Shown: positions 1-58,392 of the stretch, piece by piece
Layout: every line of letters starts with the position of its first letter
How positions within the stretch are numbered: the first letter of the stretch is position 1
Assembly (NCBI GenBank): GCA_017443345.1
Contig: JAFSNR010000063.1
Coordinates: 1-58,392, forward strand
Length of the DNA: 58,392 bases
Source: Prevotella sp.
GTDB lineage: Bacteria; Bacteroidota; Bacteroidia; Bacteroidales; Bacteroidaceae
Direction of reading: 5' to 3'
Translations under genes and position numbers: made by a program
The notes under the pieces: generated by a model
The model's input: only the letters and a program-made list of their open reading frames with translations
Database searches by the model: none
What the model was told of the DNA's origin: nothing

Positions 1-168
1 CTCAACAACGTCTTGGGTATAGACCGAGCCATGCTCTGAGATGTGCTTCGCAAGCTTGGTAGTGCTCAGTGTTTCGATACTTTTCAGTCGGGCGTACCAC
101 TTCCCGTACATCGCGGACTCACTGTCCTTGATGTCATTCTGGTAAACTTCGTAAAGAATTTTACTCAT
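1..168 (-). CDS. HU-family (HU-HIG) DNA-binding protein, 3' end beyond the window
   Basis: The 56 visible codons begin MSKILYEVYQNDIKDSE and continue through a YGKWYARLKSIETLSTTKLAKHI stretch, cut here by the left edge. The pattern of a short beta segment, then 'YGKWYAR' and 'LAKHISEHG', matches the N-terminus of Bacteroidetes HU-HIG proteins, which bend or bind DNA like HU/IHF. The homologous gene at the other end of the window shows the same landmarks (YGKYYPRV, MAKHMAEHN). The start is the ATG at 168-166, about 65 nt downstream of a good promoter box. It faces outward, away from the restriction island, as its counterpart does at the right edge. Family is fairly sure; role beyond DNA binding is unknown. 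Confidence 0.8.
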   Translation of the reverse strand, partial: MSKILYEVYQNDIKDSESAMYGKWYARLKSIETLSTTKLAKHISEHGSVYTQDVVE

Positions 169-238
169 GATGTTAGCTTATTAGGGTTACACTTAATCCA
201 GATCAGGACTTTCCTGCCTTTCATCATTTCTGACGCTA

Positions 239-246
239 CAAAGGTA
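239..246 (-). promoter_or_regulatory. Bacteroidetes -7 promoter box for the left HU gene
   Basis: TACCTTTG on the minus strand. The roughly 65-nt leader carries a small perfect hairpin (caggactttcctg, 204-216). The flanking sequence (gtacgaaaaatatt) resembles the DUF4248 promoter region at 57768-57785. Confidence 0.7.
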
Positions 247-345
247 CGAAAAATATTCGAGATAATCAAATTTATATTACTAAAATATGTTAATTAAATT
301 AGCCTATAATTCACGCTTTACAAACCGGTATTTTGCATATCCTTG

Positions 346-404
346 ACGAGATTACGGCTCGTTATCGACGAGATTACGGCTCATTTCAAACGAGATTACG
401 GCTC
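346..404. repeat. three direct repeats, 22-bp period
   Basis: The 15-mer acgagattacggctc occurs exactly three times, at 346, 368 and 390, a spacing of two helical turns. This suggests phased protein binding sites between the HU gene and the tag A hairpin. No coding sequence covers them. Only three copies with about 7-nt spacers, so not CRISPR-like. Confidence 0.85.
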
Positions 405-435
405 GTCGATTTGGAGATATTTCATCCATGAGAAA

Positions 436-620
436 AACGGAAAGTAGGAAATGCGGAAAGCGGACATTAAGCATTTTCAGAGTGCGGAAGAGAGACATTA
501 TAAGTAGAAGTTATTTTAAAAATCTTATTTTATTCTTATTAAATGACTATCCTATAATATCTCCTCCAGAATACCTTTATGTCCACTTTCCTACTTTCCT
601 ACTTTTCTACTTTCTTCCGT
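436..620. repeat. tag A inverted pair (hairpin-forming) at the outer end of accessory region A
   Basis: The left arm (437-466) reads cggaaagtagg...ggaaagcggacat. The right arm (579-620) is an imperfect inverted copy, gtccactttcc followed by ctactttcc-type units. Both arms are built from an 8-bp iteron, roughly ggaaagta. The 110-nt AT-rich middle holds a second partial copy of the left arm (agtgcggaagagagacatta, 481-500). The same tag recurs once at 10000-10028, right after the DUF3987 stop codon. With the two flanking repeats and the promoter block this accounts for the gene-free stretch 169-735. Confidence 0.8.
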
Positions 621-621
621 A

Positions 622-724
622 AAAGGCAATGGTGCATGAATGAGTTTTTATTAAATAATGTGTATTTTTCCAGTGTAAGATCATTATTCTCAAAAAAACT
701 TCGTATCTTTGCAGACTAACAATA
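622..724 (+). promoter_or_regulatory. promoter block 1 (also repeated at 1515-1616), before the kinase-domain gene
   Basis: Contains a -7 box TATCTTTG at 704-711. The whole block, from aaaggcaa through tttttattaaataatg to ttgcag-ctaaca, is about 75-80% identical by eye to 1515-1616, so two adjacent genes carry the same promoter. The box also shows that translation must start downstream, at 736. Confidence 0.75.
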
Positions 725-735
725 AGATTTCAATT

Positions 736-1515
736 ATGACCGACGATGATATATATGTTACCATAGCAGCAAATGGTTTTTCGGAAGGAACGCTGCAAAA
801 GATAGACGATTTAACAAACGATATACTATATGGAAGAAAAGATTTTAATGGATTTACTCTACCAGAGCATGCAGGACTCTGCAAGGGAGGCGCGCCTCTC
901 ATTGGGGCGTCCATCGTCGTCAGCTACGCGCGAAGAAGCCTTACGACAGGTAGCAATGTTGAAGGCAGCGAAGGAGGCAGCCCAGCCAATTGGCAAATAG
1001 ACGAAGAACAAGAACGCCTGCTTGAAGCGTGGGCCAGAGCAAAAGGTCTTTGGTTTGAAAACTCAGACAGCATCATCGAAAAGAACTTCGGCCCGATGAT
1101 TGCTCAAGGTGCAGAGGCCAAGGTGTATTATAAAGAAGGTGACCCTTCTGTAGCCAAAGAGCGTACATCCATCTACTCCACCACAAATAAAGCTTTGGAA
1201 GCTATTGCCCTGCACAACTATCTCTTTCCTGAGACAGCAATGAGGGTAATCGGCTTTACTCGCGACAGCGACAGTTTATTGCGCATTGTGCTAACACAGC
1301 CATACATTCGCTGCCAACGGCTTGCAACTAAAGAAGAGATTGACGCTATGGTGGCAGAAAAAGGGTTTCATGACAATTGGCAAGGACAAGGGGTAAACTA
1401 TATCTCAGAACGGTTAGCATTGGAGGATATGCATCCAGCAAACGTGTTCATTGACGAATTGACAAGTAAACCCACATGCATAGACTGCATAGTAAAATTC
1501 TTGATAGGTACATGA
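736..1515 (+). CDS. polyvalent-protein-type kinase-domain protein
   Basis: A 259-residue protein beginning MTDDDIYVTIAANGFSEG. The central part carries GQGAEAKVYYK, which reads as a glycine-rich loop plus the lysine-bearing strand of a kinase-like fold. It is followed by SVAKERTSIYST, ALEAIALHNYLFPET and a C-terminal EDMHPANVFID, which looks like a catalytic loop (HxxN) and metal-binding D. I recognise this as the 'putative polyvalent protein kinase' family found beside restriction genes and in mobile elements of Bacteroides. The ATG at 736 lies about 25 nt after the promoter box. Its promoter is duplicated before the next gene, so both may be co-regulated as one restriction locus. Kinase activity is inferred. 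Confidence 0.6.
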   Translation: MTDDDIYVTIAANGFSEGTLQKIDDLTNDILYGRKDFNGFTLPEHAGLCKGGAPLIGASIVVSYARRSLTTGSNVEGSEGGSPANWQIDEEQERLLEAWARAKGLWFENSDSIIEKNFGPMIAQGAEAKVYYKEGDPSVAKERTSIYSTTNKALEAIALHNYLFPETAMRVIGFTRDSDSLLRIVLTQPYIRCQRLATKEEIDAMVAEKGFHDNWQGQGVNYISERLALEDMHPANVFIDELTSKPTCIDCIVKFLIGT

Positions 1516-1616
1516 AAGGCAAGCGCACAAGAATGGGTTTTTATTAAATAATGTATATTTTTCCAATACATGAACGTTATTCTCGAAAAATCTTTGTATA
1601 TTTGCAGTCTAACATT
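1515..1616 (+). promoter_or_regulatory. promoter block 2, copy of 622-724, before the type IIG enzyme gene
   Basis: -7 box TATATTTG at 1597-1604, followed by cagtctaaca. The block aligns with 622-724 over about 100 bp, including gggtttttattaaataatg. It starts just upstream of the kinase gene's stop, so the duplication probably brought the promoter with the gene. Confidence 0.75.
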
Positions 1617-1633
1617 ATGCAACCTACAAATAT

Positions 1634-4600
1634 ATGCTACTACAGAAGAATATCGTCAAAAAGTATCTGAACTTGCTCGGTGAGGATCAGACAGTAAAGC
1701 CCTGGGAACAATACCGGCGGTTCTTTCTGAACGAGGATATACAGGCAAACATTCATAAAATCAAGGAAGAACAGTTTCAGGAAGGCTTCCTACGTGAACT
1801 GTTCGTCAAAGTGCTTGGTTACGCTATCAACCCTTCGCCCAACTATAATCTGACGACTGAACAGAAGAATGAAGTCGGGTCGAAGAAGGCCGATGGTGCC
1901 ATATTGATAAATGATGTGGTAATAGGTGTGATAGAACTGAAAGACCACAAGACTCCCGACTTGGCCAGTATCGAGCTTCAGGCCTTTGGATATAAGAGCA
2001 AACACAAAGAGACGCGACTGGTTATCATCAGCAATTTCGAGAAGTTGCGCCTATATATTGACAATGCCGTTGAGTTCCGTGAGTGGGACATCTTCCACAT
2101 GACGCTTGAAGAATTCCGCGAGTTGTACCTTTGTCTGGCATGGCAGCAAGTGGAGCAAGGTGTGGTGCTGCGGATGAAGCAGGAGTCGGTGTCGAACGAG
2201 GACCAGATTACAAAGGCACTCTATAAAGACTACTCGCAGTTCAAGCGGGTGCTCTTTGCCGATATCCTTGCCAACAACCCCGTGCAAGAAGGAAATGACG
2301 AAAAAGAGTGGCAATTGTTGCTGTTCAAGAAGACTCAGAAATTGCTCGACCGTCTGCTGTTCATCTTCTTCGCAGAAGACTGCTTCCTACTTCAGCCAAA
2401 TTCGATGGTACAGATTATCGATAAGTGGCAACAGCTGAAAGACTTGGATGCGTACGTGCCTCTCTATGATCGCATCAAGCAATATTTCGGTTATCTTGAC
2501 AAGGGTCATGTCGGAAAGCCGTTTGATGTCTATGCCTACAACGGTGGACTCTTCAAGCCCGACGAGGTACTCGACAATATCATTATCAGCGACGATATCT
2601 TAGCCGAGAATACTCGCCGACTTTCTGCTTACGACTTTGAAAGCGATGTAGACGTGAACATCCTGGGGCATATCTTTGAAAACTCGCTGTCTGAGATAGA
2701 AGAGGTGACTCAACAAATCAATAGTGGTAAGGGTACTCAAACCTCGAAACGTAAACAGGATGGTGTGTTCTACACCCCACAGTATATTACGAAATACATA
2801 GTGGAGAATACTGTCGGGCGACTCTGCGAAGAAAAGAAAAAGCAACTGAATATTGTTGAAGATGAGTACCTTTCTGATAAGCGTCGCCAGCTGCAAACGA
2901 AAAAGCGACTATTGGATCAGCTGCAGCAGTATCGTGAATGGTTGCTTCAGATTACGATCCTCGATCCTGCTTGTGGTAGTGGAGCCTTTCTGAATGCCGC
3001 ATTACAATTTCTGATCGCTGAGCACAAACTGATTTACGATTTGGAGAAGAAAGTCACAGGCTTTGAGATTCCTTTTGACAAGATAGAGAACAGTATTTTG
3101 GAGAACAACCTCTATGGTGTCGACATCAATGAAGAGAGTGTTGAAATAGCCCAGTTGGCACTTTGGCTACGTACTGCCAAACCACATCGCAAACTGAATT
3201 CTCTGAACGAGAACATCAAGTGTGGCAACTCGCTTATCAGTGACCCCGCCATTGCCGGCGACAAAGCCTTCGACTGGCAGAAGGAGTTCCCCAAGGTATT
3301 CGAACGTGGAGGCTTCGATGTGGTGATTGGCAATCCGCCTTATGTTCAACTTCAGAGTTTGGGTGCCATGAGTGATACATATGCTCAATGTGGTTTTGAA
3401 ACATATAACAAGAGTGGTGACTTGTATTGCTTGTTCACCGAGCAAGGTTATAATTTGTTGAAGCCAGGTGGAATGCAGTCGTTCATTATGCCCAACAAGT
3501 GGATGCTTGTTTCCTATGGTAAAGAGCTACGACGCTTTATGGCCAAGACCAACCTACAGCAGATTATCAACTTCGGTGATGTGCAATTCTTTGACGAAGC
3601 TACCATATATGTATGCATTTTCGTAACACAAAAGTCTAACGAAAAAGGTACGGAGGTGCAAGCGCTGTCTCTGAACCAGAAGACCTATCATGGCGACTTT
3701 CTCCATGAAGTGTCGGAACAATTGTCTGCTTATCCATCAGAGACCTTTAGCGAATCCGAGTGGATTATTCAGCCCAAAGCTCACTTTGATATTCTGAAGA
3801 AGATGCAGCAAGGCACAGCCCTGAAAGACATGCCGATTTCCATATATAGAGGAATATTGACTGGCTACAATGACGCTTTCTTTATTGATAGAGAAACCCG
3901 TGAGCGATTGATAGCCGAAGACCCGAAAAGCGCAGAACTTATCAAGCCGCTGCTTCGAGGCAGGGATATAATGGCATGGGAGGCTCGTTGGGATGAATTG
4001 TATTTGATAAATACCCATAATGGCATCAAGGACTCTGTCCTCCCAATCAATATTGATGAGTATCCCATTATCAAGAAACATCTGGATAAATTTTTCGAGA
4101 AGTTGTCAAAGAGACAGGATAAGGGAATCACCCCATATAATTTAAGGAATTGCGATTACTATCAAGAGTTCTCCAAGCCCAAGATTATGTATCCCAACAT
4201 GACCTCGTTGTTCCCCTTTATCTATGACGAGAAAGGCTTCTTCGGCAACGACAAGACCTTTATGATAACGGCTCAAGATGATACTGTCAACTTGAAGTTT
4301 ATTACTGCCGTCTTAAACTCAAAGTTGTGTAAGTTATGGATATGGTATAACTGCCCTGAACTGCAAGGTGGAACTCGTGAGATCCGTAAGGTCTATTTTG
4401 AGAATTTCCGAATTCCTATTGACACTAATCAGCAACCTTTCGTTACCCTCGCCGGCACGATGCTTTCACTACATCAGCAGTTGCAAGAGAAACGAGCCCG
4501 TTTCCTTCGTCGCCTGACTGATAACTTTGAGGACGTGAAGATTACGACAGCCTTGCAGCAGTTTGATCAGCTGGACTTCAAGGGACTGATGGCAGAGCTG

Positions 4601-4786
4601 AAGAAACAGAAGATCCGCATACCTGTCAAAGAGCAGGACGAATGGGAAGACTTCTTCAATGAGCGTGTGGCAGAATGCCAGGAACTCTCAGCGCAGATAA
4701 AAGCTACAGACGAAGAAATAGACAATCGCGTCTTCGACCTCTACGGACTGACTGAGGAAGAGCGCAGAATAGTGATGGAGGCATAA
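1634..4786 (+). CDS. type IIG (Eco57I-like) restriction-modification enzyme
   Basis: A 1050-residue single-chain enzyme that should both cut and methylate DNA at one site. Near the N-terminus a PD-(D/E)xK-type nuclease is visible: KKADGAIL (D87) then GVIELK (E101, K103). A helical connector follows. The N6-adenine methyltransferase core has motif I, DPACGSGAF, near residue 442 and motif IV, NPPY, near 566. The C-terminal third has TaqI-like specificity features (YPNMTSLFPF, LNSKLCKLWIWYNCP) and ends in coiled-coil sequence. Length and domain order fit the type IIG/Eco57I family. It has its own promoter copy, and a 434-residue gene follows after 18 nt, probably in the same transcript. Confidence 0.92.
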   Translation: MLLQKNIVKKYLNLLGEDQTVKPWEQYRRFFLNEDIQANIHKIKEEQFQEGFLRELFVKVLGYAINPSPNYNLTTEQKNEVGSKKADGAILINDVVIGVIELKDHKTPDLASIELQAFGYKSKHKETRLVIISNFEKLRLYIDNAVEFREWDIFHMTLEEFRELYLCLAWQQVEQGVVLRMKQESVSNEDQITKALYKDYSQFKRVLFADILANNPVQEGNDEKEWQLLLFKKTQKLLDRLLFIFFAEDCFLLQPNSMVQIIDKWQQLKDLDAYVPLYDRIKQYFGYLDKGHVGKPFDVYAYNGGLFKPDEVLDNIIISDDILAENTRRLSAYDFESDVDVNILGHIFENSLSEIEEVTQQINSGKGTQTSKRKQDGVFYTPQYITKYIVENTVGRLCEEKKKQLNIVEDEYLSDKRRQLQTKKRLLDQLQQYREWLLQITILDPACGSGAFLNAALQFLIAEHKLIYDLEKKVTGFEIPFDKIENSILENNLYGVDINEESVEIAQLALWLRTAKPHRKLNSLNENIKCGNSLISDPAIAGDKAFDWQKEFPKVFERGGFDVVIGNPPYVQLQSLGAMSDTYAQCGFETYNKSGDLYCLFTEQGYNLLKPGGMQSFIMPNKWMLVSYGKELRRFMAKTNLQQIINFGDVQFFDEATIYVCIFVTQKSNEKGTEVQALSLNQKTYHGDFLHEVSEQLSAYPSETFSESEWIIQPKAHFDILKKMQQGTALKDMPISIYRGILTGYNDAFFIDRETRERLIAEDPKSAELIKPLLRGRDIMAWEARWDELYLINTHNGIKDSVLPINIDEYPIIKKHLDKFFEKLSKRQDKGITPYNLRNCDYYQEFSKPKIMYPNMTSLFPFIYDEKGFFGNDKTFMITAQDDTVNLKFITAVLNSKLCKLWIWYNCPELQGGTREIRKVYFENFRIPIDTNQQPFVTLAGTMLSLHQQLQEKRARFLRRLTDNFEDVKITTALQQFDQLDFKGLMAELKKQKIRIPVKEQDEWEDFFNERVAECQELSAQIKATDEEIDNRVFDLYGLTEEERRIVMEA

Positions 4787-4804
4787 AATTAATTCTCATT
4801 ATTT

Positions 4805-6109
4805 ATGAAAGTTGTATTATCTCCTCTGGAATGTGATGTAACAGAAGAACCTTCCATTTTCTGTATAGGTCGATTAATGGAGGGAACAAATTGGTATTCA
4901 TATGGCATTTGCAAGTGGGCGAATGGTTTGCAAGGAGCAATTATAGACTTCAATGATGCAACAGACGATGTGGACGCAGGAGGGAAGTCGTTAATTCATA
5001 CTGATGACGGGCGTGATTTTCTGTGTTTTGTAAGCAGTGACATTGATTTGGTTCGAGAGTCTGAGAATGTTTTTGGATTGACTGAGTTGAGTCGAAGATG
5101 TCCTTTGGTGGCCTGTGGCATTATTGCACGCTTTGTGAAAATTGACATCACGAAAAGGAATTATCCCGCCATGTTTGAGGCGTATTATGAAATGGAAAAG
5201 AAATTCTATGTTTTAGAACATCAACAACGAGACCCTTTTTCATTTAGCAAAAACCTTGAAGATGACTTTGTCAATGGTGCCCATTTGCGTATAGAAAGTA
5301 AAAGTATTGAATTCTCAACAGAAAATCTATTTCCCTTTCTGAAGGAGCATGACAGGTGTACTGTCAAGAGAATGGCTGAAGCCTACATAGCGTTTGTTAA
5401 GAGTAAAGAAATGAAAAAATCAAATCCAGAGGAAGAAATCCCCAAGAGTGAAATACGCGAAGAGTTGAATGCAATGAAGCACGAGATGAAGCGTCTACGT
5501 GAGTCTGTATCTCTACGCCCGCATCAAGAGGCAAGAAGAAAATTCTGGCAGGACTATAACAATGGTCTTTACCGAAACATGCAAAAACACGAAGAAACTC
5601 CCTCTTCACAGCCATCTTCTCAGGAAAACAATAATGAGGATGCACATAGTCAAATCACAGATATAACTTGGGAGGTAAAGAAAGAGTGTTTCAAGTATGC
5701 TGTGTTATATGTAATGACTTTGGAAAAGAAGACGGGTGGATACCTGTTCCATACAAATACGCATTGGATAGCCATTTATCGTTTTGCTGTTAATATTTTG
5801 ATTATGCATGAATTTGCCCCCTTGGAATTGCCAAAGGACAATGATAAAGCGCAATATAACAAATTTGCAGAATTTGCCAAAGAATTAAGTCTTGACGTTT
5901 CTCCTCATACCCGTTTGCCTTTCAAGCTTAGTTCTATTAATAGTTTGAGTAAGAAAAACTACAACAAGTATCTCGCGCCCCCACCATGGCCGACAAAAGA
6001 TTTAAAAGGGAAGGGCTTGTCATTATGTAAAGAAATGAATGCCATTTATATTGCACTTAATAATAAATACATCGCTTTAATTCAACAAGCTTCCCAAACA
6101 AATATCTAA
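4805..6109 (+). CDS. hypothetical protein, partner of the type IIG enzyme
   Basis: A 434-residue protein I do not recognise. Residues 1 to about 200 are mixed alpha/beta (MKVVLSPLECDVTEEPSIFC). A charged, probably coiled-coil segment follows (EIREELNAMKHEMKRLRESV, about 215-240), then a low-complexity Q/E/N/S linker (about 257-285). The C-terminal helical domain includes YLFHTNTHWIAIYRFAVNILIM and ends near KYIALIQQASQTNI. No catalytic motif is obvious. It lies 18 nt after the restriction gene and is followed by a terminator, so the two probably form one unit. Its base composition is lower in GC than the core genes. An accessory or control role is a guess from position only. Confidence 0.75.
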   Translation: MKVVLSPLECDVTEEPSIFCIGRLMEGTNWYSYGICKWANGLQGAIIDFNDATDDVDAGGKSLIHTDDGRDFLCFVSSDIDLVRESENVFGLTELSRRCPLVACGIIARFVKIDITKRNYPAMFEAYYEMEKKFYVLEHQQRDPFSFSKNLEDDFVNGAHLRIESKSIEFSTENLFPFLKEHDRCTVKRMAEAYIAFVKSKEMKKSNPEEEIPKSEIREELNAMKHEMKRLRESVSLRPHQEARRKFWQDYNNGLYRNMQKHEETPSSQPSSQENNNEDAHSQITDITWEVKKECFKYAVLYVMTLEKKTGGYLFHTNTHWIAIYRFAVNILIMHEFAPLELPKDNDKAQYNKFAEFAKELSLDVSPHTRLPFKLSSINSLSKKNYNKYLAPPPWPTKDLKGKGLSLCKEMNAIYIALNNKYIALIQQASQTNI

Positions 6110-6121
6110 TAATTTATATAC

Positions 6122-6152
6122 AGGTTATTTGCTTTGCAGATAACCTTTTTTT
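6122..6152 (+). terminator. rho-independent terminator of the type IIG operon
   Basis: A stem aggttat/ataacct, with an extra tgc/gca pairing inside, is followed by a run of seven T. Confidence 0.8.
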
Positions 6153-6185
6153 GTGCAACGCCTGTAATATTTATACGATACAAAA

Positions 6186-6248
6186 GACTGACATGTGCGA
6201 CGCAGAGACTGACATGTGCGACGCAGAGACTGACATGTGCGACACAAA
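6186..6248. repeat. three direct repeats, 21-bp period
   Basis: gactgacatgtgcgacgcaga occurs at 6186 and 6207, with an imperfect third copy at 6228. Phased on the DNA helix, like the 22-bp array at 346-404, and placed about 200 bp before the primase operon. It could be an operator or iteron set for that operon. The rest of 6153-6448 shows no gene or clear promoter box. Confidence 0.85.
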
Positions 6249-6448
6249 GGCTGTTTTCTGCGAAATAGCCCCCAAATGTGCGATTTCCTCTCATGGTACA
6301 GGCTTTGTCTATTTTTCATCGTCAAAGGTTTATCCTGAGACGGTGCTTTTTTGTTCTGGGCCCATTTGAACGAGGAGCATCGAGACGCGTCTCAAATTCT
6401 TCATTAACCCTCTAATGTCGCTAAAGGACGACGGAACAAAGAAACAAA

Positions 6449-6817
6449 ATGAAGAAAAGAGATTTTCCCGCGTTTCTCGCTGCCATGAGTAGCAAGACTC
6501 GCAAAGACCAGAAGATGAAAATCTTCTACTCTGAGTTGAACCATCGTGTTGAACCTGATGGGTTTGCACTTGGTTTGCTGAACGACACCATGCCCGACTG
6601 GCTCTACAAAGGTCTGCGTAAAGACATGGTAAACTCTCTGAAGGGCTTCACCGAAGATGTGGCTCTTGAAATCGTTGACGACTTGATTGATGTCTGGACG
6701 GGACTTGGTTTCCATCTGACAGGTATCGGCCACGTTGACTCGATGCTATGGGATTTCTACTGGCATATTCTTGACTGTGCTCACACAAAAGGTATCAAGA
6801 TAGAATTCAAGAAGTAG
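6449..6817 (+). CDS. hypothetical protein, first gene of primase operon A
   Basis: A 122-residue protein of unknown family: basic N-terminus (MKKRDFPAFLAAMSSKTRKD), then a helical body with DWLYKGLRKDMVNSLKGF and VDDLIDVWTGLGFHLTGIGH. It has no transmembrane segment and no recognisable catalytic motif. It is the first of four consecutive rightward genes ending in the DUF3987 protein. A GC-rich hairpin separates it from the next gene, which may set the ratio of the two. I find no counterpart in primase operon B. Confidence 0.7.
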   Translation: MKKRDFPAFLAAMSSKTRKDQKMKIFYSELNHRVEPDGFALGLLNDTMPDWLYKGLRKDMVNSLKGFTEDVALEIVDDLIDVWTGLGFHLTGIGHVDSMLWDFYWHILDCAHTKGIKIEFKK

Positions 6818-6825
6818 AAGAAACG

Positions 6826-6859
6826 GAAGTCCTGCCAATAAGGCGCCAAGGCAGGCTTC
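6826..6859 (+). promoter_or_regulatory. intercistronic hairpin, possible attenuator
   Basis: ggaagtcctgcc pairs with ggcaggcttc across a short loop, between the first and second genes of the operon. The downstream T-rich stretch is short, so partial termination or mRNA processing is more likely than full termination. Confidence 0.5.
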
Positions 6860-6893
6860 TCCTTTACATTAATAATAAAAGATGTAAACAACA

Positions 6894-7409
6894 ATGGATA
6901 AGACAGATAAGAAAAAGACGAAAATCAAGGTTCGCGGCACGGGTTGTTACGACCTTGAAACCAACAAGTTTGGATTTGAGCCTTTCAACGAAGGCCCTTC
7001 TACCCAAACTGACGTAAAGAACTGCCTTGGTGGCGGCAAAAGCTGGATAACGACAGGCACAGACCCATCACGTATGGTCAGCCTGAAGTGCAAGGCTTCG
7101 TCAGCCGACCCATACAGCGACCTCGTGACTCAGTTTAACCAGTTGACAAAAGACCTGAAACCCCAAAAGCCAGTAACGCTTCCTGACAATCTGCGCGTGG
7201 TAAAGGAGAACGGTCTGGAGTGCTGGCTCGATGAACAGAAGCAGGAGATGACCTTCACAGGCCGTATCGACTTAGGCAAGCATCATCGCGACTGGCAAGC
7301 CGAGGTTTTGCGTCAGGTTCAGCTGGTGGTACGCCGTCTTCCGGCAAGCGACAAGTTTAACAAATTAATCAACAACATTAAGAAATCAGGAGGACAAAAC
7401 CATGTTTAG
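6894..7409 (+). CDS. primase-operon conserved hypothetical protein, intact copy
   Basis: A 171-residue protein of unknown function. The N-terminal half includes KIKVRGTGCYDLETNKFGF and ITTGTDPSRMVSLK. The C-terminal half includes NGLECWLDEQKQEMTFTGRI and VLRQVQLVVRRLP. Both halves align with two consecutive reading frames in operon B (41699-42178), where an in-frame stop splits the gene. It is therefore a conserved member of this kind of primase operon. Its stop codon overlaps the next gene's start (ATGTTTAG), so translation is probably coupled. It may assist the BT4734-type protein, by position only. Confidence 0.75.
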   Translation: MDKTDKKKTKIKVRGTGCYDLETNKFGFEPFNEGPSTQTDVKNCLGGGKSWITTGTDPSRMVSLKCKASSADPYSDLVTQFNQLTKDLKPQKPVTLPDNLRVVKENGLECWLDEQKQEMTFTGRIDLGKHHRDWQAEVLRQVQLVVRRLPASDKFNKLINNIKKSGGQNHV

Positions 7410-8028
7410 AATCACCTACCAAGTACGTACCTATCTGGAATGTGTTCAGATGGGTTGGGAAGAGTGGCAGCAGGCTATGAAAACTGCCATTCCCATAGTT
7501 TGTGAAATTCGCCGCGAATACAAGGCTTACCTTGATACTGGCGACGAGACACACAAGCAAAAGGCAGACGAACTGAAAAAGACGCTCCCAGGAGCCTGCT
7601 TTCAAGTCTCTGACTATGCAGTGAGTATAGGTACGAAGAAGTTTAATAAGGGAAAGCGTGGGCGTTGGCGCGAAATGCTATATGCTTACCTCTCTGGACT
7701 TGTTGTCATCGATGTTGACCATTGTGGCAACCCTCATGAGGTGTTTGTGCGCATACAGAAGGAGCACGATTTGAAAGCTGAAGGTATCCTGCTCGTTTAC
7801 GTCTCAGCACGTGGCGAGGGCATGAAAATCGTGTTCAAGGCACGTCCTGCTGAGCAGTGGGGAAACCTGATTTGCCAACAGTATGAAATGGCATCGCTGC
7901 TTGGAATTCTCGACTACGTGGATGATGCTTGCAAAGACTCTAATCGCCTGTCGTGGATAACAGGTCCTGACGACGTACTCTACTGCGACACCAAGGAACT
8001 TTTCAATGTTGAACCTCAAAATGATTAA
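7402..8028 (+). CDS. BT4734/BF3469-like (VirE N-terminal type) protein
   Basis: A 208-residue protein matching the N-terminal domain of the fused 810-residue protein in operon B. Landmarks in order are LPGACFQVSDY, KGKRGRWREM, GLVVIDVDH, LLVYVSARGEGMKIVF and DDACKDSNRLSWI. Each has a direct counterpart in the fused protein. The IDVDH and GEG-K blocks look like the acidic/metal and basic strands of a primase-polymerase-type fold. That activity is known for relatives but not shown here. The start overlaps the previous stop by eight bases. Here the domain is a separate chain, with the DUF3987 part encoded by the next gene. Confidence 0.8.
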   Translation: MFRITYQVRTYLECVQMGWEEWQQAMKTAIPIVCEIRREYKAYLDTGDETHKQKADELKKTLPGACFQVSDYAVSIGTKKFNKGKRGRWREMLYAYLSGLVVIDVDHCGNPHEVFVRIQKEHDLKAEGILLVYVSARGEGMKIVFKARPAEQWGNLICQQYEMASLLGILDYVDDACKDSNRLSWITGPDDVLYCDTKELFNVEPQND

Positions 8029-8035
8029 TACGATT

Positions 8036-9997
8036 ATGACTGAAGAAATCATCCGTACTGAATACGACCTGGCCTGTGGCGACCGCTACCGCCAGGAACC
8101 CAAAGGCGACTCATCGCCCACCATGCCCAAATGGGTGGAGTTTGAAAAACAACGTAAGGCAGAACGCCGTAAGGCCAAGCAACAGGAAAAGAAGGCTGCT
8201 GCCGCCGCCAGCGAGTCTGCCCCACAGCAGAACGTCGCTACCGTTGAGACCACTCCTGCTGATGTAACTCCACAAGTTGAAACGCCAGAAGAATTCTCAG
8301 CAGAAGAGGAGGCTTTCATCAAAGTGATGAACGAGCACTACGGGCCGAATCTGCCTCCACACACGAAGCACGACACGTTTCAGACTGAGACATCCCACTG
8401 GCTCTGTTACTTCAACGACAACGACCCGCAGAAAGCCATCAAGATGGCCTACCGTCTCGACTATGTGAAGAACTGGCATCCTCAACCGGGCGAAGTGGAG
8501 GATCTGTGCCAGTCTGCTGCCAAGAAGAAACTGCTGTCACGCTATCCAAAGGCCCTGAAAGAGCTGATGGACAAGGCTGGCATCAACTTGGAGAAGTCTG
8601 TGGCGGTTTCCAAGAATGCAGACCCCTTGGCAGTTCTACCCTTCGACCGCTGGTGTGACCAGATAGAGGAGTTCTTCGACGTGTACCCCTGTCTGCGTGA
8701 GGTCTGCGAACCTCATCCCCGTCGTCTGTGGCCTTTCCTGCTCTTTGCGTCTGCTGCGATGCTGGGCACTTGCATGGATTTGTGCTACTATTATTTCTAT
8801 GCCAACGAGGGTGAGCGTCAGCGCCTGAACTACATCATCTGGGGCGTAGGTGATCCCGCATCGGGCAAACATTGCCTACAGCGTATTTGCGACCTGCTGC
8901 TGGCACCTATCATAGCAGAAGGAGCCTTGGCGGACGAGAGTACCAACGGCTGGAAAGAGACCGATGCCGCAAAGGGGCAGAACAAAGACCACGACATTCG
9001 TCCTGCCATCTACAACCGCATGTTTGGATATCGAAGCAGTAATAGTGAATTTATCCGTTCGATGGCCAACTGTAAGGAGGAAGTGGATGGCGAAATCATG
9101 GGACGTCACATGGTGACCTGTTCCTCAGAAAAAGATGTGGAGATAGGCAAGGCTGGCAGCTGGATTAGCCGCTCCACAGCAGTATTGCTTTCATTTCATG
9201 GGGAATGGGATTCGCAACACTACTCCAACAAACAGAGCGTATCAGGTCGTTATCGCGTTTTTTGGAACCAAATTGAGACCTTTTGTCCCATAACGCTTCC
9301 GAAGCTCGTGAATGAAAGGAACGTAAATTCTGGCCTCGACACTCGTACCTGTACCATTCCAATGGGTCGTGACGATTTCAAAATCATGCCGCTTCGCCGC
9401 AAGGAGGATTCCAGAATCGATGCTTACAACGACACGCTGAAGCAGTGGGCCTACAAGCTTGACCAGCGTCGTGGTGAACTGCCTCTATGGCCATTAGTGG
9501 AGCACGTTCACGAGTGGCTCGACCAGCGTCGTGCCATTGCCGAGTTCAACGATGAAGATCGTGCGGATTGGTTACAACTCAAGAGAATCCCGTACCACAT
9601 GATCAATGTGAGCGCACCTTGGATAGACATGCGACATTGGCAAGAACGTGAATCTACTGGCACATATACCATCGATGCGACCGACCTTGCACTGGCAGAT
9701 TTAGTAGGTGACATTCAGTACCGAACACAACATTTCTGGTATTACGAACTGCATCGTCTCTACTACGACAATCAGTTAAAAGATGCCGCTCAGCAGCGTC
9801 GGCGCACCAATAAGTTCCAGGAGTGTTTCAGACTGCTGTCAGAGCAGTTCTCTACAGAACAGTTTGCCCAGACCTTCGGCTATGCCAATAATCGTGCTGC
9901 GCAGAAAACCTTACAACGTCTGGAGGCAGACAAAGCCATCAAGCGCACCATGCGTGGCCACTATAAGAAACTCGTTTCCGAACTTCCGACAATCTAA
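8036..9997 (+). CDS. DUF3987 (VirE C-terminal/primase-helicase-like) protein
   Basis: About 653 residues from the ATG at 8036. In-frame ATGs at 8006 and 8021 would overlap the upstream stop and remain possible. An Ala/Lys-rich linker comes first. A PriCT-like helical region follows (SHWLCYFNDNDPQKAIKMAYRLD), then the DUF3987 ATPase with Walker A GDPASGKH. The expected Ser/Thr after the lysine is His here, whereas the operon B protein has GDPASGKS. The C-terminus looks like a winged helix (FAQTFGYANNRAAQKTLQRLE), as expected for DNA binding. Family members are primase/helicase-like proteins of mobile elements. Tag A begins two bases after its stop. Confidence 0.85.
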   Translation: MTEEIIRTEYDLACGDRYRQEPKGDSSPTMPKWVEFEKQRKAERRKAKQQEKKAAAAASESAPQQNVATVETTPADVTPQVETPEEFSAEEEAFIKVMNEHYGPNLPPHTKHDTFQTETSHWLCYFNDNDPQKAIKMAYRLDYVKNWHPQPGEVEDLCQSAAKKKLLSRYPKALKELMDKAGINLEKSVAVSKNADPLAVLPFDRWCDQIEEFFDVYPCLREVCEPHPRRLWPFLLFASAAMLGTCMDLCYYYFYANEGERQRLNYIIWGVGDPASGKHCLQRICDLLLAPIIAEGALADESTNGWKETDAAKGQNKDHDIRPAIYNRMFGYRSSNSEFIRSMANCKEEVDGEIMGRHMVTCSSEKDVEIGKAGSWISRSTAVLLSFHGEWDSQHYSNKQSVSGRYRVFWNQIETFCPITLPKLVNERNVNSGLDTRTCTIPMGRDDFKIMPLRRKEDSRIDAYNDTLKQWAYKLDQRRGELPLWPLVEHVHEWLDQRRAIAEFNDEDRADWLQLKRIPYHMINVSAPWIDMRHWQERESTGTYTIDATDLALADLVGDIQYRTQHFWYYELHRLYYDNQLKDAAQQRRRTNKFQECFRLLSEQFSTEQFAQTFGYANNRAAQKTLQRLEADKAIKRTMRGHYKKLVSELPTI

Positions 9998-9999
9998 AT

Positions 10000-10028
10000 A
10001 CGGAAAGTAGGAAAGTAGGAAAGCGGAC
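10000..10028 (+). repeat. tag A, single inner copy
   Basis: cggaaagtaggaaagtagg, extended to aaagcggac, starts two bases after the DUF3987 stop. It matches the left arm of the 436-620 hairpin in the same orientation and, inverted, nearly all of the right arm. It forms the inner end of a direct-repeat pair flanking about 9.6 kb. Confidence 0.85.
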
Positions 10029-10036
10029 AAGAAGCG

Positions 10037-10062
10037 TCCTCATGTCATCAAAGGCATGAGGA
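10037..10062 (+). terminator. terminator of primase operon A
   Basis: Stem tcctcatg/catgagga followed by tgtttta. It directly follows tag A. Confidence 0.6.
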
Positions 10063-10100
10063 TGTTTTATTCCGTATGGAGTACAAAACATAGGCTCTTA

Positions 10101-10220
10101 CATCACCGAATCACCACCTCGAAGATAAACGAGTCATGTATCAAAAGCTATTAGAGCGCTGCGCCATGTGCGCAGGCGTTTTTATGACGCTTTTGAGGTT
10201 TGTGGTGAACCTTGGTGATG
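10101..10220. repeat. tag C inverted pair with an inner terminator-like hairpin
   Basis: The left arm catcaccgaatcaccacc (10101-10118) is mirrored by ggtttgtggtgaaccttggtgatg (10197-10220). The architecture matches the tag A and tag B pairs but the sequence is unrelated. Inside sits a strong stem, tgcgc/gcgca (about 10159-10175), followed by ttttt. No primase gene with a tag C end is in the window, so this may be the outer end of a lost element. The rest of 10063-10308 holds no gene. Confidence 0.6.
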
Positions 10221-10308
10221 CGTAGAAATTGTCTGCGCATTTTTCGTGTTATTAAATAACAAAGAATCATGAATAACGACCCAAAGGAAACAAATAACTA
10301 AAAAGATT

Positions 10309-10871
10309 ATGAAAAAGGTATTAAGTACATTGTTGTTTATGTTTGCGTGGCTTGCTTTACCCGCACAAGATATTACACTCAATGAGAATGGTGTATATGA
10401 GAAAAGACTGTAGTGATAGTTGAGAATACTTCAGCTGCAGTGTTGTATGGACGTGCAATGGAAGCTTTGAGTGATTGGACCGGTGCAGACGGTCGTTCGA
10501 AGGCGGGAATTGACTTTAGCGATAAAGATGCAGGAACAGTAATATACAAAGGGGACTATTATTTAGGGTTCAAAAAAACAATATTAGGTGCAGGATGGGA
10601 CCGATATGCAGATTTTACTCTGAAGGTTCGTTGTAAAGATGGTAAAGCACAAGTAACAGTTATAGTATCATCGATTTCTGGTATATATAATAAAAATGGT
10701 GTCAAGAAAACATATACAATTCGAGAGGTGGTTGATATTACCAAAAAATCTAAGGGTAAAAAGAAAGAGAGTAGAGAGGATTTTGTGTCAGACATAATTA
10801 CAACAGCCGATGCGATGGTTATTGCTATGACTGATAGATTAAAAGGTAATGGAGTCGATGATGACTTTTAA
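10309..10871 (+). pseudogene. DUF4468-like secreted protein, frameshifted
   Basis: An ATG at 10309 opens a signal peptide (MKKVLSTLLFMFAWLALPAQ), then DITLNENGVYEKRL and a stop at 10411. The other frame continues from EKTVVIVENTSAAVLYGRA to GVDDDF, giving a typical DUF4468 layout: signal peptide, YGRAMEALSDW helix, DAGTVIYKG strand and ITKKSKGKKKES loop. The break lies at a run of four A (10402-10405). Restoring one A joins the parts as YEKKTVVIVEN. Loss of one base, a sequencing error, or rare slippage could explain it. The family's role is unknown; it is usually exported. Confidence 0.7.
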
Positions 10872-10880
10872 GAATTAGCA

Positions 10881-10976
10881 AAAATCTGTGAGATCCCCAA
10901 GTAGGAGTTTGACGGTTGGTTGCATTGGATAAACGACGAAGACCACTCGCTGGATGAATTATACAGGAGCGAGTAA
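10881..10976 (+). pseudogene. remnant of an unidentified gene 3' end
   Basis: Reads KICEIPK, a TAG stop at 10902-10904, then EFDGWLHWINDEDHSLDELY up to a TAA. It is protein-like in composition, with no start and an internal stop. This is best explained as the tail of a deleted gene; the family is not recognised. Confidence 0.35.
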
Positions 10977-10997
10977 CTTAGTTTCATTATTTTTTCG

Positions 10998-11005
10998 TAC
11001 CTTTG
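10998..11005 (+). promoter_or_regulatory. -7 promoter box TACCTTTG
   Basis: Followed by gcagcactaa and an ATG at 11037. It drives the broken hypothetical gene below. Confidence 0.7.
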
Positions 11006-11036
11006 CAGCACTAAGTTGAATTAAATACAGAAGCCT

Positions 11037-11578
11037 ATGAATGCTGAAGAGAAGAACAATGAGATTGACATTAACGAGGTTGCTATCACGCTGGAGGTGG
11101 ATAGTGAGGTGATTGCCAAGGTTCGTAGTGGCGAGATTACGCACATCCTCATGGACATCAGCGAGGATAATCAGAACCTGGTTTTGGAGACAATCGAAGG
11201 AAATCTGATATAGATGGTGACAGCTGCATCTGGGAAGTAAGTTTCGAGGTGGTGCCTGTGCCAGCAGAGGCAAAGTCGTACTTGATGCGCTGGAACCCCT
11301 CTATCAGTTCCTTTACAGAGAAGGATTTCGAGGAATGTGTGGAGAATATGGTACACGGTATGTTCCGAATGAACTGGAGCATCCGCGAGTGGGAAGAGGC
11401 TCGACGGGGTGACCTGTTCTTTATGATGCGCACAGGCGACGACAAGGCAGGCATTGTATTCACCGGACAATTCATCTCTGATCCGTATCCTGGAGATGAC
11501 TGGGCAGAGGGACACTCTGGGGCGTTGCTACCTGAGGATATAGTTACAAAGTTGGATGAACTATGTGAGGGAGATTAG
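11037..11578 (+). pseudogene. broken conserved hypothetical protein
   Basis: Two reading frames follow one promoter. The first (11037-11213) encodes 58 residues, from MNAEEKNNEIDINEVAITLE to VLETIEGNLI. The second is open from DGDSCIWEVSFEVVPVPA (from about 11213) to DELCEGD, with a conserved-looking middle (MRWNPSISSFTEKDFEE, ARRGDLFFMMRTGDDKAG). The start is intact and the second frame has no start of its own, so a frameshift or internal deletion near 11205-11215 has fused the two ends. I recall longer single-frame relatives in Prevotella but could not check. Function unknown. Confidence 0.55.
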
Positions 11579-11749
11579 TATTCTGGGCAAAAACGAATAA
11601 TATTGAAATATTGATTATTGAATTATACGTCTTTTTCGTCTCACGTTCGCTAGGCAGCCAGTGTGTTCACCGTGCCTGGCATGCTGTGATGTGTTTGACA
11701 TTGACATGAAAAAATTGCTCTATTTCTTGTTTAATTGGAAAAATCTATT

Positions 11750-11757
11750 TATCTTTG
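11750..11757 (+). promoter_or_regulatory. -7 promoter box TATCTTTG
   Basis: Lies 36 nt before the ATG of the 48-residue gene. The gene-free stretch 11579-11749 shows nothing else recognisable. Confidence 0.7.
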
Positions 11758-11792
11758 CAGCCGATATATTCACCAACTAATTTTAAATCGGT

Positions 11793-11939
11793 ATGGAAAC
11801 AACTAAAAGAAAAAGAACCCGCGAGGAGGTAAGAGCCGCCGTCAGGGAGACCATTCGTCACAAGAAAGAGTGGATTGAAAAAACGAACAAGGAGTTTGAA
11901 ATGATCAGAAACGGAGAACTGACTCTGAAATACTCCTAA
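11793..11939 (+). CDS. small basic protein, 48 residues
   Basis: METTKRKRTREEVRAAVRET, then a helix with a charged face (HKKEWIEKTNKEFEMIRNG) and end LTLKYS. It has its own promoter and lies 23 nt before the DUF6169-like gene, an arrangement common for such pairs. Highly charged and helical, so possibly nucleic-acid or partner binding. No family recognised. Confidence 0.55.
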   Translation: METTKRKRTREEVRAAVRETIRHKKEWIEKTNKEFEMIRNGELTLKYS

Positions 11940-11962
11940 ACCTCACGAAAACCTTTCTTGCT

Positions 11963-12541
11963 ATGAACACACTCAGATTGGAAAACATCAATCTGAACTC
12001 ACCTTATTTGGTGGGTCATACAGAGGGCAACAAGTATTCCTTCTATTTTGATACAGACTTTGGGCTGAGATACACCATCAGTTTCATGCTCGAATACTCT
12101 TTCGTTCAGAGCGGAGCCTATCAGTTCTGCATCAACGTCGAAGGAGACGGTCGCTCTCCTGGAGACAAGAAACTCCGCCAGACTATTTTCACGATCATTG
12201 AGGAATTCTTTGCGGCCAACGGCAGTGAGGCCATGTTATACCTCTGTGAGACAGGTGACGAGAAAGAAGGTCTTCGCAACCGGCTTTTCATCCATTGGTT
12301 CAATATCTACGAGGCCGGCATCGCTGTGCCAGTTGGACAAGCACCGCAACGGCGCAGAGCCCAACGACGACCTCACGATGATGTGTATCAGAGTCAGAAC
12401 TTCTTAGTCGATCTCTTCGTCAGGCTCGTAGCCGCCCATCTCGCGGATGGCGTTCTTGAGCATCGTGTACTGCTGGTAGAGGTTGTTGACGGCCTCCTCG
12501 CCCTGGGTGTAGTCGTGCATGGGCGACTTGAGGAAGAATGA
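11963..12541 (+). CDS. DUF6169-like protein with an aberrant C-terminus
   Basis: Residues 1 to about 115 look like a genuine DUF6169-type protein: YSFYFDTDFGLRYTISFMLE, FTIIEEFFAANGSEAMLYLC and RNRLFIHWFNIYEAG. After that the frame turns into Arg-rich sequence (APQRRRAQRRPHDD) and runs antisense into ino1, which is not credible protein. In the +1 frame the same DNA reads LDKHRNGAEPNDDLTMMCIR and stops at 12407, resembling the end of a SpoIIE-type phosphatase. I infer a deletion joint near 12325-12335 between the accessory gene and a lost chromosomal gene. Functional status doubtful. Confidence 0.5.
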   Translation: MNTLRLENINLNSPYLVGHTEGNKYSFYFDTDFGLRYTISFMLEYSFVQSGAYQFCINVEGDGRSPGDKKLRQTIFTIIEEFFAANGSEAMLYLCETGDEKEGLRNRLFIHWFNIYEAGIAVPVGQAPQRRRAQRRPHDDVYQSQNFLVDLFVRLVAAHLADGVLEHRVLLVEVVDGLLALGVVVHGRLEEE

Positions 12542-13732
12542 GAGGAAGCGCTGGATGCCAAAGCGGCCAGCACGGGCGGCAAGATCGCTGAGCAGACAGA
12601 GGTCGAGACACAATGGTGCAGCAAGAATTGAGTCGCGGCAGAGGAAGTTGATCTTGATCTGCATGGGGTAGCCCATCCATCCAAAGATATCAATATTATC
12701 CCAACCCTCCTTGTTGTCGTTGCGTGGGGGATAATAGTTGATGCGAACCTTATGATAATACTGGGTGTCCTCATCGTTGCCATGACCATAGAGATCGGGC
12801 TGAACATCGGGCTTCAGAATAGTCTCGAGGGTAGAGAGTTTGCTGACCTCCTTGGTGCGGAAATTGGCGGGTTCATCGAGTACCAGTCCGTCGCGATTAC
12901 CCAGGATATTGGTTGAGAACCAGCCACTCAGACCTAGACAACGGGTGCCGATGATGGGGGCAAAACCTGACTTCACGAGCGTCTGACCAGTCTTGAAGTC
13001 CTTACCGGCGATAGGCATTTTTGTTTTTTCGGCCAACTGCCACATGGCGGGGATGTCGACAGTGGTGTTTGGTGCACCCATGATGAAAGGTGCGCCCTCG
13101 GTGAGTGCTGCGTAAGCATAGCACATAGATGGGGCGATATGCTCGCGATCGTCGGCCTTCATAGCGGCTTCGAGGTCGGCGAGCTGATAGTGAACCTGCT
13201 CGTTGATTGGCACGTAGATCTCGGTTGATGCTGCCCAGAGAACTACCACGCGAGAGCAACCCTTCTGGGCCTTGAAATCGCGAATGTCCTTACGCAGGGC
13301 CTCAACCATCTGCCAACGAGTGAGCCCCGTTTTTACGTTATCGCCACCGAGGCGCTTGGCGTAGTTCTTATCGAATGCGGCGGGCATGGGAACTATCTGC
13401 TCGAGTTCGTCTCGAACGGGATTGATATCCTTCTCTTTGAGCACCTCGGCATACATGGCTGCCTGATAGGCATTCTGAGGATAAACATCCCAACAACCGA
13501 AAACGATGTCGTTGAGACTGGCCAGAGGAACGATATCAGAATAATGCAGGTAACGGGCATCGGCACCGCGACCAACACGCATCTTATCGTACTGAGTCAT
13601 TGAACCAACGGGCTTGGCCAGGCCCTTGCGAGCCATGAGTACACCCGTCATAAATGTGGTAGAAACGGCTCCACAGCCTACTACTAAGATTCCCAATTTG
13701 CCCTGGGCGGGGGACACATTCGTCTGTTTCAT
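12404..13732 (-). CDS. ino1: myo-inositol-1(3)-phosphate synthase
   Basis: A 442-residue cytosolic NAD-dependent isomerase converting glucose 6-phosphate to inositol 3-phosphate (EC 5.5.1.4), the first step to inositol lipids in Bacteroidales. The N-terminal Rossmann loop GILVVGCGAVSTTFM is clear. So are the family's NTTVDIPAMWQLAEK, GKDFKTGQT and GWFSTNILGNRDG blocks in the catalytic domain, and the GWMGYPMQIKINFLCRDSIL region near the C-terminus. Length fits the short bacterial/archaeal form. A degenerate promoter (CACCTTTG on the minus strand at 13771-13778) lies upstream. The 3' end abuts the scarred DUF6169-like gene, which marks the edge between accessory and core DNA. Confidence 0.93.
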   Translation of the reverse strand: MKQTNVSPAQGKLGILVVGCGAVSTTFMTGVLMARKGLAKPVGSMTQYDKMRVGRGADARYLHYSDIVPLASLNDIVFGCWDVYPQNAYQAAMYAEVLKEKDINPVRDELEQIVPMPAAFDKNYAKRLGGDNVKTGLTRWQMVEALRKDIRDFKAQKGCSRVVVLWAASTEIYVPINEQVHYQLADLEAAMKADDREHIAPSMCYAYAALTEGAPFIMGAPNTTVDIPAMWQLAEKTKMPIAGKDFKTGQTLVKSGFAPIIGTRCLGLSGWFSTNILGNRDGLVLDEPANFRTKEVSKLSTLETILKPDVQPDLYGHGNDEDTQYYHKVRINYYPPRNDNKEGWDNIDIFGWMGYPMQIKINFLCRDSILAAPLCLDLCLLSDLAARAGRFGIQRFLSFFLKSPMHDYTQGEEAVNNLYQQYTMLKNAIREMGGYEPDEEID

Positions 13733-13898
13733 TTTTTGATTATGGTTGATGTTAATTCAGTTTCTGCCCACAAAGGTGCAAATAAAAATCGGAACAGACA
13801 AAGAAAACTGCAAAAAAACGCATAGTTTTATGGCTTTTTATAGATATATTGAAGAAAAATGCAGATTTCTTGCAAAAAGCAACATATCTAAATCAAGT

Positions 13899-13940
13899 GT
13901 TTGGTTATCTCGGAAAAAAGCACTACCTTTGCAGCCAAAA
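13899..13940 (+). promoter_or_regulatory. 42-bp promoter repeat, copy 1 (before the TonB receptor)
   Basis: gtttggttatctcgg, six A, gcactacctttgcagcc and four A; -7 box TACCTTTG at 13924-13931. It is identical over 42 bases to 16083-16124. Confidence 0.85.
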
Positions 13941-13969
13941 TGTGAAAACAGGGTAAAAAGATTGAATCA

Positions 13970-16075
13970 ATGAAAAGGATATTTTTCATCCTGACGCTGC
14001 TGTTTATTGGCATGGCAGCATCGGCTCAGGAGCAACATGCACACAAGCATCATTACAACCACGAGCATCCGCAGGACTCGACGGATGTATTCTATCGTCA
14101 CCTGAAACTGAACGAACTGGTGGTGACGGGCGTGACGGGCGATACCAAACTGAAGCACTCGACAGCCCCCATCTCGGTCGTGTCTGGCAAGGAACTACGC
14201 CAGACCCCCTCGACCAATATCATCGATGCCATTGCCCATCAGCCCGGTGTGTCGCAGATCACCACTGGCGCCGGCATCTCCAAGCCTATTATCCGCGGAC
14301 TGGGCTACAACCGCATTATCGTGATGAGCGAGGGCGTGCGCCAGGAAGGTCAGCAGTGGGGCGACGAGCACGGCATCGAAGTCGATCCGCAGAACGTGAA
14401 CTCCGTGGAGATCCTGAAAGGTCCTGCCTCACTCATGTATGGCAGCGATGCGATGGCTGGCGTACTGATCCTTCACAGCAGCCCCGTCCAGCCCGACGGT
14501 GAGATGAAGGCCACCGTATCGACAGAATATCAGACCAACAACGGCCTCTTCGACTACTCGCTGGACTTTGCCGGGAACAAGAAGGGCTTCGTCTGGGACG
14601 CCCGTTTCTCCGACAAGATGGCTCATGCCTATAAAAACAAGTACGACGGCTATGTGCCAGGCTCGCAATTCAAGGAGCGCGCTGCGAGGCTGATGCTGGG
14701 ACTGAACAAGCGCTGGGGCTACTCCCACCTGCTATGGTCGTGCTTCCATCAGACACCCAGCATCGTCGAAGGTGAGCGCGACGAAGTGACGGGTGAACTG
14801 GTTCGTGGTGAGGGATTCACGGATCATGGTTATGGAAAGACGTTGCCCTTCCAGCAGATCAAGCACTACAAAGCAGTATGGGACAACTCGCTGAACCTCG
14901 AGAAAGGCTGGCTGAAGGCTGTCATCGGCTATCAGCAGAACCAGCGTCAGGAGTTCGAGGACAATGCCGACGAGTACGAGCTCTTCTTCAAGCTCCACAC
15001 CGTGACTTATGACCTGCGCTATCTGTCGCAGGAGTTCGACGGCTGGAAGATGGCGGGCGGTGTCAACGGCATGTGGCAGCAGTCGCTGAATCTGGGTGAG
15101 GAGGCGCTGATACCTGAATACAAGCTGTTCGACATCGGCGCCTACGCGACGGTCAGCAAGTCGCTCGATCAAGTAACTCTGAACGGCGGCTTGCGCTACG
15201 ACCATCGGCATCTGGACTTCAACTCGAGGAATTTCAGCGGTGTGACGGGTAGCATCGGTGCTGTATGGAATGCCAATGACCATCTGAACCTGCGCCTGAA
15301 CCTGGCTCGCGGCTTCCGTGCACCGAACATGAGCGAACTGGGCAGCAACGGCATTCACGAGGGAACGCTGCACTACGAGATTGGTAATCCGAATCTGAAA
15401 TCGGAATACAGCTGGCAGGCCGACCTGGGCCTCGACTTCACGTCGCAATATGTCTCTGCACAGGTAGCCCTCTTTGCCAACCGCATCGAGAACTATATCT
15501 TTGCCAAGCGTATAGACAAGGTGATAGAGGAGGGATTCCGCACTTACGAATACACGCAGGGCGATGCCCGTTTGCTGGGCTTTGAGGCTGGTGTCGATTT
15601 CCATCCCATCCACAGCATCCACTTCCAGAATACGTTCTCATTTGTCGACGCCCAGCAGTTGCACGCCGATGACGATGCCAAGTATCTGCCCATGACGCCG
15701 GCTCCACGCTGGAATTCGGAACTGAAGTATGAATTCACCCACCATGGCCACAAAGCCCTGAACAATGCCTACATGGCCTTAGGACTGGAATGCAACCTGG
15801 CTCAGAACCATTATTACAAGGTGGATGACACCGAGACCCGCACACCAGGCTACACGCTGCTCAGTCTGTCGGCAGGTACCGACCTGAATATCCATAAGAG
15901 AAAGGTGGCCGAGGTGAGCATTACGGCAGAGAACCTGCTGAATACGGCCTATCAGAACCACCTGAGCCGACTGAAGTACTGCGACATCAACAACGCGACA
16001 GGTCGTCAGGGCGTCTATAACATGGGGCGCAACATCGTCTTCAAAGTAATAGTGCCCATATCTTTCTCCTTTTAA
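13970..16075 (+). CDS. TonB-dependent outer-membrane receptor, probable metal uptake
   Basis: A 701-residue protein with signal peptide MKRIFFILTLLFIGMAASAQ. Directly after cleavage comes a His-rich stretch (EQHAHKHHYNHEHPQD), as in zinc or other metal receptors of the ZnuD type. The plug domain includes LNELVVTGVTGD (a TonB-box-like start), TPSTNIIDAIAHQPGV and VEILKGPASLMYGSDAMAG. The barrel carries NLRLNLARGFRAPNMSELG and ends VIVPISFSF, with the aromatic last residue usual for outer-membrane barrels. No SusD partner is adjacent, which argues against a glycan receptor. The gene is bracketed by two identical 42-bp promoter copies. The metal is inferred. Confidence 0.88.
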   Translation: MKRIFFILTLLFIGMAASAQEQHAHKHHYNHEHPQDSTDVFYRHLKLNELVVTGVTGDTKLKHSTAPISVVSGKELRQTPSTNIIDAIAHQPGVSQITTGAGISKPIIRGLGYNRIIVMSEGVRQEGQQWGDEHGIEVDPQNVNSVEILKGPASLMYGSDAMAGVLILHSSPVQPDGEMKATVSTEYQTNNGLFDYSLDFAGNKKGFVWDARFSDKMAHAYKNKYDGYVPGSQFKERAARLMLGLNKRWGYSHLLWSCFHQTPSIVEGERDEVTGELVRGEGFTDHGYGKTLPFQQIKHYKAVWDNSLNLEKGWLKAVIGYQQNQRQEFEDNADEYELFFKLHTVTYDLRYLSQEFDGWKMAGGVNGMWQQSLNLGEEALIPEYKLFDIGAYATVSKSLDQVTLNGGLRYDHRHLDFNSRNFSGVTGSIGAVWNANDHLNLRLNLARGFRAPNMSELGSNGIHEGTLHYEIGNPNLKSEYSWQADLGLDFTSQYVSAQVALFANRIENYIFAKRIDKVIEEGFRTYEYTQGDARLLGFEAGVDFHPIHSIHFQNTFSFVDAQQLHADDDAKYLPMTPAPRWNSELKYEFTHHGHKALNNAYMALGLECNLAQNHYYKVDDTETRTPGYTLLSLSAGTDLNIHKRKVAEVSITAENLLNTAYQNHLSRLKYCDINNATGRQGVYNMGRNIVFKVIVPISFSF

Positions 16076-16082
16076 CGGGAAA

Positions 16083-16124
16083 GTTTGGTTATCTCGGAAA
16101 AAAGCACTACCTTTGCAGCCAAAA
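16083..16124 (+). promoter_or_regulatory. 42-bp promoter repeat, copy 2 (before purN)
   Basis: Identical to 13899-13940; -7 box TACCTTTG at 16108-16115, 20 nt before the purN start. It begins just after the TonB receptor stop. Confidence 0.85.
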
Positions 16125-16135
16125 CAACGGATAGA

Positions 16136-16717
16136 ATGGAGAAAATGAATATAGCCATCTTCGTGTCGGGAAGCGGCACAAACTGCGAGAACCTCATCAA
16201 GTATTTCGCTGACCACGCTTCTATCAAGCCTGCGCTCGTGGTAAGCAACAAACCGGATGCCTACGCACTGGTAAGGGCAGAGCGCCTCGGCGTGCCTACG
16301 GCCGTGACCCCGAAGGCTGACCTGAACAACCCCGACGTGATGCTGCCGCTCTTAAAAAAATACGACATCGGCTTCATCGTGCTGGCCGGTTTCCTGCCAC
16401 TCGTGCCCAACTTTCTCATCGACGCCTATCCCCATAAGATCATCAATATCCACCCAGCCCTTCTGCCGAAATACGGCGGCAAGGGCATGTGGGGACATCA
16501 CGTCCACGAGGCTGTCAAGGCGGCTGGAGAGGCCGAGACGGGCATGACGGTACACTGGGTTACCCCCGTCTGCGATGCAGGCGAGATCATTGCCCAGTTC
16601 CGCGTGGCTCTCTCGCCCGACGATAGCGTCGACGACATCGCCGAGAAAGAGCACCAGCTGGAAATGAAGTACTTCCCCAAGGTTGTGGAAGACGTTATTT
16701 CCGGAAACAAATCTTAA
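16136..16717 (+). CDS. purN: phosphoribosylglycinamide formyltransferase
   Basis: A 193-residue cytosolic enzyme that transfers a formyl group from 10-formyl-tetrahydrofolate to GAR in purine synthesis. Visible landmarks are IAIFVSGSGTNCENL (phosphate-binding loop), LAGFLPLVP, the catalytic block KIINIHPALLPKYGGKGMWG (Asn and His) and TGMTVHWVTPVCDAGEII with the catalytic Asp. The start is placed at the ATG at 16136, just after the promoter. An in-frame ATG nine bases later (MNIAIF) is nearly as good. Its 10-formyl-THF comes from the one-carbon pool fed by the neighbouring glycine-cleavage operon, a sensible but loose link. Confidence 0.95.
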   Translation: MEKMNIAIFVSGSGTNCENLIKYFADHASIKPALVVSNKPDAYALVRAERLGVPTAVTPKADLNNPDVMLPLLKKYDIGFIVLAGFLPLVPNFLIDAYPHKIINIHPALLPKYGGKGMWGHHVHEAVKAAGEAETGMTVHWVTPVCDAGEIIAQFRVALSPDDSVDDIAEKEHQLEMKYFPKVVEDVISGNKS

Positions 16718-16757
16718 CTTCCTGTTCCTGCATAGAGACGGGCAACGCTGCACGGCA

Positions 16758-18020
16758 TCACTCTATAGCGCTTCTTAATATCTCAGAGAGCGTGGGGTGG
16801 ATGTGCACCATGTCGGCGAGTTCGCTGACTGTGGTGTGCTTGCACATCAGTACCGAGACTTCCTGGGTGATATCGGCAGCGTGGGCGCCATAGGCATGAC
16901 AGCCAAGAATCAGACCGTCGTCAGCAGAAACAAAGAGTTTGAGCAAACCTTCAGACTCATTCATGGCGAGCGCCTTGCCATTGGCTCGCCAGAAGGACTT
17001 CTTGCAGACGAAGGCAATGCCCTGTTCCTTCAGTTGGTCTTCCGTGGGACCGACACAAGCTGCTTCGGGAGAGGTAAAGATGGCGGCAGGCATAATGTCG
17101 AAACGGATGCCGTCCAGCTTGCCCAGAATATGGTTCACGGCACGTACAGCCTGCATCTCAGCAGCATGAGCGAGCATCTGGCGACCATTGACGTCGCCGA
17201 TAGCGTAGATTCCTTGAACCGTTGTCTCGAAGTTCTCGTTAACGGCGATACCCTTGCGTTCGTCGTATTCGAAACCTGCATTCGCGAAGTCGGACTGCAC
17301 ACGGGGTTTGCGACCCGTTGCCATCAGGATGACATCGGCCTTCACACTCTCCGTCTGACCTTTCTTTGTTTCGAAGAATACCTCACCATCAGCAATCTGC
17401 TTGACACCACATTGCATGTTAAACGTGATACCCTCCTTCTCCATCAATTTGCGCAGACGTTTGGCGATATCGCTGTCGAGGGCCGGGAGGCACTCCTTCA
17501 AGAACTCGATGACCGTTACCTCTGAGCCGAAACGACGGAACACGCTGGCAAACTCCATGCCGATGACACCTGCACCAATGATACAGAGGCGCTTAGGCAG
17601 GGTTTCGAGATTCAGCAAACCGGTAGAGTCGACCACTCGAGGATCATCCTTACCCTCGATGGGGAGCCACTTCGTCTCGGAGCCTGTGGCGATGATGATG
17701 TTGGGGGCAGAATAGTCGCCGACGGTATGGGCATCGGTAAAGACACCTTTCTCGCGCACCAACGTGATATTGGTGTTCGACAGAATGCCTTCTACACCAG
17801 CACGGAGTTGGGGCACCACAGCGGCCATGCGTTCGCGAGCCTCAGCAAAAGAAGCCGAGTGGACGAAGGTCTTCGTGGGGATACAGCCCACATTGAGACA
17901 AGTGCCTCCTACCTCTGCACCCTCGAATATGACGACCTTCAGGCCGTGTCGGGCAGCGTATTCAGCGGCGCGGTAACCTCCAGGTCCCGCGCCGATGATA
18001 ATTAAATCAGTTTTATTCAT
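16758..18020 (-). CDS. lpdA: dihydrolipoyl dehydrogenase (glycine-cleavage L protein)
   Basis: A 420-residue FAD enzyme that reoxidises dihydrolipoyl-GcvH with NAD+. N-terminal FAD loop IIGAGPGGYRAAEYAA, redox-active disulfide GGTCLNVGCIPTK, NAD loop IGAGVIGMEFAS and C-terminal HIHPTLSE with the catalytic His-Glu pair are all present. The family is usually about 450-470 residues; this is a compact version. The start is the ATG at 18020 (MNKTDL). An upstream in-frame ATG lies in a repeat-like spacer (tgaacattgaccattgaaca) and is unlikely. It is the last gene of the gcv operon, 20 nt after gcvPB. Confidence 0.93.
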   Translation of the reverse strand: MNKTDLIIIGAGPGGYRAAEYAARHGLKVVIFEGAEVGGTCLNVGCIPTKTFVHSASFAEARERMAAVVPQLRAGVEGILSNTNITLVREKGVFTDAHTVGDYSAPNIIIATGSETKWLPIEGKDDPRVVDSTGLLNLETLPKRLCIIGAGVIGMEFASVFRRFGSEVTVIEFLKECLPALDSDIAKRLRKLMEKEGITFNMQCGVKQIADGEVFFETKKGQTESVKADVILMATGRKPRVQSDFANAGFEYDERKGIAVNENFETTVQGIYAIGDVNGRQMLAHAAEMQAVRAVNHILGKLDGIRFDIMPAAIFTSPEAACVGPTEDQLKEQGIAFVCKKSFWRANGKALAMNESEGLLKLFVSADDGLILGCHAYGAHAADITQEVSVLMCKHTTVSELADMVHIHPTLSEILRSAIE

Positions 18021-18040
18021 TGAACATTGACCATTGAACA

Positions 18041-19447
18041 TTAGGCTTCAGCCTTGAGTTGGCGATAAGTTGTAACAGGATGCTTGGCGGCGAGGACATC
18101 GTCGACACGTCCGATGGGCGTATCATGAGGCGCAGTCTTCACGAGGTCAGGATCGCTTGCTGCCTCTTCAGCTATCTGGCGCATCACGGCGATGAAACCA
18201 TCGAGCGTCTCCTTCGACTCGTTCTCCGTAGGCTCCACCATCAGACTCTCGTGGAAGAGCAGCGGGAAGTAGATCGTAGGAGCATGATAGCCGTAGTCGA
18301 GCAGACGCTTGGCCACATCCATCGTCGTCACTCCTGTAGACTTATCCTTCAGACCATCAAAGACGAACTCATGGCAGCAGAGACCATCGATAGGCAGCTC
18401 ATAGACATCCTTCAACGACTCCTTGATGTAGTTGGCATTGAGCGTGGCCAGAGGTCCTACCTCCTTGACATGCTCACGACCCAACGTGAGGATATAGGCA
18501 TAGGCACGCATCATCACTCCGAAGTTGCCGTGATAAGGCGAAACGAAGGGGAAGCAATCCTGCAATCCCTCGCGAACACCGACTGGACCAGCACCGGGAC
18601 CACCACCGCCATGAGGCGTAGAGAACGTCTTGTGCAGGTTGATGTGCATCACGTCGAAGCCCATGTCACCTGGGCGACAAGCACCCAGCATCGGGTTCAG
18701 GTTAGCGCCATCATAGTACATCAAGCCGCCACAGTCGTGGATAAGTTTCGCAATCTCAGGAATACGCGTCTCGAAAAGTCCGAGGGTATTGGGATTGGTC
18801 ATCATCATGGCAGCGATGTTGGGACCTTCTAGTTCGACTAGTCTTTCTAGATCGGCTAGATCGACTAGCCCTCTAGGATCCGACTTCACCTCGATGATCT
18901 CGAGACCGCAGACAGCAGCAGAAGCCGGATTCGTACCATGGGCAGAATCGGGCACAATGACCTTCTTGCGGGCCATATCGCCCCGTGAGCGATGGTAGTT
19001 GTCGATAACCATCAGACCAGTCAGCTCACCATGGGCACCAGCATAGGGCTTAAAGGTGAAGTGAGCCAGACCCGTCAGCTCGCACAGCGAGCGTTCAAGG
19101 AGCGTCACGATGGCCAATGCGCCCTGGACAGTCTTAGCCGGCTGCTTCGGATGCAGGTTCTGGAACTGCGGCAGGGCAGCCATCTCCTCATTGATCTTCG
19201 GGTTGTACTTCATCGTACAAGATCCAAGCGGATAGAAGCCTGTATCCACACCGAAGTTGTTGTTGGAGAGATTGGTATAGTGACGCACCACCGTCAGTTC
19301 GTCGCACTCGGGTAGTGCGGCATCCTCTGAACGTCGCATTGAAGCAGGAATCTCGTAATCGCCAAAATTGTTCTTTGGCAGACTGTAGCCTTTGCGCCCC
19401 TCCTTGGAGAGTTCAAAGATCAGGTTTCCGTATAATCTACTATTCAT
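18041..19447 (-). CDS. gcvPB: glycine decarboxylase subunit 2 (P protein, C-terminal part)
   Basis: A 468-residue PLP-binding subunit that works with GcvPA to decarboxylate glycine and pass the aminomethyl group to lipoyl-GcvH. Key blocks are [43 protein letters not shown] and the PLP-lysine site [17 protein letters not shown]. The start overlaps the gcvPA stop (ATGA). The segment [19 protein letters not shown] is encoded by an odd CTAG-rich tract with five CTA leucine codons, described separately, and may be slightly longer than in relatives. Confidence 0.96.
18829..18876. repeat. CTAG-rich repeat tract inside gcvPB
   Basis: Seven CTAG tetramers fall in 48 bases, in repeated units such as ctagatcgactag and ctagttcgactag. 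It is read in frame and gives five CTA Leu codons, rare in the neighbouring genes. It looks like an intergenic-type repeat captured in a coding region. Confidence 0.75.
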
Positions 19448-20763
19448 AAGCCAGCAATCTTTACGAGGTTATCAATTTCTTCTTTCGTACGCTTCTCGGT
19501 AACGGCAAAGAGCAGACCATCGTCGAGTTTAACACCACCGAGGTAGCCTGCATCGATGAAACGCTGGTAGAGACTATCCACATCGCCATCGTACTTCACA
19601 TAGAACTCATTGAAGAAGGGCTGGTCGTAAGCCAGATGGAAACGACCTGTCTTCAGAAGTTCGTCACAGAGATAGTGGGCACCGGCATAGGAAAGCTGAG
19701 CGGCTTCCTTCAAGCCCTGCTTACCCATCAGCGAACAATACATCGTAACGAAGAGTGCCATCAGCGACTGGTTCGAGCAGATATTAGAAGTGGCCTTCTG
19801 GCGACGTATATGCTGTTCGCGGGCCTGAAGGGTGAGTACGAAAGCACGCTGGTCGCGGTTATCTTTCGTCATGCCAACGATGCGGCCTGGCATCTTGCGG
19901 ATCAGTTTCTCCGTGCAACACATATAGCCCACATAAGGACCGCCGAAGAGCATGGGAATACCAAGGCTCTGGCCATCACCCACAGCGATATCTGCCCCCA
20001 ACTCGCCTGGAGTCTTCAGTACGGCGAGATCGGCAGCAACACTATTGATAATCAAGAGAGCCTTGTGGTCGTGACACGCATCAGCAAAACCCGTGAAATC
20101 CTCAACGATACCATAGACATTCGGCTGTTGGACAATCACGCCAGCGACACCGTCGAGAGTGGAGAGTTGAGAATTGAGGGTTGAGAGGTCGGTGACACCA
20201 TCTTTCTGTGGGATCGTCACGAGTTCGATACCCTGATGGAGGGCATAGGTATCGAGAACCTTTCTGACATCACCATTCAAGGTTTCCGAAACCAGCACCT
20301 TATTAACCTTCTTACCAGCGGCTACAGCCATCATCATCGCCTCAGCAGTAGCGGTACTGCCGTCGTACATCGAGGCATTGGAGATATCCATGCCTGTAAG
20401 CTCGGCCATCATCGACTGGTACTCGAAGATATAATGGAGGGTGCCTTGTGAGATCTCGGCCTGATAAGGGGTATAAGAGGTCAAGAACTCAGAACGCGAA
20501 AGGAGACTGGGAATCACCGAAGGGGTATAGTGGTCATAGACACCATAGCCTGCGAAACAAGCCAGCTGCTTCGTTTGTTTTCCCAGCTTCGCAAAGGTAT
20601 CGCGCACCTCCATCTCACTCATCTCCGAAGGAATCTGATAGTCGCCTCGGAAACGGATGCTCTCAGGAATCTGGGCGTAGAGGCCGTCGAGGTCCTTCAC
20701 TCCCGCCTTCGCCATCATCGCCTTCAGATCGTCCTGAGTATGGGGAAAATACTTGTAGTCCAT
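19444..20763 (-). CDS. gcvPA: glycine decarboxylase subunit 1 (P protein, N-terminal part)
   Basis: A 439-residue partner of GcvPB. Typical segments are [13 protein letters not shown] at the start, [57 protein letters not shown] and [20 protein letters not shown]. It has the usual split-P-protein layout of Bacteroidetes, with gcvPB overlapping by four bases. The stretch [13 protein letters not shown] (about residues 193-205) is encoded by a copy of a gagttgagaattgag repeat and has no place in most relatives as I recall them. It lies on a surface segment, so function is probably retained. Confidence 0.96.
20155..20190. repeat. intergenic-type repeat embedded in gcvPA
   Basis: gagagtggagagttgagaat and gagggttgagagg form a degenerate 8-9 bp tandem repeat (gttgaga). 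The same class of motif is common between Bacteroidales genes. Here it is translated as [10 protein letters not shown]. Confidence 0.65.
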
Positions 20764-20773
20764 TACTGTTTTT

Positions 20774-20811
20774 GTTTACAGCTTACATTTTACGGTTTAC
20801 AGATGATTACT
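20774..20811. repeat. intergenic repeat, tttacagatgattac type
   Basis: tttacggtttacagatgatt, preceded by gtttacagcttac. Related copies occur at 31418-31449 and 39248-39278, each between genes. Overlaps the last codons of gcvH by a few bases. Confidence 0.6.
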
Positions 20812-21187
20812 TCTCGCAGAAAGCCTCGTAAGCCTTGGCGTCCATGAGAGCATCGAGTTCTGACTTGTCACTCAGTTCCACCTTGATGATCCAGTTCTCG
20901 AAAGCATCCTGGTTGATGAGTTCGGGCTCATCGTCGAGAGCTTCGTTGATCTCGACGACAGTTCCGCTAACGGGTGAATACAAGTCGCTGGCGGCCTTGA
21001 CACTCTCTACAGCACCAAACTCCTCACCAGCTGCAACCTCATCGTCAACCTCCGGCATATCCACATAAACCACATTACCCAGCGCGTTCTGGGCATAGTC
21101 TGTGATACCGATGAAACCAAAATCACCTTCTACTCTTACATATTCGTGAGACTCTGAGTAGTAGAGTCCTTCAATTACTTTTGCCAT
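20807..21187 (-). CDS. gcvH: glycine cleavage H protein
   Basis: A 126-residue lipoyl carrier that shuttles the aminomethyl group between P, T and L proteins. The sequence shows YSESHEYVRVEGDFGFIGIT, then DEVAAGEEFGAVESVKAASD with the lipoylated lysine in ESVKA, then LYSPVSGTVVEIN. Length and motifs are standard. It lies 15 nt after gcvT and 43 nt before gcvPA. That gap carries a short intergenic repeat. Confidence 0.97.
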   Translation of the reverse strand: MAKVIEGLYYSESHEYVRVEGDFGFIGITDYAQNALGNVVYVDMPEVDDEVAAGEEFGAVESVKAASDLYSPVSGTVVEINEALDDEPELINQDAFENWIIKVELSDKSELDALMDAKAYEAFCEK

Positions 21188-21202
21188 AATTATTTTACCT
21201 TT

Positions 21203-22309
21203 TTACTTTTTATAACTCTTGTTATAGAATTGTTTCTTGACCACTTTGCCGGGGAAGACCTTCTTGCGAATCTGGATCTCCACCTCTGTATCGAGCTTGG
21301 CATATTGGGCATCGATCAGAGCCATACAGACACTCTTGTCCGTAGAGAGTGTGTGATAACCTGTGGTCACCTCTCCGATGGGCTGACCATCCTTCAGAAC
21401 TGTATAGCCATGACGGGGAATCGCCTTGTCGAAAAGTTCGATACCCACCAGTTTCTTGGCTGGTCCCTCGGCTTTCTGTTGGGCAAGGGCTTCCTTGCCG
21501 ATAAACTCTGCCTTGTCGAGTTTCACAAACATACCGAGACCAGCCATGATCGGGGTGATATCCTCCGAGAGTTCATCGCCATAAAGGGGCAGTCCTACCT
21601 CAAAGCGCAGGGTGTCTCGACAACCCAGTCCACAAGCCTGCACACCAGCGGCAATCAGTTTGTCCCAACAGTCGCGGATATAGTCGTGCGAGGCATAGAT
21701 CTCAAAGCCGTCCTCACCTGTATAGCCTGTACGTGAGATAATCACGTCGCCCACCGTCTTGCAGGTGTAGAACGTCAGTTCGGCACAGGGCAGACCCAGC
21801 ACCGTTTCCACGATATGCTCACTCTCAGGTCCCTGTACGGCAATCTGTCCGTAGTAGTCTGAACGGTTCTGCAGATCGATATCGAAGCCCTCAGCATGCT
21901 GCTGCATCCAGGTCCAGTCCTTGTCGATGTTCGCAGCGTTGATGACGAGGAAGAAATCGTTCTCGCCCATCTTGTAGACGAGCAGATCGTCGACCGTACC
22001 GCCGTTCTCGTAGCACATCATACCATAGTAGATCTTACCCACAGGGGCTCCAGCCACATCGTTCGTAAAGATGTGCTGCACGTAACGCTCGGCATCAGGG
22101 CCTTTCACGGTCACCTCGCCCATGTGCGATACATCGAAAAGGCCCACATGTTCTCTGACGGCCATGTGCTCAGGAGCGATGCCCGCATACTGGTAAAGCA
22201 GAGGCATGTCAAAGCCTCCGAATGATACCATCGTAGCACCCAACGACAAATGCTTGTCGAACAGGCATGTCCGTTTTTCTTTTTTCTCTAGTTCTTGTTT
22301 GATTCCCAT
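21203..22309 (-). CDS. gcvT: aminomethyltransferase (glycine cleavage T protein)
   Basis: A 368-residue enzyme that releases ammonia from the aminomethyl-lipoyl H protein and makes 5,10-methylene-THF. Landmarks are GATMVSFGGFDMPLLYQ, FDVSHMGEVTVKGPDA with the catalytic Asp region, SRTGYTGEDGFEIY and AGLGMFVKLDK. It ends VVKKQFYNKSYKK. It sits 9 nt after lplA in the six-gene leftward operon. Confidence 0.96.
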   Translation of the reverse strand: MGIKQELEKKEKRTCLFDKHLSLGATMVSFGGFDMPLLYQYAGIAPEHMAVREHVGLFDVSHMGEVTVKGPDAERYVQHIFTNDVAGAPVGKIYYGMMCYENGGTVDDLLVYKMGENDFFLVINAANIDKDWTWMQQHAEGFDIDLQNRSDYYGQIAVQGPESEHIVETVLGLPCAELTFYTCKTVGDVIISRTGYTGEDGFEIYASHDYIRDCWDKLIAAGVQACGLGCRDTLRFEVGLPLYGDELSEDITPIMAGLGMFVKLDKAEFIGKEALAQQKAEGPAKKLVGIELFDKAIPRHGYTVLKDGQPIGEVTTGYHTLSTDKSVCMALIDAQYAKLDTEVEIQIRKKVFPGKVVKKQFYNKSYKK

Positions 22310-22318
22310 AGGTTGTTG

Positions 22319-23032
22319 TTATAATAAATTGATAAATTCCTCTTTCAGATACGTCGCCTCAATGGCTTCGATTGCAGCCACATCCTTGGCCGTCAACAGA
22401 AACTCTCCCACGCAGAGCGTCTCACGGATGAGTGACTTCAGCGCCTCGACACTCCCGATGGCCGTATAGTCCTTCAACAAGGTGATGCGCTGTCGCACGC
22501 TCTCAATACCTTTCTTCTGCAGTTTCTCCTGACTCGGGGTGATGGCGTTGAGCATGTGCGCCATATTCGTGTCGTAGAGCATCGTGCTGTGGACGATACT
22601 TCGCCCTCCCAGATGGTAGCAGGCCGTGCCACAAACTTTCTTGTCGCCTATCATAATGTCATTATGACTGGTGCCCGTAGCAGCAATACCCAACTTCCTC
22701 AGCACCAACAGCACCATGTTCACGAAACGGTTGAAGGCGAAGTTCACATTCTCCTCGGCTGTGATATACGACAGCATCAGGTTGTCCATATCGGCATACA
22801 CACAGCCTCCCCCACTCTTCCGACGGTAGAGTTTGATGCCGTGTTCACGACAGTAAGGCACGTTCACCTCGTTCTCCAACACCTGATTGCGGCCAAAGAT
22901 GACACTCGGCTCCACCTGCCACATGAAGAAATAATCGTCTTCCTCCTGAAATTGACGCGCCACATACTCCTCCATCGCCAGATAGAACGACAGACGACGG
23001 GTTTCCCGAATGGGTAAGGCGATATACTTCAT
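22319..23032 (-). CDS. lplA: lipoate-protein ligase A family protein
   Basis: A 237-residue protein of the LplA/LipB fold. The lipoyl-AMP pocket motif RRKSGGGCVYADMDNLMLSY is present, as are NDIMIGDKKVCGTACY with the conserved lysine and SIVHSTMLYDTN. It lacks the separate C-terminal domain of classic E. coli LplA, as many short ligases do. As first gene of the gcv operon it most likely attaches lipoate to GcvH. Attachment to other 2-oxoacid dehydrogenases cannot be excluded. The start lies 31 nt after a good -7 box. Confidence 0.9.
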   Translation of the reverse strand: MKYIALPIRETRRLSFYLAMEEYVARQFQEEDDYFFMWQVEPSVIFGRNQVLENEVNVPYCREHGIKLYRRKSGGGCVYADMDNLMLSYITAEENVNFAFNRFVNMVLLVLRKLGIAATGTSHNDIMIGDKKVCGTACYHLGGRSIVHSTMLYDTNMAHMLNAITPSQEKLQKKGIESVRQRITLLKDYTAIGSVEALKSLIRETLCVGEFLLTAKDVAAIEAIEATYLKEEFINLL

Positions 23033-23062
23033 GATAGAGTTGATAGTTATCTAAACTTTCTG

Positions 23063-23070
23063 CAAAAATA
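23063..23070 (-). promoter_or_regulatory. -7 promoter box of the lplA-gcv operon
   Basis: TATTTTTG on the minus strand, followed by cagaaagttt. No glycine riboswitch fits in the 30-nt leader. Confidence 0.75.
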
Positions 23071-23132
23071 TGAAGTTTTTATGTAACTACCAAATCATTT
23101 GGCATTTATTTGCAATTATGAAGATATTTATG

Positions 23133-23140
23133 TAACTTTG
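23133..23140 (+). promoter_or_regulatory. -7 promoter box before the esterase-like gene
   Basis: TAACTTTG, 20 nt before the ATG. It diverges from the gcv operon promoter. Confidence 0.75.
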
Positions 23141-23159
23141 CCCCCAAAAGAGAAAAAGC

Positions 23160-24158
23160 ATGGAACAGACAAATCAGTATATCAAACAATTCCCTGACCT
23201 GATGAAAGGGAAGAAAATACTCTATGTACACGGTTTCGGATCGTCGGGACAGAGCGGAACGGTGACTCGTATCCGCGAGGTTCTGCCTCAGGCTGAGGTC
23301 ATAGCACCCGACCTGCCCATAGAACCGCAGGAAGCTCTGGCACTATTGAAAGAGACGTGCGAACGTGAACAGCCCGACCTCATCATCGGTACCTCGATGG
23401 GCGGTATGTACGCCGAGATGCTCTATGGCTACGACCGTATCCTCGTCAACCCAGCCCTGGAGATGGGCGAAACGATGAAGGAACACGGTATGATAGGGGC
23501 GCAACACTTCTCGAACCCAAGAGCAGACGGCCAACAGGACTTCATCGTGACCAAGACGTTGGTGAAGGCCTATAAAGAGATCACCCAACTCTGCTTCAGT
23601 GGTCTGAACGACGAAGAGCAGCAACGTGTCTTCGGCCTCTTCGGCGACGAGGACACCACCGTTAACACCTTCGACCTGTTCCATGAACACTACAAACAGG
23701 CCATCAGATTCCACGGGGAGCACCGCATGAACGATCAGAGTTTCATGCACGCCGTGATGCCTGTCGTGCGTTGGATCGATGACAAACAGGAAGGTCGCGA
23801 AAGACCCATTATCTACGTGGGGATGGACGCGCTGAAGGACAATTGGGACAAGCCGCTGAGTTCGTCACAGAAGACCCTCCGCAAGCTGTTGGAGGCCTAC
23901 CAGCTCTTCTTCGTGGCAGAAGCTCCACAGGAACCCCACTATTTCGATGAAACCGTGAAGTGGCTGGAGCAGTATGTCAACGTGCCCGCATGGGGACACA
24001 CCATGTTTACCAACCAGCGCGAGCTGCTCTACGGTGACTACTTCGTGGGTAGGGAGACCGACTGGAAAGGGATGGCCACACACATCGACTTCGGTAGTGA
24101 CACGTTCAAGACGTGGGATGAAGTTGCAATCTATTTTGAACGACTGGGCGGACAATGA
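23160..24158 (+). CDS. YqiA/YcfP-like alpha/beta hydrolase with an extra C-terminal domain
   Basis: A 332-residue protein. Residues 15 to about 205 are a YqiA-type hydrolase: KKILYVHGFGSSGQSGTV, DLIIGTSMGGMYAEM with Ser as nucleophile, GLFGDEDTTVN with the acid, and HRMNDQSFMH with a candidate His. The C-terminal part, from RPIIYVGMDALKDNWDKPLS, contains EAPQEPHYFDETVKWLEQYV and AWGHTMFTNQRELLYGDYFV. It looks like a HAD-type nucleotidase-like domain as seen in some Bacteroidetes fusions, but the first nucleophilic DxD motif is not clear. Natural substrates unknown. Its stop overlaps the next start (ATGA), so the two genes are coupled. Confidence 0.75.
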   Translation: MEQTNQYIKQFPDLMKGKKILYVHGFGSSGQSGTVTRIREVLPQAEVIAPDLPIEPQEALALLKETCEREQPDLIIGTSMGGMYAEMLYGYDRILVNPALEMGETMKEHGMIGAQHFSNPRADGQQDFIVTKTLVKAYKEITQLCFSGLNDEEQQRVFGLFGDEDTTVNTFDLFHEHYKQAIRFHGEHRMNDQSFMHAVMPVVRWIDDKQEGRERPIIYVGMDALKDNWDKPLSSSQKTLRKLLEAYQLFFVAEAPQEPHYFDETVKWLEQYVNVPAWGHTMFTNQRELLYGDYFVGRETDWKGMATHIDFGSDTFKTWDEVAIYFERLGGQ

Positions 24159-25333
24159 AATTAGCCGTGATTGGCGGTGGTGCCGCAGGCTTCTTCCTGG
24201 CGCTAATGGTGAAGGCGCAGCGACCAGAGGCAGAGGTGACCATCCTCGAACGTGGTAAACGCGTACTGAGGAAGGTGGCCGTGAGTGGTGGCGGGCGCTG
24301 TAATTGTACCAACACGTTCGAAGGCGTGAAGGACCTGCAACAGGTTTACCCACGTGGGTATCGGCTGATGAAACGCCTGATGAAAGGTTTTTCACAAAAG
24401 GACGCCTACAACTGGTTTGAGCAGCACGGTGTCAGACTGACCACACAAGAAGACCATTGTGTATTCCCTGCCTCTCAGGACTCAGCCACCATCATCAACT
24501 GTTTCCTCGCTGAGGCCAGAAGACTGGGTGTCAGAATACAGACAGAGACGGCCGTCAGAAGTATGGACGACCTGAAGGACTACGACTGCGTGGCTGTGAC
24601 TACGGGAGGAGCGACGGAGGAGAGTCTCGCATGGCTGAAGGCATTGGGACACGAGACGGTGAAACCTGTGCCATCGCTGTTTACCTTCGAGACGGGCAAT
24701 GAGGCGCTGCACGCCCTGATGGGAACGGTGGTGGAAGAGGCACAGGTGATGATACCTGGCACGAAACTCAGGGCTGAGGGGGCGCTGCTGGTGACGCACT
24801 GGGGCATGAGCGGTCCTGCCATCCTGAGACTCTCGAGCTATGCCGCCCGCTATCTGGCAGAACGGAATTATAAGGCACCATTAGCCGTCAACTGGACAGG
24901 GCTACACGACCACGAAGCCCTGGAGGCTCTGACAGAGATGATGCAAAAGTACCCACAGAAACAACTGCTGACCGTTGCCCCCTGTGGTCTGACCTCCAGA
25001 CTCTGGCACTATCTCGCGAAACGTTGCCTGGGCCAGCGCTCAGAAGGACGATGGGGCTCACTCAATAAGAAGGAGATCAACCGTCTGGCCAATACGCTGG
25101 GTGGCGGCGATCTATACGACATTCAGGGCAGGGCTCCCTTCAAAGAGGAGTTCGTCACCTGTGGCGGCATCAGTCTGGAGTCCGTGAACCCCACAACATT
25201 AGAGAGCAGGCATGTGCCCGCTCTCTATTTCGCCGGTGAACTGCTCGACATTGACGGCATCACCGGAGGTTTTAACTTTCAAGCAGCCTGGACCACGGCC
25301 TTCACCGCTGCCCAGGCCATTATCAAGATTTAG
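24155..25333 (+). CDS. BaiN/RdsA-type flavoprotein (HI0933 family)
   Basis: A 392-residue NAD(P)/FAD-dependent oxidoreductase. The FAD loop is MKLAVIGGGAAGFFLALMV. The family signature KVAVSGGGRCNCTN follows, then VTTGGATEESLAWLKALGH and the C-terminal FAGELLDIDGITGGFNFQ. Length fits. Relatives include bile-acid and other ene-reductases, but the substrate of this one cannot be told from sequence. Translationally coupled to the upstream hydrolase gene. Its stop codon interlocks with that of the convergent aldolase gene over four bases. Confidence 0.9.
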   Translation: MKLAVIGGGAAGFFLALMVKAQRPEAEVTILERGKRVLRKVAVSGGGRCNCTNTFEGVKDLQQVYPRGYRLMKRLMKGFSQKDAYNWFEQHGVRLTTQEDHCVFPASQDSATIINCFLAEARRLGVRIQTETAVRSMDDLKDYDCVAVTTGGATEESLAWLKALGHETVKPVPSLFTFETGNEALHALMGTVVEEAQVMIPGTKLRAEGALLVTHWGMSGPAILRLSSYAARYLAERNYKAPLAVNWTGLHDHEALEALTEMMQKYPQKQLLTVAPCGLTSRLWHYLAKRCLGQRSEGRWGSLNKKEINRLANTLGGGDLYDIQGRAPFKEEFVTCGGISLESVNPTTLESRHVPALYFAGELLDIDGITGGFNFQAAWTTAFTAAQAIIKI

Positions 25334-26328
25334 AGTTTTCCGTCTGAACCCAGTACGTTCACAATCTTGTGGATGTACATCTTCTTCATGTTCTCACGAG
25401 CGGGCTTCAGATACTGGCGAGGATCGAAGTGATCAGGATGCTCAGCCAGATACTGACGGATAGCAGCTGTCATAGCCAGACGAGAGTCTGAGTCGATGTT
25501 GATCTTGCAGACAGCGCTCTTAGAAGCCTTGCGGAGCTGCTCTTCGGGGATACCAACTGCATCGGGCAGGTTGCCACCGAACTTGTTGATGGTATCAACC
25601 TCGTCCTGAGGAACTGATGAAGATCCGTGGAGCACGATGGGGAATCCAGGAAGCTTCTTCTCAATCTCTTCCAGCACGTCGAATGCGAGTGGCGGGGGAA
25701 CGAGCTTACCAGTCTTCGGGTCGCGTGTGCACTGCTCGGGCTTGAACTTGTAAGCACCGTGAGAAGTACCGATAGAGATAGCCAGCGAGTCGCAACCTGT
25801 ACGGGTAGCGAAGTCGATAACCTCCTCAGGCTTGGTGTAGTGAGACTCCTCAGCCTGAACCTCATCTTCAACACCAGCGAGAACGCCGAGCTCGCACTCT
25901 ACAGTTACATCGTACTTGTGAGCATACTCTACAACCTGACGAGAGATCCTGATGTTCTCCTCGTAAGGCAGTGAGCTACCATCATACATCACTGAAGAGA
26001 AGCCCATGTCGATACAATCCTTGCAGAGCTCGAAGCTGTCACCGTGATCAAGGTGGAGAACGATCTCAGGATTGGGGCAGCCCAGCTCCTTGGCATAAGC
26101 TACAGCTCCCTCTGCCATGTAGCGCAGAATGGTAGCGTTAGCATAGTTACGGGCACCCTTTGAAACCTGCATGATGACAGGTGACTTTGTCTCAACTGCA
26201 GCCTGAACGATGGCCTGCATCTGCTCCATTGTGTTGAAGTTGAAAGCGGGAATTGCATAGCCGCCGGCTACTGCCTTCTTGAACATCTCGCGCGTATTAA
26301 CGAGACCTAAATCTTTGTAATTTACCAT
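25330..26328 (-). CDS. fba: class II fructose-1,6-bisphosphate aldolase
   Basis: A 332-residue zinc-dependent aldolase of glycolysis and gluconeogenesis. Seen in order are AIPAFNFNTMEQMQAIV, PEIVLHLDHGDSFELCKDCI with the first zinc His and catalytic Asp, EEIEKKLPGFPIVLHGSSSV with another zinc His, and VCKINIDSDSRLAMTAAIRQ. The last helix ends in VNVLGSDGKL. It is monocistronic with its own promoter. The gene end overlaps the convergent flavoprotein gene by four bases (interlocked stop codons). Confidence 0.96.
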   Translation of the reverse strand: MVNYKDLGLVNTREMFKKAVAGGYAIPAFNFNTMEQMQAIVQAAVETKSPVIMQVSKGARNYANATILRYMAEGAVAYAKELGCPNPEIVLHLDHGDSFELCKDCIDMGFSSVMYDGSSLPYEENIRISRQVVEYAHKYDVTVECELGVLAGVEDEVQAEESHYTKPEEVIDFATRTGCDSLAISIGTSHGAYKFKPEQCTRDPKTGKLVPPPLAFDVLEEIEKKLPGFPIVLHGSSSVPQDEVDTINKFGGNLPDAVGIPEEQLRKASKSAVCKINIDSDSRLAMTAAIRQYLAEHPDHFDPRQYLKPARENMKKMYIHKIVNVLGSDGKL

Positions 26329-26371
26329 ATCATTAACGTTTAAAAATGAGTAATAATCTGCTTAACGCGTG

Positions 26372-26379
26372 CAAAGTTA
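26372..26379 (-). promoter_or_regulatory. -7 promoter box of fba
   Basis: TAACTTTG on the minus strand, followed by gcacgcg, 43 nt before the fba ATG. Confidence 0.75.
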
Positions 26380-26392
26380 TAAAAAAGACGTG

Positions 26393-26417
26393 AAAGCGGT
26401 GCATGAAACACCGCTTT
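26393..26417 (-). terminator. terminator of the efflux-lytS-lytR operon
   Basis: Perfect nine-pair stem aaagcggtg/caccgcttt with a seven-base loop, then cacgtctttttt in the leftward direction. Sits between lytR and the fba promoter. Confidence 0.85.
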
Positions 26418-26426
26418 TAACGTTTT

Positions 26427-27137
26427 TTATGCTAGCGTGTGCTGGTCGAAGTAGAATTGCAACTCGTCTTTATAGTTGTCCGAGATGGGGAGGAACATGT
26501 CACCGAAGACGATACGGAAACGGTCGATGGCCTCAACCTCGGGCATATGGACAATGTAGGAACGGTGGGTGCGCAGGAACTCCGGCTTGGGCAGATACTC
26601 GTCGAGCTTCTTCATCGACATGAGCGATACGAGCTTCTCACCGTTCTTCAGACAGATGCGCACATAGTCCTTCAAACCCTCGATATAGAGGATGTCATCG
26701 AGACGTACTCGCACCAGTTTGTATTCGCTCTTGACGAACATGAAACGGTCGCGGCTGCATACGTTTCGCCTCATCAGTACGTTGAAGTAGTCGAGGGCCT
26801 TGTCGGTAGCTGCCAGGAAGTCGCGATAGGAGATGGGCTTCAGCAGATAGTCGAGCGCGTTCACCTTGAATCCCTCAACGGCATACTGCGAGAAGGCGGT
26901 GGTGAAGATGATACGGGTATCCTTCGGCACGATCTTAGCGAACTCGATGCCTGAGAAGTCGGGCATCTGGATGTCGAGGAAGAGTAGCTGCACAGGATTC
27001 TCACGCAGATCCTTCATAGCAACAACAGCGCTGTTGTAGGTTCCCTTCAGTTTCAGGTACGGTGTACGCTTGGCGTAGCCTGCCAGCAGATCAGCTGCCA
27101 GAGGCTCATCGTCGATAATGGCACATGTAATTGTCAT
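26427..27137 (-). CDS. LytTR-family response regulator
   Basis: A 236-residue cytosolic regulator. Receiver domain: acidic pair in CAIIDDEPLA (D9, D10), phospho-acceptor D55 in LLFLDIQMPD, Thr in IIFTTAFSQYA and Lys in LDYLLKPISY. The C-terminal LytTR DNA-binding domain starts near MFVKSEYKLVRVRLDDILYI and includes LRTHRSYIVHM. It overlaps the histidine-kinase gene by four bases and ends the efflux operon, so it probably responds to envelope stress or to the exported compound. The target promoter may be that of the operon, but no LytTR box was identified. Confidence 0.93.
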   Translation of the reverse strand: MTITCAIIDDEPLAADLLAGYAKRTPYLKLKGTYNSAVVAMKDLRENPVQLLFLDIQMPDFSGIEFAKIVPKDTRIIFTTAFSQYAVEGFKVNALDYLLKPISYRDFLAATDKALDYFNVLMRRNVCSRDRFMFVKSEYKLVRVRLDDILYIEGLKDYVRICLKNGEKLVSLMSMKKLDEYLPKPEFLRTHRSYIVHMPEVEAIDRFRIVFGDMFLPISDNYKDELQFYFDQHTLA

Positions 27138-28168
27138 AACTTAATTTTGATGTTTGATGAATAGATAGTTCCGTCGTCAGAGACGTTCTGTGTCCACTCG
27201 TAACGGTTATAATAGGACAGGTCGAGGCGTCGCTGCACCTGCTGGAGACCTATACCGTGACCGCTACGGTCGTCTTCCGACTTCGGATAGTTGGAATTCT
27301 CGATAGTGACACTGAGGTCGTTGCCCTTCTGTGTCAGGGTGATATGTACGAAGCTGGGCTCCGTCGGACTGATGCCATGCTTGAAGGCGTTCTCCACCAA
27401 TGAGATGAACATCAGTGGGGCCACACGGATATCAGGGTTCTGCACATCGCGCAGGAACTGAACGTCGACCGTCTTCGGCAGACGGATCTTCATCAGGTTG
27501 ATGTAGTTGTCGAGGAAGGTGATCTCGTCCTTGAGGGGCACCTCGGCCTCTTGGTTGTCGTAGAGCATGTGGCGCAACAGTTTCGACAGCTGCTGGATGG
27601 CGTTCTGTGCCCTGTCGGTGTCAATAGCCGTGAGTGCATAGATGTTGTTGAGCGTGTTCAACAGGAAGTGGGGGTTAATCTGCGAACGGAGATTTCCCAG
27701 TTCTGCAGCCACCTTTGCCGACTCGGCAGCCTTGAGGGCTTTGTCGGCCCAGATCCATTGCTGCGCCAGCTTGATACAGGTGGCAGCCGTAGCGAAGATG
27801 CAGAAGTTGATACAGTCACGCACGAAGAAGAGAAAATCGTCGAGTGTGTCAGGGACACGGTAGCGCATCACGACTGGCTGAAAGAGATCACGCGTGTAGT
27901 CCATCCAGTAGTGTAGGAAGATACTGAAACTGACGATCATCACGAAATTGATCACCGTGAAGTAGCGATGCTTTCCCGAAACGAAATACTTAGGCGTCAA
28001 CCACTTGTAGTTGCTGTAGAACACGACCATCATCAGCAGCGGCGACATACAGTTCATCAGATACTGGATCATCGACATGCCAGTTCCCCTCATGTATTGC
28101 ATGGGCGACAAGAACATGAACGCCCAGAATACAATATGCATGAATGTCTTTAGTCTTTTATCCAACAT
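27134..28168 (-). CDS. LytS-like sensor histidine kinase (His_kinase family)
   Basis: A 344-residue inner-membrane kinase. Four hydrophobic segments occupy the first 135 residues (for example LLMMVVFYSNYKWL and FVMIVSFSIFLHYW). A short helix follows, then the phospho-acceptor block RSQINPHFLLNTLNNIYALT with H167. The ATPase part has VAPLMFISLVENAFKHGI (N box) and GHGIGLQQVQRRLDL (G box). This is the usual partner of LytTR regulators and is coupled to that gene by an ATGA overlap. It has no large sensor domain, so the signal is probably sensed in or at the membrane. Confidence 0.92.
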   Translation of the reverse strand: MLDKRLKTFMHIVFWAFMFLSPMQYMRGTGMSMIQYLMNCMSPLLMMVVFYSNYKWLTPKYFVSGKHRYFTVINFVMIVSFSIFLHYWMDYTRDLFQPVVMRYRVPDTLDDFLFFVRDCINFCIFATAATCIKLAQQWIWADKALKAAESAKVAAELGNLRSQINPHFLLNTLNNIYALTAIDTDRAQNAIQQLSKLLRHMLYDNQEAEVPLKDEITFLDNYINLMKIRLPKTVDVQFLRDVQNPDIRVAPLMFISLVENAFKHGISPTEPSFVHITLTQKGNDLSVTIENSNYPKSEDDRSGHGIGLQQVQRRLDLSYYNRYEWTQNVSDDGTIYSSNIKIKL

Positions 28169-28196
28169 ATTCCTTCTTCACTTTTCACCTTTCACT

Positions 28197-29420
28197 TTAT
28201 TCATGACGAATAGCCTCGATCGGATCCATATTCGCAGCCTTCTGAGCAGGGATGTAGCCGAAGAGCACACCGATGAACACGCAGACCAGGAACGACACAT
28301 AGATACTCCATGCGGGAATGCTCGATGGCATGCCGAACGACGAGACGAAGGCGCTCGCCCCTACCCCGACCATCACGCCGAGGAGTCCGCCCGTCACGGA
28401 TATCAGCACCGACTCAATGAGGAACTGCAACGAGATGACTGGACCCGTGGCACCAACGGCCATACGGAGTCCGATCTCTTTTGTGCGCTCCGTCACACTC
28501 ACCAGCATGATGTTCATAATTCCGATACCGGCCACAAGCAGCGAGAAGGCCGCAGCCACCACGAGGATGATCGTCACGGTGTCCATCGTCGACGACATCG
28601 TCTCCATCATCTCAGCCTGTGAACGGATGGTAAAGTCGTCGTCGGCATCCTCCTTCAGTTTGTGGTTGTCGCGTAGCATCTGTGTCAGCTCCTCGATGGC
28701 AGCATCCGATAGTTCCTCCGTCACCGCCGAGCAGACGATGCTCGAGAACCACGTCTGGGCAGCAATACGTTTCATCACCGTCGTATAGGGCGCGATCATC
28801 ACATTGTCCTGGTCCATGCCCCACGAGTTGTAGCCTTTCGACTTCAGCACGCCGACGATACGCATGGGGATGCTCTTGAAGCGGATGGTCTTGCCGATGG
28901 GATCGACATTCTCACCGAAGAGTTCCTTCACGATGGTCGTTCCCACCACGACGACCTTAGCGGCCTTCTTGATGTCCTCCTCCGTGAAACACTCACCTTC
29001 CTCAACAGCCCACTGCTTGATGTCGAGATAATCCACACTCTCGCCGTACATAGACGTATTCGTATTGTTGTTGCCATAGATAACCTGTCCGCTGGCCGTC
29101 ACCTCGGGCGACACCTTCGTCACGAACTTCTTCTCACGGACGATACGCTCGTAGTCGGCCATCTTCAGCGTCTGCATGGCTGACGGATCCTGGCGCACAC
29201 CACCTCGCATATCGGCACCCGGCCGGATGGTCAGCAGGTTGGTTCCCATCGTGGAGAGCTCGGCACGGATACTCTCCTTCGAGCCCTGGCCTATCGACAT
29301 CATGATGATCACCGCTGCCACACCGATGATGATACCCAGCATCGAGAGGAAGGAACGCATCTTGTTATTAGCCACAGCCTTCAGGCTTACTTTAAAAAGA
29401 TTCAGTATGTTCATAATCAA
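28197..29420 (-). CDS. MacB-type ABC transporter permease
   Basis: A 407-residue permease with the MacB/LolC layout: one N-terminal membrane helix (MRSFLSMLGIIIGVAAVIIMM), a periplasmic domain of about 220 residues, and three C-terminal helices in the FtsX domain (ILVVAAAFSLLVAGIGIMNI, MLVSVTERTKEIGLRMAVGA, then SIYVSFLVCVFIGVLFGYIP). In MacAB-TolC systems this unit drives periplasmic substrates into TolC by mechanotransmission, using ATP hydrolysis in the cytosol. Its partner ATPase is a separate gene overlapping by four bases. Confidence 0.92.
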   Translation of the reverse strand: MIMNILNLFKVSLKAVANNKMRSFLSMLGIIIGVAAVIIMMSIGQGSKESIRAELSTMGTNLLTIRPGADMRGGVRQDPSAMQTLKMADYERIVREKKFVTKVSPEVTASGQVIYGNNNTNTSMYGESVDYLDIKQWAVEEGECFTEEDIKKAAKVVVVGTTIVKELFGENVDPIGKTIRFKSIPMRIVGVLKSKGYNSWGMDQDNVMIAPYTTVMKRIAAQTWFSSIVCSAVTEELSDAAIEELTQMLRDNHKLKEDADDDFTIRSQAEMMETMSSTMDTVTIILVVAAAFSLLVAGIGIMNIMLVSVTERTKEIGLRMAVGATGPVISLQFLIESVLISVTGGLLGVMVGVGASAFVSSFGMPSSIPAWSIYVSFLVCVFIGVLFGYIPAQKAANMDPIEAIRHE

Positions 29421-30175
29421 TCATCTTGTGGTGCGGGCAGCTGGGCGAGGGCCTCGGCCGCCGACTTGATATTCGTATTGATCGTATCCTCACGTATCTT
29501 GCCGTCGCGCAGGTTGATGTTGCGGCTGCTGTATTCGGCAATCTCAGGGTTGTGGGTCACGAAGATAATCGTGTTGCCCTGCTTGTAGAGCTCCTGGAAG
29601 AGCACGAGCATCTCGAACGATGTACGCGTGTCGAGGTTACCCGTTGCCTCGTCGGCCAGCAGCACGGCAGGATCGTTCACCAGCGCACGGGCAATGGCCA
29701 CACGCTGCATCTGACCACCCGACATCTGGTTCGACTTGTGATACATGCGGTCGCCCAGCCCCACGGCCTGCAGGGCCTTGATGGCTCTCTCACGGCGCTC
29801 AGCGGCCGATATCTCCGAGTTGTACATCAGCGGTAGCTCCACGTTCTCCAGGGCAGTGGTCTTCGGCAGCAGGTTGTAACTCTGGAACACGAAACCGATC
29901 TTACGGTTACGCAGACGGGCGCGCTTGGTCTTCGACATCGTGCGCACGCTGATGCCGTCGAGCAGGTATTCCCCACTCGTGGGTGTGTCGAGACAGCCCA
30001 ATTGGTTCAGCAGCGTCGACTTGCCCGAGCCCGACGTGCCCTGTATGGTGACGAACTCGCCCTCGTAAATCTTGAACGAGACGCCACGCAGAGCCTTCAC
30101 CGTCTCCTCGCCCACCTGGAAGTAGCGTTTCACGTTCTGCAGCTCGATGACGACTTTTCTATTGTCTTCTGCCAT
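29417..30175 (-). CDS. MacB/LolD-type ABC transporter ATPase
   Basis: A 252-residue ATP-binding subunit. Walker A GTSGSGKST (46-54), Q loop GFVFQSYNLL, signature QMSGGQMQRVAIARAL, Walker B VLLADEATGNLD and switch His in IIFVTHNPEIAEY are all intact. The C-terminal 30 residues are an acidic/Ala-rich tail. It couples to the permease gene downstream and lies 5 nt after the adaptor gene, forming a MacAB-TolC-like exporter in one operon. Confidence 0.95.
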   Translation of the reverse strand: MAEDNRKVVIELQNVKRYFQVGEETVKALRGVSFKIYEGEFVTIQGTSGSGKSTLLNQLGCLDTPTSGEYLLDGISVRTMSKTKRARLRNRKIGFVFQSYNLLPKTTALENVELPLMYNSEISAAERRERAIKALQAVGLGDRMYHKSNQMSGGQMQRVAIARALVNDPAVLLADEATGNLDTRTSFEMLVLFQELYKQGNTIIFVTHNPEIAEYSSRNINLRDGKIREDTINTNIKSAAEALAQLPAPQDD

Positions 30176-30180
30176 AGTCG

Positions 30181-31404
30181 TTACTGTCTTGGAGGAGCGG
30201 CATTGCCTCCGCTCTTGTTGTTACTCTTGTTGTTATTGTTGTTTCTCGGTCGAGGCATGAAGGGGTTGCCACCCTGCTGAGCCTGATCAGGCATATCACC
30301 ACCCGAGATGCTGAAGTCGGCCAGTACCTCCGTACCAGGCTCGATGCCACTGATGATCTCAGTCATCACACCGTTCGAGGTTCCGATCTCCACCTTGTGG
30401 GCCTTGAACACGTTGCCCTCCTTCGTCCAGAGCTTATGGTCGCCCTCACAGTCCTCGATGGTCTCACCCTTCTTCAGGAACGCCTCGTTGGGAATGAAGC
30501 GCAACGCCTTGGCTGGTACGGCAAGGATATCGTTCTTCTCAAGCGTATAGATGGTCACATTGGCCGTCAGTCCCGGCTTCAGCTTCAAGTCGTTGTTGGG
30601 AGCCGAGATCACCACCTCGTAGGTCACCACATTACTCTCCGTCGTGGCCTGCTGGCGCACCTGCGTCACGGCACCCTCGAAATGGTCATCGGGGAAGGCG
30701 TCCACCGTGAAGCTCACGCGCTGACCCTCCATCACTCCACCGATGTCGGCCTCGTCGATATCAGCAATCACGCGCATGTTCGTCAGGTCCTGCGCAATCA
30801 CGAATAGCTCAGGCGTATTGAACGAGGCGGCCACTGTCTGACCTTCCTCAACGGACTTCGACAGGATCACACCGTCGATGGGCGACGTGATGGTCGCATA
30901 GCCCAGGTTGGTCTGTGCCTTGTTCACGCTCTCACGCTTGGTGTTCACGTCCTCCTTCGCCTTCTGGAAAGAGAGCAGCGCACTCTCATACTCGTCGGCA
31001 CTCACGAGACCTTTGTCGTAGAGCGTCTTATACCTATTATAATTGGCACGCTCGTAGGCAGCCGTACTCTCCGAGCTGGCGAGGTTCGCCTTCGCCGTGT
31101 TCAACTCACTGATTAGGTTCGTACGGTCCAACTCTGCAATAATCTGTCCCTTCTTCACAATCGAGTTATAGTCCACATACAGATGACTCACGATACCCGA
31201 CACCTGCGTACCCACGGTCACCGAGGTCACAGGCTCGATCGTTCCTGTCGCCGTGATGCTCGTGTGGATGCTCTTCTTCTCCACTTTAGCCGTCTCGAAC
31301 GACAACTTCTCTTCTTTCTTTCCACCCCTCAGGAGGAACCATGCTATCAGCAGCACAGCAACCACGCCAATGGCTATCCAGCCTTTCTTTCCAATCTTCT
31401 TCAT
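30181..31404 (-). CDS. MacA-like periplasmic adaptor (membrane-fusion protein)
   Basis: A 407-residue adaptor. One N-terminal membrane anchor (GWIAIGVVAVLLIAWFLLRG) is followed by a beta-barrel start (TSITATGTIEPVTSVTVGTQ). Then come a lipoyl half-motif and helical hairpin (LISELNTAKANLASSE to ESVNKAQTNLGYATI), the second lipoyl half (SPIDGVILSKSVEEGQTVAA) and a membrane-proximal domain. The C-terminal tail is rich in Asn, Pro and Gly (RPRNNNNNKSNNKSGGNAAP), unusual but probably unstructured. It links the MacB permease with TolC. Second gene of the operon. Confidence 0.94.
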   Translation of the reverse strand: MKKIGKKGWIAIGVVAVLLIAWFLLRGGKKEEKLSFETAKVEKKSIHTSITATGTIEPVTSVTVGTQVSGIVSHLYVDYNSIVKKGQIIAELDRTNLISELNTAKANLASSESTAAYERANYNRYKTLYDKGLVSADEYESALLSFQKAKEDVNTKRESVNKAQTNLGYATITSPIDGVILSKSVEEGQTVAASFNTPELFVIAQDLTNMRVIADIDEADIGGVMEGQRVSFTVDAFPDDHFEGAVTQVRQQATTESNVVTYEVVISAPNNDLKLKPGLTANVTIYTLEKNDILAVPAKALRFIPNEAFLKKGETIEDCEGDHKLWTKEGNVFKAHKVEIGTSNGVMTEIISGIEPGTEVLADFSISGGDMPDQAQQGGNPFMPRPRNNNNNKSNNKSGGNAAPPRQ

Positions 31405-31417
31405 ATCCTTTTGTTAA

Positions 31418-31449
31418 TTGTTTACTTTTTACAGTTTACAGGTGATTAC
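31418..31449. repeat. intergenic repeat, tttacagatgattac type
   Basis: tttactttttacagtttaca followed by ggtgattac, between the TolC and MacA genes. Related to 20774-20811 and 39248-39278. Confidence 0.6.
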
Positions 31450-31457
31450 CTTTAGAA

Positions 31458-32798
31458 TTATTTTATCACTCCATCCTGATAGAACTGCAGCATCTGCTGA
31501 TTGTAGAGCGCCAGGTACTTCGACTGCAGCTGACTCTGCTGAGCCGAGAGCAGATTGTCCTTGCCCGTCATCAGCTCCACGATGTTCTTCAGACCCAGAC
31601 GGAACTGCTCCGACAACAGGTCGTAGCTCTGCTGGGCACTCTCCACGCTGCTCTTCGCAGCCTGATACTTCTCCTGGTTGGTCCAGGCGTTCAGCCAGAA
31701 CTCCTGGATGTCCGAGTAGAGCGTCTTCTGCTGGTCCTGCAGGTCGAGTTGTGCCTGCAACTGCTTGATCTTCGCCTTGTTCACCGCTGTCTTCGTCGAG
31801 CGTCCGTCGTAGATGGGCACCGTCACGCCAACACCCAGCGACGAGGTCATGTTACTCTTCATCTGCGAGCCCCAGCCCGTGCTGCTCAACGAGTTCGTCG
31901 AGGTGGTGACGCCACCCGTCAGGTTCACACTCGGCAGCCATCCGGCCTTGGCTATCTTCACATTCATGCCGCTACTCTTGATGGCCAGTTGAGAACGCTC
32001 GATCTCCGGACGATTCAGTAGCGCCTGCTCGTACACCTTCTGCATCTCGGGGATAGACGCCAGGATATGGTCCTCGCTGATCTCGGGGATGACCACATCG
32101 AAACGCTCCTCGTCCGTAATCTCGAGCAACTGCTTCAGTTGCAACTTATAGTTCATCAGCTGACTCTTAGCCTCCACAATGGCATATTCGTCATTGGCGC
32201 GCTGGGCCGATAGCTGGGCGAGGTCAGCCTTCGACATCTTGCCTACATCCACCATTTCCTTGCCGCGCTCCTCGTTCTTCTTGCTCGTCTCCAGCATCTG
32301 CTCGTTCACCTTCACATTCTCGTCGAGATAGAGGATCTGCGCATAGATCTGCGCGATTCGCTCTTGGATGGAGTTAGCCGTCTCCTGGGTTTGGAGCTCA
32401 GCCGACTCCTCCGCGAGCCGGTCAAGTTTTATGGTGTTGAGTTTTTTGTTTCCATCCCACACGGTCCACTGTCCGCTCAGAGAGTAGGAGCCGTTATACG
32501 AGGTCTTGTCCACCTTCGTGTTCACCGTTCCGTTCGTTACATACGACATGCCCGAATCCTTCCAGGGCTGATAGCCGACGCTTTGGTTCGTCGAGGCACT
32601 GAGCGTCGGCAGCAGTGCCGCCTTGGCCCCTTTCAGATCCTCGGTGGCACTTTCCTTCGTCAGCTTCTGCTTCTGGAGTGTGATATTGTTCTCCATCGCG
32701 TAGTCGATACACTGCTGAAGGGTCCAACGTTTCTGTGCAGACACCGCCGACACCGCCAGCAGCATCCCACCTATTAATAATAATACCTTCTTCATCAT
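31458..32798 (-). CDS. TolC-family outer-membrane channel
   Basis: A 446-residue outer-membrane efflux protein with signal peptide MMKKVLLLIGGMLLAVSAVSA. Two repeated halves of long coiled coils are visible: YAMENNITLQKQKLTKESAT and EERGKEMVDVGKMSKADLAQ in the first, then LLNRPEIERSQLAIKSSGMN and SAQQSYDLLSEQFRLGLKNI in the second. It ends QMLQFYQDGVIK. First gene of the efflux operon, preceded by a clear promoter. Transports with the MacA-MacB proteins downstream. Confidence 0.94.
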   Translation of the reverse strand: MMKKVLLLIGGMLLAVSAVSAQKRWTLQQCIDYAMENNITLQKQKLTKESATEDLKGAKAALLPTLSASTNQSVGYQPWKDSGMSYVTNGTVNTKVDKTSYNGSYSLSGQWTVWDGNKKLNTIKLDRLAEESAELQTQETANSIQERIAQIYAQILYLDENVKVNEQMLETSKKNEERGKEMVDVGKMSKADLAQLSAQRANDEYAIVEAKSQLMNYKLQLKQLLEITDEERFDVVIPEISEDHILASIPEMQKVYEQALLNRPEIERSQLAIKSSGMNVKIAKAGWLPSVNLTGGVTTSTNSLSSTGWGSQMKSNMTSSLGVGVTVPIYDGRSTKTAVNKAKIKQLQAQLDLQDQQKTLYSDIQEFWLNAWTNQEKYQAAKSSVESAQQSYDLLSEQFRLGLKNIVELMTGKDNLLSAQQSQLQSKYLALYNQQMLQFYQDGVIK

Positions 32799-32845
32799 CT
32801 ATGAATTTACTCGTTTAGTCTATGAATTTACTTGTTTCGCGGTTG

Positions 32846-32853
32846 CAAAATTA
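32846..32853 (-). promoter_or_regulatory. -7 promoter box of the TolC efflux operon
   Basis: TAATTTTG on the minus strand. Between it and the start lies a 20-bp direct repeat (tctatgaatttact-gttt at 32799 and 32819), possibly a leader operator. Confidence 0.7.
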
Positions 32854-32964
32854 CGGCTTTTTCCGCTATCCACCAAACAAAATAGACACAAAATGTCGGT
32901 TAATAGATTTTACCCGCCATTTCTTCGACAAAGAGGCCCAATTGTTAAATCCGTTAATACTTCC

Positions 32965-33015
32965 CAAATGCGTGCATGTTTTTTGCCGGATTCTTGTTTT
33001 TATTGCTTACCTTTG
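32965..33015 (+). promoter_or_regulatory. operator half-site and promoter of the TPR-AraC gene
   Basis: caaatgcgtg at 32965-32974, then the -7 box TACCTTTG at 33008-33015, 33 nt later. The identical 10-mer stands 34 nt before the box of the next AraC gene. The remaining divergent region 32854-32964 shows no other signal. Confidence 0.65.
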
Positions 33016-33039
33016 CAGCAGAAAACAAACCGAAGTCTT

Positions 33040-34752
33040 ATGAGGCATTACGTATTTCTTATTATTCTATGTATCTTGTTGACCCTTACAGGTTGTGGAG
33101 GAGGCAACAGCGTCAGACATATTCCCCATCTGGGTGATACCCCATACCAACAGGACTCCATACTGGTGGTCTACGCCACCAATCCAAAGCGGGCACTCAG
33201 ACTGCTCGACTCTGCCTTGCTTTTGGGCAACATCAGCGATTATCGCGGACAATTCATCCGTGCCAAGATCTACAGCAAGTCGCTCATGGAGCAGCAACAA
33301 GACTCCGCCATCCTGATCTGCAAGGCGCTACTCAACCACGACTCCGTGCGCAACGAGCCCACTGAACAGGCTAACATCCTCGACATGCTCATCGCCACCG
33401 CTCGTGCCAAATACGACAACGAAGCTTACCTACGTTGGGCCACCCAAAAGGCCGAGCTCTGTCAACAGCAAGGTGAGGAGACCGAACGCTGGCGCACCGA
33501 GGCCGACATCGGTCTGGTAATGACGAATCTGGGGCAGGAGGATGAAGGACTCGCAAAACTCGACGAGGCCATCAGCCACCTGGACTCTCCTGGCAGCATC
33601 GACCGCATGGATGCCTTTGTCGTTGCTTGTAAGCGTAAGATCAATGCGCTCAACGGACTGCAACGCTACAACGAGGTTATCCCATTGGGACAACGCATCC
33701 TCGATCGCTTGGACCACTTCGAGAGTCATATCAAGGACTATGCCGAAGACAGCTACCGTCTCTCGTGGAGCGAGCGTCCCAGCGACCGCGACCGCTATCT
33801 GGACTTTAGTCGTGCTCAGGCCTGGGGTTTTATGGCTACAGCATATAGCCATACCAAGAACCCTCCGAAGGGCGAGGAGAGCCGTTACCTAAGTCTGGCG
33901 AAGAAATACCTGTCGCTCTTTGACAACAGCGGCTACGGCAAGACCTTCTCCGCCCGCCGCATGATTGCCCCCTCGCAGATGGCCTTAGGCATGTACGACG
34001 AGGCGCTGGTCACCTACGACGAACTGGAGCGTCGCATGGCGGGCGACACACTCAATGAGGATTATGCCATCATCTTGCGTTCCCGTGCCATTGTAGCCCG
34101 TGACAAGGGAAATTTTGCCGAGGCTCTTGGCTATCAGACGCGCTACGCCAACCTTTCGAAAGCGGTCAGTGACAGCCTGCACCGCAGCGAGGCCCACGAC
34201 TACGCTGCCCGTTATCATGCTCAGGAACAGCAGTTGGAGATTCAAGAGAAGCAGGCCGAGGCCGAACGTTCCCATATCATCAGCATCGCCGCTACCGTAT
34301 TGGCTGTGCTGGCTATTGCCTTCGCCCTCTACTTTTTCCGCCAGAGACGCATCGTCAGCGAGAAGAACCGTGCACTGGTCCGTATGATCAATGGAACGTC
34401 CTTTGAGCCCGTCAAGAACGACAACTCGGACTTGTTCAATGACATCGACACTGCCATCCGCAACGAACAGCTATATAAGAACGTCAATCTGCAGCGTCAG
34501 GACATCTGCGATCGATTTGGCATCAGCCGTCATGCACTCAACGACATCTTATCCAGGCACGCCCAAGGTCTCTCCTTCCCGCAATATGTCAACAACATTC
34601 GTTTGGAAGAGGCACTCCAGCTGCTTCGCAACGACCCCACAAAGACCGTCTCGGACATTGCCTCCGAAGTGGGTTTCACCCCTGCCAACCTGCGCGAACA
34701 GTTCAAACGCAAATACGGCATGACACCATTAGAATTCCGTCAGAATCAATAA
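33040..34752 (+). CDS. TPR lipoprotein-like AraC-family membrane regulator
   Basis: A 570-residue protein from the ATG at 33040, placed after the promoter. The N-terminus is a lipoprotein-like signal (LIILCILLTLTGCGGG). About 400 residues of TPR-like helices follow (RALRLLDSALLLGN, AQANILDMLIATARAKY-type units, EALVTYDELERRM). Next comes one membrane helix (SIAATVLAVLAIAFALYFF) and a C-terminal AraC domain (DICDRFGISRHALNDILSRH, SDIASEVGFTPANLREQFKR). This is a one-component sensor layout typical of Bacteroidales: outer TPR region, membrane, cytosolic DNA binding. The Cys might be lipidated or simply part of a signal anchor. It probably binds caaatgcgtg sites at its own promoter and the next gene. 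Confidence 0.85.
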   Translation: MRHYVFLIILCILLTLTGCGGGNSVRHIPHLGDTPYQQDSILVVYATNPKRALRLLDSALLLGNISDYRGQFIRAKIYSKSLMEQQQDSAILICKALLNHDSVRNEPTEQANILDMLIATARAKYDNEAYLRWATQKAELCQQQGEETERWRTEADIGLVMTNLGQEDEGLAKLDEAISHLDSPGSIDRMDAFVVACKRKINALNGLQRYNEVIPLGQRILDRLDHFESHIKDYAEDSYRLSWSERPSDRDRYLDFSRAQAWGFMATAYSHTKNPPKGEESRYLSLAKKYLSLFDNSGYGKTFSARRMIAPSQMALGMYDEALVTYDELERRMAGDTLNEDYAIILRSRAIVARDKGNFAEALGYQTRYANLSKAVSDSLHRSEAHDYAARYHAQEQQLEIQEKQAEAERSHIISIAATVLAVLAIAFALYFFRQRRIVSEKNRALVRMINGTSFEPVKNDNSDLFNDIDTAIRNEQLYKNVNLQRQDICDRFGISRHALNDILSRHAQGLSFPQYVNNIRLEEALQLLRNDPTKTVSDIASEVGFTPANLREQFKRKYGMTPLEFRQNQ

Positions 34753-34820
34753 ACACACATTTTTATATCTTCGGGCACACTCAGAATTATCATAATACTT
34801 TCAGAATTTACAAAAATACC

Positions 34821-34892
34821 CACGCATTTGGGTCACATACCAAATGCGTGCATATATTTTCTTTAAAATCAGTCGGTTTTTTCTTAATTTTG
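34821..34892 (+). promoter_or_regulatory. inverted operator and promoter of the small AraC gene
   Basis: cacgcatttg (34821-34830) and caaatgcgtg (34841-34850) are a perfect inverted repeat with centres 20 bp apart, two helical turns. The -7 box TAATTTTG is at 34885-34892. The right half-site matches the one before the upstream gene. Confidence 0.75.
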
Positions 34893-34915
34893 CAAACGAA
34901 AATTCAAAAACCGCA

Positions 34916-35278
34916 ATGAACAAGGAACTCTTTAAGACTATAGACACCATTATTCGACAGGAGCGTCTATATGCACAAGTCAACCTGATGCGCGAGGATA
35001 TCATGATGCGTTTCGGCATTGGTCGTCATCATCTGAACGACCAGCTCAACACCTTTGCCGATGGCATGTCCTTCCCCCAGTACATCAACTCCATCCGAAT
35101 GGAGGTAGCCTACGACCTGCTGACCAACCATCCTGAAATGTCCATCGCCGATGTGGCCCGTGAAGTGGGCTTCACCGCCCCCAATCTGCGCGAACAGTTT
35201 AAGCGTTGCTACGGCATTACGCCAACTCAATATCTTGCTGGGCTCGACACCCCCAACGACGAAGAAGACGATACTTGA
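34916..35278 (+). CDS. small stand-alone AraC-type DNA-binding protein
   Basis: A 120-residue protein that is essentially only an AraC domain: first helix-turn-helix NLMREDIMMRFGIGRHHLND and second ADVAREVGFTAPNLREQFKR. It is clearly paralogous to the C-terminal domain of the 570-residue regulator upstream; both share SFPQY, NNIR/NSIR and PNLREQFKR-YG. Lacking a sensor domain, it may compete with or relay for that regulator at the shared operator. The acidic tail ends NDEEDDT. The start follows a promoter by 23 nt, and the next gene begins 23 nt downstream without its own promoter. Confidence 0.85.
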   Translation: MNKELFKTIDTIIRQERLYAQVNLMREDIMMRFGIGRHHLNDQLNTFADGMSFPQYINSIRMEVAYDLLTNHPEMSIADVAREVGFTAPNLREQFKRCYGITPTQYLAGLDTPNDEEDDT

Positions 35279-35301
35279 TTATTTCAATATTCAATGATTA
35301 T

Positions 35302-36411
35302 ATGTACGCACCTCAGAGTCTTCAGGATACCCTCTTTTTAATGTTCTACAGCGGCATTGGCATGCTGGCCTTGCTGGCAAGCATCTATCTTGGACTGAGG
35401 CGCAGTAACGCTATTGAGCCATCCGTAAATCCCCCGAAGGCACTGCGCCAATGGACAGCAGTCTTTTTCATCACTGCAGCGATGAGTCACGTATGGTGGT
35501 ATGTGTTCGGCATCTATTGGCTGGCTAAGGACAGACTAATTCGGAATATCGTATGCATTATGCTCGACCATATTACACTGGTGCCACTTGCAATGGCATT
35601 ACTGCTACGCATGCTGCAGGACCGCCAACGCAAGATCTGGCCCTGGGCTGTGACCCAGGTAATTGTCATAGGGCCCGCTGCGATAGGAATAGCCATACAC
35701 AACGAAATAGGCCTTGATCTGATGCACACCTGCCAGATAGGTATCATCATGATCTTTATCATCTACTTCATATACGCGTTAGTAAAGTACAGCAGCTGGC
35801 TGAATGAGAACTATGCAGACCTAGACCACAAGGAAGTGTGGCAAAGCCTGCTGTTTGCTATCGCTCTTTTCATTATTTATCAGGCCTACGCCACAAACCC
35901 AGGAGATATGGCAAGAGAATATCTGTCGCAGATAAACACGGTGATCATCATCTTCTTCCTGCTCTGGCGCGTGGAAACACTGCAGGAGCTGGAAGTCAAA
36001 GAGGAGGGGGGAAAAGAGACAACCTATGCCACCATCTCCACGACCATCTCCACAAATATCGGCACGATGCTACAAGCTCGATGCGAGGCGACACAGATCT
36101 ATCTGCAACACGACCTCACATTGGCACAACTGGGCGAGACCATAGGTACCAACCGTACCTACCTCAGCCAGTACTTCTCCCAGCAAGGCATTACCTACAA
36201 CGCCTACGTCAACCGCCTGCGTATCGCCCATTTCGAACGGCTCTACCGCGAGAATGTGGCGGCCAATCGCACATTCACTGCCCAACAACTGGCCCATGAT
36301 TGCGGGTTCAGAAGCTACAGCACCTTCGCTGCTGCCTTCAAATTGTTTAATGGTCAAAACGTCAGCTCGTGGATGCGATGTCAGACGCCCGACTCTCAAA
36401 ATATGCAATAA
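35302..36411 (+). CDS. membrane-embedded AraC-family regulator
   Basis: A 369-residue protein from the ATG at 35302. The upstream in-frame extension is Arg-rich and overlaps the previous gene, so I reject it. Six or seven hydrophobic helices fill residues 8 to about 230 (LFLMFYSGIGMLALLASIYL, IVCIMLDHITLVPLAMALLL, IGIIMIFIIYFIYALV, QINTVIIIFFLLWRV). The C-terminal AraC domain shows LTLAQLGETIGTNRTYLSQY and TAQQLAHDCGFRSYSTFAAA. Unrelated in its sensor part to the two upstream regulators, but probably co-transcribed with the small one. Possible targets are the aatatgcaa sites just after it. Confidence 0.85.
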   Translation: MYAPQSLQDTLFLMFYSGIGMLALLASIYLGLRRSNAIEPSVNPPKALRQWTAVFFITAAMSHVWWYVFGIYWLAKDRLIRNIVCIMLDHITLVPLAMALLLRMLQDRQRKIWPWAVTQVIVIGPAAIGIAIHNEIGLDLMHTCQIGIIMIFIIYFIYALVKYSSWLNENYADLDHKEVWQSLLFAIALFIIYQAYATNPGDMAREYLSQINTVIIIFFLLWRVETLQELEVKEEGGKETTYATISTTISTNIGTMLQARCEATQIYLQHDLTLAQLGETIGTNRTYLSQYFSQQGITYNAYVNRLRIAHFERLYRENVAANRTFTAQQLAHDCGFRSYSTFAAAFKLFNGQNVSSWMRCQTPDSQNMQ

Positions 36412-36487
36412 TTGTTTCAGAATATGCAAAAACTGCATATGAAATGTCTCAGACTATTGCAGAGGAACGAAGAAAATCGTACCTTTG
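36400..36487 (+). promoter_or_regulatory. operator cluster and promoter of the S66-like gene
   Basis: aatatgcaa at 36400-36408 and 36421-36429, 21 bp apart, then an inverted tgcatat at 36434-36440 that makes a perfect atatgca/tgcatat pair. The -7 box TACCTTTG is at 36480-36487. The first site overlaps the end of the AraC gene. Confidence 0.65.
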
Positions 36488-36522
36488 CACTGCACAAATT
36501 AAAATAATGAGTTTGCTTCATA

Positions 36523-37503
36523 ATGTATCAAGGTAAGAAGATTGTTCAAGCACCCTACTTAAAGGCAGGTGACAAGGTTGCCCTTGTATCCCCTGCCTAT
36601 TGGGTGCCCCAGGAGGCCTTACAGATGGCTGCAGAAACCATCAAGAGCTGGGGCCTGCAGCCTGTGATAGGCCCTCACACCAACAACTTAAATGTAAACG
36701 CCTACGCAGGGACAGCCGACGAACGTGCTGCCGACATGCTCTGGGCACTCGAGGACGATCATATTAAGGCTGTTATCTGTTCGCGAGGCGGCTACGGTTC
36801 CATCCACCTGCTGAGCCGCATCCCGAAGGAATGCTTTCTGCAACACCCGAAATGGCTGATCGGTCATGGCGATATCACCATTCTGCTCTATGCCATTGCC
36901 GCAGCTGGCCTGATGAGCATCCATGGGCCGATGGCCTTCCAGATAGCCAGCTGCCAGGAGCCTGCCACCAGCATCACCCGTAATATCCTTTTCGGCACCC
37001 TGCCGCAGTACAAGATCCCAGGCAATCCCTACAATCGTAGCGGGCATGCTGAAGGCATCCTCGTCGGTGGCAACCTCTCCAGTTATTGCGCCGTTACAGG
37101 AACCCGCTTTCATCTCCCACCTAAGCAGGACATCATATTATTTATAGAAGAGGTGGAAGAGTCGCTGCACGCCATCGACCGATTATTCTACACACTCACC
37201 TTGCAACCCGACTTCGACAAGGTGAAAGGCATTATCTTCGGCACCTTCAACTCCATCAGGTACGACCTCCAATATGGCAGCGTCGAGCAAATGCTTATTG
37301 CACATCTATACGGATACGAGATACCTGTTTGCTGCGGCTTCCCTGTAGGAAGCAACAGCTGTATCCCACTAATTGAGGGGGCACCATGTTCACTCGACGT
37401 GACCACCGAGAGCGCCGTACTGACTTACAAGATGAAAGGCAACATAGAGCCCCTTGAAGTCGATATGGCCAGTCCTAAGCTGATCAAGGAGAAAGAACTA
37501 TAA
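36523..37503 (+). CDS. LD-carboxypeptidase-like (peptidase S66/MccF) protein, possibly inactive
   Basis: A 326-residue protein with the S66 fold: KAGDKVALVSPAYWV, VICSRGGYGSIHLLSRI, SIHGPMAFQI and IILFIEEVEESLHAIDRLFY with the acidic residue. In active members the nucleophile is the Ser of a G[YF]SD[IV]T motif. Here the motif reads GHGDIT, Gly at 116. The catalytic His expected in FP.GH is replaced in FPVGSNS. Two of three catalytic residues thus appear missing, suggesting a binding protein or pseudoenzyme. Active relatives recycle peptidoglycan tetrapeptides or cleave microcin C. It is followed after 11 nt by the GH3-family gene. Confidence 0.8.
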   Translation: MYQGKKIVQAPYLKAGDKVALVSPAYWVPQEALQMAAETIKSWGLQPVIGPHTNNLNVNAYAGTADERAADMLWALEDDHIKAVICSRGGYGSIHLLSRIPKECFLQHPKWLIGHGDITILLYAIAAAGLMSIHGPMAFQIASCQEPATSITRNILFGTLPQYKIPGNPYNRSGHAEGILVGGNLSSYCAVTGTRFHLPPKQDIILFIEEVEESLHAIDRLFYTLTLQPDFDKVKGIIFGTFNSIRYDLQYGSVEQMLIAHLYGYEIPVCCGFPVGSNSCIPLIEGAPCSLDVTTESAVLTYKMKGNIEPLEVDMASPKLIKEKEL

Positions 37504-37514
37504 CACGATTATTC

Positions 37515-38705
37515 ATGGACGAGAAAACGATCAAGATTGTCAACGAAGCAAGATGGGCTGACGGCCAGAAGGTATGGAACAGGTTGGAGGAGATTACCTT
37601 CGACCCCATGCAATGTCAGGAAGAGTTCGTCATGCGCCTGGTACGTGAGAATGCCAATACGGAGTACGGACGTATTCACGGTTTTGATCATATCCGCGGT
37701 CTTGATGAATACCGTAGTTACGTCCCTCTGACAGCCTACGAGAACTATCAGCCCTACGTCAACCGGATAGCCAATGGTAATAAAAACGTGCTGACAGCCT
37801 ACCTCACAGAGCATATTTCAACCTTCGACAGCTATAAGAGTCTTCCCCTGTCACGATGGGGCGTACAGGCTTGTTACGACTACAGCTTCTCTTTGGAATT
37901 CTATTTAGCCGGCAATCAAGGCTTTCTGACAGACGGCATGACGCTCAACCTCGTCGACACCCACATCGAGCAGCTGCCATCGGGTGTCAACGTCGGCAAT
38001 CTGGTCGGACGCCTGCTGACAAGACGCGATTTCGACTACGATCAGGTCTACGTCATACCTTTGGATGTCAACAAATCGTCACAAGACACGGATATGCTCT
38101 ATCGCCAGGCACTCTACGCCCTGAGACAGGAAAAGATATCACTGGCCCTCTGTGACCACTACGACAACATGATCCAACTGTTGCGCTATATCGAGAAGAA
38201 CTGGCCCAGCCTGGCTGAAGACATCGAACTGGGCAACAGTTATGTCACCCCCGATCCTGAACGAGCCAACGCCATCCGTAAGGTCATGGAGAGCCACCAT
38301 ATAGGAACGCAGATAACAGAACAGCTCTGGTCAGGACTGCACTGTATCATGGTGTTCGACGTCGACCGTCTCAGTGCCAGCTTTGAACTGCTGCGCACCT
38401 ATTGCGGCAATAAGGTCCACTTCGTCTTCACAGGTCTCGGTTCACCAGAAGGGACCTTCTCCACGACGCTGAACATTGACGACCCGCAGACGGTACTGAT
38501 CCCCGATAGTGTCTTCTATGAATTCAAGCCCAAGGAATCAGCCAACTACGATTATCTGCTGACCCTCGACCAGCTCGAGATCGGCCGCAGCTACGAAATG
38601 GTTGTCTCAACACTTTCAGGTCTCTACCGCTATAAGACCCAGAAGACGATTCTCGTCGTAGGCCGTCATCACGAAACGCCAACGGTGATTGTCGACAAAG
38701 ACTAA
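37515..38705 (+). CDS. GH3-family (acyl-adenylate synthetase-like) protein
   Basis: A 396-residue protein resembling plant GH3 and its bacterial relatives: ENANTEYGRIHGFDHIRGLD, EYRSYVPLTAYENYQPYVNR, VFTGLGSPEG and YEFKPKESANYDYLLTLDQL. At its usual place the ATP-binding SSGTT motif is replaced by EHISTFDSYKSLPLS, so nucleotide binding is doubtful. Shorter than typical bacterial GH3 (about 500), lacking much of the C-terminal subdomain. Forms a two-gene unit with the S66-like protein, which also lacks its active site. Role unknown; acting together is a speculation from position. Confidence 0.75.
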   Translation: MDEKTIKIVNEARWADGQKVWNRLEEITFDPMQCQEEFVMRLVRENANTEYGRIHGFDHIRGLDEYRSYVPLTAYENYQPYVNRIANGNKNVLTAYLTEHISTFDSYKSLPLSRWGVQACYDYSFSLEFYLAGNQGFLTDGMTLNLVDTHIEQLPSGVNVGNLVGRLLTRRDFDYDQVYVIPLDVNKSSQDTDMLYRQALYALRQEKISLALCDHYDNMIQLLRYIEKNWPSLAEDIELGNSYVTPDPERANAIRKVMESHHIGTQITEQLWSGLHCIMVFDVDRLSASFELLRTYCGNKVHFVFTGLGSPEGTFSTTLNIDDPQTVLIPDSVFYEFKPKESANYDYLLTLDQLEIGRSYEMVVSTLSGLYRYKTQKTILVVGRHHETPTVIVDKD

Positions 38706-38740
38706 ACACAAGCGGGAGCAATCATGCCCTCGGCCTCTTT

Positions 38741-39244
38741 TTAAGCCTTCAGGAACGCAATGCGCCTCCGATTGTCCTTCGGTCTTACCGCGAAGTGCAG
38801 CCAGCAGACGCTTCCGTGCTGCTCTAAGAGCAATTCGTCAAATTCCCGCTTAGACTCATCCGCGATATCCAACAAGATGGACGCATAGCGGATCATCTGC
38901 TCCTTCCCCGCGCACCGGATATCCACTGCGCACCCCGTCAGATGGTTGGAATTCTGAGCCCCGCCCGCGAGTTGATTCACCGCAGGAGAACGATACCCCG
39001 AATTAATAATAATCGGTTCAACGTTCTTTGAGGATTCATAATCCTCCCCTGGCTCCAAACAATACAGCGTATTATAACTGTATCTTAAATCTTCGAGCCA
39101 ATTCTCGCAGATACGTTTCAAATTCTCAATCGCCACATGCGATGGAATGTTCCCATCCTCCGTCACATGCTTCGTCTTCGTCAACTCCCCCAACGAAAAG
39201 TGTTGGGAGAGCTTTGCGTCTTTATTAATCATTATTTGTTCCAT
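38741..39244 (-). CDS. M15-family (Peptidase_M15_3) peptidase
   Basis: A 167-residue zinc peptidase of the phage-lysin/D-Ala-D-Ala carboxypeptidase type. LSQHFSLGELTKTKHV opens the fold. PIIINSGYRSPAVNQLAGG and SNHLTGCAVDIRC give the HxxGxAxD zinc ligands. CWLHFAVRPKDNRR supplies the last His. It has no signal peptide, as in phage endolysins. Such amidase/peptidase genes regularly accompany DUF4248/HU/DUF3987 loci in Bacteroides. It lies just outside the inner tag B copy, so it may or may not belong to the island. Confidence 0.88.
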   Translation of the reverse strand: MEQIMINKDAKLSQHFSLGELTKTKHVTEDGNIPSHVAIENLKRICENWLEDLRYSYNTLYCLEPGEDYESSKNVEPIIINSGYRSPAVNQLAGGAQNSNHLTGCAVDIRCAGKEQMIRYASILLDIADESKREFDELLLEQHGSVCWLHFAVRPKDNRRRIAFLKA

Positions 39245-39247
39245 AAC

Positions 39248-39278
39248 TAATCATCTGTAAACTGTAAACCGTAAACTA
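39248..39278. repeat. intergenic repeat, tttacagatgattac type (inverted copy)
   Basis: taatcatctgtaaactgtaa followed by accgtaaacta. Inverted relative to 20774-20811 and 31418-31449. Confidence 0.6.
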
Positions 39279-39282
39279 AAAA

Positions 39283-39316
39283 ATCCAAAATACCCAACAA
39301 CCCAAGATGCCAACAT
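39283..39316. repeat. tag B, single inner copy
   Basis: On the plus strand tccaaaatacccaacaaccc, then aagatgccaacatc. It starts right after the stop of the leftward DUF3987 gene, exactly as tag A follows its primase gene. It has the same orientation as the outer arm at 57354-57397 (caaaatacccaacaaccc shared). Confidence 0.85.
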
Positions 39317-39317
39317 C

Positions 39318-41750
39318 TCAGATGGCTTTGGTTAGTTTTCGAAACACGCCTTTTTGAAGTTTATCTATGATATTCTTCCCAACCCATTCCTTGGTCTTTT
39401 TGGAGGCCGTATCGTTTCTAGTATACCCGAACACGCGCATCACGTCCTGAGTAGTGAACTCATCTGGCAACAGACTGTAGAACTTGGCCGTCTTGTCGTA
39501 CACCCGACGCAGCTGCGTATCGCGGACCTCGTTGTCGTACATGTCCTGAAGCAGCTGTCCGAACAGCGCATCCTCGCATTTGTTGATGATCTCACACATC
39601 AGGTCGGCAAAGTCCAGATGGTGCTGTTCAATCTGACAAACACCCGTCTTCACGAACTCCTCCCACGTGGGTTGGGTCGAGATGACCTGCGGAATGCAGA
39701 CCGCCATCACCTTGTCCTGCAGACGCTTGCGCTCCAGGTTCAGCACCTTGTCCTCGTTGATGCGGGCTTCCTCGCCGAGGGCGGCACAGAGGTCATAAAC
39801 ATGCTTCACCAAGGGCTCTATACCCTTAATCTCGCACTTCAGCGCATCAAACCTCGCGCCCCATTCCTCCATTTGTCTCGTTGGAGTGTTATCACGCTTC
39901 GTGGCTCGATAGGCATCGGTATGATAGTCTTCTTCTGGCATAATCCAAGGGGTCATTCGGGTTGACATACCATCACCGATGTTCCTGGCATTGATAAACT
40001 GCTGGAGCGAGGTGCGAGTACAGGTAAACACGCCCGAGAACATCATCGGCATCGAACCGTTCACAGAGTCAGAGTTGGCATAGTCCACGCCATTGCGCTC
40101 ATTATGGAAGCTTTGAAGCATGATATCTCTCTTCTCCTGGAAGCCGCCCTTGGCATTGACTAATGATAGCAATTCGGTAGAGAACATGTACTGATGCAGG
40201 AACCACTCCTGACCGTCGTAGCCTATCTCCTTATTGTTCTCCGCATGCTTGTAGAATCGGTTGTTAGATACCTTCACTACATTATAGCGGATGATGCCGC
40301 CCGGCTCCTGGAGCGCCTCGCCCTTCTGTGCCTTGCTCGAGGTATTTCGGGCGTTCTTCTCCTTCTTATAGGCCTTTTCTGCATCTCGGGCAGGCTTGTC
40401 ACTCTCTCGCATCGTCAGCATGATATGATCATCCTGTTCCTTTGCCAGAGACTTTCCGCTTGCGGGGTCACCTTCCATCAGCACCAGAGAGTTCAATCGC
40501 TGCATCTCGCCCTTCCAGTTCTGATAGTTGCAGCGGGTCAATAACACAGAGTACATTCCTGAGGCCGAAATCACTCCTCCTGGCTTCACTCTGGGATTGT
40601 CGATATGCGCAATGGCTGGCTCGTAGCATCCAAGAGGAATCTGCATCAGCCTGTCGGCCCAGTCGTCATACGGCAGATTGTTCTGCACCGTATCCTTCTT
40701 GGTAATCTTAATACCCAAGGCCTCGCAGGTAGCTTTCAGTTCATCTGATGCCTCACCTCTCGGACGGAACTTGCAGACATCCGCCGCCATCTTCTGCAAC
40801 TCCTGCACTCGTCCCTCTTTCACGAAGTCCTCATAGAAGTCCATCTGCTGCATCATCCAGAATACATTAGCAGGCCTGTTATCCACAATGCGGCGCAACT
40901 CACCGCCAAGTTCCAGCATTCTCTGGTGTCTGTCGCCCTTACCAGGCCGTCCGCCTTTCAGTTCGTTCCATTTCTCGAGAATATCCTTATAAGGCACACC
41001 GTGATAGCAGTAAACGCCATCCTCGTTCTCATCTAATGATATCTCTCCAAGGTCTTCTACTCCAGCATCCTGATCAGTCTTTCCAGCTGCATCTTCACCG
41101 AAATCAAGAGTGCCCTGAGAGTTGCCCTCACGGTACTGTTTGCCGTATTTCTCGTCGTATAAAGGATTATCATAACCAAATAGTCTTTCTTCGTCAATGT
41201 ATAAGATATCGTCCCACTTCGGGATGTATGAGAGTCGGCTGCTGTCCTTGCAGCCCTTGTCGATCTTAATCGACAGTCCGAAGAGCTTCGCCAGTCTCTT
41301 CTGATTATCCATAAGATTATAGTTGATATCCGCTATCGATACCGACTTCAGACCTTCTCCGCCTGGAGTGATGAAGAAGAGCACGATGCCCAGCGCCTTC
41401 AGATCGTGCTGCTGGCAAATCTCCTCGAACTTCTCCTTGGGATGATCCACATGGTCGAAGTCACACATCACCAGCCCGTTCAGCACGCACTGGCTCTGCA
41501 GCCTCCAGCGGCCCATCTTGTCCTTGTTATACTTCTTCTCTCCTTTGCTCACCAGCACCTCCTTAGCCTGATACAGGCATCCCGGCAGCTTATCCTTCAT
41601 GGCCTTCGCCTCGGCGAGGCTGCCGCAGGCCTTCAACCTGCGGTGCTCGTCGATGGTCTTTGCCACCCATGGCGCCTGCGTCAGCGACTTAAAGGTCTCT
41701 AGCGGACACGGCTGGCATTCAGTAGACTTGTTCTGTTGATAAGTAAACAT
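39318..41750 (-). CDS. fused BT4734-type/DUF3987 primase-helicase-like protein
   Basis: An 810-residue protein combining in one chain what operon A makes as two. The N-terminal BT4734/VirE-N domain (about 35-190) has LPGCLYQAKEV, GRWRLQSQCVLNGLVMCDFD, VLFFITPGGEGLKSV and CKDSSRLSYI. A PriCT-like helical segment follows (DRHQRMLELGGELRRIVDN). The DUF3987 ATPase has Walker A EGDPASGKSLA. The C-terminus is winged-helix-like (FTTQDVMRVFGYTRNDTASK). Probable role: priming or unwinding at the element's tag/hairpin sites. The start (MFTYQQ) overlaps the upstream frame, as in operon A. Confidence 0.9.
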   Translation of the reverse strand: MFTYQQNKSTECQPCPLETFKSLTQAPWVAKTIDEHRRLKACGSLAEAKAMKDKLPGCLYQAKEVLVSKGEKKYNKDKMGRWRLQSQCVLNGLVMCDFDHVDHPKEKFEEICQQHDLKALGIVLFFITPGGEGLKSVSIADINYNLMDNQKRLAKLFGLSIKIDKGCKDSSRLSYIPKWDDILYIDEERLFGYDNPLYDEKYGKQYREGNSQGTLDFGEDAAGKTDQDAGVEDLGEISLDENEDGVYCYHGVPYKDILEKWNELKGGRPGKGDRHQRMLELGGELRRIVDNRPANVFWMMQQMDFYEDFVKEGRVQELQKMAADVCKFRPRGEASDELKATCEALGIKITKKDTVQNNLPYDDWADRLMQIPLGCYEPAIAHIDNPRVKPGGVISASGMYSVLLTRCNYQNWKGEMQRLNSLVLMEGDPASGKSLAKEQDDHIMLTMRESDKPARDAEKAYKKEKNARNTSSKAQKGEALQEPGGIIRYNVVKVSNNRFYKHAENNKEIGYDGQEWFLHQYMFSTELLSLVNAKGGFQEKRDIMLQSFHNERNGVDYANSDSVNGSMPMMFSGVFTCTRTSLQQFINARNIGDGMSTRMTPWIMPEEDYHTDAYRATKRDNTPTRQMEEWGARFDALKCEIKGIEPLVKHVYDLCAALGEEARINEDKVLNLERKRLQDKVMAVCIPQVISTQPTWEEFVKTGVCQIEQHHLDFADLMCEIINKCEDALFGQLLQDMYDNEVRDTQLRRVYDKTAKFYSLLPDEFTTQDVMRVFGYTRNDTASKKTKEWVGKNIIDKLQKGVFRKLTKAI

Positions 41751-42178
41751 CTTCTCAATTCTGCTTCTAAGTTACTAATCTCTGTTCCATAGTCGGGTGT
41801 CTCGTTCAGATTCACCGTCTTCTTCACTACCAGCTGATGGCGCTCCTTCGAGAGCCACACCTCCAGGCGCGAGTCCTGAGTAGTCAGCGGACGCTCCATG
41901 GGGTCAGGGCTCGGCGTACCGCCCATCTCCGTGATGAACTCATCAAACTGCTTCTTCATCTCGCCCACCATGTCACCACTCTTCTCAGGCACTATCAGCT
42001 ACACCACGCGCTTCGGGTTCTTCTGACCAGTGGTGGTATACATCTGGCTGTCGCCCTTCTCCACCACGTTCTTCTTCGCGGGCTTACCCTTCTCTTCCGG
42101 CTTCACGGTGATCACACCGTCCTTACCGCTCACTCTTGCTCTGTAAGAGAAATCCTTCTCAAAAATCTTTTCACTCAT
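41699..42178 (-). pseudogene. primase-operon conserved protein, split by an in-frame TAG
   Basis: From the ATG at 42178 it reads MSEKIFEKDFSYRARVSGKD to TTTGQKNPKRVV, then TAG (42001-41999). It resumes in the same frame as LIVPEKSGDMVGEMKKQF and continues with RLEVWLSKERHQLVVKKTVN. Both parts align with the intact 171-residue protein of operon A at matching positions. One codon change would restore it. A GTG at 41992 could restart translation, so two half-proteins are possible. Its last codons overlap the start of the DUF3987 gene by about 50 bases. Confidence 0.75.
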
Positions 42179-42185
42179 AGTTCGT

Positions 42186-42458
42186 TTATTTAAGTTTGTT
42201 GATATAAAAATTGTTGATGTAATACTCCCTGCCGTCCTGAGCCTGACGCTTCTGTGCCTTCCATGTACCCTGTACAGTGTGCATCCTCGAGAAGTCAAAC
42301 GTCGTGTCCTTCTCACGCTTTGCTACACTGCTCGACATCTCTGCATAGAAGAAGTCAATGCCGTCATCCAGCAGAAATCCTCTGCTTGCGTTCGTCTCAC
42401 CATTGTACTCATACTCCGAGTACCCAAAATCCTGTAAAATCTTTACCAGTTTCTCCAT
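42186..42458 (-). CDS. hypothetical protein, 90 residues
   Basis: MEKLVKILQDFGYSEYEYNG, then ASRGFLLDDGIDFFYAEMSS and REYYINNFYINKLK. Soluble and mixed alpha/beta, with no recognised family. Part of the leftward primase operon, 7 nt before the split gene. Presence only in operon B makes it an accessory member. Confidence 0.7.
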   Translation of the reverse strand: MEKLVKILQDFGYSEYEYNGETNASRGFLLDDGIDFFYAEMSSSVAKREKDTTFDFSRMHTVQGTWKAQKRQAQDGREYYINNFYINKLK

Positions 42459-42513
42459 TGTTCAAAATATTTTTATGTTCTTATGTCCTTATGTCAAAAA
42501 TAATGTTAATCTG

Positions 42514-43404
42514 TTACTTTGTCTTTATATTCTCATACATGGTTTCAAACAGTGCCAGGCTCTGTGGCAGCACCTGCGGAATATCCATCCTGCCAGGCTT
42601 CAGCACCGTGTTCAACTGCTGATAAGCATTCCAATAGCTAATGGGCTCATCATGACGCATCAGCGCGATCAGCTGTTCAGAAGTCTCATTGATCTGAGAG
42701 GAGTTCAGCGGATAAGGCTGAGAGATACGGAGCACGTCGTTATTCGTATCGTGAAGAATACGTTTCTCTACGAGCACGCCTATCAGCTGTAACATACCAT
42801 TACGATCCATCTGAGCCGATTTCAATGCACCCATCCGCTCTTTGCGAACCTTCTGATACGGTTCATAATCATCAGCCCACTGCTGAGTGCGATCCATCAC
42901 CATTTCTAAGGTGAACTTGTCCTTACGGCTCTGGCCTCCATAGCATGTGTAATTGCTTATCACATCCTGCGCACCGAGAATCGTCTGGTTATGACAAACC
43001 TTTACCATTGGTCCGATTCCAAGCTGGATACCCTTCTGGTGATAAGCCACTGCGAGGCAAGTCACGATGTCATCCGTCTCATCTGAACGAATCTCGATGT
43101 TGGCATACACACGTCTAAGAAGGTGTGCCTCAATCGCACGCTCACCAAACTTCTCTTCCAACTGAGGCAACAGCGTTACACCAGGCCTCTTCGAATCACG
43201 GTTAGCAGCGGCGAAAATCTCCTGCACCACGGGCTTAAGACCACGTTTCTCGAAAATCTCCAGCACCTGTTGAATCAGGGCGAAGTGATAGATTCCTCCA
43301 ACGGGATCCCCCGTAGGCAGGTTTTCATGATAGCTCTTTTCGAGCTCTTCGAGCGTCAGCACCTGTACTGGCTTCTCGGCAAAATTCAATTGTCTTTGTT
43401 CCAT
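42514..43404 (-). CDS. conserved element protein, possibly DUF932-like
   Basis: A 296-residue soluble protein. The central portion, ANIEIRSDETDDIVTCLAVA, YHQKGIQLGIGPMVKVCHNQ and TILGAQDVISNYTCYGG, recalls DUF932 plasmid/phage proteins with their 'V.VCQNTL' block. The rest (LPTGDPVGGIYHFALIQQVL; QQWADDYEPYQKVRKERMG) I cannot place. DUF932 proteins occur on plasmids and anti-restriction modules, but no function is established. It begins 4 nt after the KilA-C-type gene and is probably co-translated with it. Confidence 0.65.
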   Translation of the reverse strand: MEQRQLNFAEKPVQVLTLEELEKSYHENLPTGDPVGGIYHFALIQQVLEIFEKRGLKPVVQEIFAAANRDSKRPGVTLLPQLEEKFGERAIEAHLLRRVYANIEIRSDETDDIVTCLAVAYHQKGIQLGIGPMVKVCHNQTILGAQDVISNYTCYGGQSRKDKFTLEMVMDRTQQWADDYEPYQKVRKERMGALKSAQMDRNGMLQLIGVLVEKRILHDTNNDVLRISQPYPLNSSQINETSEQLIALMRHDEPISYWNAYQQLNTVLKPGRMDIPQVLPQSLALFETMYENIKTK

Positions 43405-43408
43405 TACT

Positions 43409-43753
43409 TTATTTTTTAAGCTTTAGTTTTTTCTCTAAGAATTCAATACCCTTCTGAGTCCAGACTGGATATACAATCTCGATCAGCTGCCCCTGGCGAT
43501 TGTACTTGAATGCTGAACGATTCTTGGTGAGACCTTGTCCTTGATATTTCAAGGTCAGTTGCAATACTCCGTCTACCTTCTTCAAGATGCCCAGATCTTT
43601 CAGACTACGGTTCAGATCGGGAGCGTTCATGCCGATACTGCGAGCAAACTCACTTGTCAGAGTGCAGTCCTCTGTGCCCTTGTTGCGCTTTTTCAGCATG
43701 TCGGCAACAATCTCGTTTGTTGGCTGTACAGCCATTTTTTCTTTCGTATTCAT
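43409..43753 (-). CDS. stand-alone KilA-C (phage antirepressor C-terminal) domain protein
   Basis: A 114-residue protein. CTLTSEFARSIGMNAPDLNR, SLKDLGILKKVDGVLQLTLK and YPVWTQKGIEFLEKKL follow the ANT/KilA-C pattern found at the C-terminus of phage antirepressors: a winged helix, then a K.QG..K...Y strand and 'WTQKG..F'. The usual N-terminal Bro or KilA-N half is missing. It may bind DNA or a repressor to switch the element's genes. It lies between the 108-residue and 296-residue genes in one leftward run. Confidence 0.8.
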   Translation of the reverse strand: MNTKEKMAVQPTNEIVADMLKKRNKGTEDCTLTSEFARSIGMNAPDLNRSLKDLGILKKVDGVLQLTLKYQGQGLTKNRSAFKYNRQGQLIEIVYPVWTQKGIEFLEKKLKLKK

Positions 43754-43814
43754 GCGCGTACCTTTATTATTATGTTCTTATGTTCTTCTGTCTGAAAATA
43801 CTGTTACTTTGTCT

Positions 43815-44141
43815 TTATAATCCATGCTTTTCAAAACATTCCTTACATTCCTCAGTCTCAGCATACTCCTCGAAGAACAGCGTCACGTCATCATAGATAC
43901 CTGTAATGTCGAAGCCCCTGCGCTCCATCAGTTTCTTGATCAGCACCGTAGCCTTAGCCAGTCCGAACACGGCTGCGCACATGCCGACAACACCCTTACC
44001 AGAATTGATAAGCACCTCTACCAGCTTGCAACTCACTTCCGTTCCCTTCTTCATAACCTTCAACGTATCCTCCGGACCAATTACATACTCCAGTGGTTGA
44101 GGATCACTCAGATGCATTCTTTTGTTCTTTCTCTTTTTCAT
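43815..44141 (-). CDS. hypothetical protein, 108 residues
   Basis: Basic N-terminus (MKKRKNKRMHLSDPQPLEYV). A central hydrophobic helix (GKGVVGMCAAVFGLAKATVL) could be membrane-associated or buried. The acidic C-terminus contains two closely spaced Cys (TEECKECFEKHGL). First gene of the leftward primase operon, 89 nt downstream of a near-consensus promoter box. No family recognised. Confidence 0.65.
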   Translation of the reverse strand: MKKRKNKRMHLSDPQPLEYVIGPEDTLKVMKKGTEVSCKLVEVLINSGKGVVGMCAAVFGLAKATVLIKKLMERRGFDITGIYDDVTLFFEEYAETEECKECFEKHGL

Positions 44142-44229
44142 TTTGTTTTGTTTTACGTCAGCCCCTTCAGCCGACCTTTAACATGATTAATAATGTGAAA
44201 TGTTTCTTGCAAGAACAATTTTCTGAGTG

Positions 44230-44237
44230 CAAAGGAA
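44230..44237 (-). promoter_or_regulatory. probable -7 box for primase operon B
   Basis: TTCCTTTG followed by cactcag on the minus strand, one base off the TAnnTTTG consensus. The stretch 44142-44229 is its leader; nothing else is visible between 44142 and 44304. Confidence 0.5.
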
Positions 44238-44304
44238 TAAAAAAAGCATGAATGGAAAAAAGAAAGAAACTTGCGTAGATTCCTCCATTTTTCCAACTCG
44301 CTGA

Positions 44305-44343
44305 TACAAAAAAAGTTGAGTACCTTTTCGAGTACTCAACTTT
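44305..44343 (-). terminator. strong terminator of the two-gene unit 44366-45449
   Basis: Perfect 12-pair stem aaagttgagtac/gtactcaacttt with an eight-base loop, followed leftwards by a T-run. It separates this unit from the primase operon. Confidence 0.9.
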
Positions 44344-44365
44344 CATTTTCTTCCAAGCTTATAAG

Positions 44366-44878
44366 CTAAAGATTCTCCAAAAGATAGTTTTCCACAGACT
44401 TTTTAATTAGCTTATCAGGCGACTCTCCGAGTTTCTTCCTTACAGGATGATCAACACCCTTATCTGGCTCCAGACGTTCTGCCATATGAGAGACTTTTAT
44501 CGCAGGCAAACAAATCTTATCAGCCATCATATGGAATATCTGGGCAACAAGATTACGATTAAACGTAGTATCCTGCTGCTTACCCTTGTCGTATACTTCT
44601 TCTCTTACCTCCTTTAATTCAAGGATACCCATCCAGATTTCATCATATCGTTCTTGATACTCCTGCCTTATTAGGGGCTTCAGTCTGTCTACATACTCCA
44701 TGATTGCTTCCTTCCCTTGTCCCAAAGTTGTATCAGGCATATCTTCCTTTTCTTTCAGGTCATCTGCTACTGTGGCACTTAGAGTCATAGTCCCGTGATT
44801 ATCCATCACGAAGTTTCCGATCTTCGCACCACTCTTAACAACTTTATCCGCAAATTCTAATTTCTGCTCGTCTGTCAT
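44366..44878 (-). CDS. hypothetical protein B of the structured-leader operon
   Basis: A 170-residue soluble helical protein: MTDEQKLEFADKVVKSGAKI, then GNFVMDNHGTMTLSATVADD near the N-terminus, a helical middle (EAIMEYVDRLKPLIRQEYQE) and end IKKSVENYLLENL. The MDNHG motif is shared with the C-terminus of the preceding gene. No family or catalytic motif recognised. It begins 4 nt after the upstream stop, so the pair is co-translated. Candidate two-component module (effector/partner), based on layout alone. Confidence 0.7.
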   Translation of the reverse strand: MTDEQKLEFADKVVKSGAKIGNFVMDNHGTMTLSATVADDLKEKEDMPDTTLGQGKEAIMEYVDRLKPLIRQEYQERYDEIWMGILELKEVREEVYDKGKQQDTTFNRNLVAQIFHMMADKICLPAIKVSHMAERLEPDKGVDHPVRKKLGESPDKLIKKSVENYLLENL

Positions 44879-44882
44879 AATG

Positions 44883-45449
44883 TTATTCGCATGTTATGTT
44901 TCCGTGATTATCCATAATGATATTGACATCAGCCTTTGGCGCATTCAGCACGAGTTGATGCGGACTCAGCACGATGCTTTTCCCATTATTATAATAAGGT
45001 GTCTCTTTTGAGCGGAGCGTATCTTTCTTTTTGAGCCGCTTCAGACAGTCCATAAAAGGATGCCAGAACAGTCCGTACCAACATTTTTCCTCAATAGCTT
45101 TCAGCTTTTTCTGGTTCAGAGAGAGGTGTGGCAGCGGTGTAAGCGATGCTACGACATACATCATCGAGAGCACAAGGTCTGCCCCATAGCTCCACTGAAG
45201 CCTCAGCTTGATGTCTTCTATATAGGAATTGATGTCGAATGACTTTGGGTTTTCATAGCTCATCCTGGCTAACTGGTAGTAAACCTCGTCAAATACTTGC
45301 TCTGCTTCAAGGGTGATGAAAAGAGAGTCGCCCTTCAGCTTCACAAATGTCTTGTAGAGTTCCTGATTCAGAGGGTCGTCCTTCAGGAACTCCTGTATTG
45401 TTGTCTTGTCTGTCCAGAGCATTTCCCTGGGAAGTTTTTTTATTTCCAT
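44883..45449 (-). CDS. hypothetical protein A of the structured-leader operon
   Basis: A 188-residue protein: MEIKKLPREMLWTDKTTIQE, a helical centre with a moderately hydrophobic stretch (YGADLVLSMMYVVASLTPL), then a basic patch (CLKRLKKKDTLRSKE) and a C-terminal beta tail ending NIIMDNHGNITCE. The hydrophobic stretch could be a membrane contact or core helix. Its mRNA has a leader of about 218 nt carrying a large hairpin. Not recognised. Lies between the primase operon and the type III restriction genes. Confidence 0.7.
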   Translation of the reverse strand: MEIKKLPREMLWTDKTTIQEFLKDDPLNQELYKTFVKLKGDSLFITLEAEQVFDEVYYQLARMSYENPKSFDINSYIEDIKLRLQWSYGADLVLSMMYVVASLTPLPHLSLNQKKLKAIEEKCWYGLFWHPFMDCLKRLKKKDTLRSKETPYYNNGKSIVLSPHQLVLNAPKADVNIIMDNHGNITCE

Positions 45450-45503
45450 TGCTTTAGTTCATTTTGGTTTTAGAAGAAAGCGTGAGCGATATTGGTATCA
45501 ACT

Positions 45504-45621
45504 GACTTATAGACCGGTAAAGCACTACACGAATTGAAACCGCCAAAGCTCACACCTAATCGACGCGAGCCAGGCAGACAATCTACTCGTGTTATGCTTT
45601 AGGATTACCGGTCTCTAAGTC
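45504..45621 (-). ncRNA. large structured leader RNA (or inverted-repeat element)
   Basis: 17-base arms, gacttatagaccggtaa at 45504-45520 and its inverse at 45605-45621, pair with one mismatch. Inner arms (agcactacacga at 45521, tcgtgttatgct at 45587) add about ten more pairs after a six-base bulge, and a gctc/gagc helix lies in the loop. The element is transcribed from the promoter at 45674 and ends 55 nt before the first gene. The nested stems favour an RNA structure. A small invertible DNA segment is the alternative. Confidence 0.6.
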
Positions 45622-45673
45622 TTACGAGAAAGCTGTCTTAGCTGCTTTTTTCTTATTTACTATTTTCGAAATG

Positions 45674-45681
45674 CAAAGATA
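45674..45681 (-). promoter_or_regulatory. -7 promoter box of the structured-leader operon
   Basis: TATCTTTG followed by catttcg on the minus strand, about 50 nt before the hairpin and 225 nt before the first start codon. Confidence 0.8.
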
Positions 45682-45720
45682 AAGCTTTTTATCGACATAC
45701 AGAAATATTTTTCAAAAAAA

Positions 45721-48700
45721 TTATTTTGTTACGATATTCCACAGTTCATTATAGTCTTTCACCACATCATAAGTGACGGCAGAGTTACTGATGGCAGCAA
45801 AATGCCTACGGGCACATTCTATCTTCACCTTTTCAGTTTCGCGATAGTCTGTTACCTCATCACTGCTGTAGCCCTTTGTCTCTGCAACAAAGTAGATATG
45901 CTTCACGTCTGTACCTTCCTTGAAAACAATGGCCCAGTCTGGATTATAATGGCCCACAGGAGTATTGATATAGAAGCCGCTGGGCAACTTGGTATATACA
46001 GCCACATCATTCTCCTGCTCGAGATTCTTTGCAAAGTTCATCTCAATGCCTTTGGAATCTACTACAACGATATCATAGAGCGACTTCTGCGACTCCAGAG
46101 CATTCACACCAAGCTTGCCTTTGAGTGAAGAGGCACTGAAGATGTCGGAGTCATACTCTCGGTTCGTCTTGTGATAGGCCACATGCTCTACAACTGCCAC
46201 AGCCTTACACTGGTTGATGATATTACCAGCCTTGATGATAAACTCCTCAGGGTTAGCCTTGAACATATTGAAGGTCTTTGGCGATATCCTCTTCAGGATG
46301 GTAACAATGGCTTTACGGGTGAGTCCCGTATCCTCCACGAGTTTGCCAATCAGGTCATACCTGACATTCTCACCTACAAGTTCCATTACCTTGTGCGTAT
46401 CAGCTTCCCTGACTCTCATCGCCATACCCGCCTCCAACTGCTTCTTGCTCTTAATCTCATCCATCGTACCTTCAACCACATGGATATTGATTTCAGATAC
46501 TTTCAGATGAGTATCCAATTCATAAACAGCGCGGAAGATAAGGTCTTCTGTCTTGAAGTTTACGGTATAATACGTCTGGCTGTTGATCTTACGCCACAGG
46601 TCCTGGAACTCCTTGCGGGCAAACTTCTGAGAGTCGAACTTTGCCTCACGATGCTTTCGGGCATCCTCGGGCTTCACAGACTCCGGATCGAATACAGCAT
46701 CCAGCTTCTTGACAATGCTATCTTTGAATTCATTATATTCCTCTCCGAAGTCGAGCACGCCCTGTTGCTTCTCATCAAAGAACTTCTGTGTCAGCTGGCC
46801 CTGCTTGGTGATATAGCCATTAAAGCGGAGCATGAAGTTGATATCGTTGGCGGTATCGTCATCCACCTGACGCTCATTGCTGCCATCGGCGTTCACAAGC
46901 GTCATACCCATAAACAGACTAGGCTGTACTTTCTGAGGACGGTCTCCAACAGCCTCAGCAATTTCAGTCTGTAGTTTGGCTGCAAATGAGTTGTACGACT
47001 CACTGGCTATTACAGTCAGTTCGTTAACATCGAACACACCTCCATGAAGTACGCTCTCATCCTGGCGCTCACCTTTATCATTGACACAGAGACGCATACC
47101 ACGCCCCACTTCCTGACGTTTTTTCGTCTGGTTATCGCTATCTTTCAGCGTACAGATCTGGAACACATTTGGATTGTCCCATCCCTCTTTCAGGGCAGAG
47201 TGTGAGAAGATGAATCGCGTTGGCTCATCAAATGACAGCAGCTTTTCCTTATCACGCATAATCAGGTCGTAGGCACTGGCATCATTCTCCATCTTCGACT
47301 CTGATAACTGTACGAAGTTACCTTTCTTATCACGGGAGAAATAGCCATTGTGGACTTCCTCAGCCTTAAATCGTCTCAAATATCTTACGTATTCAGGATC
47401 ATCGCTAAACTCCAGTTGAAGGTTGTTTACGATATCATTATATTCCTGCTCGAACATCTCGGCATAGATGCCTTTTGCGGTTCCGCCACCTTCAAGATAG
47501 ATACGATAATTATCCACATGATCGATGAAGAACAGCGACAGGCATTTGATCCCCATCTTAAACAGTTTGCGCTCTTTCTGGATATGCGATAGAATGGTTT
47601 CGCGAATCTGATGGCGACGCACATAGATCTCATTCACCTTACCTATCATCTCACCTTCATGCAGCACGGTGCCATTCAGCAGACGGATAGTGCGGTTGTA
47701 TCCATCGATACTTTCCACACGATAGCCATCTCGGTATTCCTCCAAGCCGCCAGACTTCTGATAGATATCAAAGCCGTCAGATACCAGTTCTGTCACCTGC
47801 TTCACACTGCTGGCGCCTTTCTTATCATAGCCTATGCGAGCCTGTGGATTGCCCTCGCTCAGCACGATGCTCTCCAAATAGAGATAGCCATTGGTTGCCG
47901 TAGTTCCTTTCTGCTCAATACCCTTTACTGATATCTTCTTCACCAGTTTCTTGTTATAAGCATCCATCGCATCAAGACGATACACCATATTAACAATATC
48001 GTCAGCTCTATGGGTGGCACTATATAATAAGGTAAAGAGTGGCTTGAATTCCTTCAACTTCGTGCGGGTAGCATTCTTCTTATCAGCTCCAAGAACACTC
48101 TGAGGCTCATCGATTATCAGAATAGGATTGGTAGAGGCTATCACATCGATAGGTCTGCGCGAGCGGAAGCTATCCAGTTTCATATAGATACGCCGGGCAT
48201 CCTCTCCACGCGCTGCAAAAGCCTGCGTATTGATTATCATCACGTGCATGTTGCTGTCGCTGGCAAACTGATCTATCTTCGTCAGCTGCTTCGAATCGTA
48301 GATAAAGCTCTGTATGCGCTTGCCATACTCCGCAGCAAAGTGTTCGCTCATGATTTCAAACGAACGGCTTACGCCCTCACGGATAGCGATGCTTGGCACC
48401 ACGATGATAAACTTGCTCCAGCCGTAGAGCGCATTCAGTTCATACATCGTTTTTATATAGGTATATGTCTTTCCTGTACCTGTTTCCATTTCTATGGTGA
48501 GGCGCAGGTCATCTGAGCCAAGAGTCTCTGAGGGTTTTAGCTGCTCAGCTGTCTGCTTGGCTCGGATATTATCCAGTGTCTGGAGGGACGAGATAGTTAG
48601 CGGCTGATTTCTATAGCCAAGCACATCGAAGGCTTCCGTCTGTCCATCACCCGACGTACCCATGTCGTGGGTAAACTCCAGCATAGCCTGGTTCCGCTGT

Positions 48701-48771
48701 CCCTTAAAGACGTCAGTTACAGCCTTTGCCGCATCGATTTGGAACTGTTGATGTTTAAATTTCAGTTGCAT
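45721..48771 (-). CDS. type III restriction enzyme, Res subunit
   Basis: A 1016-residue translocase/nuclease that needs the Mod subunit to recognise DNA. The N-terminal superfamily-2 helicase has Q-region KHQQFQIDAA, Walker A EMETGTGKTYTYIKTM, motif II ILIIDEPQSV, motif III LLYSATHR and motif VI QEVGRGMRLCVN. The C-terminal nuclease carries NPDWAIVFKEG and FVAETKG (D...ETK). Last gene of the leftward restriction island. It is separated from mod by two small membrane-protein genes and their terminator, so it may need its own transcription start. None is obvious in the 40-nt gap. Confidence 0.94.
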   Translation of the reverse strand: MQLKFKHQQFQIDAAKAVTDVFKGQRNQAMLEFTHDMGTSGDGQTEAFDVLGYRNQPLTISSLQTLDNIRAKQTAEQLKPSETLGSDDLRLTIEMETGTGKTYTYIKTMYELNALYGWSKFIIVVPSIAIREGVSRSFEIMSEHFAAEYGKRIQSFIYDSKQLTKIDQFASDSNMHVMIINTQAFAARGEDARRIYMKLDSFRSRRPIDVIASTNPILIIDEPQSVLGADKKNATRTKLKEFKPLFTLLYSATHRADDIVNMVYRLDAMDAYNKKLVKKISVKGIEQKGTTATNGYLYLESIVLSEGNPQARIGYDKKGASSVKQVTELVSDGFDIYQKSGGLEEYRDGYRVESIDGYNRTIRLLNGTVLHEGEMIGKVNEIYVRRHQIRETILSHIQKERKLFKMGIKCLSLFFIDHVDNYRIYLEGGGTAKGIYAEMFEQEYNDIVNNLQLEFSDDPEYVRYLRRFKAEEVHNGYFSRDKKGNFVQLSESKMENDASAYDLIMRDKEKLLSFDEPTRFIFSHSALKEGWDNPNVFQICTLKDSDNQTKKRQEVGRGMRLCVNDKGERQDESVLHGGVFDVNELTVIASESYNSFAAKLQTEIAEAVGDRPQKVQPSLFMGMTLVNADGSNERQVDDDTANDINFMLRFNGYITKQGQLTQKFFDEKQQGVLDFGEEYNEFKDSIVKKLDAVFDPESVKPEDARKHREAKFDSQKFARKEFQDLWRKINSQTYYTVNFKTEDLIFRAVYELDTHLKVSEINIHVVEGTMDEIKSKKQLEAGMAMRVREADTHKVMELVGENVRYDLIGKLVEDTGLTRKAIVTILKRISPKTFNMFKANPEEFIIKAGNIINQCKAVAVVEHVAYHKTNREYDSDIFSASSLKGKLGVNALESQKSLYDIVVVDSKGIEMNFAKNLEQENDVAVYTKLPSGFYINTPVGHYNPDWAIVFKEGTDVKHIYFVAETKGYSSDEVTDYRETEKVKIECARRHFAAISNSAVTYDVVKDYNELWNIVTK

Positions 48772-48814
48772 ATCTATTTTCTTATTATATTTCCAACATC
48801 AACACAGCGACACA

Positions 48815-48850
48815 TAAAAAACTTTCTGGAGAAATCATCTTTCCCCAGAA
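48815..48850 (-). terminator. terminator of the small membrane-protein cassette
   Basis: ttctggggaaa pairs with tttctccagaa (10 of 11), followed leftwards by agtttttt. Lies between the 36-residue gene and res. Confidence 0.8.
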
Positions 48851-48881
48851 CGTTTATGGAAGTTCAAAAGCAATCTGTATT

Positions 48882-48992
48882 CTATTTCAGGTTTGCCTCT
48901 TGATTCTCACGATGCATAGCAATCAAGTTATAGACGATGGCGATGGCCACTACTATAGTGATTGCCAAATAGAAATAACTCAGTGATGTCAT
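48882..48992 (-). CDS. 36-residue single-span membrane protein
   Basis: ATG ACA TCA CTG... reads MTSLSYFYLAITIVVAIAIV, then YNLIAMHRENQEANLK, ending in TAG. One clear membrane helix with a charged C-terminal tail. It follows the 91-residue membrane-protein gene by 11 nt and precedes a terminator, so both are probably one small operon. Sequence alone cannot distinguish a toxin-like peptide from a subunit of a larger complex. Easily missed because of its size. Confidence 0.6.
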   Translation of the reverse strand: MTSLSYFYLAITIVVAIAIVYNLIAMHRENQEANLK

Positions 48993-49003
48993 ATTTACCT
49001 ATT

Positions 49004-49276
49004 CTATTTTGTTCCTCGTTTAACTAATATCATTCCCAATATCAAGAGATTGAGCATCACGATTGACCCTGATACAAGATCCAAAGTATTCTCCTTTGAG
49101 AGATGGAAGGCATTTACTAATACCACTCCAGCAAATGTCAATTTCGACAAATCGTAACAATACTTGCCTAATTCAAAAAGAAACTCGTTCTTTTCTTTTG
49201 AGACTTGGACTGTTGTTGTCTGCGGCTCTATGTGCTGTCTGGTTTGGGCTTTTGCCCGTTCTCGTCTCGTACTCAT
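49004..49276 (-). CDS. small two-span membrane protein (DUF6722-like)
   Basis: About 90 residues from the ATG at 49276: MSTRRERAKAQTRQHIEPQT, then EKNEFLFELGKYCYDLSKLT running into a first hydrophobic segment (FAGVVLVNAF) and a second (LVSGSIVMLNLLILGMILV), ending KRGTK. The 'ELGKY..DLSKL.FAGVVL' block recalls the small DUF6722 family of Bacteroidales; I am not certain. It sits between mod and res, with its own promoter. The start is set by the promoter box ending only four bases upstream at 49280; in-frame codons above that would lie in the promoter. Confidence 0.65.
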   Translation of the reverse strand: MSTRRERAKAQTRQHIEPQTTTVQVSKEKNEFLFELGKYCYDLSKLTFAGVVLVNAFHLSKENTLDLVSGSIVMLNLLILGMILVKRGTK

Positions 49277-49279
49277 CGG

Positions 49280-49287
49280 CAAAGGTA
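49280..49287 (-). promoter_or_regulatory. -7 box abutting the start codon (possible leaderless mRNA)
   Basis: TACCTTTG on the minus strand, followed by ccgATG. Transcription from it would begin at about the ATG. A second box upstream at 49396 could give a normal leader instead. Confidence 0.55.
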
Positions 49288-49395
49288 GATAAAAGATTCG
49301 ACACTACCAAGCATTTTGCCAGATTTCACACATTTTTTCCTCATTTTTGCTTTCATACGCATTCAAATTTAAGTGAATAAAACTTGTTAACGCTG

Positions 49396-49403
49396 CAAAA
49401 TTA
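49396..49403 (-). promoter_or_regulatory. -7 promoter box TAATTTTG
   Basis: Followed by cagcgttaac on the minus strand, about 120 nt before the small membrane-protein gene. The rest of 49283-49491 holds no gene. Confidence 0.65.
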
Positions 49404-49491
49404 AGCATTTTCTGTGAATCTACCAAACTTTTCGGCAGAAATCTTTCCGATTACTGCAAAACTTCCTTGTGTCACTATGTCAAAGAACGCC

Positions 49492-49558
49492 AGCACACGG
49501 GGACTGTCCCTGCTGTGAGTAGCAAAGCGGATTACAGAGGGACTGTCCCCTGTGTGCT
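49492..49558 (-). terminator. long inverted repeat after mod, REP-like
   Basis: agcacacggggactgtccc and gggactgtcccctgtgtgct form an imperfect inverted repeat around about 25 nt. Directly follows the mod stop. There is no T-run, so it may stabilise the 3' end or be a REP-type repeat rather than a true terminator. Confidence 0.55.
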
Positions 49559-49560
49559 AA

Positions 49561-51550
49561 TCAAATCACTCTTACGTTATTCTTCACTTCCTGCTCTGTC
49601 CAGTTGCACTTCTGCTTAAACAGCTCGAAGAGATTCATCTTCTGTGCAGCCTCTTCGAAGCTGCTGTCTCTGAAGACAATCTTAGCAGGATACATATCAG
49701 CAATGGCATCAATGACTTTTTCTGTGATGATTCCATCAAAGCAAGCCACGAGGCCTCCTTCGTTCACATTATGAATTGTGCAGCCATCCACCTTCGTCTT
49801 TGTCATCGGCAAGTCAAGGGTAATACCCCAACGCAGCATACAATCAAAGAGTAAATCAAGGTCTGAGCGGTCTTCCTTGATGTTATCCACAAACATATCT
49901 AACTCTTCTTGCTGGTAGTCCTTCGGTGCAAAAGCAACATTCTTATAATTGCTCTCATCGCACTTGAATACACGGAAGCCAATATCCAGAGGTTTCTGCT
50001 CCCCATTGAACAAGTCCCCCTGCTTGGCCTTCTGCTCCTCTAAGATTTTCTTTCCAGCACGGCGGATACGCTCCTTGCCGATTTCGCAGATATTCTTATA
50101 ACCAGCTTTGTAAGCTTCGCTATCTTCATCCGTTTCTTCTGGCCATTGAACCATGATGAACTTATTATACCTTTTTTTATTAGCATTATTTAGAATAACT
50201 GCATGAGCTGTTGTTGCTGAGCCAGAGAAGAAATCCATTACTATATCTTTATCTTCAACGTAAAATGAACACAAATAGGACATTAATGATACAGGTTTTG
50301 GATAATCAAAATAATTTCCGAGTTCTCCCATGTCAGAAGTTGCTTTTTGTGTGCCTCCCATATTGTTCAGAACTGATATAACATGGCTTGCATTTCCTCT
50401 CTTCTTGATTGCCTCAATTGCTCCATTCTTTGTCATTACAAAAGTTGTAGCCTGCCCCTTTGTGTCAAAAACCTCCTTGAAGCCATTGTCTATAAATTCC
50501 ATAAGTTGTGCTCTAGAAGCCCACCCTGTGGTTGCAACAACTTCATTTTTTGTCTGATAGTTTTCTATTGTAATAGAATCACTATATCGAGGCCAAACGA
50601 CATTAGATTTATCAATGCAACATTCTGATACGTCAGACGGAAAACCTTGGGGTATTACTACATTCTCAATAGGATTCTTTATACCATTTTTTATTATTGT
50701 ATTTCTGATTTCTTCTTTGAATATCTTGCTTGTTTTGGGGATGTTTGGATCAATAGCTTCCGGAAGGTCAATAAAATCTTCATTTTTTGCATATAACAGA
50801 ATGTACTCATGGCAACTCTTAATTCGCGCTTGATTGTCAAAATTGCCGTCGGTTCTCCAACAGAAACAGGCCAATTGGTTGTCAGCACCAAACACCTCTG
50901 AAGTTATTTTCTTTAGGTTATCAATTTCCTTATCATTTATAGAAATGAAAATTACGCCATCCTCTGTAAGTAAACTTCTCGCCACCAACAACCTAGAATA
51001 AATCATCGAGCACCAATCAGAATGGAACTTACCATTACTCTCGGTGTTCTTAACCATTCGCTCACCTTCCTCATTGATAACGCCAGCAGCCTCATCCTCT
51101 TCACGCTGAGTGCGGTGGAAGTCATCATGATACACGAAATCATTACCCGTATTATAGGGAGGGTCGATGTAAATCATTTTCACCTTTCCCATATACGAGT
51201 TCTGCAGCAGCTTCAACACTTCAAGGTTATCCCCCTCAATATAGAGGTTCTGCGTGGTATCCCAATTAACACTCTCTTCAGGACAAGGGCGTAACGTCTT
51301 GCGGATGGGTGCCATTGCCTCGCGCTGAGCAGCGCGTTTTCCTACCCAAGTAAAATCGTATACTTCCGGCTCGTCGTCCGCTACGTTATCACCTAACAGT
51401 TCACGTAGTTTTCCCCAGTTAACGACTTGTTTTAAAGTACCCCCCCCCACTGATATCAGGAGCCTCTGTAAAGCAAGAGGGGAATAGTTGGTAGAGCGCA
51501 GCCAGATTCTGCTGTGCACCATCAATGGTCTCTTTGTTTAAATGTTTCAT
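49561..51550 (-). CDS. type III DNA adenine methyltransferase Mod, out of frame at a G9 tract
   Basis: The natural start is the ATG at 51550: MKHLNKETIDGAQQNLAALY, then QLFPSCFTEAPDISGGG. A run of nine G (51440-51448 on this strand) shifts the frame, giving a stop after 43 codons (51421-51419). With eight G the frame joins TLKQVVNWGKLRELLGD and continues to the end, 662 residues. The body is a beta-class N6-adenine methyltransferase with motif IV YIDPPYNTGNDFVYHDDF and motif I VMDFFSGSATTAHAV, plus a central target-recognition region that is AT-richer than the rest. Mod gives site specificity to the Res subunit. The tract makes phase-variable expression likely. Confidence 0.88.
51440..51448. 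repeat. homopolymer tract (nine C on plus, nine G in mod)
   Basis: Lies after codon 34 of mod, between DIS and the conserved KQVVNWGKL block. A slippage-prone simple repeat at the place where such tracts switch type III mod genes in other bacteria. Confidence 0.9.
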
Positions 51551-51562
51551 TTCTTAGTTATT

Positions 51563-52936
51563 TTATTTTTCTAAATTCTCAATAAATTTGTCGAAGTCCG
51601 AGAGTACTGTTTTATCTTGTATTCTCCAGAACTTCTCATATTCGCCCAAGGCCTTAGCCTCTGCCTCCTCATGAGTAACAGAGCCTGCATCGGGTAGAAT
51701 GTCTCGTTCCTGAAACTTCAGATAGCTTTCCAAAAGCGACTTCCAGTCTGCCATCTTCATGATGAGGTGGCGACGTGCCCGGTCTTCTGCCGTATCAATA
51801 AAGGCGGTAGTCAGGAGGTTGAGGCTGTCCACCTCCTGTTCTGACAGATAGTTCTTGGCAATAGTCACATCACTCTTGATGATACGGCCATCTGGTGCAT
51901 TCTTCCACGTCATCAGACCCATGTGAGGTTTCTCGGCATTGGCACGATCATAGATGATCTCTGCTGCTGTCTGATGAGTTACGGCATAGTGCATCATGTT
52001 CTGAACGGTCTTATAGAATACCTTAGTGATGTCACTCTTGGGGTCATAGTCGCTGCTGCATTCGGCATAGATGTCCGTAATCTTCTGATAGTAACGTCGC
52101 TCTGAGAGGCGTATCTCACGGATGCGATCAAGCAGCTCCTCAAAGTAATCTGCGCCGAAGGGATTCTTACCCTTCAGCCGCTCATCGTCCATCACAAACC
52201 CCTTGATGATAAACTCCTTCAGCACACCTCGCGCCCAGATGCGAAACTGCGTGGCCTCGTAGCTGTTGACACGATTACCAACAGCAATGATAGCATCGAG
52301 ATTATACATCATAACGCCCTGCTCGTCGCAATTGTCCGACGGAATTAAAATTTTTTTAATTGCTTCGGACAATTGCACTTCACCACTCTCATTGAGTTGC
52401 TTCAAATGGTAAGTAATATCAGGAATTGTCACGGCAAACAGGTCCGCCATCCGCTTTTGCGACAGCCAAAATGTCTCATTGCTGAAGAGTACAGAAACAT
52501 TTACCTTGCCTGTACTTGAGCGATAAATAAGTACGTTGCCCTCTACACTGGTTGCCAGTTCCTTTGAGGTCATCTTGCTTGTAAAGTACTCTTTGGCAGC
52601 CTTGACGATAGGCTTTTTCTTATCAGCATTCGTAGCAATGGCTATACAGGCAGTCCTGGATAGCATGATCGATTTTACCTGGCGCCATCCACCATTGTTC
52701 AGCTGCGCCATCTCCTCTATCTCCACCATGTGCTCCTTTAGGTCCAGTCCTTTTTCTTGCTGCAAGAATGTTGCTACCTTATCCATTAGCCGTTCAAAGT
52801 TCCAGTACTTCAGATAGCCCATGAGTTGTGCCAGCTTACGCGAGTTCCACCACTCACGTCCTTCAGCATCCGTCTCTTTGATGGCTTCAAAGGGTGACTG
52901 CATCTCCTCGGGTGTAAACATTTCTATCTCGTCCAT
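51563..52936 (-). CDS. DinD-like N-terminal domain fused to RhuM-family protein
   Basis: A 457-residue protein. Residues about 25-125 resemble DinD/Bro-type proteins: EWWNSRKLAQLMGYLKYWNF, then GGWRQVKSIMLSRTACIAIA and KPIVKAAKEYFTSK. From about 135 on it is RhuM-like: NETFWLSQKRMADLFAVTIP, MMYNLDAIIAVGNRVNSYEA, TQFRIWARGVLKEFIIKGFV and the long helical end with KMADWKSLLESYLKF. RhuM proteins recur in restriction and pathogenicity islands, without established biochemistry. Its start overlaps the DUF4391 stop (TAATG) and mod follows after 12 nt, so it is an integral part of the operon. Confidence 0.85.
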   Translation of the reverse strand: MDEIEMFTPEEMQSPFEAIKETDAEGREWWNSRKLAQLMGYLKYWNFERLMDKVATFLQQEKGLDLKEHMVEIEEMAQLNNGGWRQVKSIMLSRTACIAIATNADKKKPIVKAAKEYFTSKMTSKELATSVEGNVLIYRSSTGKVNVSVLFSNETFWLSQKRMADLFAVTIPDITYHLKQLNESGEVQLSEAIKKILIPSDNCDEQGVMMYNLDAIIAVGNRVNSYEATQFRIWARGVLKEFIIKGFVMDDERLKGKNPFGADYFEELLDRIREIRLSERRYYQKITDIYAECSSDYDPKSDITKVFYKTVQNMMHYAVTHQTAAEIIYDRANAEKPHMGLMTWKNAPDGRIIKSDVTIAKNYLSEQEVDSLNLLTTAFIDTAEDRARRHLIMKMADWKSLLESYLKFQERDILPDAGSVTHEEAEAKALGEYEKFWRIQDKTVLSDFDKFIENLEK

Positions 52937-53619
52937 TATTTCATTTTTTCTAATTCTTCTTTCAATTGCTGCAATGCTTTGCGGGCCCGAACTACTTGAG
53001 CATGAAGTTCCAGCTGGATGTTGGCCTGTCGCTCATTGCGCATTTTCTTTTCGAGTTTCAGGAATTCCTTCTCCTCCTTTTCGATTCGTTGTTGAAGGGC
53101 TACGATTTCTTCCATCTTACCAGCCTTATGCTCGCCGATGCCAGAAATCTGAGCCACAAAGTTATCATAGATGCGTGAAAGAGATTGTCCTTCTATCTCC
53201 AGCTTTAGGTTTGATGTAGGCACCCAAGGCGAAGCGAACATCTGGGTAATCTTAAACTCTGTATGAGTATCGTCTTTCCATTGCTTGTAATTCACCAACA
53301 GCATACTGTTGTCGCCATGCTGCAGGATAAACACAATGTGGTGAGGCATGTGGGTATCAATGAAGGTAAAGAGGTCTGTGAGGCTGTCTGCCTGTTTCAG
53401 CGTAGCCACAAACACCTCTATCTCCAGCATTTCCTCACTATTTGTAACATTAAGCGTCTGGGCAGAGAGTTTATATAGCCAATCGATGCGGGTAACATCT
53501 TCCACAAAACGCTTCTTCATTTTGGGATTGACATCCATAAAGCGATAAAACATCGTCTTGGGCACTGTGCGGTCTACGATGCAGGAGTCCGGGTAATGCA
53601 GTATGTTATTCAAGATCAC
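52936..53619 (-). CDS. DUF4391-family protein
   Basis: A 227-residue protein: YPDSCIVDRTVPKTMFYRFM, DVTRIDWLYKLSAQTLNVTN, EIEVFVATLKQADSLTDLFT and PHHIVFILQHGDNSMLLVNY make up the DUF4391 core. The C-terminal 60 residues are a charged coiled coil (LQQRIEKEEKEFLKLEKKMR). Members are found next to SNF2-type helicases and type III mod/res genes, as here, and are presumed parts of that defence complex. Overlaps the helicase gene by 14 bases. Confidence 0.85.
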   Translation of the reverse strand: MILNNILHYPDSCIVDRTVPKTMFYRFMDVNPKMKKRFVEDVTRIDWLYKLSAQTLNVTNSEEMLEIEVFVATLKQADSLTDLFTFIDTHMPHHIVFILQHGDNSMLLVNYKQWKDDTHTEFKITQMFASPWVPTSNLKLEIEGQSLSRIYDNFVAQISGIGEHKAGKMEEIVALQQRIEKEEKEFLKLEKKMRNERQANIQLELHAQVVRARKALQQLKEELEKMK

Positions 53620-56600
53620 CTCCTTCTTTAATTATCAGGAAACAGATGAGTTCGAAATCATCCAAGCCCCGGATATCATGCACCAGCGCGGAGGTTTCGC
53701 CAACAAAAAACAGGCTCTCCAAATCACGCTCCTCCTTCTGCTCTACGATGGTTGCAACTGCATCTCCTAAGAGTTTGCTGTAGTGCTGCATCTTGCGTCC
53801 ATTTGACGTCTCGCGGTTCACCTGGCGGCAGAGCTCACTGATAGGCTCCGTCTTACCTTTACATGTCATACGCATGATGTCGAGCAGTTTCTTGGGTGCA
53901 AGATGATTGATATAGGTATCGCCTTCATCTGACAAATACACCATATAGAAGGGGTGCAGCAGATTCAGATGATCGATATTGATGGCGTTATTACGGTTCT
54001 TTAGGATAAATATCACACCTGGCCTGGCCTTTCCTGTAGCTGGTACCACGGCATTCATTCCCCATGGAGTATGCTCGATATCGGGATTATCCTTCATATA
54101 GGCCAACAGGTCAAGCCGGAACTCATTCAGACCTAAGTCCATGATGTTGATACCCGTATCCATATCTTCGAGGTCTATCACCTCTTCCTGCAGGCGCTGC
54201 AGCTGACTCTTACGATAATCAAGATCTGCCTGCTCTTCATCAGACAGCAGCACATTGCTATTACCAGCGCCTGTGATGTTCACACCAGTCATACGAGCTT
54301 CAACACGGCCTTTCAAACGCAGGTAATCATCAAGTTCGATATCGGGCCAATAGTTCACAAGCTGTATCACGTCATTACGAGAACCGATACGATCCACACG
54401 TCCGAAACGCTGGATGATACGCACAGGATTCCAATGGATATCATAGTTGATAAGATAATCGCAATCTTGCAGGTTCTGACCTTCTGAGATACAGTCTGTC
54501 GCAATCAGCACATCGATATACTGCTGTTGTGTAGGCATCAGTTTGTCAGCCTCCTTGGATATTGGAGAGAAGAGTGTCAGAATACTGTTGAAATCTGCTT
54601 TCATTCCAGGAATAGTAGAGGCAAGGGCATCACCAGTTACAAGTCCTGTTTGCAATCCTGTCTTATCCTTGATAGCAGGTGCCAGATTATCATAGAGATA
54701 TTCAGCGGTATCAGAGAAAGCCGTAAAGATGATTATTTTCTTGTTGTCGCCATTGATGGGATGAGCAAATTTATCACGGAGATTCTCAATGAGCATCTGA
54801 AGCTTGCTATCATGCTCAGGGGTTATATCCTTTAGCATTATGAGTAGCAGCCTGATAATCTCATGATCTGCCGTGATGTCACGTTTCCAGCTACGGCAGT
54901 CCATATCAGCCAGAGCTACACGGGTCTTCTTACCACCTATCAGGAAATCATTCTCGCTGTCCTCGCCATCAAGCATCCCTTCCAAGGTCTGTGTGGAGAT
55001 ACGAACATCCTGACGTGTTTCCATGAAGGTGTTGATGGCACTGAGGGTTTCGTCCATCTGCTCCTTCATACGCTCCAGTGTGAGACGGAAAGAGTTGACA
55101 CTTGACTCCAGACGTTTCAGCAGATTAATAGCCATCAGTTTTTTCAGTCCTTTCTCACGGCCTGACATTCCGAGGTTATAGCCACTGCCGTCCTTATCGA
55201 TTTCATATTTATGACGCTTGGAAGCCAGAATATAGGCTGATGGAGCATAGACGCCAAGATTCAGACCATCCAACTGTTCTGATATATCTTTATAGGTTAT
55301 AGCATCATTAAGATCTGTGAGATGAGGACGCTTTGATATAGGACGTAGACGAGTTGGGAATTTGCCGATATCTGCAGTATCGTAGAAGTTCTCAATATGC
55401 TTACGGCTACGGGCAATCGTAACTGCATCGAGCAACTGGAAGAAATCGAAACTCAACATTTCCAGCAGTCTGTCTGCCGTGCGCTCCTTCGGGTCGGCAA
55501 TCTTTGCCCAGGCATTATACTGTGCCTGTGCTGCTTTGAAGATGTCCTCAATAGGACGGTCCATTGCCAACTTGTCATTGATTAGATCCTGATCTCCTTC
55601 GTAGGCCAGCTGCAACTGGTTCTTCAAATCATTGAAGCGATTGTTCACTGGCGTTGCTGAGAGCATCAGCACTTTTGTTTTTACACCTGCACGAATCACC
55701 TTGTTCATCAGACGAAGATAGCGGTTCTCACGAGGGTTCTCGTCTTCTTCGTCTGTTGTTACCTTGCCGCCATTTCGGAAGTTGTGGCTCTCATCGATTA
55801 CTATCAGGTCGTAATTACCCCAGTTCAGCAGGGCAAGGTCTATGCCATTGCTTATTCCGTGATCTCGCGACAAGTCGGTATGGAAAAGAACATCGTAACG
55901 CAGGCGGTCTTTGTCCAAGGGGTTGTTCTTATAGTTGCTCTTATATGTCTGCCAGTTCGCATAAAGCTTCTTGGGACAGAGCACAAGGACACTCTTATTA
56001 CGGTTCTCGTAATACTTAATCACGCTCAGGGCCGTAAAAGTCTTACCCAAACCCACGGAGTCGGCAAGGATACATCCATTGTAGGTCTCGAGCTTATTGA
56101 TAATAGCAAGAGCCGCATCTTTCTGGAAGTTATATAGTTTATTCCATATCTGCGAGGACTTAAAACCTGTGGCTTCGTTGGGCAATACATCTTCAGAGAT
56201 ATCCTCCAGGAATTCGTTGAAGATGTTGTAGAGGGTGACGAAATAGATAAAATCAGGGGCATTCTCACGATAGACGTTCTCAATATTCTCGATGATGGCA
56301 TCGGTGACATCAACGGATTTTTCCTTGTCTTCCCAAAAATCATTGAAGTTTCGCAGATACTGATCACTGAAAGGCGATGGCAATCGCTGGATCAGCTGGA
56401 AAATATTATTTCCACGCTCACAGCCCAGTTCAGTGGTGGTAAACTCATTGATGGGCATATAGGTGAAAAGGGAGCCGTTCGTCCTTGCATTGAGGAATCC
56501 AGGCATCTGCATCTGTGAGACATTGGTCTTAAAGCGCACCTTCTGGCGAATCCACTCTGCACATTCCTTAGCAATGGCTTTCTGGGTCAGATTATTGCGC

Positions 56601-56881
56601 AATTTGATTTCGAAGTCAGAGCCATAAAGGGTCCTTTCGCGATTCAACTTGGGGATATAGAACTCACGCTTCTGTTTTTTCTCGCGTTCTTTGTTGAATG
56701 TCGGGGAAGTGAAGATAAAACGCAGTTCCTCTATCTGTTCCAGCTCTTTCTGCAAGGCTTCGAAGGCATAGATAGAGAATGAGGCTGCTGCCATTGACAC
56801 CTTTGAGCCGTCCCCTAGCACGACCTTCAAGTCATCAATGAGCCTCGACGTTATATTGTCGAATGTTGCAAATCCGTCCAT
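53606..56881 (-). CDS. SNF2-family helicase with N-terminal PLD-like domain
   Basis: A 1091-residue protein from the ATG at 56881. The first 130 residues look phospholipase-D-like (SMAAASFSIYAFEALQKELE, LRFIFTSPTFN), but no full HKD motif is evident. The helicase core has Walker A ILADSVGLGKTFTALSVI, motif II LIVIDESHNFRN, motif III LMLSATPVNNRF and the C-terminal RecA block ATDCISEGQNLQDCDYLINY with RIIQRFGRVDRIGS. The C-terminal domain is family-specific. Likely a DNA translocase working with the DUF4391 and Mod/Res proteins against foreign DNA. First large gene of the leftward island. Confidence 0.9.
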   Translation of the reverse strand: MDGFATFDNITSRLIDDLKVVLGDGSKVSMAAASFSIYAFEALQKELEQIEELRFIFTSPTFNKEREKKQKREFYIPKLNRERTLYGSDFEIKLRNNLTQKAIAKECAEWIRQKVRFKTNVSQMQMPGFLNARTNGSLFTYMPINEFTTTELGCERGNNIFQLIQRLPSPFSDQYLRNFNDFWEDKEKSVDVTDAIIENIENVYRENAPDFIYFVTLYNIFNEFLEDISEDVLPNEATGFKSSQIWNKLYNFQKDAALAIINKLETYNGCILADSVGLGKTFTALSVIKYYENRNKSVLVLCPKKLYANWQTYKSNYKNNPLDKDRLRYDVLFHTDLSRDHGISNGIDLALLNWGNYDLIVIDESHNFRNGGKVTTDEEDENPRENRYLRLMNKVIRAGVKTKVLMLSATPVNNRFNDLKNQLQLAYEGDQDLINDKLAMDRPIEDIFKAAQAQYNAWAKIADPKERTADRLLEMLSFDFFQLLDAVTIARSRKHIENFYDTADIGKFPTRLRPISKRPHLTDLNDAITYKDISEQLDGLNLGVYAPSAYILASKRHKYEIDKDGSGYNLGMSGREKGLKKLMAINLLKRLESSVNSFRLTLERMKEQMDETLSAINTFMETRQDVRISTQTLEGMLDGEDSENDFLIGGKKTRVALADMDCRSWKRDITADHEIIRLLLIMLKDITPEHDSKLQMLIENLRDKFAHPINGDNKKIIIFTAFSDTAEYLYDNLAPAIKDKTGLQTGLVTGDALASTIPGMKADFNSILTLFSPISKEADKLMPTQQQYIDVLIATDCISEGQNLQDCDYLINYDIHWNPVRIIQRFGRVDRIGSRNDVIQLVNYWPDIELDDYLRLKGRVEARMTGVNITGAGNSNVLLSDEEQADLDYRKSQLQRLQEEVIDLEDMDTGINIMDLGLNEFRLDLLAYMKDNPDIEHTPWGMNAVVPATGKARPGVIFILKNRNNAINIDHLNLLHPFYMVYLSDEGDTYINHLAPKKLLDIMRMTCKGKTEPISELCRQVNRETSNGRKMQHYSKLLGDAVATIVEQKEERDLESLFFVGETSALVHDIRGLDDFELICFLIIKEGGDLE

Positions 56882-56883
56882 TT

Positions 56884-56919
56884 TCAATCCTGCTCTATGT
56901 TGAATAGTCGTGTAGCCAT
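56884..56919 (-). CDS. possible 11-codon leader peptide
   Basis: ATGGCTACACGACTATTCAA reads MATRLFNIEQD and stops three bases before the helicase ATG. It is placed between promoter and start, so translation of the helicase may depend on it. Could be chance. Confidence 0.3.
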   Translation of the reverse strand: MATRLFNIEQD

Positions 56920-56939
56920 ATTTATTTGTTTTCAGCCTA

Positions 56940-56947
56940 CAAAGATA
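56940..56947 (-). promoter_or_regulatory. -7 promoter box of the type III island operon
   Basis: TATCTTTG followed by taggctg on the minus strand, about 60 nt before the helicase start. Confidence 0.8.
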
Positions 56948-57009
56948 AGGGTTTTTATCGAAGATACAAAATTTATGGCTGGAAATTTGATTATTTGCTC
57001 GGAATGTGC

Positions 57010-57174
57010 TACCTTTGCAGCCGTCAAAAGGTTAATTTATTGATTTAGGCTAGCTGCAGTGATGCACCATCCAGCCTATCATTTTTGAGATGTGCTATTT
57101 AGCACATGATCCTGAAAACAATAATTTAATGGTATTTATTAGGGCTTGCAGTGATTGCACGTCCTAATTTTTTT
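57010..57174 (+). ncRNA. candidate small RNA of about 150 nt with own promoter and terminator
   Basis: -7 box TACCTTTG at 57010-57017. Three hairpins follow: taggct/agccta (57046-57078), a perfect atgtgcta/tagcacat (57090-57107) and ttaggg...cctaa (57139-57167) ending in seven T. The first and last loops share gcagtgat-gcac. No credible open frame lies inside. It diverges from the helicase operon and ends about 30 nt before the tag B pair. Confidence 0.65.
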
Positions 57175-57202
57175 ATAATGTGAATAAAGCAACGATCTTG
57201 GC

Positions 57203-57397
57203 GATGTTGGCATCTTGGCATGTTGGGTTTTTTGTGAAAAACAATGTATTAGATAGAAAGTAGAAGTATTCAAATATTAATTAGATTATAATATAATTAT
57301 AATTATATTATAATCTATGGACTTTATAGAAATATTTTGTAACCAATAAAAAAACAAAATACCCAACAACCCAACATCCCAACATTGCCAACATTCT
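57203..57397. repeat. tag B inverted pair around a 36-bp palindrome
   Basis: The inner arm (57203-57234) reads gatgttggcatcttggcatg, then ttgggttttttg. The outer arm (57354-57397) is the inverse type, acaaaatacccaacaaccca then acatcccaacattgccaaca. The units are 8-9 bp iterons (ccaacat). Between the arms, 57282-57317 is a perfect 36-bp AT palindrome. The single inner copy of this tag is at 39283-39316. The whole could extrude a cruciform or serve as an origin. Confidence 0.85.
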
Positions 57398-57462
57398 GTC
57401 TTAAAAGCGTTGTTTGCTATACTCTAACTGACTGATACTCAGTATATCTGACTGTATTATAA

Positions 57463-57526
57463 TAAGCGTCGCTTATCGAGTGACAAGCGACGCTTAATCA
57501 GAAATAAGATAGTCTTATTTCCTGAG
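57463..57526. other. two adjacent hairpins after the DUF4248 gene
   Basis: taagcgtcgctt/aagcgacgctta, 12 perfect pairs (57463-57496), and aaataaga/tcttattt (57502-57520). They probably terminate or stabilise the leftward DUF4248 mRNA. There is no clear T-run. Confidence 0.55.
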
Positions 57527-57538
57527 AAGACCTCTCTA

Positions 57539-57739
57539 CTACGGTTCGCCCAGCTCTTGGTAAATAAGCTGTACCTCTGCGGGCGTGAACGTGCGGCGCG
57601 TGAGGTCATACAGATGACGCAGATTAGGATTGACGATCAGCCATTCTTTGAACTTCCTCCAAGCGGACATGGCTGATAGCCTGGGGAAGTACTGTTGGGC
57701 GAGTTCGCTGCGCCCGAAAGTTCTTGATGCTTTTTCCAT
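57539..57739 (-). CDS. DUF4248-family protein
   Basis: 66 residues: MEKASRTFGRSELAQQYFPR, then SAWRKFKEWLIVNPNLRHLY and FTPAEVQLIYQELGEP. The pattern FGRSELA..YFP, AWR.FK.W and FTP..V..I...LGEP is the DUF4248 signature; the fold is probably helical and DNA- or partner-binding. The ATG at 57739 is chosen because a promoter box lies just upstream at 57768; longer in-frame versions would run through it. DUF4248 genes typically sit divergent to HU-HIG genes near DUF3987 loci in Bacteroides, as here. Confidence 0.88.
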   Translation of the reverse strand: MEKASRTFGRSELAQQYFPRLSAMSAWRKFKEWLIVNPNLRHLYDLTRRTFTPAEVQLIYQELGEP

Positions 57740-57767
57740 TATTATACCTTTATTAATTAAACTACTG

Positions 57768-57775
57768 CAAAGGTA
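57768..57775 (-). promoter_or_regulatory. -7 promoter box of DUF4248
   Basis: TACCTTTG followed by cagtagttt on the minus strand, 28 nt before the ATG. Confidence 0.8.
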
Positions 57776-57861
57776 CGAAAAATATTTCATATTTCCAAAG
57801 AAATATCTTGCAAAAATTAGCAATAAGTTGCAGAAACTTGTAAAGGCCATTTTTTATTTCG

Positions 57862-57869
57862 TACCTTTG
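57862..57869 (+). promoter_or_regulatory. -7 promoter box of the right HU gene
   Basis: TACCTTTG, divergent from the DUF4248 promoter 86 bp away. The intervening sequence is AT-rich. Confidence 0.8.
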
Positions 57870-58063
57870 CACTTGTAAAGGAGATACAAGTGCGAGAAAA
57901 GGCTGCGGCTCAGCATAGCAAACAAGTTTGACTCTGCGTTCGCCTTGCACTTTCCTTGTAGCGTCAAAAGGAAACAAAGGCAGTGCGCAGGCTGGAGTGG
58001 AATGTAGACACAGAGAATTTAATTAACAACTTATTATCAACTTTTTAAACAAAATTAAAGACA
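57870..58063 (+). promoter_or_regulatory. long structured 5' leader of the right HU gene
   Basis: About 190 nt without a gene. It opens with a perfect hairpin cacttgta/tacaagtg (57870-57892). A second stem pairs gcactttcctt with aaggaaa...gtgc (about 57949-57986). An AT-rich unstructured stretch precedes the ATG. It could control HU translation or host a short RNA. Confidence 0.55.
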
Positions 58064-58392
58064 ATGATTGAACTGTATCTTTCAAAAAACCAGAATGAGG
58101 GTCTGGCAGCCTATGGCAAGTATTACCCTCGCGTGAGCTACAAGCAGACGCTCAACATTCACGACATGGCCAAGCACATGGCTGAGCACAACACCCCGTT
58201 CTCCGAGGGAACCATCGAGGGTATCCTGCGAGACTTCGTGAAGTGTACCCGTGAGCAGACCCTGATGGGTAACACCGTAAAGGTTGACGACCTGGCCATC
58301 TTCAAGGTGAGCGTGATCGGTAACGGATGCATTAAGCTCTACGATCCCGACACTGACAAGACCATCTCTGCCAGCATCGGTACCATCGGCAA
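58064..58392 (+). CDS. HU-family (HU-HIG) DNA-binding protein, 3' end beyond the window
   Basis: 109 visible codons: MIELYLSKNQNEGLAAYGKY, YPRVSYKQTLNIHDMAKHMA and EHNTPFSEGTIEGILRDFVK, then a beta region (KVDDLAIFKVSVIGNG). This is the two-helix-plus-beta-arm plan of HU/IHF, in the Bacteroidetes HU-HIG variant. It faces outward from the island. The left-edge HU gene is its mirror counterpart, with a similar YGK(W/Y)Y core but clearly diverged sequence. Likely a nucleoid or element architectural protein. Confidence 0.85.
   Translation, partial: MIELYLSKNQNEGLAAYGKYYPRVSYKQTLNIHDMAKHMAEHNTPFSEGTIEGILRDFVKCTREQTLMGNTVKVDDLAIFKVSVIGNGCIKLYDPDTDKTISASIGTIG

Follow-up and report, generated by a model that had tools for sequence, protein, structure and literature searches.

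Two mirror-image Prevotella islands that look like built-in replication units with private iterons

The window, meaning the whole stretch of 58,392 nucleotides of Prevotella sp. DNA analysed here, carries two islands, A and B. The features of island A are:

1-168, minus strand: HU-HIG DNA-binding gene, outward, a fragment (contig ends inside it; Pfam E 6e-4 over 56 aa, under the curated cut-off)
436-471, plus strand: tag1, GGAAAGTA-like 8-mer iterons ending GGACAT; left half of the predicted origin
472-573, no strand: spacer of the predicted origin, about 102 bases, 73% AT
574-612, minus strand: tag2, inverted iteron set; right half of the predicted origin
709-1515, plus strand: Kinase-PolyVal family protein, cargo
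1634-4786, plus strand: type IIG restriction enzyme-methyltransferase, cargo
4805-6109, plus strand: 434-aa protein, cargo; scans gave no family
7402-8028, plus strand: BT4734-like archaeo-eukaryotic primase in its own ORF (PF08800, E 2.5e-5)
8006-9997, plus strand: AAA+ helicase with C-terminal winged helix, the predicted initiator, stop codon 9995-9997; no family in the Pfam scan, identified by alignment to the island B protein and relatives
9999-10034, plus strand: tag3, half-origin iteron set, direct repeat of tag1; similarity from 9999-10000, within 2 bases of the helicase stop

Island B follows the plan of island A on the opposite strand:

38741-39244, minus strand: M15 peptidase, endolysin-like, past tag3 (PF08291, E 2e-13; PHROG endolysin, E 9e-28)
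39286-39317, minus strand: tag3, half-origin iteron set directly at the primase-helicase stop codon
39318-41750, minus strand: primase-helicase fusion of BT4734-like primase, MCM/Cch-like AAA+ domain and winged helix (about residues 750-810)
43409-43753, minus strand: KilAC-domain anti-repressor-like protein (PF03374, E 6e-11)
45721-48771, minus strand: type III restriction enzyme, cargo
49561-51525, minus strand: type III methyltransferase, cargo
51563-52936, minus strand: RhuM-family protein, cargo (PADLOC candidate PDC-S05)
52936-53619, minus strand: DUF4391 protein, cargo
53606-56887, minus strand: SNF2 helicase, cargo (top PADLOC match HKD+Snf2)
57193-57234, plus strand: tag2, GATGTTGG-like 8-mer iterons, inverted relative to tag1
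57235-57347, no strand: spacer of the predicted origin, about 113 bases, about 85% AT
57348-57394, minus strand: tag1, iteron set; outer half of the predicted origin
57539-57850, minus strand: DUF4248 protein (PF14053, E 2.6e-14)
58064-58392, plus strand: HU-HIG gene, outward, interrupted by the contig end (PF18291, E 3.9e-9)

The earlier note had read both regions as one plan in opposite orientation: an HU-HIG gene pointing outward, two inverted tags with an AT-rich stretch between them, restriction genes as cargo, a primase operon pointing inward and, where that operon stops, one further tag copy. We find the same, including a tag copy within two bases of the primase stop in both islands. 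The HU genes are both interrupted by contig ends, at the outer sides of the islands. The DUF4248 and M15 genes, which the note gave as clustering with primase and HU-HIG genes in Bacteroides, are present in island B and were not found in island A. Restriction cargo lies between pair and primase in both window islands, which bears out the proposal that they carry defence genes, but other islands hold cargo of different types: lipoprotein-like genes, anti-repressors, endolysins, a toxin-antitoxin-like pair and a Cas9-like gene. The family scans of relatives covered 86 of 96 cargo proteins from 25 loci (tallies being of the best 25 families each), 43 of 47 outer proteins (21 loci left) and 60 of 60 downstream proteins (82 loci).

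The label DUF3987, which had been given to the window primases, is ruled out. Both match PF08800, the BT4734-like N-terminal family, at 24.9 and 24.1 bits against a curated cut-off of 22.4; PF13148 (DUF3987) matches two other loci in the same genome, neither of them a window primase gene. A GLVMCDFDH and a TPGGEGLK segment, which we compared with the AEP motifs hhhDhD and sxH-like, align across relatives. An AlphaFold model of the primase-helicase (mean pLDDT 86) predicts a C-terminal winged helix, and a Foldseek search with this model puts MCM subunits at the top and SCCmec Cch in 13th place (E 0.0065). The primase part gives a weak match to solved phage primases (E 0.0065).

The tags are private to their islands, strictly so in one case and nearly so in the other. 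With up to 3 mismatches, a 28-nt pattern for tag A occurs at 3 places in the 4.16 Mb genome, all inside island A, and the reversed pattern at none. When at most 1 mismatch is allowed, a 17-nt pattern for tag B has 7 matches (reversed control, 0), five of them on the three window sites and two as single matches on other contigs, so that the earlier claim that each tag matches only its own primase locus stands for tag A and needs this qualification for tag B. The P. intermedia repeat PINSR was rejected as a parallel, there being no terminal inverted repeats (excerpt of PMC4755523).

That a class of loci with this plan exists beyond the window, as had been proposed, is supported by its recurrence among related primases. 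Repeat arrays follow the stop codon in 55 of 92 related primases and in 115 of 1128 other ORFs, the latter picked mechanically; the 92 are what remained of 99 proteins after removal of 4 duplicates, 2 truncated and 1 near-identical sequence. The 37 of 92 below the array threshold count against the origin reading. An upstream tag pair is present in 32 loci, 3-18 kb from the initiator stop and with a spacing of 129-195 in 28 of them. The stop-codon tag matches that pair in 18 of the 32; nine have no array at the stop and five a mismatching one (5 of the 23 with an array), these being clear iteron arrays in C170, G233c and L161 and AT-rich repeats, both over the repeat threshold, in L130 and L139. 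In a blind scan of the 613 kb preceding 77 related primases, 19 loci had iteron-type pairs, against 3 in 439 kb of other regions; its filter of at least 62% AT means that the AT content of these pairs is partly by construction. This control is only partly neutral, since of its 3 pairs L237 is a known orphan and L242 belongs to a locus that had been retrieved because of a tag match; a further pair in the control, L241, is tag-type but under the repeat threshold. Solo pairs with no primase nearby also occur. REP-like GGTTACATGG palindromes of P. communis pass the pair scan and were excluded by eye. Random windows can land on tags, so the high tail of a random-window control is no clean null; we dropped that control and used the stop-array and covariation tests and the blind scan instead. 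The earlier note had held that absence of tags from most other primase loci, or a lack of covariation, would speak against its proposal: within the family to which the window primases belong, tags are common and co-vary with the protein, but 37 of the 92 relatives lack an array and the plan was not seen at 9 primase genes of other families in the same genome.

Sequence comparison shows that the tag varies with the C-terminal winged helix rather than with the helicase. Across the 55 loci with a self-repeat score of at least 10, the partial correlation of tag with winged helix, controlled for helicase, is 0.423, a value reached in 0 of 2000 permutations (maximum 0.15); that of tag with helicase, controlled for winged helix, is -0.099. 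In P. communis E15-14 a natural domain swap has replaced the winged helix along with the tag: its elements c and d are identical at 392 of 400 helicase positions, at 88 of 313 in the aligned N-terminal part and at 34 of 58 in the winged helix, and their tags are unrelated. By eye, L187 again combines a winged helix of the c type with c-type iterons, and L190 and L208 combine one of the d type with d-type iterons. Among TTA-type iterons, an R in the recognition helix goes with TTAC (13/13) and a K with TTAT (5/5); outside this type the rule breaks, R-type L157, L172, L173, L186 and L205 standing beside TATTCAA-type units with T at that position. This covariation lends support to the earlier suggestion that each primase recognises its own tag, and the chimeras and putative solo origins show that modules have been exchanged.

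Both islands resemble replication units built into the chromosome, with a primase-helicase that reads private repeats and with cargo between origin and enzyme. We think it likely that each is an integrated replicon module of the chromosome, or a descendant of one, with a pair origin of the type known from phage-inducible chromosomal islands (PICIs), a BT4734-type primase, an MCM/Cch-like helicase and a winged helix that reads the module's own iterons. The inverted tag pair and its AT-rich centre would be the replication origin, and the initiator the island's own primase joined to the AAA+ helicase, whose winged helix would bind its own 8-bp iterons in preference to those of other islands. Helicase loading would melt the spacer, the primase would prime synthesis, and the cargo would be copied along with the origin and initiator that flank it. 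The HU-HIG gene beside the pair may provide an origin-bending protein. The tag at the stop codon would be an extra half-origin linked to the end of the winged-helix coding sequence, most likely serving copy control by titration or handcuffing of the initiator, as extra-origin iterons do in plasmid P1, for example, and alternatively half-site recombination.

The earlier note had left replication and recombination at the tags side by side. The pair fits the published PICI design, two iteron sets flanking an AT-rich region (excerpt of PMC6092414), which favours replication; no tag junction, circle or scar pointing to recombination was found. We regard it as quite unlikely that the tags are recombination sites and the primase a transposition or cassette-exchange factor that releases a circle of cargo and primase. 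Since tag1 and tag3 are direct repeats, such a circle would carry tag-spacer-tag immediately after the primase gene, which is the PICI arrangement; the three-tag orientation suits this in both islands and the 16 other matched loci, chimeric and tandem islands show modules exchanged, and there are contigs that stop at a tag or close to one (G262:C32, G141:C31, G141:C61, G038:C24 and G294:C6). However, tag3 is no more often a copy of tag1 than of tag2 (tag1 is the nearer in 8 loci, tag2 in 11, and 2 are tied), and the chimeras could be the product of homologous recombination within helicase genes that are almost identical. No integrase or transposase family appears among the 23 island ORFs scanned with Pfam in the window, where the contig breaks off at the outer ends of the islands. 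Genes for a small terminase or for capsid redirection were likewise absent from Pfam scans of the window island ORFs and from 10 PHROG-scanned proteins. A lysozyme search in 10 genomes returned 30 loci, of which 11 were inspected, and the parts seen held no empty HU-tag-lysozyme scar. All 6 P. communis lysozyme genes follow a primase-type gene (two of another family, by eye), which is why no scar is seen there, a point against recombination; L285, L288 and L302, from outside P. communis, have no recognised primase within 1.5 kb. The SuhB flank of element d had a match in 26 of 100 genomes, the query's own included, with the lysozyme only in the query and the left neighbour in none, and the radical-SAM flank of G369 in 11 of 60 relatives including the query, the others 42-48% identical; in both cases the relatives are too distant for an empty-site comparison. 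Neither an empty site nor an episomal form came to light. A combined account, in which a large class of integrase-free Bacteroidota islands uses its own origin as the mobility site, seems to us unlikely. In it the stop-codon and outer half-origins would recombine, and the circle so released would have an origin of PICI type restored behind its primase; solo origins at other places in the chromosome would be replicated or mobilised in trans, and specificity would move as one cassette because winged helix and half-origin are genetically linked.

The islands might instead be decaying relics, once-mobile satellites now fixed, whose iterons are kept by descent and have no function today. The mismatched arrays (5/23), the pair loci with no array (9/32) and the solo pairs are compatible with this, as is the scarcity of relatives in the records searched: viral records gave no confirmed relative with single proteins and 2 loci carrying the protein with an alignment, phage records gave 1 partial match, and plasmid records none with the primase-helicase. 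Long open primase genes and matching winged-helix/iteron combinations in many species suggest ongoing selection, and we find the relic account quite improbable. Control of cargo or primase expression by binding of the primase or winged helix to the tags, with no replication, would agree with their covariation and with the position of island A tag2, which precedes the first cargo gene by about 100 bp; it leaves unexplained the inverted pair with its fairly constant spacer, the tag behind the stop and the presence of motor and primase domains, and we judge it highly improbable.

To our knowledge, gene clusters of primase, HU-HIG and lysin are common in Bacteroidales and have no assigned role. 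Should the pairs prove to be origins, many such loci could be interpreted as integrated replicons whose initiator and origin partners are predictable, and the defence genes in them as the load carried by satellite-like elements. With its dozens of natural pairings of winged helix and iterons on helicases that are much alike, the family might also allow a DNA-recognition code to be worked out.

Among known systems, the iteron plasmids P1 (incA) and F (incC) have, like the islands, origin iterons and a further iteron set downstream of the initiator gene; unlike the islands, they are episomal, with unrelated initiators and longer iterons. SCCmec Cch is among the solved folds nearest to the primase-helicase, after MCM. 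In the excerpted text of PMC7581432, the C-terminal domain of Cch2 binds a putative origin, with repeats just downstream of its gene; the Cch2 operon differs from the islands in having CCPol-MP and three direct-repeat iterons, in an element with a recombinase gene. pRN1 ORF904 also joins an AEP primase, a helicase and a C-terminal winged helix, with the origin just 3' of the gene, but that origin is a 100-nt stem-loop with no iterons (excerpt of PMC4234260). The BT4734-like AEP family, to which the N-terminal domain of the window primases (PF08800) belongs, is named as unassociated with any clade in the excerpt of PMC5862659, a paper whose text gave no match to the word 'iteron'. The PICIs and SaPIs, with their pri-rep-ori module, have in common with the islands, as far as the excerpts of PMC6092414 and PMC7581432 go, two iteron sets around an AT-rich region, a primase with a helicase and accessory cargo, the primase being of AEP type in SaPIbov1 and SaPI5 as it is here. 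The C-terminal domain of SaPI Rep reads iterons downstream of the Rep gene (excerpt of PMC7581432), the role predicted here for the winged helix. In PICIs the iteron sets and AT region lie immediately 3' of rep, whereas in the islands they lie 3-18 kb upstream, beyond the cargo, with only a half-set 3'; no integrase or terminase was found among the scanned window island ORFs, the outer ends being cut by the contig. What sets the islands apart from PICIs is, further, the third half-set at the initiator stop, the HU-HIG flanks, the Bacteroidota host and the BT4734-type primase.

The window, one of 204 contigs of a genome of 4.16 Mb that has Prevotella among its closest genomes, carries two islands that point towards each other, with about 29 kb of chromosome-type genes between them.

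1 to about 10,040, facing island B: island A; cargo genes encode, among others, a type IIG restriction enzyme and a Kinase-PolyVal protein
about 38,740 to 58,392, facing island A: island B; among its cargo are a type III restriction-modification system, RhuM/PDC-S05, DUF4391 and an SNF2 helicase

As the earlier note described, they share one plan in opposite orientation. Read from the outside in, each begins with an outward HU-HIG gene, followed by an inverted pair of iteron sets (tag1 outside, tag2 inside) on either side of an AT-rich spacer. Cargo comes next, then an inward primase-helicase with a further iteron set (tag3) directly behind its stop codon. Its claim that each tag is confined to its own primase locus stands for tag A, found genome-wide at the three island A sites only, and nearly so for tag B, which has two single matches besides its three island B sites. 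A 22-bp tandem repeat (GACGAGATTACGGCTCGTTTCA) lies at 345-406, just outside island A tag1, and its motif recurs behind a DUF3987-type primase gene of contig C36, beside an HU-like gene. Between the islands, a 42-bp exact direct repeat (13899-13940 and 16083-16124) precedes a TonB receptor gene and a formyltransferase gene; it is perhaps a shared promoter region.

According to Pfam, the window enzymes are BT4734-like primases and do not belong to DUF3987, the label given in the earlier note. For the island B protein, AlphaFold (mean pLDDT 86, pTM 0.57, 76 sequences) predicts a C-terminal winged helix at about residues 750-810. MCM helicase subunits come out as the closest solved folds and SCCmec Cch takes ranks 13 and 16, all at low TM-scores over the query (at most 0.26). 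The family profile matches solved phage primases, which we take to be NrS-1, at E 0.0065, and this lends weak support to the primase part of the family.

The stop-codon tag recurs in relatives. A scan of GTDB species genomes gave at least 80 related loci, with titles mostly of Prevotella, Xylanibacter or uncultured Prevotellaceae, Bacteroidaceae and Bacteroidales; 80 of these, 17 from the window, its genome and further relatives, and two from a viral collection, less seven dropped, made a sample of 92 proteins. A tandem repeat scoring at least 10 occurs in the 45 bp after the stop in 55 of the 92, versus 115 of 1128 control ORFs (other mechanical ORFs of at least 200 aa in the same loci); 37 relatives fall under the threshold. 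A period of 8 bp fits best in 39 of the 55 arrays; the repeats themselves are very diverse (e.g. TTACTCAC, CGTGCCAA, GCGCACCA, TGCGGCA, GGAAAGTA). The island plan was not seen at nine other-family primase genes of the window's own genome, although some of these carry repeats at the gene, either short inverted ones or upstream ones. On contigs C136, C198 and C77 (L101, L102, L103) such inverted repeats flank the gene on both sides, perhaps another origin layout; on C195, C175 and C140a, arrays lie upstream of the start.

In a blind scan, which took inverted repeats 100-290 apart if their centre was at least 62% AT, iteron-type pairs turned up upstream of at least 19 of 77 related primases (613 kb, covering up to 10 kb upstream for most loci). 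Other regions (439 kb) gave three, not all neutral, since an orphan pair in L237 was known beforehand and L242 was fetched for its tag match; control region L241 holds a tag-type pair under the repeat threshold. Together, blind and tag-guided searches placed a pair in 32 loci: 18 with a matching stop-codon tag, nine without an array (the least canonical, L142, has a spacing of 104 and lies 3.0 kb from the stop), three with a clear iteron array of different sequence (own-genome C170, element c of P. communis E15-14, and L161) and two with an AT-rich stop repeat unrelated to the pair (L130, L139). Among the first 21 with an array, tag3 was nearer tag2 in 11, nearer tag1 in eight and tied in two; tag3 is therefore not just a duplicate of the outer tag. 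A locus's own tag3 ranked first or second of 21 against its pair, except in L161 (fifth) and element c (eighth); that of C170 ranked first, but at a score of only 11.5.

Tag sequence follows the winged helix. Over 55 loci, the partial correlation of tag similarity with winged-helix identity, helicase identity removed, was 0.423, which none of 2000 permutations reached (maximum 0.15), and the reverse, tag against helicase, was -0.099, in a statistic that is not tree-based. In a clade resembling P. communis element b, and among TTA-type iterons, arginine at one position of the recognition helix accompanies TTAC in 13 of 13 cases and lysine TTAT in five of five (Fisher 1.2e-4, ignoring relatedness; 18 of 37 motif-caught proteins scorable). 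Five more arginine proteins adjoin TATTCAA-type units, with T at that place, and the rule is therefore no universal code. Elements c and d of P. communis (NZ_CP091794.1) share 392 of 400 helicase residues and 34 of 58 in the winged helix, and their tags are unrelated; by eye, the c-type winged helix accompanies c-type iterons in L187 and the d-type its own in L190 and L208. L183, L194 and L206 lack tag3, yet by eye their pair fits the winged helix.

Modules are exchanged, and the parts also occur in other combinations. C170 and element c have HU, pair, cargo, primase, tag3 and lysin all present, with a pair unlike tag3 and the winged helix; the L161 pair fits the tag of L192. Element b has a tandem neighbour, a second HU and pair unit whose toxin-antitoxin was classed by eye as VapBC-like. 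Two solo pairs have no HU or primase recognised nearby. One, with CGCTCCAA iterons round an AT-rich centre, lies in the window's own genome at C195:36,401-36,680 (L095:11401-11680), and its neighbours, judged by eye, are a pyrD-like gene on one side and large secretion-like genes on the other. The second, at 1,709,222 in P. communis (L237:14180-14480), has the iterons of the element b tag, which is 43 kb distant, and, by eye, a RAYT-like gene near. About 1.41 of the 3.55 Mb of P. communis, chosen partly for its islands, held 16 pairs, sorted by eye into six iteron-type, five REP-like palindromes and five others. The REP-like palindromes, of GGTTACATGGTTACAGCTGTAACC type, are paired 114-121 bp apart near 199765, 459977, 491704, 860778 and 944390.

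All five HU genes found there with three seeds, a search that more divergent HU genes escape, start about 210-290 bp from an iteron pair, as does that of island A (about 265 bp). Outside the pair, 12 of 43 proteins (21 loci) are HU-HIG. Downstream of the stop, 21 of 60 are M15 peptidases and 28 of 60, including the reference, are at least 43% identical to the RGIRNNNPLNIRR protein of element a, presumably lysozyme-like and in no Pfam family; the genes beyond the lysin are of host type, RsfS and SuhB (identified by eye) among them. Anti-repressors are the most frequent of 86 cargo proteins (six), which also include endolysins, SSB, restriction enzymes and one Cas9-like protein. Two tandem HU-HIG genes at L120:8781-11230 share a leader motif around TAGTGCACGAGGAAGTT, possibly a conserved 5' untranslated element.

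Partial searches found no empty site, circle, integrase or terminase, and viral and plasmid collections held very few or no relatives; MAGs make up many of the related genomes, and some of the contigs end close to tags. Among the papers listed from the open-access literature, no title or abstract opening describes this plan. Judged from sequence and by analogy, a BT4734-type primase-helicase would initiate replication at its own pair. For tag3 we rank copy control by titration or handcuffing first, as in the iteron plasmids P1 and F, and half-site recombination second. Parallels are SaPI Rep and SCCmec Cch2, whose C-terminal domains, according to PMC7581432, read repeats downstream of their own genes.
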